Assembly: GCA_032622095.1 (NCBI GenBank)
Contig: CP136065.1
Coordinates: 151,409,577 to 151,473,576, forward strand
Reading direction: 5' to 3'
Origin: Siphonodentalium dalli
Taxonomy: Eukaryota > Mollusca > Scaphopoda > Gadilida > Siphonodentaliidae
Length of the DNA stretch: 64,000 nucleotides
In this document: positions 1 to 64,000 of the stretch, piece after piece
Layout: each line of letters begins with the position of its first letter
Numbering within the stretch: the stretch's first letter is position 1
Made by a program: the position numbers and the translations under genes
The notes under the pieces: generated by a model
The model's database searches: none
Seen by the model: only the letters and a program-made list of their open reading frames with translations
What the model was told of the DNA's origin: nothing

Positions 1-1123
1 ATTGAATCTTGAAATCCAAGATGGCTGCCAGCGGCCACGTTTTTTGGCCGAATTACCCCAAAATGACTCGTTCCCATCTACATGTCAATGTCAACATTCA
101 TGACAAATTTCATAAAGATCAGACCAAAGGTACGACCTGTAGCCCGGGCCAAAGGATTTAGTCATGCAAAGAGTAAAATCCAAGATGGCTGCTGGCGGCC
201 ATGTTTTTCGGCCGAACGACCCCAAAATCCCTCGTTCCCATCTACATGTCATTGTTAACATCCATGACAAATTTCATGATGTTCCGATCGAAGCTACGAC
301 CTGTAGCCCACGCCAAAGGATTTAGTCATGCAAAGAGTAAAATCCAAGATGGCTGCTGGCGGCCATGTTTATTGGCCGAACAACCCCAAAATGACTCGTT
401 CCCATCTACATGTCAATATTAACATCCATGACAAATTTCATGATGATCAGACGAACAGTACGACCTGTAGCCCGCGCCAATGGATTGAATTTTGAAATCT
501 AAGATGGCCGCCAGCGGCCATGTTTTTTGGCCGAATGACCCCACAATGATTCGTTCCCATCTACATGTCAATGTCAACATTCATGACAAATTTCATAAAG
601 ATTAGACCAAAGGTACAACCTGTAGCCCGCGCCAAAGGATTTAGTCATGCAAAGAGTAAAATCCAAGATGGCTGCTGGCGGCCATGTTTATTGGCCGAAC
701 AACTCCAAAATCACTCGTTCCCATCTACATGACAGTGTTAACATCCATGACAAATTTCATAAACTTCCGACCAAAACAACGACCTGTAGCCCGCGCCAAA
801 GGATTTAGTCATGCAAAGAGTAAAATCCAAGATGGCTGCTGGCAGCCATGTTTTTTGGCCGAACGACCCCAAAATCACTCGTTCCCATCTACATGTCATT
901 ATTAACATCAATGAAAAATTTAATGATGATCAGATGAACAGTACGACCTGTAGGCCGCACCAATGGATTGAATCTTGAAATCCAAGATGGCTGCCAGCGG
1001 CCATGTTTTTTGGCCGATTGACCCCAAAATGACTCGTTCCCATCTACATGTCAATGTCAACATTCATGACAAATTTCATGAAGATCAGACCAAAGGTACA
1101 ACCTGTAGCCCGCGCCAAAGGAA
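1..1123 (+). repeat. Tandem array of ~160-bp units in a three-unit higher-order pattern
   Basis: Seven units of about 158-165 bp, each carrying an AAGATGGC(T/C)G core followed by a GGCC-rich patch and TCGTTCCCATCTACATG. The unit types alternate: A (begins TTGAATCTTGAAATC) near 1, 484 and 965; B1 near 158 and 639; B2 near 322 and 804 (B units begin GATTTAGTCATGCAAAGAG). The order A-B1-B2 repeats with a spacing of 481-483 bp. B1 and B2 are told apart by their ends: TTCCGA(T/C)C for B1 and GATGATCAGA(C/T)GAACAG for B2. The array is cut by the left edge. Short ORFs in it are not genes. Confidence 0.9.
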
Positions 1124-1212
1124 ATTGTTGACGGACACACGGACACACAGACACACGGACGACGGACGCCAAACCATGGCAATAGCTCAAACTTACAAAA
1201 GTAAGTTGAGCT
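1124..1212 (+). repeat. GGAC/ACAC-rich tail closing the tandem array
   Basis: After the last A unit comes TTGTTGACGGACACACGG and further GGACACAC/GGACGACGGACGCC repeats, then CATGGCAATAGCTCA and TTGAGCTAAAAA. Similar tails (GGACGGACAGAC-type runs, often followed by GAGCTAAAA) close several unrelated tandem arrays in this window, at about 2866, 14710, 15740 and 48450. This suggests they are the 3' ends of one class of mobile repeat. Confidence 0.7.
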
Positions 1213-1214
1213 AA

Positions 1215-1890
1215 AAAGGTACATACATATATCAAACATATCAATAACAGTAAATTGAAATATTCATTATATATATATATATAATTCTAGTAAATCCCTA
1301 TATGATGTACGGATAGTACAATGTTTATCTCAGATCTGATGTACGGGTAGTACAATGTGATAATTGGTCATTCTTTGTAGTGGAATACATTAGTTTATAT
1401 CAAAACAACGTTCTCCTTAAATTTTCTTAACCTGGGAAGGTATAATAACCCATGCTAAATATGGGCATTATCGCCATAACAAAAATTAAAATAAAACCCT
1501 CGCTCCCTCATCGATTCTCCAAAAAAATTGCCTGAGAATCAAAATTTTTTGTTTTTGGCCATATATAATAATTATTCTTTCTGTTTATGGTTTTAGCGGA
1601 TGTGACTATTATAACATAATACGCACCACGAAGGCCATTAATAGACATTATATACAAGAAGCAACAGGTATGGCTAAGGTAAATCAACAGGTAAAAAATA
1701 ATTTATGCTGACCATGCTTTTGAGTCGCCGGCAATAGGTTTCAGGGGCAAAATTCCACGATAAATCATTTCTTATGCTGGTTTAAACAAGATTAATAAAA
1801 GGTCGCAGACCACATGTCCCCCGACTGGAGTGGTAAACTTCATGATTGGATTTGTTAGAAGGATACTATTTGCAACAATGTTATACAATA
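1215..1890. other. AT-rich sequence with no recognisable gene
   Basis: Contains a (TA)n run near 1268-1282 and a short direct duplication (GATGTACGG.TAGTACAATGT at about 1305 and 1339). No coding signal or known element was recognised. Confidence 0.5.
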
Positions 1891-1891
1891 T

Positions 1892-2865
1892 ATAGATGTT
1901 GCAAACCACCGCAAAATTTCTTGGACAAAACAACCCGATGAACAAACGCATGCAAACGCGAAAAAAATGATATTTTTGTATTAGCTATATAGATGTTGCA
2001 AATCACCAACATGTTAGGAACAATATCCCAGAGTTTCAAATCTCTACATTTAAAACTGTAGGAGGAGTTGATTACACCATGAAGGTACCCAATCTCATCC
2101 AAAAGGCAAAAATGTTCCAAATTTTCTAAGTCGAAAACACCCCAAAAATATGGAAAATATAATATTTTTTATTAGCTATATAGATGTTGCAAATCACCAA
2201 CATGTTAGGAACAATATCCCAGAGTTTCAAATCTCTACATTTAAAACTGTAGGAGGAGTTGATTACACCATGAAGGTACCCAATCTCATCCAAAAGGCAA
2301 AAATGTTCCAAATTTTCTAAGTCGAAAACCCCCCCAAAAATATGGAAAAAATGATATTTTTGATTAGCTATATAGATGTTGCAAATCACCAACATGTTAG
2401 GAACAATATCCCAGAGTTTCAAATCTCTACATTTAAAACTGTAGGAGGAGTTGATTACACCATGAAGGTACCCAATCTCATCCAAAAGGCAAAAATGTTC
2501 CAAATTTTCTAAGTCGAAAACCCCCCCAAAAATATGGAAAAAATGATATTTTTGATTAGCTATATAGATGTTGCAAATCACCAACATGTTAGGAACAATA
2601 TCCCAGAGTTTCAAATCTCTACATTTAAAACTGTAGTACGAGTTGATTACACCATGAAGGTACCCAATCTCATCCAAAAGGCAAAAATGTTTCAAATTTT
2701 CTAAGTCGAAAACCCCCCCAAAAATATGGAAAAAATTATATTTTTGATTAGCTATATAGATGTTGCAAATCACCAACATGTTAGTAACAATATCCCAGAG
2801 TTTCAAATCTCTACGTTTAAAACTGTAGGAGGAGTTGATTACACCATGAAGGTACCCATTCTCGG
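1892..2865 (+). repeat. Tandem array with ~192-bp unit
   Basis: The anchor TGTTGCAAATCACCAACATG recurs at about 1994, 2185, 2378, 2569 and 2761, giving spacings of 191-193 bp. A broken unit with TGTTGCAAACCACCGC lies at 1892. Each unit also carries CCCAGAGTTTCAAATCTCTAC, a GGAGGAGTTGATTACACCATG segment and AAGTCGAAAAC followed by a C run. Because the period is close to 3 x 64 bp, a 257-codon frame stays open on the minus strand (2899-2126). That ORF is a by-product of the repeat, not a supported gene. Confidence 0.9.
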
Positions 2866-2975
2866 ACGCACGGACGCACGGACGGACGGACGGACGCACG
2901 GACGGACGAGGGTCAATTCTATAGTCCTCCGACGGAAACGTCGGGGGACAAATATTGTCTGTGTGTGTGTGTGAT
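2866..2975 (+). repeat. (GGACGCAC)n tail and GT microsatellite
   Basis: Runs of CGGACGCACGGACGG (about 2863-2920) follow the 192-bp array directly. After CCTCCGACGGAAACGTCGGGGG comes a (GT)n run at about 2956-2973. This is the same tail architecture as at 1124-1212. Confidence 0.8.
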
Positions 2976-3654
2976 TGAGATGTTTATCACCAATATGGCA
3001 ACAAACAGGAAAAGTTATGTCTTGGAGAACATGCAAATTAATTTAGAATATTAGCTGATTGTTTTGAAAAAAAGAAACAATGTCAAGGGCATTCAGACAC
3101 CACATGGGTGATCACATTTGGGGGATCTTAAAGGGTGATTTACGTGAAAAAAGTGTATGTTTATCGAAGTTGGTATTATAGTTTATATCCTAAATACATT
3201 TTCACTAAATAACTACATCACCAATAAACAGAGCACAAGATCAAGTATAAATATTGATATATTTTTTTTTCTCTCTCTTATTTATATTATCAAGGGAAAG
3301 ACAATCCCACCAGTTCAACAAAGTGTGAATACTCGTAACTGAATCCATACTCACGACCCAAACACAACAGTTCTTTATTTATATAAACTTCCTTTTCTTA
3401 CCATAACCCATGGCAAGTGGCTTCTATTCATTCATACTAATTGAATCGCCACCCCATTAATTGTTTCTTGCCAGCCTTTCAGTCTCGTGTGTATTTTATT
3501 AACCAAGCGTTAGGTTTCCATAGCGAGGTTCACAAAGGGGGCTTCTAAGTCAATAGCACAGCGCACTCGATATGCCATCAACTTACAATTTATGCACAGT
3601 CTCCCCCAGGCCATGCCTATTCAGTCGTAGAAGTAAGACACACTAATAAGTAGT

Positions 3655-3752
3655 ACAAGTCTGCACGTACGTAAACCAGCTAAGGTATTAGGATAGCGAG
3701 ATACTGTTTTACAACAGAGACTATCCCGATACCATTTTTATAACAGGCTTTA
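3655..3752 (+). repeat. Left member of an inverted repeat pair (partner 6733-6830)
   Basis: This stretch (TACGTAAACCAGCTAAGGTATT through TTTATAACAGGCTTTA) matches the reverse complement of 6733-6830, with CGTAAACCAGCTAAG and TATAACAGGCTTTA identical in both. The pair brackets about 3 kb that includes the hAT-like element at 4760-6374. It could be a large element's long inverted ends or two opposite insertions of one repeat. Confidence 0.7.
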
Positions 3753-3759
3753 TGCCCAG

Positions 3760-4755
3760 ACCTGGTGGCGGGTATTGTCATCTATTTTATTTGATTTTAA
3801 CCAACAAATCAGTACTTACATGATGCAAAATATATCAGAAAGAGTGACATATTATGGTCATAATGATGTATAATAATCTAACTTTCATGTTAAATTACGC
3901 ATAGAATATTCCGTTTTATTTGGACTAATATCGATTTGTTTACATTTAAACTGGAAGCTGAAGTGTTCCGAAGTGTATCGGCAACGTTCGGCTTCTATGC
4001 AAACAATCGAGTACACCCAAAAGTCACCCGTAAACAATCGAATGCACCTTACATTTCTTACATGGGACATCTCATAATATATATGCAATTTTCAATTTAC
4101 AAATTACCAGGTATATGTGACAGAATTAATTCAATTTACGACCATGTTTACCTTACAAGTGCTGTGAGGTCAATTGAGTTCGCAAACATTCTTTCTAATA
4201 ATTATGTCATTTATGAACTTATTGTGAAGGCTAACAATGTATGTACTGAATTTCAGTGTCTTGTATTTAATCTACATGTGCAAATTGTACATATGTTCAT
4301 TAATATTCAATAAAACAACTAGTTTCAAGATTTACAACAGTGTAGAATAACTTTCCACATAATTGGGCGTCAAGGCCTTTGGGGTGATTCTTTTCATAGA
4401 CTTGAAAAAAGGTGTTGCAGTGGGGAACCTTTGTCATTTTGTTTCTGCCTTGCGCCATGTGTATGCATTTAAAAAACTTAAGTGCCAACACGCTGCTGGC
4501 ACTTGTTTGGGACGACATGTTGACACTATTTCCCGGATGTTGGCAAAATTGTTTTAGATCTTCCGGTAAATATACACTCCGGCTTCCGTTCGGTAAATTA
4601 CCGTAGGCCTATATCATCCGGTTGTTACAGTCCGTTCTTTTCAGACACCGTTGGAAGTTTTGGGACAGATGTATTCTTTGCGATTGCGTTCGCGTAAATA
4701 TTGTGTAGCATTATTTTGCCGGTATATTTGGGCATGTCGTTAGTTGACGTACATT
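3760..4755. other. Intronic sequence without recognised features
   Basis: This lies within the open intron 6 of eIF3b (minus strand). Several small ORFs occur but none shows a known domain, splice context or codon pattern. Nothing further is seen. Confidence 0.4.
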
Positions 4756-4759
4756 AATA

Positions 4760-6374
4760 CAGGCCTGGCATTATCAAAATCAGTGCGAGGCTGCCAAGGA
4801 GGCCCCGCAAAAGAATTTACGAGGCTGCTTTTGTTCGTTGGGGGCCTACATTTGTTTATAGAATCCAAATTAACCTAAAATTGGCTATTCCAAAACTGCT
4901 AACCGACAGTGACATAAATATTTTACTAAATTAGTAAAATTACTACTATTTTGTTTAGGCGAGAGATTAATGTTGATGCATTTCCTCGACATAGTTTGCA
5001 GTATGCCTTCGTGACATATGACCGACCTTTATCATCAACTGTTGTTTTAATTTCAAAGTTGTCTTTAAAAGTAAATTTGTCAAACGTAGAGACAAGAATT
5101 GTTTTGTCTTTCTTAACTCTTTCGTTGCCAAGCTAATTTTACACCTAAATTGCCGGAGAATTTATGAGAAAACTGATTTTATTGTGGAAAAGTATGATAC
5201 AATGAATAGTCTTCTTCTTATGAAATAATGTTTCAAATATCAAGGACATGTATGACTGTATGTATGTGATTAGCCAAAGAATTGTGGGTGAATATTTTGC
5301 CGAAGAATATTCACGACAATTAAGGGGCATAACTCCTTGTAACCCAAGGGAAATAACTCCAAATAAGGACTTTTTGCAATAATCCAATTGAAAAATGGCC
5401 CACAACCTGCTATATTCAATATTGGTTTTCTGAGACAGTATTCCAACGATGATGATCTGATAAATCTTTCTACTGTCTTTCTCATTTTAAAAACTTGTAA
5501 GAGTAAATTAGGGTCTAGTTCTGTTATAGCTGGAGCATATGTGACGAGCTACACAATGCAGCAGCCGATTTAGACTTTAGTTGCGACAGTTTACTACGAA
5601 AATAGCTAGGTTTTTTAATTGAGGAAAATGGCAATTTTGACTGTCAAAAAACAAAACAAAAATTGTGATATATAATTAAATCTCTAACTACAAGCTTATC
5701 ATCATTGTGCTATAAATACAATAACAGAAATGACACATATGCATGTGGTCTAAACTGTCACTGAGGCACGCTGGGGCCTATGGGAGTTTATAATCACGCC
5801 GTTTGTTTTAATGAATTACGTTTTTACCTTGAAAAATAGGTGATTCATTCAACAAAAACGGCAATTTTGACTATTAACAAAACTAATAAAACAATCTAAA
5901 GTGCACACAATCTTTATTGTAATGTCAGGTTGTCATACTTTCATGTTTAAATTAGTTAATGCATTGGCAAAATGCAGATCTTTCATATAAATAATTGTCT
6001 AAAAATATTTTTCTTAAATTGTCGGCCATTTGGGATTTTCCGACTGCGGATCTTACATTATGTTTACAAACTTATTTCATTATTTTAATTTTCAAACGTC
6101 TTAAAAAGGATTAAAATTCAGATATATACTGCAGAAACAATTAAAACAATAATTTTATGAAACTTGAAAAACTTTTTCATTATTGTCATTCAGTTGTGAT
6201 CAAAATAATTACGGTTACAATTATGATTTAGATGCACGTTCCGGACCCCGGATTGAGTCCTCTTGACCGGAACCCGCCGTGTGGTCGCGTGGTTGTTGAC
6301 GAGGCCGCCGAAGAGACCTCGTTGACTTTTTTATGGGGCCGGGCGGCCGCGGCCTCGTGATAATGAGAGGCCTG
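4760..6374. mobile_element. Non-autonomous hAT-like DNA transposon (candidate)
   Basis: The left end CAGGCCTGGCATTATCA (4760-4776) is the inverse of the right end TGATAATGAGAGGCCTG (6358-6374), matching at 15 of 17 positions. Both ends are flanked directly by ATTAATA (4753-4759 and 6375-6381), close to the 8-bp duplication typical of hAT elements. Subterminal GAGGC/GAGGCCGCC motifs cluster at both ends. The interior holds no transposase that I recognise. The CAG start and duplication length support hAT; the imperfect duplication leaves some doubt. Confidence 0.6.
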
Positions 6375-6732
6375 ATTAATAATGCGGTCATAAACTCATC
6401 GCCCTAATGCCGCCATGGAGCTTCATTTTACAGTGTGTCTGAAAACCAGATTGTTTTTGTTTACAATCTGTTGCTATATCGGTCACAACACGGAATTTTA
6501 TTGTCAGTGGGTCGATTTAATAACCAAATAAGGAGACAATTTTAGTATGCTTGTTTATGTGAGAGGTCTATATATAACAATATAAATAGTGTAGTATTAA
6601 TTCACGTGGAAATAGTAAATACATCGTATTTTATTTTTCGGGATTCGGAAAAAAAATAAAGTGAGTTTCATCGGGGGGTTTTGAGGTGGGGCGGGCGGGG
6701 GAGTGGAAACATGCCTATTTTTCGCTTTGGCC

Positions 6733-6830
6733 TAAAGCCTGTTATAAAATATCATCGGGACGGGCTCGGACATAAAACAGCATCTGGCTATCCCAATATC
6801 TTAGCTGGTTTACGTACTAGCAGACCTGGA
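6733..6830 (-). repeat. Right member of the inverted repeat pair with 3655-3752
   Basis: Reverse complement of the left member. It contains TAAAGCCTGTTATAAAA and CTTAGCTGGTTTACGTAC. It lies just downstream (in gene sense) of eIF3b exon 6. Confidence 0.7.
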
Positions 6831-6853
6831 CTAACTATTATATAAAGCTATAC

Positions 6854-7011
6854 CTTTCGCATGGAGAGAAATCTATAAGCTGAACACCATTGTGGCTGAA
6901 TCTCATGATCTGCTTGAATGTCGAAGCACCCCATAAAGCAATACCTTTGGCATGAAATGTAGCCAGGTATGTTCCCTGGGGGGACCATCGAACATAAGTT
7001 TCTGTCCATCT
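6854..7011 (-). CDS. eif3b: eIF3b coding exon 6 (beta-propeller start)
   Basis: Begins after TTTCAG with AGA TGG ACA and ends GAA AG before GTATAG (donor at 6853). It is 158 bp, phase 0 in and phase 2 out. It encodes [20 protein letters not shown] followed by KGIALWG and [15 protein letters not shown], typical of the first WD-like blades of eIF3b. The next exon is not in the window. Confidence 0.93.
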
Positions 7012-10000
7012 CTGAAATTGTAAAATTTTAAGAATAAAGCCATTGATAATAAAAAAACCTATTTCCCACCAATTATATATATGGAAAAGATTTGATGAGA
7101 GGGAGGCAATTTTAACAAATTAAAGCCTTTAACATTGTGATCTTGGCTTACCTCTCTTTCCTCAATGAGATTAGCCTCAGATGGAGAATTCGAGTATATT
7201 GCCGTTTTCAGACCACCATCCTTGATGACACTGTACTGGTCACAAGAGTCAGCCTCCTCAAGCCAGTCATGCAGATTTCCCTGCAATAAAACAAAGGATA
7301 TATTTCTTTGACATAAGGCCTGGTAAATAAAATAGTTCTTGTGGAATTTCTATTTCAAAGGGATGAGGGAGGCAGATATTTGTATATATTATTTATGTAA
7401 TATATATTATTTTTGAGAGAAGGCAGAAATTTAAATTTAAGATATTTATTGGAGTCACTCATTCAGCTGGTCGTCTCATTTAACAATGATTTCAAATACA
7501 CCAAATTGTGGACATAGATACAGTGCAGTATTAAGTCATGAAGACATCAAAGCTTCATCTGTAAAATTCTATCAAACCTTGGTATCAAAATGAGTAATGG
7601 TCACCAAACTGTATTCATCGGGGTTGTGGGGTAGTATGGGTTAGTATTTATATATTTACTAGCTGGGGTACCCGGCGTTGCTCGGGCAAATAATGAGTAA
7701 ATTATTGACAAGTGCCCCTTCAAGTCAATTGAATTAATTATTATTCAGTTACTTATTGCAATACACTCTCAGGATAAACTTACCTCTATCTTTTAAGAAC
7801 AAAAGCTCTTTATTGCTAATTGTTAGTATCTCTTTAACGCTCGTAGTTGATCATTAATTTTAATACTAAAAATCCCCGTCATACGAGGTCAAAGGCGCCT
7901 ATCCCTTGATACTCCCCTGGAAAGGTGACCCATACATATCATCGTTGATAAGTAACGCTCTTTATTGCTCGTATTTCACAAAATATTGTTTAAGTTCCCC
8001 TTTAGGGTTAACGGCACCTATCCAATGGTATCCCTCCCCCATGTCAATTTAACCCTGCCAATTTCCAGCGATCAGGATCCAATTTCAACCATTAAGTTGT
8101 CTGAGGTCAATGACACCTATCCTATGACACTCCTTGGGTCAATTTACACCCTGTGAATCAATTTTCAACAACCAGATTCCATCAAATTTGGGTATATAAT
8201 AAATTATTTAGTTAAATAAATTAATAGCGCCCTTTTAAGATATCTTCAGCAGATGGAAGGACAGACAGGTGGAATGAGGTCTCCACTATATATGCCCGAA
8301 TCTCCTTCAGAGGGTCGGGGCATAATAAGATTCCCCGGGTCGATTTAACCCTCTCTACAAATTTTCAGCTCCGAGGGTCCAGCCGTTTTGGTCACCTAAG
8401 GTGCCCGAACAAACGAACAAACAAAATAGAGATTTATTAGTATAGATTTATGGCAGCTCATAAATATCTCAAAGATGCAGGTTTATGGGCGACGAGGGAT
8501 TTCCTGAGAAACATACTAGTTTATTTATCTGGCGTAAGTTGTTACTACACCTGATCGAGCTATCTCTAACATTTGATATTCAAGCGAGTACTGTCAATCA
8601 TTCTGACAAGTTTGGCTACTACTGAAAAGCTGGAATTTGGAGTAATTAATTTAAAACTTTGATGTGCATAATAAAATATGTAATGTTCAGTGGATATCCA
8701 TTTGATCATTCTTGTCTACCCGCATTGCGAACAATATCTATAGTTAAATGAAAATCATACAAATAGTTTTTCTAAATGCAACCAGTGCCATAACTCGAAT
8801 TAGTATGTGATACCCATGATATTTGGATATGCTTTTCCGCATGCCTGGTTATCACTGTACAAAAAGACAGCTTGATCTGACAAGCCATGCTTTTGTTTTA
8901 TTATGCAGAAACCTTCATAGGGAGAGTTTTCATAATCAATGCCCACAGCTCTAGGAGGTATCGGTGGATGAACCTATGTAGATGTTCCCCCCACAGTGAT
9001 CTATCGCCATACCAAAGGAGTATAATCATAATTAGACAAGTAATGTATCAATTAAATGAAAAATGTTTGTAAATGAAAGTCTCGGCAACAATAGTTCTAC
9101 CCTGGATCTAAACCTATGGATCCTGAATGTTTATACTTGCAGGGCTGGCGGTCTAGAAAATCCAAGAGGGCTATTGATAGCCCTCCTAGATTTGTCTAGG
9201 AGGGCTATATATCCCTCCTCAACTTTTACAGTTATGGTTATTTTACCTGAGTTACTACTGCCCATAGTTTGTCTATTCTTGATGTTGTTAACTTCATCTA
9301 AATTCATTTTGTTATGTAGAAAAAAAAAATGTCCAGAGTTGTGAATCCCCCACATCGTGAATATTAAAATATGTTTTATTTGTTATGATAATTAATATGA
9401 ACCACAAACAAAATGTAAGTGTGTTTGTACTCCAACAATTTGTTTGTCGGCGTCCAACCCATGCAACGAAATTGGGTGAGTTTGTTAATGTTTAACCTCT
9501 TCGCTGCTAAATGACGTTAAGACGTTGTGTGCTGGGCTGTTGACGTTATTGCCATTTTCCAATGGGAAACTATAACGGGAATACCACAAGAACTATAAAA
9601 CTGACTCGGTTGAAAGGCTATTATCGTTCACAATCGTGGAACATTATACACTGTTAGAAACTTGGAGATACAGTTATTCCGATGCACCAATCTCTGAGTT
9701 CCAGTTATGTATAATGGCCTACTTCTAGTGTGCTGAAGTAGGTCCGTAGTATCTACGGACCATATAGCACACGGCATGCACTTTTACGTCCGTAATAGTT
9801 ACGGACGTCATAGCAGCGAAGAGGTTAAAGCAATTTCTATGTTGTGTAATGTTACATAAAATACACAATCAGGTAGCATATTAAATCAAGTATATACAAT
9901 TGGCAGCCACCATTTTAGTGATATTACAAATTTCTCTGATAGGAACTGGAAACGGAATGAAAGGTTGAACTCAATCAAAACGGTGACATTTGGTACTCAC

Positions 10001-13000
10001 AAACCACAATTAAATGTTGCTTTTATCCAGTGAAATATATTGTAAGCTCAATCTTATGAAGAGAAATAATCTATTTTATCCTTAAAATGTGTCAGAATTG
10101 ATAAAACAAAAATCTGATTTAGGGAACATTTCGTTCCGGAATTTAATAATTCCACCATTTGACATTACCATCTGTTGCATGCGCTCACTGTATAATTTAA
10201 TTATTTTTCTCATAAAACATGATACAATAACTAAATAAATTTCTTATTGTAGATGAGGCGGGTTCAGAGATGAAAGAGGGTATCTCTTAAAATCCCTGAA
10301 ACAGAGCGCATCGAGGCGAAAAAAATTTGGCCGGGGTCCAGGGGCCGCATAGGCCCCTGGAAGCTCTAGGGTTTTTGAAGCTCTGAGATTGATTCTCAGC
10401 CTCTCCTGGCAGCTTTTCTGGCATTATTATAGTGGCATTTTTTGGCTGGAAAGTTCAAAATTTTGGTCTATATCACAATATTTTAGGAGATCCTCCAATT
10501 CATCATATTATTAGATTAAGAACATACACAAATATTTGATAGAATGATAACCATACCTCAAAAAGTATTGATTGAGACCATTTGCATTTATACAGAGGTG
10601 CTGTTGTCCATACAGGTACTGCAGTAATTTCACATAGATAGAACACACATTGGAAAGTTCCTTTAGTCAGTTGAAGTTGCAAATTAAATAAAGTTTAATA
10701 ACTCATCTATACACTGTACATACAGGTATGGTAAACATAAGATGTTTACTTTTCCAATTTCTTTCTTTTTGGGATTGTGTAGTTTTTTAGTGAACTGCAT
10801 GGAGATTTCCTTTTGGAACCTGTCACTGTATGAACTGATTGTAGTTTAGTAGCAGAAATGTTTTCCTTGATTTGTCCATATTTCCTCACAGACATGATTG
10901 AGTTCTTTATCAGTTTTGCCTTCTGATGTGTGGTTTTTGTTTTTTTGGAAATTTTTGGCAGTTCAAGCAAAGCAGTTTCCTCCTTCTTTTCATTTCTTTT
11001 AGTTAACAACTGTTTCTTATACCGACCATACAAGGTTTGAAGATGGTAACAAACACTCTTGTCTATTTTGTCATGATGAATGTCATCACGATGGAACAAC
11101 TCCAGTGAAGATTTATTCTTCGATCGGAGTTCATAACGAACAGTTTGATAAGCCAAATAGGTTCTTGTGTGCAGTCTATTTGTCGTTTTGTTTATGATGT
11201 AGTTCATACTACTAAAGGACTGCTCAACATGTGGTGATGTAAATATACTTAGGCAGGCTTTTACAATCTTACTAACTGTGGGATATTTGTTATCCTTGAA
11301 TATTTTCGCCCACCACAAATCTAGTCTGACCGGTTTCCGTTGGCCATCCACAACTTCCAGAGCATCTGGTAACGTAGGATCTAACTGGATCTTTGATGAT
11401 TCCATGAAGAAGTTATTTCTATCACAATCCTTCAGAACACTTGGGAAAAATGTACACAATTTCTTGAGTGCATCATTTGTCACTCCATGACCAATTGCCT
11501 TTGGATCAATTGCCGACACATATCGCAAGAACCTGTTGTTCAGGGGGAACTTTTTCAGAATATATTCGAGGTTTCCACATAGGCATCTCGCACCTTCTCC
11601 ATGAAATTATTCCCAGAATCTTTGTCTGATTTTCGGAACTTTTTCAACAGCATCTCTGTATTTGCACCATAATACATTTTATGTAATGAATGGTGAGACT
11701 CATCATCATGATGATCATGTACATCTAAACTTTTGAGTTTTGAATCGCTTACATCTCGCACTATTTCATGCTTAATCAAGCATGACAGAAAGTGTCTATC
11801 CAAATCCACTTGTTCGTCATAAAGTCTGTGAACTAACGGATCCTTCTGTTCAAACGTCAGGATGAATGATTTGAAAAGTGGCAGAATTTCTAAATACAGG
11901 CTGAGATAAAGTTCAGTTTTTGTATCAGTGTGGTAAATCTTCTCAATAATTCTCACTTTCCTTTCTTTAGCAGCTACTGTCAACTTCTTATTGCGAGCTA
12001 GGTTTATTATCCTTTTAACTTCTTTGTTGCCACCTTCACTTAGTCCATCGAGTAGTTCAGAGTATATCATTATTTGGTAACATTGTGAATCGTCATTTGT
12101 CAACCACGCAGTGTAAAGAAGTTTTAAGGCTGGCAACATCATCAAAATTGGATATATCAAGAACTGAAAGCCACCGGTGTTCAATCCTATCTTTCGGTGA
12201 ACTGTAAGTAATGCCTAATAGTGAGCATAGTCTCTCCAAATAGTCACGTAAATCTGGGCACCATTTGAAGTCAATGTGGACATCATCAGTGAGTTTTTCG
12301 ATGTAGTCATCAAAATGGCTTGTGAAATGCTTAACAACATTATGAACATGATGGCAAACATCACAGTCTATGTCAAGCAGATGTGATGCCTCCTCGCGAA
12401 GGCGAGTTTCGAAGCCACTGGTTTTACCTCGCATATAATTAGTTGAATCGGATAAGTTTGAGATCAGATTATGCAGAGGAATGTCATCTTGATCGAATAA
12501 GTCCAGAACCATATTGATAAGAGTCTCAGCATTCACCACTTTCATCGAAACTGAAGCATAGTGCTTGACAACAACTTGCTCCTCCTCTTCACTAAAATAC
12601 GACACAAGGATGGAAAGTACCTTCTCATTTTTGTTGCTTAAGCACTCATCATTGTTCAGGGAGAATGTTGAATATTTCATGTCACGAACAAGCGCTTTAT
12701 GGTACGCTTCTGCCAATCCATCCTTGAGTTTATAACTTGCAGTTGTTCGCTACATGGATAACTCTCCAAGTACTGCACGGTCCCTAGCCATCTCCTTTGC
12801 ATATTTTATCAGATGTGGTGTAAGTGATAACGGAAGAGAATTCTCACACAAAAATGCCAATGTTCGGCCTTCTGCATACGATTTTCTATCAATAATGTTC
12901 ACAAAAGGTTTCACATCTGGCTTCCGAATGTTATTGGAACGCAGATTTCCATCATGCACATTAAGAGGTGCCCCATAGGGGAGAGTGCACCTTTCACGAT

Positions 13001-16000
13001 CACCACCACCAGGAAGGGATTGTTTTTCTTCTGGTTGCAATATGCCCTGCTTGACTTTTACATTGAAGAAAGTTGCAGGTAGAGACTGATTTGTTTGTAT
13101 GTTTTTACGATGTCCACGATGTAGCACTGAGTTTGAATGTACTTTTAAGGCCTTCTTTCCTTCGTTTCCGTAGCTGATATCTTTGTTGCACCACAAACAT
13201 TTTGCGAAGCCAGGACGGTCAATTTTTCACACAAAGTCAGACAAATAGTCACCATTGGCATCCTTTTCCTGAAGCCAGCTCCATTTAAATTTATTTTTAA
13301 TATTCTCCTCCTTTTTCGAAAGATCTTCCTGACTTTTCAATTCCCTCAATTAATGCCGATAACACAAAATAATTATCGCTGATCGAGCAATAAACACTTC
13401 GAATTCTTGGAAATATATTGGCGCCAGATCGGCACCGTAATTTCAATGTATAATCCATCGCGATTGGCTGATATTGAAGCATCGCAGAGTCTCTTGCGAT
13501 AGCAGCGCCAATCAACAGAGGCATCGTAAATAACTTTGTCTGTGACCGGTCAATCGAAAAGTTAGCCGGTGCTCGTAATAACGGCGGCTTTTTTTTTTTC
13601 AAGAACAACAAATCGCCGGCGAACTTAATCGATGTCCGATTTTCGCTTCGCAAACCTCACCCCCTATAATTTTCGTTCGGATTTGTAGTTATCTTAAGAA
13701 ACAATAACCCAAAGCTGCTTAGTAATGAATATTGATGAAATAATTCCGGAATTAATTTTCATTCCGGAAGACTTGTGATTTTTTTTGGAAAATCCCGGAA
13801 TTCCGTCAAATTCCGGAAAACTTTCATCTCTGGGCGGGTTATAAAAAAAAGCCCACCTTGGAAAATTCTAGGTGGGTTGAAGGCGGGCCAGCCTTCCAGC
13901 CCGCCTTGAGATTTCTAGGCCTGTTATATTTAAGACACAAATCATACTCACAAGCTCCTCATATTCTGATGGCTCGGGAGACTTCCATTCTTTTGGAATA
14001 TCAGAATACCTTAAAATTTTAAAACAATATTTTTCAAACAGCATACGTTTTTCAAGCTTGCAATTGTTGGAAATTAAAGCCAGGGTCTACATTGTCCCTG
14101 TGATTACTGGATACTCACTGATGAGTTTGGTAGTTCACATGGGGAAAGGGAAAATCGCTTCAATAATTAAAAGAATAAATATATAAACACTCTATTACAG
14201 AAATCAGGTGTGCACAGCTATTATCAAACAAAGTTGAATGCAAGGATGGCCATGCACTGCAGGGTGATTTCATGTGAAAGTTAGCTGAAAAAAATGTAAT
14301 TTAGTACATTAATTTATTTTTAACCATGATTTAAAAAAAAAAAATTCAGTTCAATTTGCAGATATTTTCACAAGCTTCTCAGTTCTGGTCCCAAAATAAA
14401 GAGATATTAACCTGTTTTATGTTCCAAATGAATTCTCAAGATAGGCCCCTATTTGAACTGGCAGCCCCTTTTGAACAAATTTGAATCACAGTCACCTAAG
14501 GATGATCAACACCAAATATGACCCGATTCATTCTTGCGGTTCTAGAGAAGACCATTTGAGAATTATTATGGAGGGAAAGAGTTAGGGTGCTGGTTAAGCA
14601 CCTATTTGAAATGGTGTCCTCATTTGAAAAAATCTGAATGTGAGTCGCAAAGGGAATATCCACACCAAATGTAACTCAATTCGGACCTTCGGTTGTGAAG
14701 AAGAACACAATTGTTGACCGACGGATGGACTTCGTCTCAGGTGAGCTAAAATGGATGAATCACATAGTTGGTAAACTCACTTTTTGAAATCGGACAGCAG
14801 GTTGACAGAAAATGTGTGTTGGCGATCAAGCTTGTATCCATTGACAGTCTTAACAGCTTCAGCAGCGTGCATTGGAGATGTGTACTCAATGAAGATATAT
14901 CTGTAAACAAAAATTAAGTCTAAAAATCTCATTCTCTCGACTTATTAGCAGGCCTATCCATTTGAGGCGAAAGTCTGTTCAGTTACCTGAAGGTTACCTA
15001 AAATGAAAATGCCGTCAACGAAAAACAGCTCGTGCCAGAGTTTTCTGTAGGTCTCACAATCACCGATTCTCACCTTAAGTATTGTTCAATCAAGTTAAAA
15101 CAAGAGCATCGCTAGGGCGTGGCAAAATACACCATTTAGCCATTTCGAATTGTACTATCGCAAAATAAGATAATACTTTGAGCTTACATTTGAAGAAAAT
15201 CTGATATATCCCTAATTTCAATGCCAAAATGTGGCCAAATTCTTAAGTCGAAAAAAATGGCCATAACTCATGTAAAAATAATAAGACAGAACTATATTCA
15301 AACTTTGCCTGTAGTTTTAGCTGGGAAATACACATACCAGCTTTGGTTCAGCTCAAATAATCAAAACTGGAGTTATCGGTCGGAACCAAAATGTTATGAA
15401 ATTGGTCAAATTCTAAGTTGAAAAAGAGCCGTAACTCATGTAAAAATAACTGGACGGAACCCATATTCGAACTTGGACTGTATCTTTAGCTGGGAAATAC
15501 ACAAACCAACTTTGGTTCAGATCAAATAATCCAAACTTGAGTTATCGGTCGGAAACCAAAAATGTTAACAGAAGGTCAAATTCTAAGTCGAAAAAGGGCC
15601 GTAACTCATGTAAAAATAATTGGACGGAACCCATATTCGAACTTGGCCTGTATCTTTAGCTGGGAAATACACATAACAACTTTGGTTCAGATCAAATAAT
15701 CCTAACTGGAGTTATCGATCGGAAACCAAAAATGTTAACGGACGGACAGACAAACGGACAGACTGATAACATAATACAACCTTTTTTTCAAAAAGGGCAT
15801 ATAAAAATGAGGCAATCAAAATTATTAGTTTGAATGAGCGGCCCATTAGTAGTAGTTAATAATAGCAGCTGTAGTGATTATAACAGTTTGTGTAACCCTT
15901 CTGGTAACATGTGAGTTACCTAAGGTCTAAAAAAAAAGACGTTTGTTTCCGCTAACCCGACCGACCCTATTTTAAACCCCCGACCCTAAACTTTTTATTG

Positions 16001-19000
16001 CCAATGCAAAAAAAAAAAAATTGGACCAAAAAAACAAAAAACATATTTTTTTCAATTTAGGCGACACCAATTTTTAAGTCTGGTTTACGAACACCTCCTA
16101 CAACTTTTTTTCCATTTCATGAACAAAAATTAAAAAAAATTCTCCCAAATTTGTTTACACGCGTACTGATTTTCATGTGATGTCACATCCGGTTCTGCTT
16201 ATTATCATTTACAGATCCATATGTTCATGTATTTCATGACAAGAAATGTCTTGTTTGGTTCAGAGTTTCATTCAAAAACATTTTTTCACAATTTTTGTAA
16301 AATTTATGTAAAATTCCACGATTTGCTTGATATAAATTGGGGGGACAATATTTTTTATTTTTATTTTTCCCCCTCCTGCATCTACTTTTTTTCTCCCCAC
16401 ATGTTCGTAAACCAGAATTAAAAATTTGTGTCGCCTTAGGTCCCAATTCATATCATAACAAGATGCAAAACATTTATATATATTGACATAAGAAATTTTA
16501 GTTTACAAAAAGATTTAAGTTTAACAGTTGGAATCATACTGTAAAGTATGTTTGGCTTTATCTAGCTTTCATCTGTGAAAACTTCAAATAGTTTCAGTTC
16601 AGGTTTGTTATGATTCAGACTTCAGTATTTCAATCAAATACAGTACAGGAACATTAACAATTTGATCGAATCAACCTGGTTATCAGGTGGGATCTCATAA
16701 TACCAAATGAAAAATTAACATAGAGATTAGTACTATAAATAGTAAATACTAACTAAATAGACATTGTTTCTGTACATGTAGTATATTATGTATGTGTCTC
16801 ACTTGAATTTTATAAAATAGCCTATTATATGAATTAGAGTGATAATGGTAAGTCTCATTTCAAGCAGGATAAGCATAATCCATTGAACCAAAATATATCT
16901 GACAATAAGTTATAAGCATTTCCAAGCCATACATATATAAAAATTTCCAAAGTTATGCTTGAGAAACTTGATCAAATTGACCTCTCAGTAAAATTCAAAA
17001 TACTGACTCAAAGTGCCCTAGATTAGCTTTAAATGCAATGGATTTTCAAAAAATTTCCAGGGGGGAGAACCCCCACTATCAGCAGGGGGTCACCCCTCCC
17101 AAACCTTTCTCCGCTCAGGCCTTCAGGTTATGCCTTTGGCATATCATTGCCCAAAAACAGGTGTCCCCAAAAAATACCTACGGTAGATCCTTCACTGAAT
17201 GCGGAGGAGAATGTGGGGTTGTGAAGCCATCATTAAGAGATCGGTACAAGACGGTCACTCCAATATGTGAGTGACAGTGCAGTGGTGCTGGACTGACTCC
17301 AGTTGTCGACAGACCATATGGGAAATATTAGGATTATGAAAGACTATATTAGTATATAGACTAGTATATATGTAAATATTGAAGCATATGTAAGATTGAA
17401 TTGGAGTTTTTAGTTCCTCTGTCATTTTGGGTTAACCTGATTGGGGCTAAGAAGTGCATAGTTTAGGTTATTGACAAGTATTATACAGTTATTTTTACAG
17501 ATACTAAAAAAAAAAAGTTAACAAAAAAAAAAGTTAAGCCTACCTACCTACCCTAATTTTTTTCAGCTCGTTAGCGGAAACAAATGTATTTTTGTTTCGG
17601 CCTAAGCATAAACAAGGCAAACGAAAAATAAGTTACCTAAAATTTTGAAATTTAGTACCAAATAAATAAACCCATGGTCAATGAAAATGAATGGTTTAAA
17701 ATTGTCAAGTACAGTCACAATTATGTCACACAGTCTGTTAAAATTTCTTTTACCGCAAAGGGTGTGTAAAATCTCTTGTAACTTGAGTATGAATTCCCAC
17801 AAGCTATTGTTAAACTGGAGCAAAACAACAAGTATGGCTGAATCTTTATTTTCCCAATGGTTGTGAATTCTTGTATGTTAAAGTTAGTGGTAAATAAAAT
17901 AAACATATCTGTTTCTCATGCAGAACAAACTACTATTCCACCTCTTCCATGAGACTACAGATTCCTTCTCATAACATGTTCCTATAGTATCTTCAATTAA
18001 CCCTTTCTTAACTAAATACTCATTGACGAGTAGTTCTGTTAGGCAGGGTTTCCACTAGGGGTTGGGGAATGTGGCCGTATTTGGGAAGCATATACCCAGC
18101 GCCCTGTCGGGAGAAAATTTTGATGTTTATTACTAAAACATATCTATTTCCTTGCACTTGAGACAACAATCAGGAACATTGAAACTTCGTATAGAAACCA
18201 AATTAAAACAGATCGTCTATCTTTGATCTCAAGTTAATGAACTAAAAGCATGTAAGCACCATGCACCACATACAATTGATACAACAACTTTTATATCAGT
18301 ATCAATATTAAAAGCCGACATCAAAGAAATTACTGGGGTTGGAAAGACACATTGTCCCACTCAGTGTTACGTCAGAGCTCATGTCAGTGATGCCACGTGC
18401 TTTGCACATGTTCTGCATGCCTGATTTCTTTGTATTTTATACAGTACTGATCAGAACAAGTCGGTGTAAACTCAAAAGCCAAATTTCTCACACGGAGATG
18501 ACCACATGCTTGATTTGTATAATGCATAATTTTGCATTCATTGGATGAGGAATAAATACACTGATAATAACTATTAATATTTTTTTATTAGTTTTGATCA
18601 AACATTTCTTTGAAACAGACCTTGTTTTGAGGTAAAAAGTCTGCACTGCTCATCGCAGGGACTGCAAAAACTCAACCTGCATTCATGGTTGTAGCTCAGT
18701 ATTCAGCCCCCCCCACGTAATGACTTACCGATGTATATTGTGCATTTTGAGGGGAAATAGTGGATCAAAACGTTGGGACTTATATAGACATAAATATACG
18801 GTAAATTAAAATGCGAGAGACGCCGATTACTACTAAACATTCGCCAACAAAGCATTACCCAGGATGATGCAGACAACTGTGCACGTGGTCCGCAGACCGC
18901 GGTATTAATAATGTCTTATTCAGGGACCAAGTGTGGGATTCCTTGCAATCTGTGATTCATCAGTGTCGGTGATCGCTTGTCCTGAGTAAAATGGGGGCTG

Positions 19001-20679
19001 AGTTGGTCTGTTGCTATTTTGTGACCAATGTTATGTCAAGGTTGGGAAGGGGAATGAGGCCGCTGGACGGCCAGCCTGCCGTGGTAGCGGAAACCCTGTT
19101 AGGAAATGTTCAGATTCAGCAAGTATCCATATGAGTAGGAACCCAATTTCAAGGGCTAGCCTCTACCATTATTGTGCAAAGCAACTTATACAAATTTTAT
19201 TCCAATAGAACCTGTTACATGTACATGCTTGGTGATGACTTGAAATCTTTTTAACAATATATATAACTCAACACAGAAATTCAAATATCTGGAAGCTAAT
19301 TACCCTTTTGTTTTTTCTTCATCATCAACAGGAAAAAATTCACTTCTTATATCACCAAACTTCAGAAAGATCTTTCGAATTATATTCATTAGTTTCTCTA
19401 ATCTATCTGAACCAACACTTGGTATATTGTCAACAACTATCACAGAATCAACACCATCCGTTTCCTTTGGTTTCTGTCTTAGTAGGTCGTCCAGAAGCTC
19501 TGAAATAAACATGAATGTCAATAACACAGGAGCTCAATTCAACTTTTGGGTGTTCTACAAAGGTCTGCAAAATGAAACCTGCAAGTGTATACATAGTACT
19601 CTCAGGTAGGGTTCATACGTATTACATGTACATACAGCCCTCAAAATCGGGAAAAATGTCTGATGGCAAATTTAATGCTATGGCATATTGTTAGATTCCA
19701 CATGTTGCCACGGCATTTCACATGACATTGCTTATTGCCGTGGTCAATTTTGATGACTGTACATAACACAGGTATGATTGTATACGTATGATCATTTATG
19801 AATAAAATTAAAGTCTCCATACAAATTACAATACCCGGGTATTTAAACACTTTAAACAACTGGGCATTGTACAAATACGAATATTTATATATCAGATCAG
19901 TTTGAACAATGATGGTTGTTGGTATATTGTAATTTGTATTGAACCACTAACATAGTGTGCGCTCAATTTAATGCAACTAATCAACTTGGGATTCTGGAGT
20001 TGACTTTTGGTGAACAATTCGTCGACAAATCGTTTCAACAGTACTAGTAATCCTACTCCTAGGTTCTACGGATCCAAGCCCTGGGGTACATTTTAACCCT
20101 ACTACTAGTAGCAGAAACCATTTCACCATCATGACATTGGTGTTACTTTTAGTGTTACTATTTATTAGTAGTATGAACTATACCTACAATAGTTTTACTT
20201 AGTTAGTTACTAAGTTAGTAACTTAGTTTGTTAATGTTGGTGTTACTTCCTCATTTCCTGACCATGTTGATGTTCCATAAATTTACCGTTTTTATTTTAT
20301 TCATATTTATCACCTATCAAACTTCAAAGTTTATAAATAATATGCAGCAAGATTAACTACTCGAGCAAATGCTGCATATATATATATATTATGATAATAT
20401 TCATGAACATATTGACACAAACGTCTTGACAGTGCTCATTCGCCGACACACCGGCGTCACACGAGTCTCTGACAACGTCAAATTGATCAATGAATATCAA
20501 AACATCTGCCAATAAATTGATCAAACCGAGGTCAATTTACCATCGTCAGAGATATCATCAACATAATCTTCTGTGTCGCTAAATTCCGGCTCGGGTTCTT
20601 CGTCACTTATCTCTCCATTTTGTGGCTCACTCTCAGATCGTCTATTTTTCCGACCCTCACGTGGGTCCCCAGCCGCCAT
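6854..20679 (-). CDS. eif3b: Eukaryotic translation initiation factor 3 subunit b, 5' part (six exons)
   Basis: This is the scaffold subunit of the eIF3 complex, which loads the 43S pre-initiation complex onto mRNA in the cytoplasm. Six coding exons join in phase (20679-20541, 19499-19304, 14900-14781, 14009-13952, 7280-7152, 7011-6854) with GT donors and AG acceptors throughout, encoding about 266 residues. Order: acidic N-terminus (residues about 20-46), an RRM (about 66-152) with VIVVDNIP and KGYIFIEY in RNP-like positions, a linker, and the start of the beta-propeller ([37 protein letters not shown]). eIF3b is usually about 700-800 residues, so the remaining exons lie beyond the left edge; I found none in 1-6853. 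Intron 4 holds a complete hAT transposon. Identity is from recognised family sequence, not a search. Confidence 0.95.
7152..7280 (-). CDS. eif3b: eIF3b coding exon 5
   Basis: Begins after TTATTGCAG with GGA AAT CTG and ends GAA AGA GAG before GTAAGC. It is 129 bp, phase 0 on both sides. It encodes [19 protein letters not shown] and ends LIEERE, corresponding to the conserved eIF3b stretch between the RRM and the propeller. The intron to exon 6 is only 140 bp. Confidence 0.93.
7664..8446 (+). repeat. Dispersed repeat, CTGGGGTACCCGGCGTTGCTC family
   Basis: Starts CTAGCTGGGGTACCCGGCGT and ends in AACAAACGAACAAACAAAATAG and ATTAGTATAGAT. In between are diverged ~80-100-bp internal units containing CACCTATCC...ACTCC and a phrase about AATTTAACCCT...TTTTCAGC. 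This start and tail are familiar from invertebrate non-autonomous retroelements, but I cannot assign a class. It lies in eIF3b intron 4. Confidence 0.6.
9161..9225. repeat. Compound hairpin AGGGCTAT / CCTCCTAGA
   Basis: Two nested palindromes: AGGGCTATTGATAGCCCT followed by CCTCCTAGATTTGTCTAGGAGG, then another GGGCTATATATCCCTCC. It could fold as a cruciform. Its role is unknown. Confidence 0.6.
9496..9824. mobile_element. TTAA-flanked MITE, CCTCTTCGCTGCTA family
   Basis: Terminal inverted repeats CCTCTTCGCTGCTA...TAGCAGCGAAGAGG are flanked on both sides by TTAA (9492-9495 and 9825-9828). The element is 329 bp. Inner inverted motifs include GGTCCGTAGTATCTACGGACC and ACGTCCGTAATAGTTACGGACGT. 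TTAA duplications are characteristic of piggyBac and Kolobok transposons. A right-end fragment occurs at 39386-39410 and a left-end fragment at 40943-40970. Confidence 0.8.
10265..13832 (-). mobile_element. Complete but disabled hAT DNA transposon
   Basis: The ends are perfect 12-bp inverted repeats (CAGAGATGAAAG at 10265-10276, CTTTCATCTCTG at 13821-13832) flanked by a perfect 8-bp target duplication GGCGGGTT (10257-10264 and 13833-13840). The element is 3,568 bp. The right subterminal region holds several TTCCGGAA palindromes (13740-13820), plausible transposase-binding sites. It carries a hAT transposase reading frame on the minus strand with four visible lesions. It sits in eIF3b intron 4, ending 120 bp from exon 4. 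Confidence 0.93.
10746..13340 (-). pseudogene. hAT-family transposase pseudogene (BED-like finger to hAT dimerisation domain)
   Basis: Reading from about 13340 down to 10746, the frame encodes [11 protein letters not shown], a zinc-finger-like block ([12 protein letters not shown]...[11 protein letters not shown], cysteines and histidines spaced as in a BED/TTF-type finger), an RNase-H-like core with [12 protein letters not shown], and a C-terminal block with [27 protein letters not shown] and [10 protein letters not shown], which is the hAT dimerisation region. The lesions are an in-frame TGA at 13229-13227, an in-frame TAG at 12752-12750, a frameshift near 12115-12140 in a CTTAAAACTTC stretch, and another near 11560-11575. 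The protein is therefore not made from this copy. The 3' stop is just after KRKKLEK. Confidence 0.88.
13850..13920. repeat. Short palindromic GC-rich patch beside the hAT insertion
   Basis: Contains CCCACCTTGG...CTAGGTGGG and GGCGGGCCAGCCTTCCAGCCCGCC, two adjacent inverted repeats of about 9-10 bp. The hAT target GGCGGGTT resembles them, so the insertion may have hit an existing palindromic repeat. Confidence 0.45.
13952..14009 (-). CDS. eif3b: eIF3b coding exon 4 (linker)
   Basis: Short 58-bp exon. Its acceptor is ...TTTTAAG, with a weak pyrimidine tract, and its donor is CTT|GTGAGT. Phase 2 in, phase 0 out. It encodes [19 protein letters not shown], matching the position of the acidic, proline-containing linker of eIF3b after the RRM. 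The joins to exons 3 (...DFKK) and 5 (GNLHDW) are exact. Confidence 0.9.
14400..14750 (+). repeat. Diverged dimeric repeat with GACGGATGGACTTCG tail
   Basis: Two loosely related units carry CCCCTATTTGAACTGG / CACCTATTTGAAATGG and CACACCAAATGTAACTCAATTC. They end in TTGTTGACCGACGGATGGAC and CAGGTGAGCTAAAA, the same tail type as at 1124-1212. It lies within eIF3b intron 3. Confidence 0.6.
14781..14900 (-). CDS. eif3b: eIF3b coding exon 3 (second half of RRM)
   Basis: Begins after TTTACAG with A TAT ATC TTC and ends TTC AAA AA before GTGAGT. It is 120 bp, phase 2 in and phase 2 out. It encodes [16 protein letters not shown] and [19 protein letters not shown], the RNP1-like strand and C-terminal half of the eIF3b RRM. 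Confidence 0.95.
15102..15795 (+). repeat. ACAAGAGCATCGCTAGG-headed tandem repeat element
   Basis: Head ACAAGAGCATCGCTAGGGCG, followed by three ~155-bp units containing GCCGTAACTCATGTAAAAAT, ATTCGAACTTGG and GAGTTATCG(G/A)TCGGAA, then tail GGACGGACAGACAAACGGAC. Copies on the other strand occur at about 54350-54755 and 61500-61756 with the same head. The fixed head and tail suggest a transposable unit. It lies in eIF3b intron 2. Confidence 0.75.
15919..17606. mobile_element. Candidate transposon with AAACNAAxxxCGTTTGTTTCCGCTAAC-type ends
   Basis: The left end (about 15919-15956, with GTTTGTTTCCGCTAAC) is the inverse of the right end (17568-17606, with GTTAGCGGAAACAAA and CCTAAG). It encloses the smaller inverted-repeat element at 16056-16439. 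No coding sequence is recognised. The boundaries and class are uncertain, and no target duplication was identified. Confidence 0.45.
16056..16439. mobile_element. MITE with ~37-bp terminal inverted repeats
   Basis: TTAGGCGACACCAATTTTTA...TGGTTTACGAACA (16056-16093) is the inverse of 16402-16439 (TGTTCGTAAACCAGA...GTGTCGCCTTA). A diverged copy of the right half, sharing TCCCCCTCCTGCATCTA with a variant, lies at about 53425-53500. Confidence 0.7.
17610..19300. other. eIF3b intron 2, remainder
   Basis: No coding exon was recognised. A left-end fragment of the CCCTTTCTTAACTAA TTAA-MITE family begins at 18001 (TTAA at 17997-18000). Otherwise the sequence is unique-looking. Confidence 0.5.
19304..19499 (-). 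CDS. eif3b: eIF3b coding exon 2 (first half of RRM)
   Basis: Begins after TTATTTCAG with AG CTT CTG and ends AAA GG before GTAATT. It is 196 bp, phase 1 in and phase 2 out. It encodes [10 protein letters not shown], then [16 protein letters not shown] (RNP2-like strand) and [20 protein letters not shown], the helix 1 region of the eIF3b RRM, ending [11 protein letters not shown]. Confidence 0.96.
20197..20229. repeat. Self-complementary ACTTAGTTAGTTAC patch
   Basis: ACTTAGTTAGTTACTAAGTT reads into AGTAACTTAGT, a low-complexity near-palindrome in intron 1 of eIF3b. Its function is unknown. Confidence 0.4.
20541..20679 (-). CDS. eif3b: eIF3b coding exon 1 (start codon and acidic N-terminus)
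   Basis: ATG at 20679-20677 in the context TTAAGATGGCGG; donor GAT G|GTAAAT. It is 139 bp, phase 1 out. It encodes [20 protein letters not shown] followed by an acidic run ending YVDDISDD, as in eIF3b N-termini. The start is chosen because it has a good context (A at -3) and the family begins with such an acidic stretch. Confidence 0.93.
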
Positions 20680-20745
20680 CTTAAAATCCTCGTGGTGATT
20701 GACCTAATTCATGGCGCACGCGCGGGAGTGACCGCCAGAAGAGAA
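20677..20745 (-). promoter_or_regulatory. eIF3b 5' region: YY1-like start context, NRF1-like box, short upstream ORF
   Basis: The start codon lies in AAGATGGCGGC, the YY1 consensus often found at translation starts of housekeeping genes. About 35-45 bp upstream is GCGCACGCGCG (20714-20724 on the plus strand), close to the NRF1 site. ATGAATTAG, just 3' of this box in gene sense, would make a two-codon upstream ORF if transcription starts above it. There is no TATA box. The functional role is inference. Confidence 0.5.
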
Positions 20746-21035
20746 ATATACGGAAGACCAGACGTTTCTAACGAATTAATTTTACTGGGGTTGTCTCCCA
20801 TTATCTACAGGCCCAGCAGACGATGGATTACTTCAACATGTCTTGTTGAATCGAATTCTTCGTTTGAAAATAAATTTGTGTGGTGAGTAGTCAGCAAATT
20901 GTTATGATTCATATTACTATTACTATTACTATTAGTATTAGGCCTAAATATTAATATAATATTAATAAGTTATACTAATATTACTATAGTCTATAGACTA
21001 GTTGATTCCTAGTTAGCCCAGTGGCTTAAACTTAA

Positions 21036-21511
21036 AGGTACTCAATCCGTAAAGAGGGTCCCCATCTCAACAGATTCCAACAACAACAATCCGATCAGAG
21101 GGTCCTATATTACTATTTCTTTGGCTTTGGGGGTAAAAAATATTTGATTCGAGTCGAGGAACCCATCATACAAAGCTCAGAGTTATTAGATATTGATTTT
21201 TGAAATTTGTTATTAACTCGAGATGAGTACGGTACTATAATAACTGCCGTAATCTGCTCTGGATGTGTACTCCAAATCTATTCAAACAGACAAGGATGGA
21301 TAACTCTAAAATCAAGTGGTAATTTTAACGCAATTTTGACTGAGTTCTGGGCCAGATAGTATTCCCGATAATGAAAAATAATAGATTTCTAAAATCGATA
21401 TCTAACAAATCTGAGCTTTGATGGGAGACTTCCTCGACTCGAATCAAATATTTTTGACCCCCGAAGCCATTGAAATAGTAATTGGGAGGAGTTTTATCGG
21501 ATTGAGTACCT
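21036..21511 (+). mobile_element. Palindromic TTAA-flanked element, copy 1 (AGGTACTCAATCCG family)
   Basis: Ends AGGTACTCAATCCG...CGGATTGAGTACCT, flanked by TTAA (21032-21035 and 21512-21515). The inner arms are also inverted: ATTACTATTTCTTTGGCTTT, GATTCGAGTCGAGGAA and CAAAGCTCAGAG recur in reverse complement. This makes it a foldback element of about 476 bp with no open transposase. The TTAA target and TTAAAGG start resemble Kolobok/T2-type or piggyBac MITEs. Confidence 0.85.
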
Positions 21512-21815
21512 TTAAGAAGTTAAGTTAGGGTCAACGACAACATTTAGAAAAATCGTGACACCGACACTTGGCGACGCTGAGAGTCAGTCTGACACACTCA
21601 CAGACTGGATTAAACTTAAACTAAAGCATGAAACTTTGCCGATATGTATAATGGGATATGGCCTTATGGGAAACAATTTTGGAGGGGGTGCCCGGGCTGC
21701 GGGTCATGGTAAGATGGTTCAGGAGAATTTCCATGGTAACGCCTGAATCTGAATGGTTACGCTGCAGATCCCAATTCTGGTAATTTCGCAGCGGGCGAGA
21801 GAGTCTCAGATCTTT

Positions 21816-22060
21816 TCCTTCAGCGCACTCTTGAAGGAATCCACAGGCTGTTGTTGTAGGATTAAGGATTCCTCCAGCTGATTCCAGTCGCATATAGTTC
21901 TAACAAATGTGGAATTAGCGAACTGAGCTGACACGTATGGTATTGCCTCGTAGCACTGACTGTTGTTCCTTATTAGGTGTCGAGGAATTTGGCTGGTGAC
22001 GTAGCCTGTCAGAATTTTGCTCTGCGATCTAAGACGCCTTGTTTCGGGTGTAACGGAATA
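21816..22060 (-). pseudogene. Non-LTR retrotransposon (LINE) 3' fragment, reverse transcriptase C-terminus
   Basis: On the minus strand a frame reads ETRRLRSQSKIL, then QFANSTFVRTICDWNQLEES and PVDSFKSALKEKI before TGA (21818-21816). The FVRTICDWNQL...SFKSALK pattern is the usual C-terminus of LINE polyproteins (F..RTI..WN.LP...S...FK..L). The upstream RT is missing, a typical 5' truncation. It is not a host gene. Confidence 0.7.
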
Positions 22061-22347
22061 ACAAAATTAACATATTGGGGAAAAGTGAATAAATGCTGCA
22101 GATAGTTTGACTTTGAGTTTGGAAACAGTTAGACTTGTTGTGTTTGAATAAATTATGTGAACTCACAGTGCAGTAATTAAATGGTCCATCGAATGAACTG
22201 GCCACTACTCCACTAGGACAAATAGGGTCAAGGTCAACCGTCAATGTCATTGGTAAAAATGTCATTTTTCATTGCCATATTGGTGGTCGCATTGCATACC
22301 AAAATCTGGGTCTGGTACTACTACTACCGTACTAGTAAGGCTGAAGG

Positions 22348-22683
22348 ACTGAGTCACTATCACCAAAAAAAGTGCTGAAGGGTAGGCCTACACAGGATTT
22401 GAAAATGTGCTGTCAGAAGGGTACACAGGGTTTGAAATGTCGTTCTAAATGACGTTTAGGTTTTGTATCTGCCATGATTTCTGTTAGAGAATAATTGTTT
22501 ATGTTCCAATGAACATTAAAATGAACTGAAAACAAACTGCTAATGGGCGCCAGACTTTCAGAAACACAATTTAAGTATCTGTGTTAGTGCCGATCACAAA
22601 ACCTGTGTAACCTTCAGCACATTTTCAAACCCTGTGGCTGTGAACCCTTCAGCACTTTTTTTGGTGAGAGTGACCCCTTCAGC
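22348..22683. repeat. Inverted repeat (~85-bp arms) around AAAAAAAGTGCTGAAGGG
   Basis: The left arm (22348-22435: TCACTATCACCAAAAAAAGT, GCTGAAGGGTAGG, TTTGAAAATGTGCTG) is the inverse of the right arm (about 22600-22683). The loop is about 165 bp. This is probably a MITE; the outer ends are not sharply defined. Confidence 0.65.
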
Positions 22684-22699
22684 ACTAGTGACTATTTTT

Positions 22700-23405
22700 G
22701 ACGGATATATGTCCCTTTTCGACTCAGATGTGACATGTGGATCATAATAATACAGGTCAAATTAGCAAATGGTCTGGTTCAATGAATGTTATCTGATTTA
22801 TTTTATGCCCCTCTTTGACTCAGAATTTCTTTTTAAGTTTGGTGTCTGGGACGGGAACTTCACTTAGTCAAGTTAGTGTGCACAATTTAAGACATTTCAA
22901 AACGATAAACACATTTAATACCAAATATAGTTCCATTCTGCTTGAAAAAAATGGTCCAAACCTGAAAAGTTAATTTGTGCCGATTTTCATATTACGTTTG
23001 TGAGAGAGAAATATCATTTTATTATTTATAAAAAATCGCGGTTTCTTCTTGTCGTCTGTCTTTTTTTGCTTGGCGTTTCTATATCTTTGCTGATCGATTC
23101 TGTATATTTTGATTACTATATATACTAGTATACATGTATCTCTTGAATGAAATCCGACGAAATTGTCAATTGATGAATCATTGTGAAGTTCCGTTTTTGT
23201 TCAAATGAAATATTGACGATATATAAAGAGCGATCGATTCTTAGCATCTTTTTTGTGTATGTGATATGACATGAATAAAGAGCATTTCTTTATAATATAG
23301 TTTTTATGATCCATTAAAAATGTATTTACCTTCTATGTGATTGTTCGTTCGAACATTGTTCAAATATACGCCATTCGGAATTTCGGAGACAAATAAAAAC
23401 AACTT
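22700..23405. other. Intergenic sequence, nothing recognised
   Basis: AT-rich; no gene, RNA or repeat was recognised by eye. Confidence 0.4.
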
Positions 23406-23412
23406 AAAAAAT

Positions 23413-24165
23413 ACTAGCTGGTGGACCCGACTTCGTCCGGGCTGTTTCCCCTCTGCTTTTCGGCGAATTGCGCGATTTGATCTTGAATTGACCATTTTGA
23501 AGGTCAAGGTCAGGTGGAGGTCACGATTTGACCCGTCCAAAACACTCCCCGGACAAAAGTACCCGACAAAAGTACCCGTCGAAATCCGTCAGGTTTTACC
23601 CGATTTGACCTTGAATTGACCATTTTGAAGGTCAAGGTCAGGTGGATGTCACGATTTGTCCCGTCCAAAACACTCCTCGGACAAAATTAACCCTAGGTAT
23701 CAAATGTTGTCGAAATCCCGTAAAAATTCGCGATTTGACCTTGAATTGTAATTTTGAAGGTCAGGTCGGGGTCACGATTTGACCCGTCCAAAACACTCCC
23801 CGGACAAAAGTACCATGGGTATCAAATTTAGTCGAAATCCGTCCGTTTTACCCGATTTGTCCTTGAATTTACCTTTTTGAAGGTCAATGTCAGGTCGGGG
23901 TAACGATTTGACCCGTCCAAAAGACCCCCCGGACAAAAGTATCTGTAGGTATCAAATTTCGTCGAAATCCGTCCCGTTTTACCCGATTTGACCTTGAATT
24001 GACCTTTTTGAAGGTCAAGGTCAGGTCGGAGTCACGATTTGACTCATCCAAAACACCCCCTGGACAAAAGTAACCCTAGGCTAAATCCGCCCGGCAGTTT
24101 TCCCGCCGGCCATAGCTAACAGACAAACAACAAACGGACAGACAGAAGTCCCAAAATATAAAGTA
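23413..24165 (+). repeat. CTAGCTGGTGGACCCGACTTCGTCC repeat with ~117-bp tandem units, copy 1
   Basis: Head CTAGCTGGTGGACCCGACTT, then about five units with CGATTTGACCTTGAATTGAC, GAAGGTCAAGGTCAGGT, CACGATTTGACCCGTCCAAA and CCCCGGACAAAAGTA. It ends GGCCATAGCTAACAGACAAA and GGACAGACAGAAG. Related copies lie at 25797-26255 and, inverted, at 33600-34135. Confidence 0.8.
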
Positions 24166-24441
24166 GATCAGCATTCAAAGGACGATTCTGTATACTCCGT
24201 CGCCATTTATGCAAACACACTTAGTGCCAATGTGAACTGGGAGTGAAAAACTGAACCCCCGATCAAACATTCTTTAATACTTATAATTTTTGCCTTGCAT
24301 GCTTATTATAATAGCATAATATCTTATACAGTGCTCGAAGTTGATATTTGGATTTACTACACTATATATGTGTAAGTAATAACGATTTATCCATGTAAAA
24401 ACTATTCAAAAATATGTCCACATAATTCATAAAAGATACAA

Positions 24442-24740
24442 TTAAACTTTCTTTATTATAAACATAAACCCCAAAATAGGTCTAAACCTACTAGTATGAC
24501 GATTCGGCCGATACACCCAGCCGACTCTTCTCAGCCGAATATTCCCAGTCGAATCTTCCCTTTTAAGGGTACTCAATGAGTCAATTCGATTCGATGCATG
24601 GTCCCCATCATTGGCGTCAAGCTCCATGCATGCAGAGTTCAGTTCCCTACGCGGGACTTACCACTGCCCGCCTTGTCACTGCCCGCACCTACACGTAATG
24701 TGAAGAAATGTCACAATTGTTTATCTGAGGCTTTTGTATA
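24442..24740. other. Intergenic sequence with CAGCCGA/CAGTCGAAT short repeats
   Basis: Short repeated phrases (CCAGCCGACTCTTCTCAGCC, CCAGTCGAATCTTCC and two CACTGCCCGC). No coding support. Confidence 0.35.
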
Positions 24741-24744
24741 TTAA

Positions 24745-25224
24745 AGATACTCAATCCGAACAGAGGGTCCCCATCTCAACATATTCCAACAACAACAATC
24801 CGATCAGAGGGTCCTATATTACTATTTCTTTGGCTTTGGGGGTAAACAATATTTGATCCGAGTCGAGGAACCCATCAAACAAAGCTCAGAGTTATTAGAT
24901 ATTGATTTTTGAAATTTGTTAGTTTCTCGAGATGAGTACTAATAATTGCCGTCAGTTTCGTAACCTGCGCGAGATGTGTACACCAAAACAATATTCAAAC
25001 AGACAAGGATGGATAACTCTAAAATCAAGTGGTAATAATAACGCAATTTTGACTGAGTTCTGGGCCAGAAAGTATTCCCGATAATGAAAAATAATAGATT
25101 TCTAAAATCGATATCTAACAAATCTGAGCTTTGATGGGTGACTTCCTCGACTCGAATCAAATATTTTTGACCCCCGAAGCCATTGAAATAGTAATTGAGA
25201 GGAGTTTTATCGGATTGAGTACCT
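24745..25224 (+). mobile_element. Palindromic TTAA-flanked element, copy 2
   Basis: Same orientation and structure as copy 1. The left end is AGATACTCAATCCG after TTAA (24741-24744); the right end is CGGATTGAGTACCT followed by TCAT, so the right target site has mutated. Confidence 0.8.
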
Positions 25225-25332
25225 TCATTCAGCATTATTCTGAGAAACTGAAATGTTCATTTTCATTCTAAAATTGTCTGGATCAACTTCAAGCCAGAAT
25301 GAATTGTACTAGTAACTGACAAAACACTGTTA

Positions 25333-25395
25333 AAGTGACGTGAAGCACTCCGGTAGGGTGATCAAATAGAAATGGAGAATAATCTTGTTCAAAGT
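25333..25395 (+). repeat. Dispersed repeat TTAAAGTGACGTGAAGCACTCC
   Basis: TTAAAGTGACGTGAAGCACT then TAGGGTGATCAA and TAGAAATGGAGAATAATCT. The same ordered string with small changes occurs at 57706-57765, inside an intron of the plus-strand gene. Confidence 0.6.
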
Positions 25396-25796
25396 AGTTC
25401 GACTCAAACTATTTGTTTTTCTATATAATATCGATATTAGATCGTTGTTATTACCGTGAATTTATTGAAAATGGCGTACATTACCCATTTAGAACTAACT
25501 CCGTTATATCATCCGCCGAGTACCCCGAGTTACCACATCCAATTTGGTTTAAATCGGTCGGGGTCTGGGAGAAATATAGCGAACAGACAGACAGACTGCA
25601 ACAAGAAAACCATAGTCAGAAATGGTAACGCCACCAAGATCATATTATTAGCCATAACTATCAATTATAATATAATTATAATATAAACTAGCTTTAAAAT
25701 TTCATGTGGGAAATTTGCATATATACTTCCATATATCAAGTTTTCCCGTTTCTCGTGTTATACATTACATTCTTCAAATTGTCTTCTTTATTACAC

Positions 25797-26255
25797 TAGC
25801 TGATGGGCCCGACTTCGTCCGGACTGTTTCCTATCTAATTTCCGGCGAAAGGCGCGATTTGACGTTGAATTGACTATTTTGAAAGTCAAGGTCAGGTCAG
25901 GGTCATGATTTGACCCGTCCAAAATACACCCCGGAGAAAAGTACCCCTAGGTATCAAATTTCGTCGAAATCAGTCCGTTTTACCCGACTTGACCTTTAAT
26001 TGACAATTTTGAAGGTCAAGGTCAGGTCGGAGTCATGATTTGACCCGTCCAAACACTCCCCGGACAAAGGTACCCCTAGGTATCAAATTTCGTCGAAATC
26101 CGTCCGTTTTATCCGATTTGACCTTGAATTGACCATTATGAAGGTCAAGGTCGGGGTCACGATTTGACCCGTCCAAAACACTTCCCGGACACAAGTACCC
26201 CTAAGTATCAAATTACGTCGAAATCTATGGAAAGCCGAAGGGGACATGCTAGTTG
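25797..26255 (+). repeat. CTAGCTGATGGGCCCGACTTCGTCC repeat, copy 2
   Basis: Same head and internal units as 23413-24165 (GACCTTGAATTGACCATT, TTTGACCCGTCCAAAACACT, TATCAAATTTCGTCGAAATC). It has about three units and ends AAGGGGACATGCTAG. Confidence 0.75.
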
Positions 26256-26721
26256 CTGATTGCTAGTTATACGACGCACGACTTGACGCGGTTTTTTAAA
26301 GGTGTTTCAGGGTGTTTCAAACTAGGAGATAGTAGTATTCTCTGTTTCAAATAGTGATGAATTATAGTATTTTATTCAAATTTTATGGCATAAATTGTTA
26401 TTAAAACCGTATATACTATAAAAAATCGATGACTCGAAAATTAAGTGGGCCTTTAAACAAAGTCACAATTGCAGTTAGGTTCATCTCATACTCGTCTATT
26501 CAGCGATATTCTGCTGCGCAGTTTGTTATAGCCTCCAGTATTCATTAAGCGTTATAGCCCCACTGTTATAAACCGCTTTTAACTGGCGTATTCTTGCCTC
26601 TGAGATTATTGAGATATTACGTCACACGTAATGACATTAAATCGCATGGAAACATAGCAATTGTGTGGGCTGCGTGGCGTGAATATGTAATGAGAAATAA
26701 GGTCATACGTAATGACATTAA

Positions 26722-27190
26722 AGGTACTCAATCCGATAAAACGCCTCTCAATTACTATTTCAATGGCTTCGGGGGTCAAAAATATTTGATTCGAGTCGAG
26801 GAAGTCACCCATCAAAGCTCAGATTTGTTAGATATCGATTTTAGAAATCTATTATTTTTCATTATCGGGAATACTATCTGGCCCAGAACTCAGTCAAAAT
26901 TGCGTTAAAATTACCACTTGATTTTAGAGTTATCCATCCTTGTCTGTTTGAATAGATTTGGAGTACACATCCAGAGCAGATTACGGCAGTTATTAGTGCT
27001 CATCTCGAGTTAATAACAAATTTCAAAAATCAATATCTAATAACTCTGAGCTTTGTATGATGGGTTCATCGACTCGAATCAAATATTTTTTACCCCCAAA
27101 GCCAAAGAAATAGTAATATATGACCCTCTGATCGGATTGTTGTTGTTGGAATCTGTTGAGATGGGGACCCTCTTTACGGATTGAGTACCT
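26722..27190 (-). mobile_element. Palindromic TTAA-flanked element, copy 3 (inverted)
   Basis: AGGTACTCAATCCG...CGGATTGAGTACCT between TTAA at 26718-26721 and 27191-27194. The orientation is opposite to copies 1 and 2 (the CCCTCTTTACGG arm is on the right). It is part of the ~960-bp duplication. Confidence 0.85.
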
Positions 27191-27322
27191 TTAAACTCAA
27201 GAAAACCCGCGAAAAAAAAAATCACATTTAATGTTTTAAGTTATTTCCTTCATAAAAAGAATCTTCGTGATAATGAACCCTCTCAATACTTTAGAATATA
27301 GAATTAACTTTAAAATAACAAA

Positions 27323-27443
27323 AACCTTCGGAATAGAGAACCTTCGGAATAGCGAACCTTCGGAATAGTAAACCTTCGGAATAGCGAACATTCAGAGAAC
27401 CTTCGGAATAGTGGACCTTTGGGATAGCGAACCTTCAGAATAG
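27323..27443 (+). repeat. Minisatellite CCTTCGGAATAGNGAA, first array
   Basis: About eight 15-16-bp units based on ACCTTCGGAATAGCGA with changes (TTGGGATAG, CATTCAGAG). Its duplicate is at 28300-28413. Confidence 0.85.
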
Positions 27444-27462
27444 AGACATGCCCCCCCCCCAA

Positions 27463-27662
27463 TATTCATATTATATGCCCAGAGTTCAAAGGTATGGGCC
27501 CATAAATTTCAAAATTTGTCCCTTAAAATATTGAACCCCAAATTGGAGCCGGCACAGAACAGAACTTAAGTCAACTGTACCTGTGTCATGTCCCAATGCA
27601 GGAGGGTCCATATATACCGCAACATTCATATTACATGCCAAGAATTCAAAGGTATGGGCCCA
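27463..27662 (+). repeat. Direct repeat ATTCATATTAnATGCC...GGTATGGGCCCA
   Basis: The ~40-bp phrase occurs at 27463-27503 and again at 27624-27662, about 160 bp apart, at the junction of the larger duplication. Confidence 0.6.
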
Positions 27663-27676
27663 CGTAATGACATTAA

Positions 27677-28161
27677 ATGTACTCAATCCGATAAAACTCC
27701 TCTCAATTACTATTTCAATGGCTTGGGGGGGGGGGTCAAAAATATTTGATTCGAGTCGAGGAAGTCACCCATCAAAGCTCAGATTTGTTAGATATCGATT
27801 TTAGAAATCTATTATTTTTCATTATCGGAAATATTTTCTGGACCAGAACTCAGTCAAAATTGCGTTATTATTACCACTTGATTTTAGAGTTATCCATCCT
27901 TGTCTGTTTGAATATTGTTTTGGTGTACACATCTCGCGCAGGTTACGAAACTGACGACAATTATTAGTACTCATCTCGAGAAACTAACAAATTTCAAAAA
28001 TCAATATCTAATAACTCTGAGCTTTGTTTGATGGGTTCCTCGACTCGAATCAAATATTTTTTACCCCCAAAGCCAAAGAAATAGTAATATAGGACCCTCT
28101 GATCGGATTGTTGTTGTTGGAATCTGTTGAGATGGGGACCATCTGTTCGGATTGAGTACCT
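27677..28161 (-). mobile_element. Palindromic TTAA-flanked element, copy 4 (inverted, duplicated from copy 3)
   Basis: Left end ATGTACTCAATCCG after TTAA (27673-27676); right end CGGATTGAGTACCT before TTAA (28162-28165). It shares its flanks with copy 3, so it arose by segmental duplication rather than a separate insertion. Internally it matches copy 2 more closely in one stretch (ATTGTTTTGGTGTACACATC), so gene conversion or exchange is possible. Confidence 0.8.
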
Positions 28162-28299
28162 TTAAATCTCAAGAAAACCCGCGAGAACAAAACAAAATCA
28201 CATTTAATGTTTTAAGTTATTTCCTTCATAAAAGGAATTTTCGTGATAATGAACCCTCTCAATACTTTAGAATATAGAATTAACCTTAAAATAACAAAA

Positions 28300-28413
28300 A
28301 ACTTCGGAATAGAGAACCTTCGGAATAGCGAACCTTCGGAATAGTGTACCTTCGAAATGGCAAATATTCAGAATAGAGAACCTTCGGAATAGTGGACCTT
28401 CGGGATAGCGAAC
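28300..28413 (+). repeat. Minisatellite CCTTCGGAATAGNGAA, second array
   Basis: About seven 15-16-bp units, the duplicated partner of 27323-27443. Confidence 0.85.
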
Positions 28414-28617
28414 GCGTAAATAAAATTACCAAAACATCTTACACCTGTGGCGTAAATAAATAATATAGACAAATTCTACTCTTTTGTATCAAATTATGGA
28501 GGCACGGAAAAATTCTCATTTCTTATGGAAATGGCCATGCATATATATCGATAAGAAATTCATAATGACACATTGATGCCCCTCAACTCAAATAGCAATG
28601 ATAACCATAAATAAGTC

Positions 28618-28844
28618 TTAATTTTCGAGTTAGGCTATCCATCTTACACCCGCAATTTGTCCGTAATTTGTCCGTTTGAGACGTGGAAGTGGCCCACATC
28701 TCCAAAAATTAACACATTTCAAAAATCGATATCTGATCACTCTGAGCTTTGAAGGGTGGGTTCCTCGACTCGAATCAAATATTTGTTACCCCCGAAGCCA
28801 AAGAAATAGTAATTTAGGGGTGCTTAATCGGATTGAGTATACCT
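28618..28844 (-). mobile_element. Palindromic TTAA-flanked element, copy 5 (right half only)
   Basis: Only one arm remains: TTTCGAGTTAGGC...CACCCGCAATTTGTCCG, TGGGTTCCTCGACTCGAATC, and the end CGGATTGAGTATACCT before TTAA (28845-28848). It resembles the subtype at 51621-52087. Confidence 0.75.
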
Positions 28845-29177
28845 TTAAGATCCTGTCCCATCTCCATTCAATTATGGGCATATATGTGAAAGTGTAACTG
28901 GACATAATTATGACGTCTGTCCTACATGTACAATGGCATTTTGTTTGAGACAACTCCAACGTTTGATATATAATTATGTTACGAGTGCATGCAATTGCAC
29001 GTCTTCTCAATTGTGGGAGCCACTAAGTGCTCTCACTGTGTTTTCCCCATGGGAAGTCACAATTTCGTCCAAGTCGGGGCTAAATTGAACCTGCGCCAAG
29101 TACTCCAACCTCGTCTCGCCCAGACTGTGATGATCTTATCCACGACCAAACCACCTCGGCTACGGGGACATTCTTAA

Positions 29178-29510
29178 AGGTACTCAATCCGAACAGAGGG
29201 TCCCCATCTCAACAGATTCCAACAACAACAATCCGATCAGAGGGTCCTATATTACTATTTCTTTGGCTTTGGGGGTAAAACATATTTGATTCGAGTCGAG
29301 GAACCCATCAAACAAAGCTCAGAGTTATTAGATATTGATTTTTGAAAATTGTTATGTTCTCGAGATGAGTACTAATAATTGCCGTCAATTTCGTATCCTG
29401 CTCGAGATTTGTACACCAAAACTCTATTCAAACAGACAAGGATGGATAACTCTAAAATCAAGTGGTAATAATAACGCAATTTTGACTGAGTTTTATCGGA
29501 TTGAGTACCT
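29178..29510 (+). mobile_element. Palindromic TTAA-flanked element, copy 6 (internally deleted)
   Basis: AGGTACTCAATCCG...CGGATTGAGTACCT between TTAA at 29174-29177 and 29511-29514. It is shortened to 333 bp by a deletion joining TTGACTGAG directly to TTTTATCGGATTG, removing most of one arm. Confidence 0.85.
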
Positions 29511-29671
29511 TTAAAAGGGAGCCATTTCACCGAGAGTTGGGAAGCGTATCAGTCTGAACATGCATGTACATAGAACTTATCTGGCATTATATTGGAACAG
29601 CACAATGCACTTGCTTCGGCCGTTGTGAATAAATTCTCATTTTGTTTTTACCGAAATGGCCATGTATTGAG

Positions 29672-30060
29672 GCTGAATAGGTCAATCTCACCGGTTTTCT
29701 GTGATAAAGTTACCCAGGTTCCTGAAATTGTGATAAAGTTACCCAGGTTGGAGAAGAATGTGATAAAGTTTAAGTTACCCAGGTTAATAATAGTTCATGT
29801 TTAGCAACAAATTATTGATTTTTGTGATCAAAATGACGAACTACAGTACTAATATGTCTTAATTTATGCTTGATAAGGGCTATTACTTGCCAAAACTGAA
29901 CAATATTTCCCTCTGTCACTTTTAAATCGAGTTGATATTGTGAGATTTGCTTAACCTGGGTAACTTTATCACAATTCTCACCAACCTGGGTAACTTTATC
30001 ACAAAATTAGGAACCTGGGTAACTTTATCACAGAAAACCGGTGAGAGTGACCTATTCAGC
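29672..30060. repeat. Long inverted repeat with six GTGATAAAGTTACCCAGGTT blocks
   Basis: The left arm (29672-29787: GCTGAATAGGTCAATCTCAC, CGGTTTTCT, then three GTGATAAAGTTACCCAGGTT-type blocks) is the inverse of the right arm (29952-30060), with a loop of about 165 bp. It ends about 550 bp upstream of the start codon of the plus-strand gene. It could be a MITE or a regulatory palindrome. Confidence 0.85.
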
Positions 30061-30069
30061 TGTATTGAG

Positions 30070-30612
30070 AAGTGCACATTGAGATGTATCGCTGACAATC
30101 AGATCATGAATGCTTGGAAATCGCCCCCGATTTTCGCCCATGTCGGAGTTGAATATGAGTCGTTGGCTCGTTGCGGTGTTCAAGGGTGTATTTTCATTTA
30201 TATTTATATGATGTAGACTCGGTGAATACCATACTTGTAAAGCACTGTCATGATAGTCAGCTTAATAGATGCATCAACTATATAGTTGACAGATCGAGAA
30301 TTCGAGATGCACGCTTTTGCGGATTCACCCCAGGGCGACGTAACTGGCAGTCACAATTTGCTAATTAGGTACTGAGAATGACGTAGTCTGTTATGGGTAT
30401 CACTGGGCTATTGGTGGACATTCTATACCGCATCCGAGAAGGCATCGATTTATCAAAAATTATCTACGTAATATATCGTGTGGGTTTCAGGTGTGGTGAA
30501 TGAATTGTTGCCAGGTGATAGGAGAAAGGCTAACGTATTTTTAGGGAGAAAAATTCCATATCCTGTGGACTCGTTGCAGCAGAAGAGGTTGTTATTTGAC
30601 AGCATAACAAAT
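30070..30612 (+). promoter_or_regulatory. Probable 5' region of the plus-strand secreted-protein gene
   Basis: Unique-looking sequence between the inverted repeat and the start codon. The frame of the first exon is open upstream but has no earlier ATG, and A lies at -3 of the ATG at 30613. No TATA box or CpG cluster stands out. The true transcription start cannot be read. Confidence 0.35.
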
Positions 30613-30646
30613 ATGAGGAGAGGAATTATTTTCGTATTGACTCTAG
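30613..30646 (+). CDS. Exon 1 of the secreted protein: signal peptide start
   Basis: ATG AGG AGA GGA ... CTA G before GTGAGT; 34 bp, phase 1 out. It encodes MRRGIIFVLTL plus the first base of a valine codon completed by TT of exon 2, yielding an uninterrupted hydrophobic run through VFVSCAG. The phase match, donor quality and hydrophobic continuity across an 8.2-kb intron support it. It is too short for ORF calling, so a transcript is needed for certainty. Confidence 0.62.
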
Positions 30647-33600
30647 GTGAGTGCAATAAAATTTCGTAACATTAACTATATATAATTCGGCGAATGATTA
30701 AGCTCAATATGCTTTGTTGTCATCATGCATTAAAAACAAAATATATATTTTTAGTGAAAATGTCCCTAGACCCTTGTGGAAACATGGTCGTTGACAAACA
30801 GGTGTCGAATGCACATTGCACACTTAACAGTTTATTTTGCATAGAACGCATGCGACTGTGAAAAAATATACCAAAATTGGTATAAATATATATTTATAAG
30901 TATAAGCTAAGTGAGGTCTAAGGATGACCATAAATATGCTATTAAAACGTACCGTTGCTGTTTGAATATAGGCGGTCAGTATTGGTTGTGAGAGAAAAAA
31001 AAACCCATAATTTTATCGCTTGCATGTATAACAGTAACCTGTAGTTTAATTATACAAAGTTATATTGTTTTCCTTTAATACAGAAATCGACAGAAATGTT
31101 AAGTTTTATTTCGTTGTATACCCAGTTGGTATACCGTTGATTTTATCCAGATGGATGTCTCTTGGGATTTCTGAGATTTCTACATGTCATGTTTTATAAT
31201 CATGAGAACTGTCGTTGTCAATGTGAATGGATACATATCGCAGTTATAAACTAGATCACTATCGAACGATTCGACCCATATATAATTTTTCATTTTCAAT
31301 ATTCTTTGCAAGTTCCAAAGGTATATGAAATTACTATAAAGTTTACCAGTTCGATCGGCCATGCAGCCTTTATGTGGAGATATGAAAGAATCCATGAATG
31401 TTTATATTATGCTTTATCTGCATTTCGTAAAACATAATCGTCCCAACATCTGCTAAATTTGGATTTATATGGAATGTGCTATACTGCTATACAAACTATT
31501 ATATGTATGGCACACATGTGTGTTCTTTTTATTTTTGTTATTGATGTTTTCTTCTTCTTCATATTTGTATTACCATCTCCTTTGGCATATACGCACGTTG
31601 CATCGTTTCTTAATGACTGTATATATATGGGTGCGACGGTACGAGGTTATATTCAGAATGTCTCAATTCAAATGTAATCGTGACGTGAGGTGATGGATGG
31701 GTGGCCGCTTTGGACATGTATCATAGTAGATAGGTCTCAACCGACACATCTTCATTACATCAGGAATGTTGACATCATCACGTATAGTCATTAATTTCAT
31801 TTTCTAACACTAACAGTCATTAATTTACACTCATATATTGTCAGTTCGCGAGCGTGGGTGGCGCGGAAAATCTTTAAAAATGTTTCTATAAATACACCAT
31901 GTATGAAATATCTACACATAACCTCTCTTCTATTTAATTTTTGGTTGAAATTTATATTTTTTACCTGATTGAATTGTCGATCAAATTATCATGACTATAT
32001 CGCGCAGGTGCGTGATTTTTGGGTCACGTGGGCTTATAGAACTTCCAGTCCAGCTACCCCTCTGCTTCTCATGCATGCAGGCTCCCATATATATATTCAA
32101 AATCATCGCCATATATATTCAAAATCATCACTCGACCACAATATATACGGTATATATAGCACAATTTTTTTATAATTATTATTATAATATATATCCTGTA
32201 GCCCAGTCTAAGTTAACTAAACATACCTATATATATGCAACTTCACACCTCTGCATGCTGAAGTAATTTGTTAATAAATTTAACGTATCAAAATGCATAT
32301 GTATGAAACTGAATTTTACCAAATTTGACACTGGGCTAGGAACAGTCTGGGTAATGATATACTCATAGGTGTATACTGGTATACTGACATATACTGATTA
32401 TATCGTATAGTATAAATATTGTCGAAATGCCATTTCCTGGAAGCGTACCTGTACAGGCTTCCTCCAAATTAGTAGTGAAATTACGTCATATCTCGTTCGG
32501 TTGGACACTTTTACCTTACAATGGGGCTCCTAATACTAGTGCCTACTATGTTTGGCGCTATACTGGCGTGGAATCCCGCCGTTCGGGAAAAAGAAAGTCT
32601 ACGATAAGTAATCATGCAGACCCACTATTTGTATGTCGAATAATGGTTGCAAATTGATTTGGAAAGTTTGTCTCTTGTCCAATCGTTGGGGATGCAGTTG
32701 GAAATCCAAAACCAGACTCCCTCCCCGAAAAAGGGCTCTCTATCCACGTCTACTCATCTGTTTCCCTGCTATACCAATAGCTGGGACTAATATATGTGTT
32801 ATATTAGTCCCAGCCAATAGTTTGACTAATAATTACTGTGGTGGATGATTTAATCGGTGTAAAATCTTGTCTCAATGTAACTGCACTCCCTTGAAATTGA
32901 CAAAACATTCCTAGCTCGGGAAATTTAAGTTTCCAGCATGAGGTCCCATGTGGTTGGATATTTTCCAATTTGTGGCCACGTCAGTCCAGCAAATTGACCG
33001 GAAGTAGGGAAATATTCTATTTTGGGTATAAAAGCAACACATTTCACACTATAATCCTGGTTGGAAAATAATACAATAGGGACAATTTATACTTATCTGC
33101 GTCCCTGCTACCAAAAGTTACTGTGGCGGACGATTTCGTAGGTGTAAAATCTTGTCTCGATGTAATCACAGTAACCTATACCAGAATAATACAAGAAAAC
33201 TAAGATGCATGCATCAGGTCGGCCGTGAACTATCTACCATAGAATTGTTGTAGCTATCGATTATACATTTTGAAACACCTGTCTGTATGTATGTGTGTAT
33301 GCGTGAATGCATGTGTGTATGTGTTATAGACTCTAACACTGCTCGAATTTGGTATTTAACGTGTCAACTTGACCTCGCTCATAGGCATGTTTCTGGACCT
33401 TGACCGATCCGACTAAAAATTTGTGTGTAGGACTACTTCGATCCCGGGAGCAATATGGACGGGTCCAATTTCACGTGGGACCATGTTCTCGAACGTGCTG
33501 ATATAGGCATGTTTCTGGACCAATTGAACAATAGTTTGGCCAGACGCTGTATATACTGGGTACTGTCCAGATGGAGGCGATCACAAAAAAAATCCCTAAC

Positions 33601-36600
33601 TAGCCCGAACGAAGTCGAGTACATCAGCTAGTTTAATATATATTTTGGACATTTGTCTGTCTGTTTGTCTGTTAGCTATGGCCGGGAAAACTGCCGGACA
33701 GATTTGACGAAATTTGATACCTAGGGGAAATTATTTCCAGGGAGTATTTTGGACGGGTCAAATCTTGATCCCGACCTGACTTTGACATTCAAAAAGATCA
33801 ATTCAAGGTCAAATCTGGTAAAACGGAAGTATTTCAACGAAATTTGATACCTACTGTTACTTTTGTCCCAGGAGTGTTTCGGGTGGGTCAAATCATGACC
33901 CTGACCTGATCTTGACATTCAAAATTGTCAATTCATAGTCAAATCGGGTATAAAGCCGGGCGGATTTCGACGGGTACTTTTGTCGTGACTTTTGTCCGGG
34001 GAGTGTTTTGGACGGGTCAAATCGTGACCCCGACATGACCTTCACCTTTAAAATAGTCAATTCAAGGTTAAATCGCGCATTTCTCCGAAAATCAGAGGGG
34101 AACATCCCGGACGAAGTGGGGTCCACGAGCTACTATTATATATTTCTAGATTTAGTTACAAACTAAATACCTGTATATTGTACAAAGAAATGTTTGACAA
34201 ATATATCTGTATCAATATTACCATACGGGTCATTAAAATAGATACGACGAAACAAATTTTGAAGGGTGCATGTATCAGGAAATTTTTTATATTTCAAATG
34301 ATGACAGGAATGCAGAAAGTTGAAGTACCTATACGTAATACTGGCTATCCGCATGAAGAGATATACATGTATATAAAAACCAGATGAGGGATATGTCTGT
34401 ACAGTTGCTAAACAATTCAGTCATGCAAAAGAGGATCAAAGAGTAAGATACCAAATTACTGCCTGTGGTAATGTTTTTTAACGAAATTCGGGAAAATTAG
34501 ATTACTCTCACCCTGGTTATCCAGAAGATAATTGTGGAATCTGATGACGATCGGACAAGGGGTGTCGTCTGTAGGATCAACCAAATTATTTAGCCATAAA
34601 AATAGTCAAATTGAAGATCACCGCTGGCAGTGATGTCTTCACAAGTACAGTTTGAGAACAAAATATGGCTCACATCTAGCGGTGACCCAAAATATCCACA
34701 TAAGAAAAAGTTCTCCAATAAAAGCTGGCTGCAGGGTGCGCCAATTGATTCAAATTCGAAATTTAGCAGGGTGTACTGCTTGTGGCCATGTTTTCCCCGC
34801 AAATTTGATAGACTGATGGACAAAACCACTGAATCCGTTGAATCAATATACATGTATACATGGATTAATTTATATGCATTGTTATACACAGTACTGGTAT
34901 ATAAAGGTACTGAAAATAACTATGTTACTAGTATACACAAAATAAACCATATATCATGGCTATGGGTTCTAATATCCGAACATGACAGCTGAGAACTTGG
35001 TGTGAATTAAAGAGTTGTGGTTTCTCAAGCATATCTAACCCTCCACGTTAGAAACATGCCATTAAATGTCATATGTATAATCTAGCTTGAGGACAGAAGT
35101 GATCCATAAAACCCCCCTTAATTCAACCAGGTCCTCGCGCGATGTATGATCGATCACATGATGATCTAGGGGATTATAATTGATGTATAAAAACAGCACT
35201 GCATGTAAATATAAAATAAAATAGTGCTACATCTTATTACAGATTATTGCCATATATAATCAGTGATTATACAGACAGTCTGACAAAATAAAGTTTCAGT
35301 GACACTCTATCCGAAGAGGGGAATAATTTCATCTGTTACAGTCAATGGAGCAATTATGAATCTGGAAAGGTGAAATTTCTAAGTAATACTAGATATCGAC
35401 ATGACGCGATAAAATATAACGTAAATGCAATATGGCCGCTGGCGACCATTTTTTCCTATGAAATTAAAAACATATTTGATAGCTCTCATCTGATAGATCA
35501 ATATCAAGATAAATATGAAGTTTGGTGATGATCGGATGAGTGAAGTGGACTGTGGTCTGTGCTAAACGGTTTAGTAATGCTTAAACAGATTCTTACCTTA
35601 ATATTTTTATGTTCACTTTATAAACTTCACTGAGTCATCTTTGTCATGTATTGAGTTTGATATCTTTTGTTAACAGTTTATAAATCATGTATGTCTCATG
35701 TTTGTTATTTTAATTTATGTGTTTATTATCATTAAATAAAGTTGCATTCCTTAAAAAGATTCTTACCTCAATGTTTTTATGTTCACTTTATAAACTCCAC
35801 TGAGTCATCTTTGTCATGTATTGAATTTGATATCTTTTGTTAACAGTTTATAAATTATGTATGTCTCGTGTTCGTTATTATATTATATACACTTTATAGT
35901 GTGTTTTCAGAACGAAAAAAAATTGAATAAAATCAACAAATTTGTAAATTTAAAAACAATTCAAACGTTGTTGTATTCCATGTCCCAGCCCGGACATATA
36001 CACCAAATTTCAATAATATTCATTGAGAAACAACGGACCAAACGCTATATAACACCCGTATACATCTTTTATTCCGTATCGGACTCGGGTACATGTTATA
36101 GTAGGTACCGAATTGACACACGTCGACTGGGCGAGTTGGCCCTGGGGCGATTAGGCCGATTCCGGCACATTCTACAATTTACCGTATGTATCCGTTTACG
36201 CGTAGTTTACTTTAGAAAGTTCCGCAATTAATACCGTAAATAGAGCGACCTTATTTGACAGAGAATGCCTCTGTTATTGATTATCAAGTTGCTGTACATT
36301 AAAAACGACAAATTCACATGCTCGTTCAAGCGCAGTAGTCTATTTTCCCCATGTTAAATGACATCCACAAATACTAAATAACGCTAACCTACTGCCGAAT
36401 GTTTGACACGACAACTGTTAACATATTTGGGCTGAATTCATCTGACGCGGTATTATTCCTCAAAATAAACAACAAAACCATCGTTACTTGGAAATGTAGT
36501 TTGGGCTAACATTTACATAAATCCTCCAGATCAATTATCCGACACACACGTCAGATGAAAAAGTCACATGAAGTAACCGGCCAAATTGGCCGAAATAACT

Positions 36601-39600
36601 TATATTCTCGGCTCACCTTTTTGATATTTAGCTACGCTGGGAGAGCTTAGTTTCTGGATGCGATATTTTTTTCCCGCCAAAACCGCAAATATTCACAAGC
36701 GGAGTAACTCTACCTATAGTGGTTTCGTTTGTGGCAGAATTTTGGTTCCAATAAGGATCAATAAGCAATAAGGACCAATAAGCTGTATCGTCCTCGTTGG
36801 TACTTTCTGGTGTATATCAGTGAGCCGAGAGACATCTCTGGTAGAGATTTGTGTTCCGATTTGTATTGGTCATGGATGAGCTCATCTGGTTTAGGCTACC
36901 GTTTAGCCCACCAAGATAGACTGATTTTTTTTTTATATTCAAGGAAATTTACCATTCCCCTTATCTTTGAGGGAAAGCACAGAAGAACAGTCGTAAATGT
37001 AGTTGGTGGACCCAACTATTCAAACAGACCTAAACGCTAATAGAGCTTTGCTCTGATAATTAACGTCGGGTACTTTACGGACTATCGTATATATGTACAG
37101 ATATAAAATAAGTTCTTTCCCGATATATTATCTGAACATTTCCCAAAATGTTCTTGTTTTATCTGTTGTCTGATTTTATTACACTAACACCCCTGTAAAT
37201 GAATAATGGACGGTTCCAATGTATACTCTTATAACTGAATGGTAGAATCCATTCATTATAGAAAGGGTTAAGCCATTACTATACCCATATGAAGAAATAA
37301 GTCTACTTAATTTGGTGGACTATTCTGGTTCAGTGGTTGACCAAGTCAAGCTCCACAAAAATCAGCAACAACTCAAATTTTTTACAGAACATACTATTCA
37401 AGGTACTTTTGGTCTGAAATGTTCATCTACTGTTGTGTCAGGCTGTTGAAAACTTTGGCCAAAGTTAGTCCACCAAAGTATACTAATCAGATTAAGAGAT
37501 ATATTAATATTTGGACATTTACGAGTCCCATTATCTTAAGATAAGGGTACTCGTAAAGTCCAAATATAAAATAAATTCTTTCCCGATAAGTCTACTTTGG
37601 TGGACTAGCCAAAGTTGGAGGCTATTAAGATGAGCGTGGATATGTATACACCCCAAAGCCCCTGTCACCACATCCCTGCTTATATGTATCCTATGCACTG
37701 ATGAGATAATCACAGAACTTTGACCATGCAGGGAAAGCCATAGCTTTGTGAGAAGAGGGTTTACAATACATACCCAGCATCCTAAATAAAGTAATGTAGA
37801 ACTTAAGATGATTAATTCCTCCTGGCAAGGCAGTATATCATATACCGGTATATGGGAGGATATATATGACTAGGAATTTGCCACCAAAACAATCATGATA
37901 AACTCACCTAAGCTCCCCCAGTTATCTCAAAGTTGCACCACTTGCATTGAACACTTAAACAAAAATCCTTGCTGAAGTAAGGTGGGAGAGGTGCCAAAGG
38001 AATAAAGTTCCAGAATTGGTATGAATTTGGTCTGGTCCACAGGTAGGGAGAGTGCCATGTTCAAAATTCAAGGGTGTTCTGTGAGCACCACTCCAACAAC
38101 AAAAAATATCAGAAATTAATAAATACCACAATGTGCAACTATACTAGTCACATCAACCTTGATAGCTACATCAAAATATACAGTTTTATTGTGAAATTTG
38201 TGTTCCAATTTCTAAGTTGGTCTAGTTTGGGCAAATTTACTTGGAGAAAATTAAAGTATATGGCAGGCTTCGCATTTTGTACAAAGAACGTGGTCCAGTG
38301 CTTTCTATGATTTGGCCTGTCGTATACCACTGTCAAATTCATGAGGAATATATAAACTGCTATATTTTGTTTTAAAAACAAAAACACCTTACCTTTCTGT
38401 TGGTATGACAATTTTCAAAAACCAACAGAAATGATTTGAGCGAAATTGTTTTAGAAGTAAAACTTTAAGTTAATCTTTGAATTGACCAGGGTACCATTAA
38501 CACAAAATTGTTCAGTATTTTACTAGATATCTTCTCTTTATTGTCACTTTCAAGTGTAGGCATATAACTGTGCGTATAAAATGCACAGTAATTCCTAAGC
38601 ATGCATATATGTATCCACAGGCCCCTGGGGAAATTAACAGATATAACAATATATACTATAACAGTCACTGGTATAGTATATATATTGGTTTTGCTGCTAT
38701 TGTTCCCCATGGGCCTGTGTATGATGTATCTACCTGTATATGTCCCAATAATGGTATTGTTGGATGGTGGTCAAAGTTTCAAGTTGATAGAGATTGAGTT
38801 AAGTTTATTAGCATTGGCCATAGCATGGAAAGACCTTAAAATATTTTGTCTTTGATTATATACCAGTACCAAATTTTCAGTTTTCGTAAGCTGTGCTGGC
38901 TTCGCTGTCAATGAAACTAACACACAGCAGGGATCGAATGTGGGGATTGGTTTAAATGGACCTCCACCAGGATCTTCACAGGACTCTCGTGAAGAAGACA
39001 CAGAAGAAGATGATAGATCAACTGACTCTTCTGAAATTTTATCAGAATTTGGGTCGGAAGCAAGTGATATGTTGGAAAGATATAGGGGTAAGCTTGCAGG
39101 TTATGTATTAGAATATTTTATACAGAGTGTTAAATCATTCGCATCCAATTTCATTTCGACGCAAAACCAGGCTCAGAGATCAAAATGTTCACCTGTCCTC
39201 CTGTCACTGACAGGTCACTGTTTTTGATTGACCAGCATATTCTTATGCTACCTGTCACCTATGTCAGGTGACCTTACTAGTTAGTAGTCTGCAGGCTTCT
39301 GTTTGGAATTCAAAATAAAATCTAAGCCAAATTATGTCAGTTTCAAATATGTCATAGTCTGAGTTTAATCCATGTAATTTAATAGTTACGGACGTCATAG
39401 CAGCGAAGAGGTTAATCTGGGGAAATGCGGAAAATAATTTACATACTCCATCGGTTTATTCCTTCATTTTCAGGTCAATTACTTTTAAATTTGGCAGAAA
39501 TATTTGCCATCGCGGCATATTATTTTTCAAACTTATTTTAGCAGAGTATCACCCTTTTGCAACTTAAAATTGCAACGATCAGTTTTTTCTAAGCTCTTAA

Positions 39601-42600
39601 TTTCACAGATATTAACCCTTTCTACACTAATTACTCATTGACGTGTAGTTCCCTCAGGAATTGTTCAGATAATAAATAAAAAAGGTTGTTTGTTGAAGTT
39701 TTTTTCTGATCATTCCCCCCACCCATGAATAGGAATCTTTCTGCACTTTAATTTTTTGTCATCTGCCCTCCAAACGAAGAATAGACCATTACAATGTATA
39801 TGATTATAACTGATGGGCGAATTCATTTAGTAAAGAAAGAGTTAAACACCATAGGGACCTATACTACTCTCAGGTGCCTTATAACCATGATGGCCTAATA
39901 ATAGTGATGGATGGTGATTTATGCTGAAAATAATAATAGTGATGGCAATTTCACTCAATGTCTCAATGCCAAATAATAGTGATCGTTGGGAATTTTTTTC
40001 AAAATTAATAAGCACGCTGACACTATTATTAGGCACCTGAGAGTACTACACCTGTGATTTAGAGATTGATCAGACTTATTTTTAGCTAATATAGCACAGT
40101 TATCACCCCTTTCTGACAATTTGTCAGAACTTTATTTCTTCAATTTTCAGTCAGTTGTTTTAAAAGTTGGCAAAGTTATTGGGCACCATAGGAACCTGTT
40201 CACCTGTGATTGTTAGCATGGGCAGACTTTTTAATAGCAGAGTTATAAAATGTGGCTATCCTTAAATAAAGTGGTCTAATATTGGTACAGTCAAATTCTA
40301 GTTTGTGAGGGATCACTGCCAATTGTATTAGCACGCCAGAGATCAGTTGATTTAAATATAAATTAGATTTATCATCTCAGAGAATGTTGTCTTTATTGAA
40401 GCATTCACTTTATAATATGACATGGAACATTTTGCAATTAACTTCGGTAGTATTAATTGTTATTAGGAAATATCTTTTCATCTTAAATTGTCAAGAATCA
40501 ATTGCCAGAAATGTATTGGTGTTGCAGCTATTTGAACTTAATTTACAGTGCATTGAAATATGAAATTGGAAACTAAAATCCTTGATGAATCATATTTTTG
40601 AAATTTTTATTTTCTCACATGTGATCAGGTGACAGTCACGAGAATGACGATGAAGATGAGAGAAGGAGAAAAGTAACCAAAATGGCGAGGAAATTGCACA
40701 GGCTAAAAGGAAGAATGGGAGTAGCTGGGCAACAAAAATTTGAACAGTTGATGGCAAACCCAGGTAACAAACAAAAATTGTTTAAATGTTCTTTAAATAT
40801 TCTTTAATATCCCTTTGCGGATTGATGCCTTAAATTAATATAACCAGTAATTTTTTCTCTTGTCACATTCCTGCCTTGGAATTGGAACAGGGTTTTCACA
40901 AGAAATTCAAGAAGCTCCAGTCATGGAAGGGTTGTTCTTTAACCTCTTTGGTGCTAAATAACGTTATGACATCAAACTAGGTCCATTAACCCTTCCATGA
41001 TGGGAGCTGTGCTGGTGCAGCATTAAAGATATTGTGCCAGTGCGTTCTCTTTTATATGCGAGTCTCCCATGGGGATTGTCGCATATATAAGAGAATGCAC
41101 TGGCTTACAATTTCAAGTTAAATATTGTTGGGTCAATGTATTCTCTTGTATATGCGAGTCTCCCAATATATGAGAATGAATTGGCACAGGGTTTTCACAA
41201 AAAAGTCAAGAAGCTCCAGTCATGGAAGGGTTAAATATTCTTTAATATCTCTTTGCGGGTTGATGTCTCAAATCATAACCATTAATATTTGCTCTTGTCA
41301 CATTCCTGCCTGGTTTTGGGGATCAAACTAAGTCCATTAACCCTTTCTATACTAAATACTCATTGACGAGTGGTTCTCTTTGGAAATGTTCAGATATTAA
41401 GTTCAACAGATGACCATACACTGTTTGTTGAACTTATTATCTGAACATTTCCCACAAAAGAATATGAATCCTTCAGCACTCGTATTATCTTTTCATGATA
41501 CTGATGTCTGGTAATATATCCTTCAAATGAATAATGGACCATTTCTATGTAAAATTTTATAACTGATGGGAGAATCCACTTAGTATAGAAAGGGTTCATA
41601 TGTGAAATAATTTATCTGAACATTAAGGCACTCTCAGTTGGCAAAATTTATAAAAGTCTAATACCTCACCACCAGGAAGAACATGGAGAAATTTAGATAA
41701 ACTTTGTTCTTATATTTAATAATTATTGATAACTTTCCAATGTTAATGATATGTTGTGTGTTAAAATTAGTAGAAAGTTCAAATAAATTAGTCTAAATAT
41801 GATTTTCAGAATATTTTCAATGATTTAGTAGCAAGTTCAAATAAATTAGTCCAAATATGATTTTCAGAATATTTTCAATGATTTGAATTTTTCCAATGTT
41901 TGCCTTCAAATTTTGATTACTTTGTTATCTAATTGGACTTTGATCGGTAATGCCACTGTAAAAGCAATGTTTACTTAAGAAATGGACATAAAAATGTCAG
42001 ACCAACTTGCATCCATACTCTATGGAATGCAACAAAATCAACATCCATTACTTATATTTACACTCAACCAAGTCAACTGGCAGATTAAAAGAGCATTTAG
42101 TACCAATTTCCAACATTATTCTCATAGCTCGTTGCAAGTGGAATCTACCGTACACTATATGGAAACAAGTAGGGCTCTGCGTGCAACTTCACATGACGTA
42201 ATTTTGACCAACCAGCGTCCTGCAGTCATTTAATCATTTAATTACCCGGGGGATGAAGTTGAAGCATGTGGGTAAAATGTCAATATCACAGGATGCTTTT
42301 GGAAGATAATACTAATTTAACTGATATTGAAACCAAGTTGTGACAAGATATTAACTATTTAAGTTCTATCATACATTAACTGAAATCCTGTCTACTAGTA
42401 GCGAAGTCTGGAAAAGTTACGGAATTTCATTAGCTTGTTGTCTTGGAAAATTTCTGAAAATCATGGAAAAGTCAGTTCTTTCCATGAGCAAAAAACAGAG
42501 AGAGCACTTATTCGCCCTCGCAATTCAGAAGACGGGTGTAATTGTGCCCAAAATATAATCGTAATTTGGGTTTTTATAAAACAAAATGTCATTGTTGGAT

Positions 42601-45600
42601 AGACCTATGTCGCGTTACACTTTCACATGCCCATAATTTAACTGAGATGTGAAAGGTTCTAAATATACCTTGAAATAGTTCAATATTGAATCAACAATTA
42701 ATGTGACTATATAGCCATTTTGATAAGAGAGACGAGTGCGAAATTTAGCACCTGTGATATAAAAATTGAGAGTGCATACGGGTGCAAGAGCAATCGCTCC
42801 CATCTCCTGGGATGGACTGTGTGATATATTCATTAGTTTGGTTTTTTCAGACGAAGTATCATGGGATACCGGGTACTGATAACCCAAGTGCCCATTTATA
42901 TGCCCATTATAAATTAAATTGAGAGTGAACATTCATGCCCGTAATTAAACTGAGACTGAAAATGATCTACACAAAATACTAAATAGTCAAAATTGGTTCA
43001 ATGATTATATAGTATACACAGTCAATTTTGACAGAACTGACAGGAGTAAATTTTAGCACCAGTCAATTGAAAATTGCGAATGCACACATGTGTAGAGCAA
43101 TTGCACCTGTCTTCTGGAAAGGACTGAAAAGTCATGGTATTTCATCCTTGCATGGATAGGTGCAAGCTGGCAAATAGCGTGTCTGTCATTTGCAGAGTGA
43201 GGTCCCAGAGGGTGAATTTAGTGATGCTATCCTGCACAGTGGGCTAGCATCACCAAATTCAGCCTCTGGGAACCTCATTCTGCTTAGGTCTCAACTGCTA
43301 TAGGAGAACTAGGATCAGGTTGAAGATGCCCAGTTGAAGTTGGTGATGTTCACCCATTAGTCACCTCGATTTATATGCAATTTATCTTCTGCAAATTAGG
43401 GAATATAGAAACTGAACAGACAGGAAAAGAAACTAAAAACAATGTTAATTTTGAGACTATAGATACTTCCTAGAAGAATAGGCCTAAGCAGAATGAGGTC
43501 CCCAGAGGGTGAATTTGGTGATGCTTGCCCGCTGTGCAGGATAGTGTCACTAATTCACCCTCTGGCAACCTCATTCTGCAAATGTCAGAAACTGATGTAC
43601 ATTTCGAGCCCACTGAAAAACATCTCATTTCACTTCAAGGAACTGATTTTGACCGGTTTGGTAGTGAGGAAACAGCAGAGCTGGTTGAGGAATTATCAGA
43701 ACTACCAGATGACATGGAGGAGCGAATAATAAACATTGCTTCCAATCCCGCTGCAATCACTGCAGAAGATATCAGGCAAATGCCAATGCGCTTCCTTTCT
43801 ACATTGAACGTGAGTAATACTATTGTTAATAGCCGCCCTGTTATCCCTTTCATTACTCAATGGATTCTTCCATTCAGTTGTAAAATTATAAGTTGGAATG
43901 GTCTGTTATTCATATGGAGGGATGTGCAGTAGATATGAACAGACGACAGATAGATGAACAGATAATACAAGTGCAGAAGGATTCTAATTAATTGGTAGGA
44001 AATGTGAAGGTAAAAAATTCAACAAGTGGCTACTCTGCAAGTCTCAACAGCTTAATTTCCAAACTGAGAGGAATTCTCTGAATAGGAGAGGGAAGAAATT
44101 TGAGGGATTACTATTGGTACAAATAGCATTTCTCTCAGTATATACGGCCGTCAATCGTTAATGCCAAGTAATCAGTACACAGTGTAATCGATAACCTAGG
44201 TCAAAGTATTTAAGAACAAGTTGTGGAGTGAAGTGCGGATCGAGTTACGTGACGTTGCTTGGCAGAGCGTGTGCTAAATCACAATACCAAGGATAATAGG
44301 GATGGAAGTCAATTTTTTCCCTCTCCTTTTCAGAGAATTCCTCTCATCCCTACATAAATGTAGAACCTCACATCATGAAAATATAACATCAAAAACATGT
44401 CACAAAGTGCAGTCATTCAACTGTCTCTCAAATAACATCTGAAACTGCAGAGAATTCCATGGCGAAGGTGAAGTGTCAGCTATGAAGTAAGAATAGCATC
44501 CTGAAAAATATGATCTGTGTCTGTAATGAGTAAAGAACACTCATGCAGTTGACCAATCAATGGTCTTCAAAATAATATCCAACAGTAGTCCTTAATTTGC
44601 AGCTTGCGACATTGAAGAGCTACATGTGGAATGGGTTTAAAGATAGCTACATCCACCCCTGCCTGTTGCATAATATCCAATCCAATGAGCTATAGTTGGA
44701 GGTTTCACTGGGTTTAAAAGTATTCATGAAAAGAGATCAAAAATGTTTTGAATTTGTTTTGTGCAAATAATGTTTCAATGTATGCAATCCTGTGCCAATA
44801 CACACAGATTTGGATCTCTAAATACATGAAAAGTTACTTGCAATGGACCTTTAGAAGGTCTTGAACATTTCAAGAAAGATGGAGCAATTAAAGTCAGAGT
44901 GGATGGAGTTGATGTCACAAAACTTTTATCAAAAGTGCTGAGAGTCTGATATCTTTGTGCAGATGTTACCAGTAATGTCATCAACATAGTAAGTTTTTTG
45001 GTTAACTGTTCTAAAGTTAGATCTTCCAAAGGAGCCAGAGTCTGAAGATAAGTCAAATCATTGGAAACAGGCCAGGTAACATTATATCATGGAGTAGGCG
45101 GTCTGGCATTAAAAATACCTTTCATAAACCGACATACAGTATCAGTGGCTCCTGTGGCAAAGAGATGTCTGTAATAACTGAAAAGTTTGGCTTAGCATAG
45201 ACCTGGCAGTATTCCGGACACTATATAATTTATCATATTGTGCCAAAAGGACAAATAATCAATGATATTTATTTACATTTGACGATAGGGGATCTTTACC
45301 CCATCTACAACACCACAATAGCCAGGTTTTCCATGCCAAATTGTATTGTTTTGTGGTCCATGGTCGCCATGATTTGATGATAATTTCGGAAGCCTCTGAT
45401 GAACTTTTTTATTTTGCGAGTGTTGATCTGATACAAGACAAGCAATCATAAATTGAGAGCTTTCCGATGAATGGCAACAAGCCATATTTCCGACTAAATC
45501 CTGAAAAGTTACCCATATTTCTGCTATGGTTAAGGAGTCGATTAATTAGATCATTACTGTATGTAGACCAACCTTGTCTGTATCTTCCCTTAACTTCATC

Positions 45601-48600
45601 AGGATTTTGGTAATTAGCCTGAAAGGAGGAAAAATATATGGTACAAAATTTTACCATGTGCAGGAGAAAGCATCCTGGAATTCTGCATTTTCAACAGACC
45701 AAGTAGCATACCAAGGTAACTGGTGATTGTTTGATCATCCATTTTAAGCCCATATGAGTAAACCAGCTGAGCTCATCAGCAGCTACATTGCAAGATGCAG
45801 AAATGTGAATTTCAGTTAATATAATGTTATGATCTGAAGCCCACCAAAATATTTCTTAGATAATTTGTTTAATTTCAGAACATGACCACCTTGGTGTTAT
45901 CTGATTTGATTGCATATATGCTGATGACATTTGTCAGAACACAAAGCTATTAAACCCAAATAAATAGTTTTCAATTCCAAATAATTTATGTGTTCTAAGG
46001 AATCATCCTGGGACCACATGCCAGAAAAAGACTTATTTCCAATAAAGCACCCATAAAATAGCCAAACAGGGATGATTTGGAGGTTATATAATCTGAAACT
46101 GGAGTAGGTCTAATACATATCCCATTCTCAGCCTTAATATTAGTCATCCACCACTGAATGTCAGTTATTGCATTTGAAGATAAGGCTAACTCAGAATAAA
46201 AAAAATATTTTTTTATTTCAGAGCTTCTACCTTGATGTAGTCCAAATGTCGATAAAATAAGGAACCAATCTTAATAGCCCTACAGGCAGATTTGGCAACA
46301 TCTCGATTAATCATTTTTTTGTGGTTCAATCAATTTGAGAAAATTCAAGAATCTTTTCAACCTTTATATCTGGGAGAAACAATTGAAATTTGTTTGTATC
46401 CAATAGAAATCCCAGATAAATAATTTTATGAGAAGGTTCTTGCTAAGATTTGTTATAGTTTATCTGGAAACCTAACTCATAAAAATTTTCAATCATCAGT
46501 TTAACATTTTGTACACAAATTGCTGGATTCTGATGACATGCCAAAGAATCATCTATGAAATAGTAGCAACGAATGCCGTTCTCACGAAAAAATGAAAAAA
46601 ATGGTTTCATTAGTTTTGTGAAAATACGTGGCCCTGATGACAAACCAAAAGTGAAAGCCTCTATTGGAACATATGGTCACCAGAAAGTTTTTGTGATTTA
46701 GATTTTGAGACATCATCCTCATCTCAGATATTTACGAAGGTGTGGAGCAATTGTAATGCCAAAGTATGCATCTGTGAGATCAATAGAAGCCATGAAATCA
46801 TATTGTTTATTAGCATGAAGTACCGTATCAATGGTATCCATTTTAAAATGCTGATGATACTTCACAGATTTGTTCAAAAATCTCAAATTTAAGATAGCTC
46901 GGTAACCACCACCCTTTGGTAGTGCCAAAAATTTTGGAAATATATTCACCAGGTTCAAATTTACGAATGGAAATAGCACCCTTATGCAGCAATTTCATGA
47001 CTTCAGCATTGATATGAGTTCTGTGTATGTCATTGAATGGTATGGGTCCTGGGAGCTTAGTTTGGGCAAGATAACTACTGATAAATTCGATTCGTTTCTA
47101 ACATTCTATAATTATGTCCATATATTTGCATAAAATATTATTATAAATAGTATTAAAAACGAGAGGCCGATCACGATCGGCAGATGTTTAACCCATACCT
47201 TGGCGATAGTGATCAGCTATTTTCAGTTTGGACGCGAAAATCCATAAGCCATAACTCCTTTTTAAAAAATTGCATCAAACCCAAATTCCAAGTCTATCTG
47301 TATAAATTTTGGGCTGAGATACTCACATACCAAACCAAACCATACATCTAAAAAAATGAGATATATCAGATGAAAGGTATTTCTACTAAGTATCAGGAAT
47401 GTTGAGAAGGGTTCATTTTAACTACAAAAATCCATACAAATGAAGGGGATATAATAGGAGAATGATTACATGAAAAATATACAAAAGCATAATATTGATG
47501 AAAGGGTTAACAATGTTAACTCTATAAAATTAGGGGACTGTACCAGGTATGTCACTTGAACACTGCATCGATAGGCTGAACCAGAGAGCTATGTGGGAGT
47601 TGATAAACACTGTCCACACACTATGGAAATGCAATAAACAACAGATGGCTATTAAAGTCATTTTATATGTGCAGCAGTGAGCATCAGATATCGTTATAGG
47701 ACTGTGTAACTTTATAAAAATAGTGCTACTAAATGCGGTTCTCTCTATCTGCTCAAATTCTGAGAACATCCCTACAAATGAACAGTAGACTATTCCAATT
47801 TATACTTTTAGAACTGAAGGGGATTGATTCATGAATTGGTAACACATTTCACTGCTATATTGAACATATGATGGCTAAAAATAACTCTATTTCCAATAAT
47901 ACCGATTTTCTCCTTCTCTCTTAGTGCTAACTGATATCACAGGTAATTAATTGTAAGCAGCTATGGTTATATATTGTAAGCATAAAAATCTCAAATCTGT
48001 TCAATTCTTAGTTAAAAAAGGGGCCATAACTAAGGTATAAAAAACAGGATCTGACCCATATTCAAACTCGTTCTGTATTTTGAGTTGAGAAACTCACATA
48101 CCAAATTTGGTTCCTATAAGATGAAAACTGGTTGATTTATCGAAGCATGCATGAATTCTATGTCAAAGGGCCATTACTCCATTAAAAATATCGGATCAAA
48201 CCCATATTTGAACTCAATCTGTATTTTGGGCTGATAAACTCACATACCAAATTTGGTTCCAATCAGATAATTTTTTTTAGTTATTGCAGCATGTGTGAAT
48301 TCTAAGTCATAAAAGGGCCATAACTCAGTTAAAAATACTCGGATCAAACTCATATTCGAACTTGATCTGTATTTTGGGCTGAGAAACTCATATACAAAAT
48401 TTGGTTCCGATTGGATAGGAAATGTTCGAGTTATCGCACCATGCGCGTAAAGTGTCTACGGACAGACAGACAGACGGACGAACGACGAATGGTCAATCCG
48501 GACGTTGACACTATGTGTACCATACTATGGTATGGGTACACATAAAAATTGGGAATATGTTGTTTTTAATATTATAAATATGTTGTAGAATTATAACAAA

Positions 48601-51600
48601 TGTTTGTTGCAGCGTCAAGCATTGAGAACTTTGGTACCAAGGATGACGGATGATCGAGAATCTGAACTTTGTAAGAGACTTATGAGAGAGATGGTTCCAG
48701 CAGCCATGTTTGGTCGATTTCTAAAATTTGGATTGTCATGTGACACAGAATTTGAAATAGAAGGGGTAAGTGTCACTGGCTATTACATTTAATTGCTGAT
48801 TTTAGGATAAAGCCAGTATTATTTTTTGTTGTCCTATTAAATATTTATATTTTGAGAACTGGTACCTAACTCGTATTTAAATTCGTACAGTATATTTTTC
48901 GCTCAGGCTACTCAGTTTTAAACTTAGTCAATTTACAAATCAAATCATTTGTTAGATATATGCACATAAAATTTATATAAGATGTTTACGTCATCCTACA
49001 CATCGAAAAATAAAGAGCATGTAACAATCAAACAATGAAGAATATGCAAATAGATAAATGATACCATTGTTTATTCTGTCAACAAGTTCCAGCATTTGTG
49101 TGATGTCATTTAGTTTTTCTTTTCAACCTCCTGGGACTCAGATTAAAAAAAATTCCTGTTTGCCTTTCAAGACATATTTAATGATGTGGGATTGAAAAGG
49201 CAACAGATATTTGTTTCTTCAATTTTGTCTGAGAATAATTCTTTATATTTTGAAATAACAGCATTCTAGGAGAAAGTTTTACTCATCTTCCTTTCTCATG
49301 TTCGGACAGTGGAAACAAATTTGGTCTTGGATTTGCACTTACAGTAATGCCCTAATTAATCGACTCCATAACCACAGCAGAATTATGGGTAACTTTTCAG
49401 GATTTAGTCGGAAATATGGCTTGTTGCCATTTATCAGAAAGCTCTCCCTAAAGTTACCCATAATTCTGCTGTGGTTATGGAGTCGATTAATTAGGGCATT
49501 ACTTTATGTAAATATTTGTTATAGAAAATCGTGATTTTACTGGAATGTTAAAGGTCAGTTAAGTCTGCATTGTAATTGCTTGATATATTTGCATAAAATC
49601 CTAATATGTGAGTTTGTGTTATTTTAATATTGTCTAGTTCTTTGGAGATTTTGGTTAGTTTTTTAGCTCAACTTGACAAAGAAATGTTTGAGCTATTGCC
49701 ATGTGTTGGCATTCAACGTCCATCTGTCCGTCAATATTTTCTGTTAGCACACCCAACAGGTCACATCCCTCATCCGATTGGCACCAAACTTCATATTTCA
49801 CCATTCTCAAGACAAGGTGTCAAATAATCGACCTGAGCCAGATAAATCAACTGTCTGATAAAGATCATTTGTTCAACAAACAAAATGAATGTTCCCATAT
49901 ATGTTATTTAATGTTTCATAATATTGATATTCCAGATGAACAGTGTTAATGCCAGTTTTGTAAGTCAGATATAATGGTTGTTTCATCTCCTTGATTAAGT
50001 ATCATGATGATTTTTCACTCATTGTTATTTGTTCATAAACAAATGTGTTTATAGTAGGGTCCTGCGAATTGGAGATTTTGATCGAATCGAATATCGAATC
50101 GTATATCGAATCGAATATCGAATCGAATCATACCTGCGTGTTACATTCTCAATTAGGCATTTAATGTTAATTATTGGACGATTTGTGAAACGTACGTTCT
50201 ATGAACGAACTTCCATGAAGTTCCATCATAACTTATGTGGCGATCAACCGATCGTTCCTGATACTATTAACTTCAATTGAGAATTGTCGAGAGAAAAAAA
50301 AACATTAAAACGTCCATGCGTCGTCACGACGATTAAATATATAACCACGAAACGGATTATCGGAATTAAAATCACGCGCAATTTTTATAGTTTGCATGTA
50401 CATGCATAGTTGCAAATCGGCACTGGGAAACACACCCGTTGTTATAAAGATGCAACAACAGTCGCAGGGTAGCCTGTTTATGTAGTGCTGGATGCTTAGA
50501 TAAGTCGTCGTCCCAGACGCTTGCGATTTATATACCATGTTGCATACATCACATGTGTAAGTTCCAATACTGCATGCAGCTTGTATCATGTTTAAAATAA
50601 ACATGAATAACGGACAAATTGTCAAGTTTCAATCCGACACTGAAAGTCAACTTCAAACGAAAACACCTCCCACGTGCACTTTTCGACGACGGGAACACGT
50701 GTTGTTTGCATTCTCAGCAATATTACATAACGCGGAATCTGAGACGTATAGTCGGTGGATAATGCTAGTTTTTTTTTTTATTGTTTTTGCACAATATTTA
50801 CAAACATAATGCTGACAGTGAAATATTCAGAAATAAACATGATTATATTGTACAGGAGTGGCATGGCCAAATAGGCTGTCTTCCTGCCGCCCCTGTTTGG
50901 AAATGAAACTGAAATAGTAAAATGACAACGTTGCTCCGTTTCATCGCTATTATAATTTACGTGCGTCATCGGTCCATCGGCGATCTCCAAGCTTTTGGCT
51001 ACCATGTTCAAAGCTAGAATTCAGATGCATTTAGTCGTCCTATAGTGTCTAATTACTGGCCATATTTATACTTAATATCATGCGAACTTTCGCGATGTAC
51101 AATAAGAATTATAAGCTGCATATCTTCATAAGTTTTGGGAATAATATGGCACAGAAACAGCTAAGATTGACGTGTTTACCTGCCCTTAAACATCCTACTT
51201 TTTTGTCAGTGTATATTCGAAATTTCGAGTTGGAAATTTTGAATCGAATTCGAATCGAATTTGACTTTCTGAATCTCGAATCGAATATCGAATATTCGCA
51301 GGACCCTAGTTTATAGCTATTTTCAAAATTTGCATTGAATTTTATGAATTTAGTTTCGTTAGCATTAATATTTTACCATTGTTGACAGTTTTTTTAGGTT
51401 TAGTTAATTATCTGTTTAAAAATTAAGTTCAGTCATTTATGGATTTGTGGAATTATGAATCATGATCCATTTTGAACAGGATAATTTAACATAAGTTAAC
51501 AGATGGTTCAGGCATACCATCATCCCACTCAATTTTATATTGTTGTGACCTCCTAGTAGTGCTCTATGATACTGCATGATGTACTTGTTTTATAACCATC

Positions 51601-54600
51601 AGTCACCTCTCTCTCATTAAAGGTACTCAATCCGATTAGACACTCCTAAATTACTATTTCTTTGGCTTTGGGGATAAAAAATATTTGATTTGAGTCGAGG
51701 AACCCACTCATCAAAGCTCAGAGTGATCAGATATCAATTTTTGAAGTTTGTTAATTTTTGGAGATGTGGGCCAGATGCCGCCAGAATCTCGTGCTCAAAC
51801 AGACAAATTGCAGATGTAAGATGGTTAACACTAAAATCAAGTGGTTATTATTGTTAATAGTAACCACTTGATTTTCGAGTTATCCATCTTACACCCGCAA
51901 TTTGTCTGTTTGAGCACGAGGTTCTGGAGGCCAATGGCCCACATCTCCAAAAATTAACAAACTTCAAAAATTGATATCTGATCACTCTGAGCTTTGATGG
52001 GTAGGTTCCTCGACTTGATTCAAATATTTTTTACCCCCGTAGCCAAAGAAATAGTAATGTAGGGGTGCTTAATCGGATTGAGTACCTTTAATAACTTGGT
52101 TACATATGCCTGTCATTATAGAAATTCCACAGGTCTGGCAATTAAATGATCGAAAATATGAAACCAAAATCTGCACATGGCTGAGAGGAGTTATAACAAT
52201 TGCTCTTCTTAACCCCTCAATGACTGGAGCTTCCTGAAATTTTGCGAAAACACTGTGCCAATGCATTCTCTTATACATGCTAGTCTTGCATATATAAGAG
52301 AATACATTGGCTTGATACAATACTTACCTTGACTTTGTAAGCCAGTGCATTCTCTTATATATGTGAGGCTCCATATGGGAGACTCACAAAAATAAGAGAA
52401 TGCACTGGCACATGATCTTTAATACTGCAACAGTGCAGCTTCCGTCATGAAAGTGTTAAATACCCAGTATACCTCAGGATCATTTAAGAAATAAATACAC
52501 TGTGCATTGGCATGTAAAGTAGAAAAGGGTTGACAGGCCAAGCCTGACTAAACCATCTGAATTCATTCCTGCACCTGGTCTAACAAGTAACCAAAACAGT
52601 TTAGCCTAATACATTATGTTAATAATCTCATGAATGTGTTATAAACAAAGATCTGAGTATGAAATGAATCATTTGTTGACAGGACAAGGACTAAACATCA
52701 TCATACATGACAGGAACCAAACAGTTATGACCAGATCTCTCTCACACCTCATCTTGATTTGTTTAATGCTTTTGTATGCCTTTGAAATTGTGAAAGTTTT
52801 TGCTCATCCACATGTATAGGCTATAGCTTGTAGTCTGTGTTTGACACATATAGCTATTTTAATAAATAAGATTAGGAATTTGATTGTTTTCACCTAATTT
52901 ATCTTCTTAACAGAATGTGAACTTTCAAAAGTGGATCTACATAGACATTAAAAATTCTAATTTACCGGTACTCATCTTGCACGCTTACTATGTTCTACAG
53001 ATTTGAGCATGCCATAGCCATACCATTTTAACAGGGTATTACTTTACTACACTCAGACTTCATGATCTCATTACATAAATCTATCTTATCAATTGTATTA
53101 CTTGTTTTACGAACCTGCCAACGTTTCCCGAAATTGAAAACAAATAGGAAAGAAAATATATTAGTTTGGGCCTACAAAATATTGAATTATTCTCTTGAAA
53201 ATGCAAGTAAAGATCAGTCGTTTTCAGGCCGGGAGCATGTGTGCCTTAAATCTAAACAATGTAGACTATGAATAATCTTCAGAGAAATTGTAAACTTCTG
53301 CCTACAATATTGATTTGAAGAAATCATAATTGGAGGGGGGAGAAATGCTATGTAAATTGTTAAAAAAAAATCTATAATTAGTGATCAATAGACCGTGGGA
53401 ATCATGTTTCTTTGGATTGAAGTTTTTTCCCCTCCTGCATCTAAAATTTTTTGGACCAAATGTTTCTAAAACAAGCAATAAAATTGGTCTGGCCTTATCA
53501 GTATTGGTCATTTCCACTTGTGACTGATGGGACAAGCTAGAAAATCTGCTTTTTGGACCCCTTGTTATTTAAATTTGAGTGATGCTTCATATAATTATAT
53601 ATCTGTTTCTTGAAGAGTGTGAACTGCTCTCTAACACTATTTAGTACTGCTTCATTGAGGACGTGTAACATGGACAAATAGTTTGATTGTTTGTCGTGTG
53701 ACTGATGGGACACTGATCGGACACAACTTTTGAGTACCCTTAAGCAAAGGAGCACTATATATAACAAATAATGTTACACTCATGTCTAATTGACTCAATA
53801 TATAACTATTGCATTTTTCTTCCCCCTAATATGGTTTATGTTTCCATGAGCATGCCCATTCACAATCATGGAGTGGTAGTTGGCGTGACTGATGGGACAT
53901 TATTTTCGTGACTGATGGGACAGTCACGAAAATAATGCTTTGTTGCAGTATTCTGGACAGGAAGTCATTGCTGACTTTTAAACACCATAGTTTGAATCTT
54001 GACAACAATCACAATGAAAATTTTATTGAAACAGTCCTAATAATAAAATAATTTATTCAGAACTAATATGCTGGGATTTTCAGTTTGTGTTTGGCTGGAG
54101 ATAAGAACATGCTTTAAGGCGATCATGGTTGATTAGTATGTACATGTTGGGTTTATAGTTTAGAAGAAAAAGCATCTGTACACAATGATGGAATCAGTTG
54201 ATACAGATGAAAATTGGCGACAAATGGTGCTGGTACATAGATAGTTAAGAGTTTGAGTAATATAAATAATTAAAGAAATTCTCACCATCTTTGCGACTTC
54301 ACTGTTTGTTAGCATTTATATTGTTTTTATAATCCCTTTTGAAAAAAGGTCCTATTATGTAATCAGTATGCCCACCCTTATGTCCATTGACATTTTTTGT
54401 TTCCAATAGATAACTCTAGTTTGGATTATTTTATCTGAACCGAAGTTGGTATGTGTATTTCCCAGCTAAAATTACAGGCCAAGTTCGAATATGGGTTCTA
54501 TCCAATTATTTTTACTTGAGTTACGGCCTTTTTTCGACTTAGAATTTGAAGGTCTGTTACATCAAAGTCAGTATGTGTATTTCCAAGCTAAAGATACAAG

Positions 54601-57600
54601 TTTAGACTTAGATTTTGACCGCATTTTGGCATTGAAATTATTTATATATTAGATATTTTTTGTAAGCTCAAATTATTCTTTTATTTTGCAGTAGTACAAT
54701 TAAAAATGGCTAAAGGGTGTATCTGCCACACTCTAGCAATGCTCTTGTTAACAAACAGAAATGTCCATGTTTAACAGTAACAACAGTAACATATCAGTGT
54801 TAGACAGCCTCACATGTAGCAAATGATTCTAGTTCAAGGACAGTCACTAAGTAACACTTGATCATGATATGCAATACTTAAATGTTAAACTGAATTCAAT
54901 CTGATTATTCTCTATCAGATTCAGAGTGTTGGTTTTTGTCATTGTTCACTATGGAATTATACAAGGATTATTTAATAATGACAAATTCAGAAGGCAATAT
55001 AAAATACCGGTACTCTATATCATACTGGCAGTCAATATTATGAAAAATAAAGTTTTTTTCCGATGTATATACATGTATAGGTGATTTCTAAAACAATTCA
55101 GGGCCATTTGAGTTTTGCTGTATCATGGAATCCTTGTGTATTTTGTGACTGATGGGACATTTTTGCATGAGCCCATACATGAAAACCTAAGATATTATGG
55201 CAACTATTGTTGGTGCAAACATGTTAAGACAAGTTGGTAGGGATATGAAAACATGATTTGGTTGGGGAAGATGAAACATTTTTTTATGTACAATACTTTC
55301 ATAGCATAATTTGTGACTGATGGGACATAATTTTGGGCCAAAAACTAATCTTAGTCTTCTGACCATAAACTTAAGCGGTGAATCTCCAACTAATAACACA
55401 TCTGCAGAATTCGCCCCCGTTACTAAAATTCACATATTATTTTATATCAGTCCCACAATTTGATAATATTGTGGCATATGTAAGAATTACACTGAAAAAA
55501 AGAGTTTCACAATGAAAACATTATGTAACAATGGGAATTGTCATAACTCCAGATTGGAGTGAGCAAAATCCACAGAATATCGAAAGTTTCGGGAAATTGG
55601 GGATTCATTTTTCCAAATAAACAATATCACTGCATGAGTATTTAATTTTGTAAAACTTTTAAATGGAATATTGACCTATTCTAACTTAAACTTCATAGGA
55701 TGATGCCAGAGAGGATGCAAGGCGGACTTTTGCTTGCATGAAGCTAAATAACAAAAATCCAGAAGACTACAATGATGATGATGTCGAACTGATGGCCATA
55801 AATCCAGACTGCATGGATTCCGATGCATTCGAACGAATGCCAGTAGCAGCATTACAAAGAAAGTTAGTTGTATCTTGTTTTTCTTCTTATTTTCTTCTCA
55901 TTTTAACTGTGCAGTAGAATAGATAACCATAGCCGATGAAATCAAAGCCATTCACAGTAATACAGAATTGCTGTTTGTCATAGCTAATATCGAGGGCTGA
56001 TAGATGATAGTTACTTCTATTGAGAATTAAGGAAATAATATAATTATGACCTGTCAATCCATTTGAAAATCTTTCAACAATCTGATAGAAAACTCCACCA
56101 CTGGTCAAGGTTTTATTATACCCCGACTGTTCGAAGAAAAATTGGGTGTATACTGTATTGACTTTATCCATCTGTTCGGGCATTTATCTCAGTCCTGGGT
56201 TATCAGATCTGAATTTGATACCGGTATGGATATTCACTATCAGGAGTACTTTAAAAAAAACGCCCAATGTTCGTCTGAAAATAGTGGATTTCTGTCTGTC
56301 CGGGCATATTTTACAGTCATGGGTTGTTGGATCTGAATGAAATTTGGTTTGTAGGTTTGCCATAGGGTTGAAACGATTAATCAACTAGCTGTAGTCGATG
56401 CTGAAATGTCAGAATGTCGACTCTGAATTTTGCTGTCGACTAGTCGGAACATAGTGTATTAGTTACATATATAACGTTTTCAAGATCGATTCCGGCATAA
56501 ACGGTGTTAGCTGCACGTAGGTCACGGTAAGTATAACGTTTGGTGGCACCCGGAATTGACAGTGTTACTAGTATAGATACACACGGTGACCCGACTATTA
56601 ATTGAAAGAATCAAATTGACAACACAATGTCTCACTCGTCGTTTGAGGTCAAAGACATCACTGCGACATGATGGCAATGATTGACGCGGCTTTATCGTTT
56701 GTCGGAGACTGCTTTTATCTAGACACTGTGTATATTTCAATTGATCTCGCACCGTCGGGTTATGATGCGACGCTGTGTGAAAGTCGCTTAAGGTGACGTC
56801 ATTGGTGCTACCGTATATAAATGATACTGACATTAAGAACTGGCTATCGTATTCTACAACGTAGCCTATACTATAGGGCGTATTTAGTAGGAACATTAAC
56901 ATTTTATAGTGACACCGCTCGGCACCGGTTTATTGGTGATCACGTGACTAAACAAAATCTCGAACACTGATATTAAATTTAAAACCTGTATAAATGATCG
57001 TGTTTCTATATATAATCATTATCCACCACAGGTCTAATTATATAATTACATTCAGTGTGTTGGATAAATATCAAGATGTTAACTGTATTATTTCCCAAAT
57101 AAATTGGTGTCTGTGCAGGGAAATGCGCTATATACGCAATAGACCGTCATTGCATCAGTCATCAGTGTACGCCACGTACGATGAATTTTCCGTACCATGT
57201 TATGTTTGAAAGTTTTGATATCGGGTACCGACTAGTCGACGCAACGCGACTTTTGGGCCTCGACTAGTCAACTTTTAAATTCACTAGTTGTTTCAACACT
57301 AGTTTGCCATCAGGAGTACTTTCAAAACATTGTGGTTGTTTCCCATTTTAGTTTTATATTTGTTCCATACTGCACATGTTTGCCACAATGGGAGTATGTC
57401 GTACCCAAGTTGCAACGTCTTGTTTGGCTTGCTTAATTTTGACATAACGTTGTAGGTAATTGATCACCAACTGTAACCCTTTAGAACCATGGTTTCCGCT
57501 TGGGTTTGGGGAATGATACTCCTGTAGCTGGGGGTAAAATCTTTGAATATCTACTGGTATCTTATAAATTGATAATAGCCCAAATTATGAACGTATTCAG

Positions 57601-60600
57601 TTATAAAGTACTAGTAGATAAAGCCCAAGGAATCGTAATTGCTTTTTATTTTTAACAAAGTGAAGGCTTGAGTAATGTAACAGTATTGTTGTTTCACATT
57701 GCTTAAAGTGATGTGAAACACTCCTGTAGGGTGATCAATAGAAATGGAGAATAATCTGGCTCAAGGTAAATAGTATATCAAAATTGACAACACACATCAT
57801 CATTCTTATATATTAATTAAATTCAGTGACTCTCGATGACAAAATCGTTTTTGTTAGTTTATCACAGATAGTTGCGTCCCGATTCGAGAAGCAAATATTT
57901 ACATTTGAGCTCAGTTCAGACTATGTTTTCTATGGAGTAGTACAGTTGATTTGCTTGAGATATTTGGCGATGTTAGTAGAATGCCACATTCCTCCAATTT
58001 CCTTAGCACCTGAATGCTAACTTCTCAGATTCACGCACCGAATAAGTGCTTAATATGTCTTTAATATGATCTTGTTGTTACTGTAAATTTTGCGATGAAA
58101 AAATCAGGTTCAATCTACAGGTAAAAGTGTGATGACAATTTTTCGTACCGCTACTAACAACTGTGGCGGAAACTTAAAATTTGCAATATATTTCTGTGTC
58201 CAACCAACTTCACTACATTCATGAAAATATTTTTAAACCATGAAATTCTTATCAAACTTCAGCGACTAACATCTGAAGCAGGTCTACATAACCATAATTC
58301 AGAACAGAACGTTTGACAATTGAGAACATGATCGAGATGTAACAAGGCAGAATCAACCATTTGGCTTTTAGCGATGATTACTTAGACATCTTTCAGAATA
58401 AGGGAGTAATTGTTGATGTGTGTAGCCCGGAAAATGCATTTTTCCCCACAAAATGGTTCAGTTATCTTTGTTTATCAGTCCCTGTTGTTTTTATTTAGTG
58501 GCAGATACACAAGTGATGTAGGCATTAATCTGTTGATTGGGTAGGGGAATATGTTAGAGGGGAAGTTTGGGCTAGGGGAAAGGGACCCTAAAAGGGATCC
58601 ACTGCCCCACTAGCAGAAACTGCTGTAACCTAAGCTCACAAGATTCAAACTTTTTCACACGGTTGTCATTATATCATTGTCTTACCATCAACAGTGCCAG
58701 AAAACTTGCTAGTATTGGAAGGCTTCCTATGCGGGCAAAGATGAGTATTAAAAGGAAACTGAAGCAGAGAATGGGAGTGGACCTAAGGAACGCGGACTCA
58801 GATGACCTGGCTGAATTAGCTCCAGTATTTGATTTCCTGGAGGTTGGAGAAATAATGGAGTTAGACGAAGATGCAGTGAGTATCCCTTGTTTAGATAATT
58901 CTTCACTTGATTCCCTTTCATTCATTTGTAGGGTTTTTCAGCTAATAAGTTAATAAAAAGGTATTCCACAGTCTCATTGGGACATGCAGTCACATCCTTG
59001 TCATGGCTTGAAAATTGGAGGAGCACAAAATATCGATGAATTTTTGTTTGTCCCAGATTTCCGCCAAACTTATATATATAGAGTCATCTCTAGTATACAT
59101 GGAATCTATTAGTGTTTGAACAAAAATCTTTCCTTGAAACATGTATCATCCACAGTGCAGCCCTTGAAATTGACATTTCTCTTCTACGGCTTTGCTTTAG
59201 AATTGCATGAAATTCTATATTGGCTCAACAGCCTTTTGCCATAGATAATTTTAAAGGCTGTGTAGTAATGTTAGTGATGAACTAATATGAACCATCATTG
59301 GCCGATACCTGATTGCTAAAATGAAGTAATCAGCTGATGCCAATTATATATACATGTAGTACAAAAAGTCATTCAATATTGACAATTGTTATAAACAAAA
59401 TTCACATATACCTATAGTTAGCGACGTTCCAGGTATATCATGTACCGTAAATTTCGGTGTATAAGTCGCATGCGTGTATAAGACGCACCCCCATTGTTCA
59501 ACCCCAAATCCTGCCTTTTGTGAAATACCTTTGTATAAGACGCACCCATTTTTAGATGCTGGAATTTCAAAAAACTGCTGTGGTACATGTAAGTATTGAG
59601 AGCAAGTATTCACACATCACATTTGGGGGGAGAAGAAATGAAGAAAGTTATTTACGTTAGAATGCTTTCTTTCGGCAGCACGGTTACCGTTAAGTTCTGC
59701 AAACTTAACAACTTCCAACTAAAATCTGGTTTCGTAACTCTGACGTTTGCGCTTATTCCCACGTTTATCCATAACGATCGAAGTATGTGAATATATATAG
59801 AAATTTACGGTATGAGGAAAGACACAAAATATCCTATCATTTATAGGAATATAAAATTGAGACTCGGCTTACTGTTGTTTTAGGATAATGCTGGCATCGT
59901 TAATTTAGTTGTCGCCTAATTGTCGCGGATCATGAATGCAAACGCTTTGGGCTAACAGTGATGCAATGCACTCCTCAGTATTAAGTGTCAAATATACTCA
60001 ATGTGGGGATTAAATGTTTGCACCCGAAGCGTACAGCATAAAATAATGTTTATGTAATATCAACAGGAGTTCGCGGCTTCGCACTGAAGCCTCATTAAAA
60101 TATTTGGAGTCAAGGTTTTTATTATGCTCATTCCCGGGCTTCAAGTTAAATAAACATTCCGATGTGACGCAATCTGGTAGAAGTTTGTAGCCACTTGCAG
60201 CTTGTAAACAGTTTACTATGTCGCAACACTGGAGACATAAAAGCGATTACACCGCAGTCATTGAATGTGGGTCAATTGTGCACGTGTCCAGAATTGTTAC
60301 AGAGTCAGGTCAAGGACGCCAACTGTTTGTGAATTTGCTGCTGTTTGCCGTTGAATTCTCAGATACTAATGCATATAATATGATAAATAACAGTGAAGAC
60401 GGGGGTGTTTATTTGTATAATAAATGGTGTAATAATGAGTCCATTTCTTTTAGAGGTGAAACCGTAAGACGAGTCCATTTTGTTGTTTATTCAGAATTTG
60501 TACTTTCGGTTTCACACATATCCGGTTATATCACACTTTCTTTCCTGGATTTTGGGAATAAAAGTTCATAATAGTGAAGAGTAAGATAACTGTGTTCAAT

Positions 60601-63298
60601 ATTTTAATTCAATGAATATTATCCTTCTTTATGGAGAGTTTTGTGGCTGAATCTCCACCGATATTTGCTGTGAATATTTCCTTGTCTTCCCGACACTTGT
60701 GTACTTACCGGTCGTCGCTCAAACTCTCCGAAAATGAGTCAAGATTTCACCCCCATTTTTAGTTACCGTTGTATAAGGCGCACCAATATTCTGGGCTATA
60801 TATTCAGGTAAAAAAGATGCAACTTATACACCGAAATTTACGGTATCTGCACATGTGTAGCCTTCTGCTTGCACAGTCGATGTTTGTTCTGTTTTATCGT
60901 GCATGGTTGATAACTTGATATACCAACAAATAACATCGAATAACTCGAAGTGCCCTCATCACTGATTGATCACCAATATTAGTTTATAATCACAAACACT
61001 CTACATTCACACAATTAGCATCTGTAAGAATCTGTACAAATCACCATACAGCTTACTCATTTCCAAGTGTTGGAATTTTAAAAATATGTTACTTACAATT
61101 GTTTTTGGCAGTTTTAAAAAGTTGTTCATATTATTAAAATGTACTGCAGTGGTATGCTGGTATGATTATAAGGGATGACTGGAAGATCGATTGGGGTCAT
61201 TGGTTTTGACCGGCAGATTAATTAAAGAAAGTTTCAAACAACAGTTGTTTAATTACTCTGCCGGTCAATATCCAATAACCTCATTCAATCTTCCAGTCAT
61301 TTCTTATATATACCCCGATAGTTAAATTAGTTAAAAAGATGTTGGTCACAATTAATATAACAGGAATAGATTTACAGCCACATGGTCGAACGATTCTATA
61401 ATATATATATAATATACTATAGTCTGTCCATTCATAAAACATTTGAAGCTCTATATCTTTGTCATCGTCAGTCAGAATTTAATGATCTTCGGTATGTTGA
61501 TGAAGCAACATGGGGGAAATAGTATTTTCGTCCATTGATTTTTTCCAGAGTTACGGCCTTTATTTTGTAATGGGACTTAGTGTGAAAATTGATTTTACTC
61601 TTTGCATGACTAAATCCTTCGGCACACCCTCTATATCCATATCAGAAAAATAATAAACCTCAGTGGAAAGCCACCTTGGCGGGGGATACTCTGGGCGGTG
61701 CACTTGTTCGAATTACCATGGGCGTATTTGCCACACCTAGCGATGCTCTTGTTTTCAAATATAATAGACTAGTACTTGTAACACCTAAAACAAATGTTAA
61801 CTTGACCATTCATTTCACCGTTTTCTCGCTTGGCTGAAACAAGCTGATTAAATTATATACCAGTCATTTCATTGTTATAGTTGGTACATGTATTACCATC
61901 AGTACGGCTGGATGTTTTTTCCGATGCTGATTTTATAACGTTTACCCAAATGTCAGCTAATTCTGATTGTCATTCCGTTTAATCTGTTCATCGATCACTA
62001 TTGAATGTTCATGGAATATGCATAGCAGTTATATACATCCCTTTCAGGTTAATTTTGTGAAGGCTATTCAAAAGGAGGGCTTCTTCCTAACGTAAACTGA
62101 TCTTAAAATTATCAGTTTTTATTTCAGATGGAAAAAGATACAAGTTTCAAAATTACTAATCACTGTGTTCATTTAAATTAAGGTACAAGAAAATGCGGCC
62201 GTTTTCTGTGGAATAATGGGAAGTGATGCAAAAGCAGCTATTATTCGCAAGAAAATTATCAATTCAATGAAAAAGGGGACTATCAATGCTGCCATGCTCA
62301 ACAGGTTTGCATATACATTTAGAACCGAACTCACATGTTATTGGCCAAACATTTATGGCAGAAGTGCAACATATCAGGAAAGGCCATCAACTTTGACTGT
62401 TTAATCATTTAGTAATTGCATCACATTACTAGTCATATACTATTAGTTAAAGGGTACTCAATGTAAGATGGATAACTCTAAAATCAAATGGTTATTATTA
62501 ACAATAATAACCACTCGATTTTAGAGTTATCCATCTCAGACCCGCAATTTGTCCGTTTGAGCACGTGGAAGTGGACCACATCTCCAAAAATTAACAAATT
62601 TCAAAAATCGATATCTGATCACTCTGAGCTTTGAAGGGTGGGTTCCTCGACTCGAATCAAATATTTTTTACTCCCAAAGCCAAAGAAATAGTCATTTAGG
62701 AGCGTCTAATCGGATTGAGCACCTTTAATAATAATCTATCCATTTATATAGTGTCTTGTACAGTAAATTTGTTTAAATGGACTTTACACCTATTATTAAC
62801 ATTAATATTTATATATTTCATTCTTCCTAACATATAAATAGTCACGGACAGTTCTAGATATTGAAGCGGTTTCCTATCTTATATGATAAAATGTGATTTA
62901 GATTGTCCAATTTGATCAAAATATACTGATTAATGGGTCTTTGAAATATAATTTAACAGTTAAGGCATAGAAAAAGTTTACATGTACATGTAAAAAGATA
63001 TCAAATAAAAATAATTGAGGAGGGGACTAAAATAGGGTCGGGATGGGATGTACATCTTGCAAATTGTTTATATTGGCCTTAATATGACTACCGTTAATAT
63101 AGCCCAATTACACTGGGGGGTTTCTTTAGTCCCATCGGGGCAATAAATGGTGTTCAAATATAATATATGTCTGTTTATTTCAGGACAAAGGGGTGTCTAA
63201 TGAAGTCAAAGGGTCGTGATCTGCTAGGTATGAACATAACTCCCAATGATTTCGCGGACATGATGGAAGAGGATGATGATTTTGATGATGAAGCTAGT
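30613..63298 (+). CDS. Secreted, acidic, helix-repeat protein of unknown family (nine exons, 3' end off the window)
   Basis: Nine exons join without a phase error: 30613-30646, 38881-39087, 40629-40763, 43589-43809, 48613-48765, 55699-55862, 58695-58875, 62183-62304, 63184-63298, giving at least 444 residues and no stop. Residues 1-18 (MRRGIIFVLTLVFVSCAG) form a signal peptide. Residues 32-62 are Pro/Ser then Asp/Glu-rich (GPPPGSSQDS, EEDTEEDDRS). The rest is charged and predicted by eye to be helical, with a recurring L(K/R)xRMG-V...L..L pattern (KLHRLKGRMGVAG, RKLKQRMGVDL, TLVPRMTDD). N-E-T near 22 and N-I-T near 423 are possible N-glycosylation sites. Phrases such as NPAAITAEDIRQMP recall mesothelin/otoancorin-type superhelical repeats, but that is a guess. 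The protein probably acts outside the cell. Confidence 0.8.
30665..32420. other. Intron 1, AT-rich part
   Basis: AT-rich with TATATA runs and CTT/TTC repeats near 31550. The ORFs here lack any recognised domain. Nothing else is seen. Confidence 0.45.
32780..32814. repeat. Perfect 15-bp-stem hairpin
   Basis: GCTGGGACTAATATA, loop TGTGT, TATATTAGTCCCAGC, flanked on both sides by CCAATAG. It lies in intron 1 of the plus-strand gene. Confidence 0.8.
32832..33172 (+). repeat. Direct repeat TTACTGTGGNGGANGATTT...GGTGTAAAATCTTGTCTC
   Basis: The ~50-bp phrase TACTGTGG(T/C)GGA(T/C)GATTT, GGTGTAAAATCTTGTCTC and ATGTAA occurs at about 32835 and again at 33120, each preceded by a TCCCTGCTA(T/C)CA phrase. 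The spacing of about 287 bp implies an old tandem duplication. Confidence 0.6.
33280..33325 (+). repeat. Imperfect TGTATG/TGTGTA microsatellite
   Basis: CTGTCTGTATGTATGTGTGT then ATGCATGTGTGTATGTG. Simple repeat. Confidence 0.7.
33381..33521 (+). repeat. Direct repeat ATAGGCATGTTTCTGGACC
   Basis: The 19-bp phrase is exact at 33381-33399 and 33503-33521. It sits next to the inverted CTAGCTGATG-type repeat. Confidence 0.6.
33600..34135 (-). repeat. CTAGCTGRTGGRCCCGACTTCGTCC repeat, copy 3 (inverted)
   Basis: Reverse complement of the family at 23413 and 25797. GTCTGTTAGCTATGGCCGGG is the tail end, then units with GGACGGGTCAAATC and GACCTTGAATT equivalents, closing with CCGGACGAAGTGGGGTCC and AGCTACT. 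It has about four units. Confidence 0.7.
34430..34830 (+). repeat. Diverged copy of the 160-bp family of the left edge
   Basis: Units carry GTCATGCAAAAGAGGATCAAAG, CTGCCTGTGGTAATGTTTTTT and GATGACGATCGGACAAGG, then CGCTGGCAGTGATG and TAGCGGTGACCC. They match the order of motifs in 1-1123 but are much diverged. GATAGACTGATGGACAAA closes it. Confidence 0.45.
35405..35590 (+). repeat. Single diverged unit of the left-edge 160-bp family
   Basis: ATGGCCGCTGGCGACCATTTTTTC, then GTTTGGTGATGATCGGATGA and GCTAAACGGTTTAGTAATGC follow the same motif order as the B units near the left edge. Confidence 0.45.
35589..35880 (+). repeat. Tandem duplication of a ~170-bp segment
   Basis: TTCTTACCT(T/C)AAT(A/G)TTTTTATG through TTTGATATCTTTTGTTAACA and ATGTATGTCTC(A/G)TGTT is repeated at a spacing of about 169 bp, with only a few differences. 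AATAAAG lies at the junction (about 35737). Confidence 0.85.
35885..38000. other. Intron 1, later part
   Basis: No recognised exon. A right-half fragment of the CCCTTTCTATACTAA TTAA-MITE family ends at 37267 (TTAA at 37268-37271). TTTGGTGGACTA phrases recur near 37310 and 37590 together with AAATTCTTTCCCGATA near 37110 and 37565, indicating old local duplication. Confidence 0.45.
38881..39087 (+). CDS. Exon 2 of the secreted protein: signal peptide end and acidic linker
   Basis: Acceptor AAATTTTCAG; donor AGGG|GTAAGC; 207 bp, phase 1 in and phase 1 out. It encodes FVSCAGFAVNETNTQQGSN, GPPPGSSQDSREEDTEEDD and SSEILSEFGSEASDMLERYR. Low complexity and acidity suggest a disordered extracellular segment. 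N-E-T is a possible glycosylation sequon. Confidence 0.85.
39386..39414. mobile_element. Right-end fragment of the CCTCTTCGCTGCTA TTAA-MITE
   Basis: GTTACGGACGTCATAGCAGC then GAAGAGG and TTAA. It is identical to the right end of the element at 9496-9824; the left end is missing. Confidence 0.7.
39616..39841. mobile_element. TTAA-flanked MITE, CCCTTTCTAYACTAA family, copy A
   Basis: CCCTTTCTACACTAA...TTTAGTAAAGAAAGAG with TTAA at 39612-39615 and 39842-39845. Inside are ACTCATTGACG, TGTTCAGATAATAAATA and TTATAACTGATGGGCGAATTC. It is 226 bp, in intron 2. Confidence 0.75.
39880..40060. repeat. Short inverted repeat AGTACT/AGGTGCCT...AGGCACCTGAGAGTAC
   Basis: ACTACTCTCAGGTGCCT (about 39865) is the inverse of AGGCACCTGAGAGTA (40030-40045). 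Between them AATAATAGTGAT occurs three times. Possibly a small MITE of about 180 bp. Confidence 0.5.
40629..40763 (+). CDS. Exon 3 of the secreted protein
   Basis: Acceptor TGTGATCAG; donor CCAG|GTAACA; 135 bp, phase 1 in and phase 1 out. It encodes DSHENDDEDE, a basic stretch RRRKVTKMARK and LHRLKGRMGVAGQQKFEQLM. The RMGV motif recurs in exon 7. Confidence 0.85.
40797..41345 (+). repeat. Local direct duplication bracketing a MITE
   Basis: TTCTTTAATATCCCTTTGCGG...TTGTCACATTCCTGCC (40797-40880) recurs at 41236-41312, and ATCAAACTAGGTCCATTAACCC recurs at 41323-41343. A TTAA-MITE (40990-41230) lies between the copies. Confidence 0.7.
40990..41230. mobile_element. TTAA-flanked MITE, CCCTTCCATGA family, copy A
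   Basis: CCCTTCCATGATGGGAGCT...AGCTCCAGTCATGGAAGGG between TTAA at 40986-40989 and 41231-41234. Inside are two GCGAGTCTCCCA and several AAGAGAATGCACTGG phrases. A right-end fragment lies at 40893-40932. Confidence 0.8.
41341..41594. mobile_element. TTAA-flanked MITE, CCCTTTCTATACTAA family, copy B
   Basis: CCCTTTCTATACTAA...TTAGTATAGAAAGGG, TTAA at 41337-41340, the right site changed to TTCA. An inner palindrome pairs GAAATGTTCAGAT..AAGTTCAACA with TGTTGAACTTATTATCTGAA. It is 254 bp. Confidence 0.8.
42625..43140 (+). repeat. Diverged direct duplication of ~300 bp
   Basis: The ordered phrases ATGCCCATAATTTAACTGAG, CAATATTGAATCAAC, ATTTAGCACC, AATTGAGAGTGCATAC, AGCAATCGCTCC and GGGATGGACTG (from 42625) recur as ATGCCCGTAATTAAACTGAG, ATTTTAGCACC, AATTGCGAATGCACAC, AGCAATTGCACC and GGAAAGGACTG (from 42935). 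Intron 3. Confidence 0.65.
43185..43290. repeat. Foldback repeat GCAGARTGAGGTYCCAGAGGGTGAAT, copy 1
   Basis: TGCAGAGTGAGGTCCCAGAG...CTCTGGGAACCTCATTCTGC is a near-perfect palindrome with arms of about 40 bp. Copy 2 in opposite orientation is at 43486-43588. Confidence 0.8.
43486..43588. repeat. Foldback repeat copy 2, abutting a splice acceptor
   Basis: GCAGAATGAGGTCCCCAGAG...CTCTGGCAACCTCATTCTGC. Its right end runs into AAATGTCAG, the acceptor of exon 4. Copy 1 carries the matching inverse AATGACAGA, so the acceptor itself may lie within the repeat. Confidence 0.75.
43589..43809 (+). CDS. Exon 4 of the secreted protein
   Basis: Acceptor TGCAAATGTCAG; donor AAC|GTGAGT; 221 bp, phase 1 in and phase 0 out. 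It encodes TDVHFEPTEKHLISLQGTDF, ETAELVEELSELPDDMEERI and SNPAAITAEDIRQMPMRFL. The leucine spacing suggests two helix-turn-helix repeats. The ITAEDIRQMP phrase recalls mesothelin-type repeats (inference). Confidence 0.88.
43838..43990 (-). mobile_element. Fragment of the CCCTTTCTATACTAA TTAA-MITE (inverted), just after exon 4
   Basis: ATCCCTTTCATTACTCAATGG, TTCAGTTGTAAAATTATAAG and GGAATGGTCTGTTATTCATA match the inner and right parts of copy B at 41341-41594 in reverse orientation. It begins about 30 bp past the donor of exon 4. Confidence 0.55.
44480..45400 (-). pseudogene. DIRS tyrosine recombinase remnant
   Basis: The N-terminal part reads KSWRPWTTKQYNLAWKTW and YSVRNTARSML. The core (45056-44775) has LTLEQLTKKLTMLMTLLVTS then AQRYQTLSTFD. 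The C-terminal part (about 44690-44510) has IFKP, HSTCSSSMSQAAN, ILKTIDWSTA and VFFTHYRH. The H-x-T-R arginine is Cys here (TGT), a one-base loss separates KP from HST, and stops interrupt it. The arrangement fits DIRS/phage-integrase-fold recombinases. Confidence 0.78.
45720..46130 (-). pseudogene. DIRS RNase H remnant
   Basis: Fragments in shifting frames: DIQWWMTNIKAENG, LFGYFMGALLEIS, EHINYLELKTIYLGLIALCS, then FWWASDHNIILTEIHISASC and NVAADELSWF. The LELK and VAADELS motifs and their order match retroelement RNase H downstream of a DIRS RT. Confidence 0.65.
46443..47070 (-). pseudogene. DIRS reverse transcriptase remnant
   Basis: 46979-46719 encodes GGGYRAILNLRFLNKSVKYH and motif A ASIDLTDAYFGITIAPHLRK. 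46643-46443 encodes FGLSSGPRIFTKLMKPFF (frame entered just upstream) and the catalytic CYYFIDDSL. The upstream frame has GAISIRKFEP. At least two frameshifts and stops separate the parts. Confidence 0.82.
47158..48550 (+). repeat. Tandem repeat element with GAGAGGCCGATCACGATCGGC head and GACAGACGG tail
   Basis: Head AACGAGAGGCCGATCACGAT with palindrome GCCGATCACGATCGGC. Units of about 150 bp contain GGGCCATAACT, CAAACCCATATT, TGTATTTTGGGCTGA and CACATACCAAATTTGGTTCC. Tail ACGGACAGACAGACAGACGG (about 48452), then GTGTACCATACTATGGTATG hairpin. Unrelated sequence (about 47460-47990, including a degenerate TTAA-MITE piece near 47760) interrupts it. Intron 4. Confidence 0.75.
48613..48765 (+). CDS. 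Exon 5 of the secreted protein
   Basis: Acceptor TTTGTTGCAG; donor GAAGGG|GTAAGT; 153 bp, phase 0 on both sides. It encodes RQALRTLVPRMTDDRESELC, KRLMREMVPAAMFGRFLKFG and LSCDTEFEIEG. It carries two cysteines. Confidence 0.88.
49343..49503. repeat. Perfect inverted repeat, 54-bp arms
   Basis: The left arm 49343-49396 (AGTAATGCCCTAATTAATCG...) is the exact inverse of 49450-49503, with a 53-bp loop. The left arm plus loop also matches 45459-45556 in reverse orientation, inside the DIRS remnant, where the second arm is absent. It lies in intron 5 of the secreted-protein gene. Confidence 0.9.
49655..49830 (-). repeat. Inverted fragment of a GAGCTAAAA-tailed repeat
   Basis: TTTTTTAGCTCAACTTGACA, GAGCTATTGCCATG and CGTCCATCTGTCCGTCAA are the reverse complement of the tail type at 1124-1212. 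ACTTCATATTTCACC and CACCAAACTTC belong to its body. One unit only. Confidence 0.6.
50055..51308. mobile_element. Non-autonomous hAT element with perfect 8-bp target duplication
   Basis: TIRs TAGGGTCCTGCGAAT...ATTCGCAGGACCCTA (15 bp) are flanked by GTTTATAG at 50047-50054 and 51309-51316. Subterminal arrays of CGAATCGAATATCGAATCG occur at both ends and are probable transposase-binding repeats. It is 1,254 bp with no transposase recognised. It lies in intron 5. Confidence 0.93.
51621..52087. mobile_element. Palindromic TTAA-flanked element, copy 7 (second subtype)
   Basis: AGGTACTCAATCCG...CGGATTGAGTACCT with TTAA at 51617-51620 and 52088-52091. Near the centre, CTAAAATCAAGTGG..TTATTATTG pairs with TAACCACTTGATTTTCGAG. 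It differs from copies 1-4 by CACCCGCAATTTGTCTGTTT and the TAGACACTCCTAAATTAC border. Intron 5. Confidence 0.88.
52213..52455. mobile_element. TTAA-flanked MITE, CCCTTCCATGA family, copy B (inverted)
   Basis: CCCCTCAATGACTGGAGCTT...GCAGCTTCCGTCATGAAAGTG with TTAA at 52209-52212 and 52456-52459. Inner AAGAGAATGCACTGG/CCAGTGCATTCTCTT palindromes match copy A at 40990-41230. Confidence 0.78.
53425..53500 (+). repeat. Diverged half-copy of the GGCGACAC MITE
   Basis: TTTTTTCCCCTCCTGCATCT, TTGGACCAAATGTTTCTAAA and AAATTGGTCTGGCCTTA follow the order of the right half of 16056-16439. Confidence 0.45.
53898..53937. repeat. 17-bp-stem hairpin built on the 15-mer motif
   Basis: CATTATTTTCGTGACTG, loop ATGGGA, CAGTCACGAAAATAATG. 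The stem is perfect and contains the fourth GTGACTGATGGGACA copy. Confidence 0.85.
54350..54755 (-). repeat. ACAAGAGCATTGCTAGAG-headed repeat, inverted copy
   Basis: Reverse complement of the family at 15102-15795: GTCCATTGACATTTTTTGTT, GTTCGAATATGGGTTC and TTACGGCCTTTTTTCGACTT, ending CACTCTAGCAATGCTCTTGTT. It has two units, and the tail is missing. Confidence 0.7.
55699..55862 (+). CDS. Exon 6 of the secreted protein
   Basis: Acceptor CTTCATAG; donor AGAAA|GTTAGT; 164 bp, phase 0 in and phase 2 out. It encodes DDAREDARRTFACMKLNNKN, PEDYNDDDVELMAINPDCMD and SDAFERMPVAALQR. The phrase VELMAINP...ERMPVAAL parallels exon 4's IINIASNP...RQMPMRFL, an internal repeat. Confidence 0.87.
56165..56362 (+). 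repeat. Diverged ~126-bp tandem repeat split by a hAT insertion
   Basis: CTGTTCGGGCATTTATCTCA...TATCAGGAGTACTTT recurs as CTGTCCGGGCATATTTTACA...and resumes at 57310 as TCAGGAGTACTTTCAAAAC. The hAT element at 56363-57301 interrupts the second unit. Confidence 0.7.
56363..57301. mobile_element. Second non-autonomous hAT element with perfect 8-bp duplication
   Basis: TIRs TAGGGTTGAAAC...GTTTCAACACTA (one mismatch in 12) flanked by GTTTGCCA at 56355-56362 and 57302-57309. Subterminal GTCGACTAGTCGG / CCGACTAGTCGAC motifs occur at both ends. It is 939 bp with no transposase seen. Intron 6. Confidence 0.92.
57706..57765 (+). repeat. Dispersed repeat TTAAAGTGATGTGAAACACTCC
   Basis: Partner of 25333-25395: TTAAAGTGATGTGAAACACT, TAGGGTGATCAATAGAAATG and GAGAATAATCT in the same order. 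Confidence 0.6.
58695..58875 (+). CDS. Exon 7 of the secreted protein
   Basis: Acceptor CCATCAACAG; donor GATGCA|GTGAGT; 181 bp, phase 2 in and phase 0 out. It encodes ARKLASIGRLPMRAKMSIKR, KLKQRMGVDLRNADSDDLAE and LAPVFDFLEVGEIMELDEDA. KLKQRMGVDL repeats the exon 3 motif KLHRLKGRMGVAG. Confidence 0.88.
59443..59814 (-). mobile_element. Pogo/Tigger-like element, internally deleted
   Basis: Left end TACCGTAAATTTCGGTGTAT; right end GAAATTTACGGTA (59802-59814), with TA at both termini. Just inside the right end, on the minus strand, an ATG at 59772 opens MDKRGNKRKRQSYETRF, then TAG, then LEVVKFAELNGNRAAERK. This is the N-terminal DNA-binding helix region typical of pogo/Tigger transposases. It is a fossil. 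Confidence 0.7.
60218..60571 (+). other. Open reading frame of 117 codons, unsupported
   Basis: The ORF encodes no family I recognise, although it has an ATG and ordinary composition. It sits between ends of pogo-like elements in intron 7, so it may be element interior or chance. Confidence 0.2.
60740..60845. mobile_element. Inverted end of the TACCGTAAATTTCGGTGTATAAG family
   Basis: GTTGTATAAGGCGCACC...CAACTTATACACCGAAATTT, ending ACGGTA, is the reverse of the left end at 59443 including the internal CCCCCAT/ATGGGGG phrase. Either it closes one larger element (59443-60845, TA at both ends) with a second copy nested, or it is a separate fragment. Confidence 0.65.
61164..61312. repeat. Inverted repeat with ~50-bp arms (TGACTGGAAGAT...ATCTTCCAGTCA)
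   Basis: GATGACTGGAAGATCGATTG, GGGTCATTGG and TTTGACCGGCAGA are inverted at TCTGCCGGTCAATATCC and CATTCAATCTTCCAGTCAT. The loop is about 35 bp. MITE-like, in intron 7. Confidence 0.8.
61500..61756 (-). repeat. ACAAGAGCATCGCTAGGTGTGGC-headed repeat, second inverted copy
   Basis: It ends ATTTGCCACACCTAGCGATG then CTCTTGTTTT, the inverse of the head at 15102. AGTTACGGCCTTTATTTTGTA is an internal unit phrase. Confidence 0.65.
62183..62304 (+). CDS. Exon 8 of the secreted protein
   Basis: Acceptor AAATTAAG; donor AACAG|GTTTGC; 122 bp, phase 0 in and phase 2 out. It encodes VQENAAVFCGIMGSDAKAAI, IRKKIINSMKKGTINAAMLN and the start of an Arg codon. The pyrimidine tract is weak, but both joins keep frame. 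Confidence 0.85.
62451..62724. mobile_element. Palindromic TTAA-flanked element, copy 8 (internally deleted)
   Basis: AGGGTACTCAATG..., right end CGGATTGAGCACCT, with TTAA at 62447-62450 and 62725-62728. The left arm is mostly deleted so the terminus joins directly to AGATGGATAACTCTAAAATC. Same subtype as 51621-52087. It lies about 145 bp after exon 8. Confidence 0.85.
63184..63298 (+). CDS. Exon 9 of the secreted protein (last in window)
   Basis: Acceptor TTTATTTCAG; donor GCTAGT|GTGAGT; 115 bp, phase 2 in and phase 0 out. It encodes TKGCLMKSKGRDLLGMNITP, NDFADMMEEDDDFDDEAS. N-I-T is a possible glycosylation site. No stop: the gene continues to the right. Confidence 0.88.
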
Positions 63299-64000
63299 GT
63301 GAGTATCTTTATTAATAAAAACAGAGACAGTAGCAAACTCTGTCCTTCAAAGCCCATATTTTATAGATATTGCACAGCTTGTTGTTGACTGTGCCAAAAT
63401 TTGCGATCCCAGAGGTGGGCTCAGGCCTCAGCTTGCAGGTTGAGAATAGGGAGAAGTGACTTCTCCCTCTGGCAGAAATAGGGAGAAGTGAGGGGAAAAT
63501 AGGGAGAAGTGAGAGACTGGAGAATCATTTCATCTGATAATTTATTTAATATACATGTATAGGTTAAACAAACGAATAAAACATCATGGAAAAAAAAAAA
63601 ATCATTTAAATGTAATATAGATTGTTTATATCATGCCACAATTAACGGCCTTGAGTCCTTGACATCGACTACCGAGTGTCTCTAAAATCACTGAATCATT
63701 GGGAATAAAATTACGATTTTCCGGTTATGGATCACGTTTTATTTCGAACAAGGCAATACAACGATTAAAACTTTATTTGCACACTATAAACTGGTGCTCT
63801 CGGATAATTTTGTCGCCAAATATATTCAGTAACATCGGATAATTTAAAGGGAGTACGTATTGCCAGAATTGTTTTGTGGTTGGCGATTATGTTTGAGGCC
63901 CGTTCGATTAGCGTTCTGTTATTGCGTAAAAACACTGAATACCACAAAAACGGAAATGGAACTAAAACAAACAAAACGTTTAAATCGGCAATATAATAAT
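63299..64000. other. Start of intron 9
   Basis: Three AATAGGGAGAAGTGA phrases lie close together at about 63445-63515. Nothing else is recognised up to the edge. Confidence 0.5.

Follow-up and report, generated by a model that had tools for sequence, protein, structure and literature searches.

A 26-exon gene of Siphonodentalium dalli that probably encodes a mesothelin-like, furin-cut and GPI-anchored precursor

Introduction

Mesothelin is a cancer antigen the normal function of which is unclear, and among the deafness proteins are otoancorin and stereocilin. Human mesothelin is a GPI-anchored, furin-cut protein forming a right-handed superhelix, the furin cut being located before E296 and the disulfides being C302/C326 and C442/C468 (PMC10035497). 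Otoancorin and stereocilin are large precursors (1153 and 1775 aa, respectively) which are predicted to form ARM-type superhelices and to be GPI anchored (PMC2628672). The superfamily papers found in an open-access library concern vertebrates, and no studies of invertebrate relatives were met with there; unpublished database entries may exist.

The current work concerns a stretch of 64,000 nucleotides of the S. dalli genome (hereafter “the window”; C5:151409577-151473576), together with 20 kb upstream and 120 kb downstream of it, while genome-wide searches covered the 2.23 Gb genome in 9 contigs. Positions are given in window numbering (the C5 coordinate minus 151409576) unless a contig is named. 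The gene described here probably encodes a 1,288-residue precursor resembling mesothelin, otoancorin and stereocilin, predicted to be cut by furin and displayed by a GPI anchor as a superhelical surface binding scaffold.

Results

Nine exons join in phase within the window

A sequence-only reading of the window had proposed nine GT-AG exons joined in phase, encoding at least 444 residues without a stop. This proposal was borne out by inspection of the borders between positions 30613 and 63298 (9/9 exons with GT-AG borders and compatible phases, 0 stops in 444 codons), the joined product having exactly 444 residues. The exons are the following:

30613..30646, + strand: exon 1, ATG and MRRGIIFVLTL (signal peptide), donor TCTAG/GTGAGT, phase out 1
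38881..39087, + strand: exon 2, VFVSCAGFA as the end of the signal peptide, then acidic linker; GT-AG, phase 1 in and 1 out
40629..40763, + strand: exon 3, helical segment, acidic to basic; GT-AG, phases fit
43589..43809, + strand: exon 4, helical module; GT-AG, phases fit
48613..48765, + strand: exon 5, helical module; GT-AG, phase 0 in and 0 out
55699..55862, + strand: exon 6, helical module; GT-AG, phase 0 in and 2 out
58695..58875, + strand: exon 7, helical module; GT-AG, phases fit, acceptor possibly 6 nt further on (NAGNAG-like)
62183..62304, + strand: exon 8, helical module; GT-AG, phases fit, acceptor weak
63184..63298, + strand: exon 9, residues 406-444, last exon within the window; GT-AG, phases fit

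The same eight internal exons were picked, and the first exon extended, by a chaining script which combines acceptor and donor weights, codon log-odds and a phase rule, and which chooses exons freely. The borders of exon 7, with its tandem acceptors CAACAG and TGCCAG, and of exon 8, with its weak acceptor, may each shift by a few codons. As a scoring control, a generic codon model without training on exons 1-9 was employed along with 30 Markov shuffles: the best in-phase chain of the 30-64 kb region scored 93.0 (9 exons) on the + strand versus 13.7 on the - strand, the shuffles reaching a mean of 8.8 and a maximum of 23.5.

The gene continues for 17 exons beyond the window

The downstream flank was found to contain 17 more phase-compatible exons, which lead to a stop codon at 102249-102251:

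68504-68701, + strand: exon 10, in-phase continuation in flanking DNA
72281-72328, + strand: exon 11, in-phase continuation in flanking DNA
74059-74223, + strand: exon 12, in-phase continuation in flanking DNA
75482-75649, + strand: exon 13, in-phase continuation in flanking DNA
78908-79099, + strand: exon 14, in-phase continuation in flanking DNA
82654-82737, + strand: exon 15, short, low coding score, phase kept
83116-83237, + strand: exon 16, in-phase continuation in flanking DNA
85119-85245, + strand: exon 17, in-phase continuation in flanking DNA
86074-86285, + strand: exon 18, poor donor, phase kept
86848-86935, + strand: exon 19, in-phase continuation in flanking DNA
88722-88932, + strand: exon 20, in-phase continuation in flanking DNA
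94977-95152, + strand: exon 21, in-phase continuation in flanking DNA
95973-96125, + strand: exon 22, in-phase continuation in flanking DNA
96481-96626, + strand: exon 23, in-phase continuation in flanking DNA
98932-99172, + strand: exon 24, in-phase continuation in flanking DNA
100318-100444, + strand: exon 25, in-phase continuation in flanking DNA
102175-102251, + strand: terminal exon 26, with stop and GPI-type tail

The chain of the 64-103 kb region, which contained no training exons of the codon model, scored 132.1 as compared to 15.7 for the reverse strand and a shuffle maximum of 19.6. The full gene model thereby comprises 26 exons over 72 kb, all with GT-AG borders, with one stop and a product of 1,288 residues, and the exons in the window constitute the 5' third of this gene. 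The earlier view of a large secreted protein gene is supported. Exons 8, 15 and 18 are the least certain ones, all three being in phase.

Two candidate exons were rejected: an open stretch at 80519-81137 in intron 14, which the phase does not need and the borders of which are poor, and a terminal exon at 105103-105401, to which 102175-102251 was preferred for its phase fit and GPI-type tail. The stretch in intron 14 and another in the upstream flank (-7205 to -6085; 0 Pfam matches for the latter) are both long, open and coding-like, and may represent a dispersed element.

Two collinear paralogues support the downstream exon borders

When residues 445-1288 were used as a query against the whole genome, two collinear loci were recovered besides the gene itself, with exon matches in the same order:

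C5:211.860-211.911 Mb, + strand: paralogue 1, matching exons 10, 14, 20, 21, 22, 23 and 24, plus a second exon 24 copy (perhaps a tandem partial gene)
C2:90.801-90.904 Mb, - strand: paralogue 2, matching exons 10, 14, 18, 21, 22, 23 and 24

Identity amounts to 40-50% in the C-terminal domain and to 26-33% before it. Nearly every match corresponds to one model exon to within a few residues, and these correspondences independently support the downstream exon borders. The lack of any conserved orthologue with the same exon order had been named as a finding that would speak against the gene; relatives of this order exist in paralogous form, at these two loci. The alternative that the exons arose as open stretches by chance, or belong to a pseudogene in decay, is scarcely credible given 26 exons free of stops and frame errors, chain scores 4 to 7 times that of the best shuffle, and paralogues which keep the same exon order.

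For exons 1-9 no paralogue was found in the genome, from which it follows that the N-terminal part either evolves rapidly or is different. Since the paralogue matches, which fall on exons 10, 14, 18 and 20-24, miss exons 1-9 altogether, the join between exons 9 and 10 is without comparative support, and this pattern is what would be expected if two genes had been misjoined, exons 1-9 encoding one secreted protein and exons 10-26 another. We judge such a misjoin to be very unlikely: the 9-to-10 join is in phase, the acidic short-helix type of module is common to both sides of it, there was no conspicuous start codon with a signal peptide in the vicinity of exon 10, and the chaining chose no terminal exon after exon 9.

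Genomic neighbourhood

The gene is located between EIF3B, on the opposite strand, and DNAAF5:

From 20703 leftwards past the window start, - strand: EIF3B exons with long introns (eIF3 subunit B as PDB match, E 1e-105; RRM and eIF2A domains)
From 113.6 kb downstream, + strand: DNAAF5 (Pfam TPR_DNAAF5, E 4e-68)

In human, EIF3B and DNAAF5 are both on 7p22.3. MSLN is located on human 16p13.3 (PMC10035497), and nothing usable was found in the way of published support for a shared ancestry of human 7p22 (EIF3B, DNAAF5) and 16p13.3 (MSLN).

Pieces of a hAT-type DNA transposon in overlapping frames are located upstream of the gene on the - strand (10746-12749; Dimer_Tnp_hAT, E 2e-5), adjoined by further open pieces up to 13653. 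Tandem arrays with units of 130-190 bases occupy 1-1122, 1962-2863, 15227-15739, 23466-24080, 25855-26225, 33707-34075 and 48003-48444; units related to one another, of 130 and 146-170 bases, are found again at a number of sites, two of them within introns of this gene. Elsewhere in the genome, some 90-100 protein kinase genes or gene fragments, almost identical to one another, are arrayed in tandem at C2:149.83-150.60 Mb; most of them are on the - strand, a spacing of ~2.4-2.9 kb is common, and the intact copies (~280 aa) resemble testis-specific TSSK kinases in appearance. Kinase loci were dropped as a codon training set, as they gave only this array. A mitochondrial-type COX1 (code 5, 527-codon frame without a stop), with an ND2-like reading nearby, is present at C1:108127492-108128832 within a chromosome-sized contig, which is explained either by recent copying into the nucleus or by an artificial join in the assembly. 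Its reading in code 5 marks the organism as an invertebrate; the dispersed repeats look like those of molluscs, which is no more than a guess, and a search for the mollusc haemocyanin domain gave no match and was uninformative.

Domain layout of the predicted product

The signal peptide of the sequence-only reading was recovered as residues 1-20, MRRGIIFVLTLVFVSCAGFA, as read from hydrophobicity; together with the C-terminal tail, it ranks among the most hydrophobic 13-residue segments. The acidic linker of that reading corresponds to residues 21-100 (27.5% D+E), and is followed by some 880 residues (101-981) of acidic short-helix modules (19% D+E). As to the helical nature of the modules, exon 4 alone, in a single-sequence AlphaFold model, forms five short helices (mean pLDDT 74.9), and for exon 7 alone three short helices were predicted with low confidence (pLDDT 59). 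A PDB fold search with the exon 4 model yielded no significant match.

A furin-type site, RKRR, is present at 978-981 directly before the C-terminal domain, which extends from 982 to about 1264 and contains exactly four cysteines (C988, C1017, C1125 and C1153), the first one being positioned 7 residues past the predicted cut. The small residues PGAGNN precede a short hydrophobic C-terminal tail, SLISLMAAIVMVL, which forms a hydrophobicity peak. The putative GPI signal, called by eye, is EPQPGAGNNMAGMTSLISLMAAIVMVLRY followed by the stop, and the protein terminates in PGAGNNMAGMTSLISLMAAIVMVLRY. The product contains seven N-glycosylation sequons.

Comparison of the C-terminal domain with mesothelin

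The cysteines of the C-terminal domain are located at offsets of 7, 36, 144 and 172 past the cut, as compared to 7, 31, 147 and 173 in human mesothelin; under uniform placement, the chance of four offsets agreeing within 5 residues is ~6e-5, and ~6e-6 with the first being exact. In a global alignment of the mature domains, for which the mature human mesothelin sequence was checked against PDB chains, z reached 5.2-5.5, with 0/500 shuffles scoring as high. The similarity is confined to one part of the protein: 283-residue windows starting at 901, 951 and 1001 gave z values of 6.0, 6.6 and 4.5, whereas all those starting at or before residue 851 gave z <= 2.5, and control alignments with unrelated helical proteins gave z <= 1.9. 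Masking of the cysteines lowered the mature-domain z to 2.7, so that the score leans on them. N-capped short-helix motifs number 5 in the mature domain (shuffle mean 0.9) and 6 in mesothelin (1.1), and are not enriched in the HEAT protein DNAAF5 (1 versus a shuffle mean of 2.2); the motif was defined after inspecting both proteins, and its enrichment is supportive only.

Profile searches with Pfam Mesothelin (PF06060) returned 0 matches at E<=10, both for the assembled protein and exon-wise over the whole genome. Mesothelin was not found by phmmer of the mature domain against PDB, nor did a single-sequence hhalign against mesothelin return anything. The sole phmmer match, the designed helical protein HeliScrew4 (E 0.09, human mesothelin matching HeliScrew4 at 1.7e-4), was considered as a link and set aside as too weak.

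The absence of Mesothelin profile matches and the weak similarity without cysteines (z 2.7) would fit a real secreted, GPI-anchored helical-repeat protein from a family unrelated to mesothelin, in which the furin site, the four cysteines and the short helices are convergent. We consider such convergence unlikely, seeing that all four cysteine offsets match within 5 residues, the first exactly, and that the similarity has its peak at the mature domain, the rest of this helical protein showing none.

Membership of the mesothelin family is likely, not proven. Because the Pfam profile for the family gave no match, it is safer to say that the protein is built and works in the manner of a mesothelin precursor. 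The sequence-only reading had offered mesothelin/otoancorin-like repeats as a weak guess; this is now the best explanation because a furin-type site, the four-cysteine pattern and a GPI-type tail were found past the window. Its statement that the protein was unrecognised and could not be placed with confidence reflects the missing C-terminal two thirds of the gene.

Discussion

By analogy with the mesothelin family, the chain would enter the secretory pathway and be cut by furin after RKRR in the trans-Golgi. This cut would separate an N-terminal superhelical solenoid of ~960 residues, the positional equivalent of megakaryocyte potentiating factor, from the C-terminal domain; the solenoid may then be soluble or stay associated, and the disulfide-stabilised C-terminal superhelix may be GPI-anchored on an epithelial surface. 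The anchored domain could serve as a non-enzymatic binding scaffold for an extracellular glycoprotein or matrix, a role proposed for the vertebrate relatives: for the members of the superfamily, Sathyanarayana and colleagues suggested binding to carbohydrate carried by extracellular glycoproteins (PMC2628672). A role in surface binding or adhesion seems the most likely one, with a confidence, for this step taken by itself, that we would place about midway, and a role as an enzyme is unlikely.

The gene is likely, though not proven, to be a divergent new addition to the mesothelin-type proteins. We tentatively suggest, as a possibility which we hold with some reserve, that it keeps, in an invertebrate, the ancestral form of the superfamily, being a long solenoid precursor with a furin cut, a two-disulfide domain and a GPI tail. 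Mesothelin would in that case have arisen by shortening, and the proteins of the inner ear would be specialised copies of a general, pre-vertebrate system of epithelial surface adhesion. With three or more genes of this kind in one lineage, the ancestral architecture would become testable, and there would be a simple system for asking what purpose the furin cut and the superhelix serve.

Among known systems, the ARM/HEAT-repeat proteins, such as the neighbouring DNAAF5, share the helical repeats; DNAAF5, however, is intracellular and recognised by its own Pfam model, whereas HEAT and ARM Pfam models gave 0 matches to the assembled protein. By published length and description, the total length (1288 aa) is nearest to that of otoancorin rather than stereocilin. 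Human MSLN differs in its N-terminal part (~295 residues versus ~960 here), and the present gene is set apart by the lack of Pfam-level similarity, by its 26 exons over 72 kb and by its invertebrate origin. What the two precursors, mesothelin/MPF and the one predicted here, have in common is a signal peptide, an N-terminal helical part, a furin-type site, a short-helix domain containing four cysteines, of which the first is seven residues past the cut, and a GPI-type tail.
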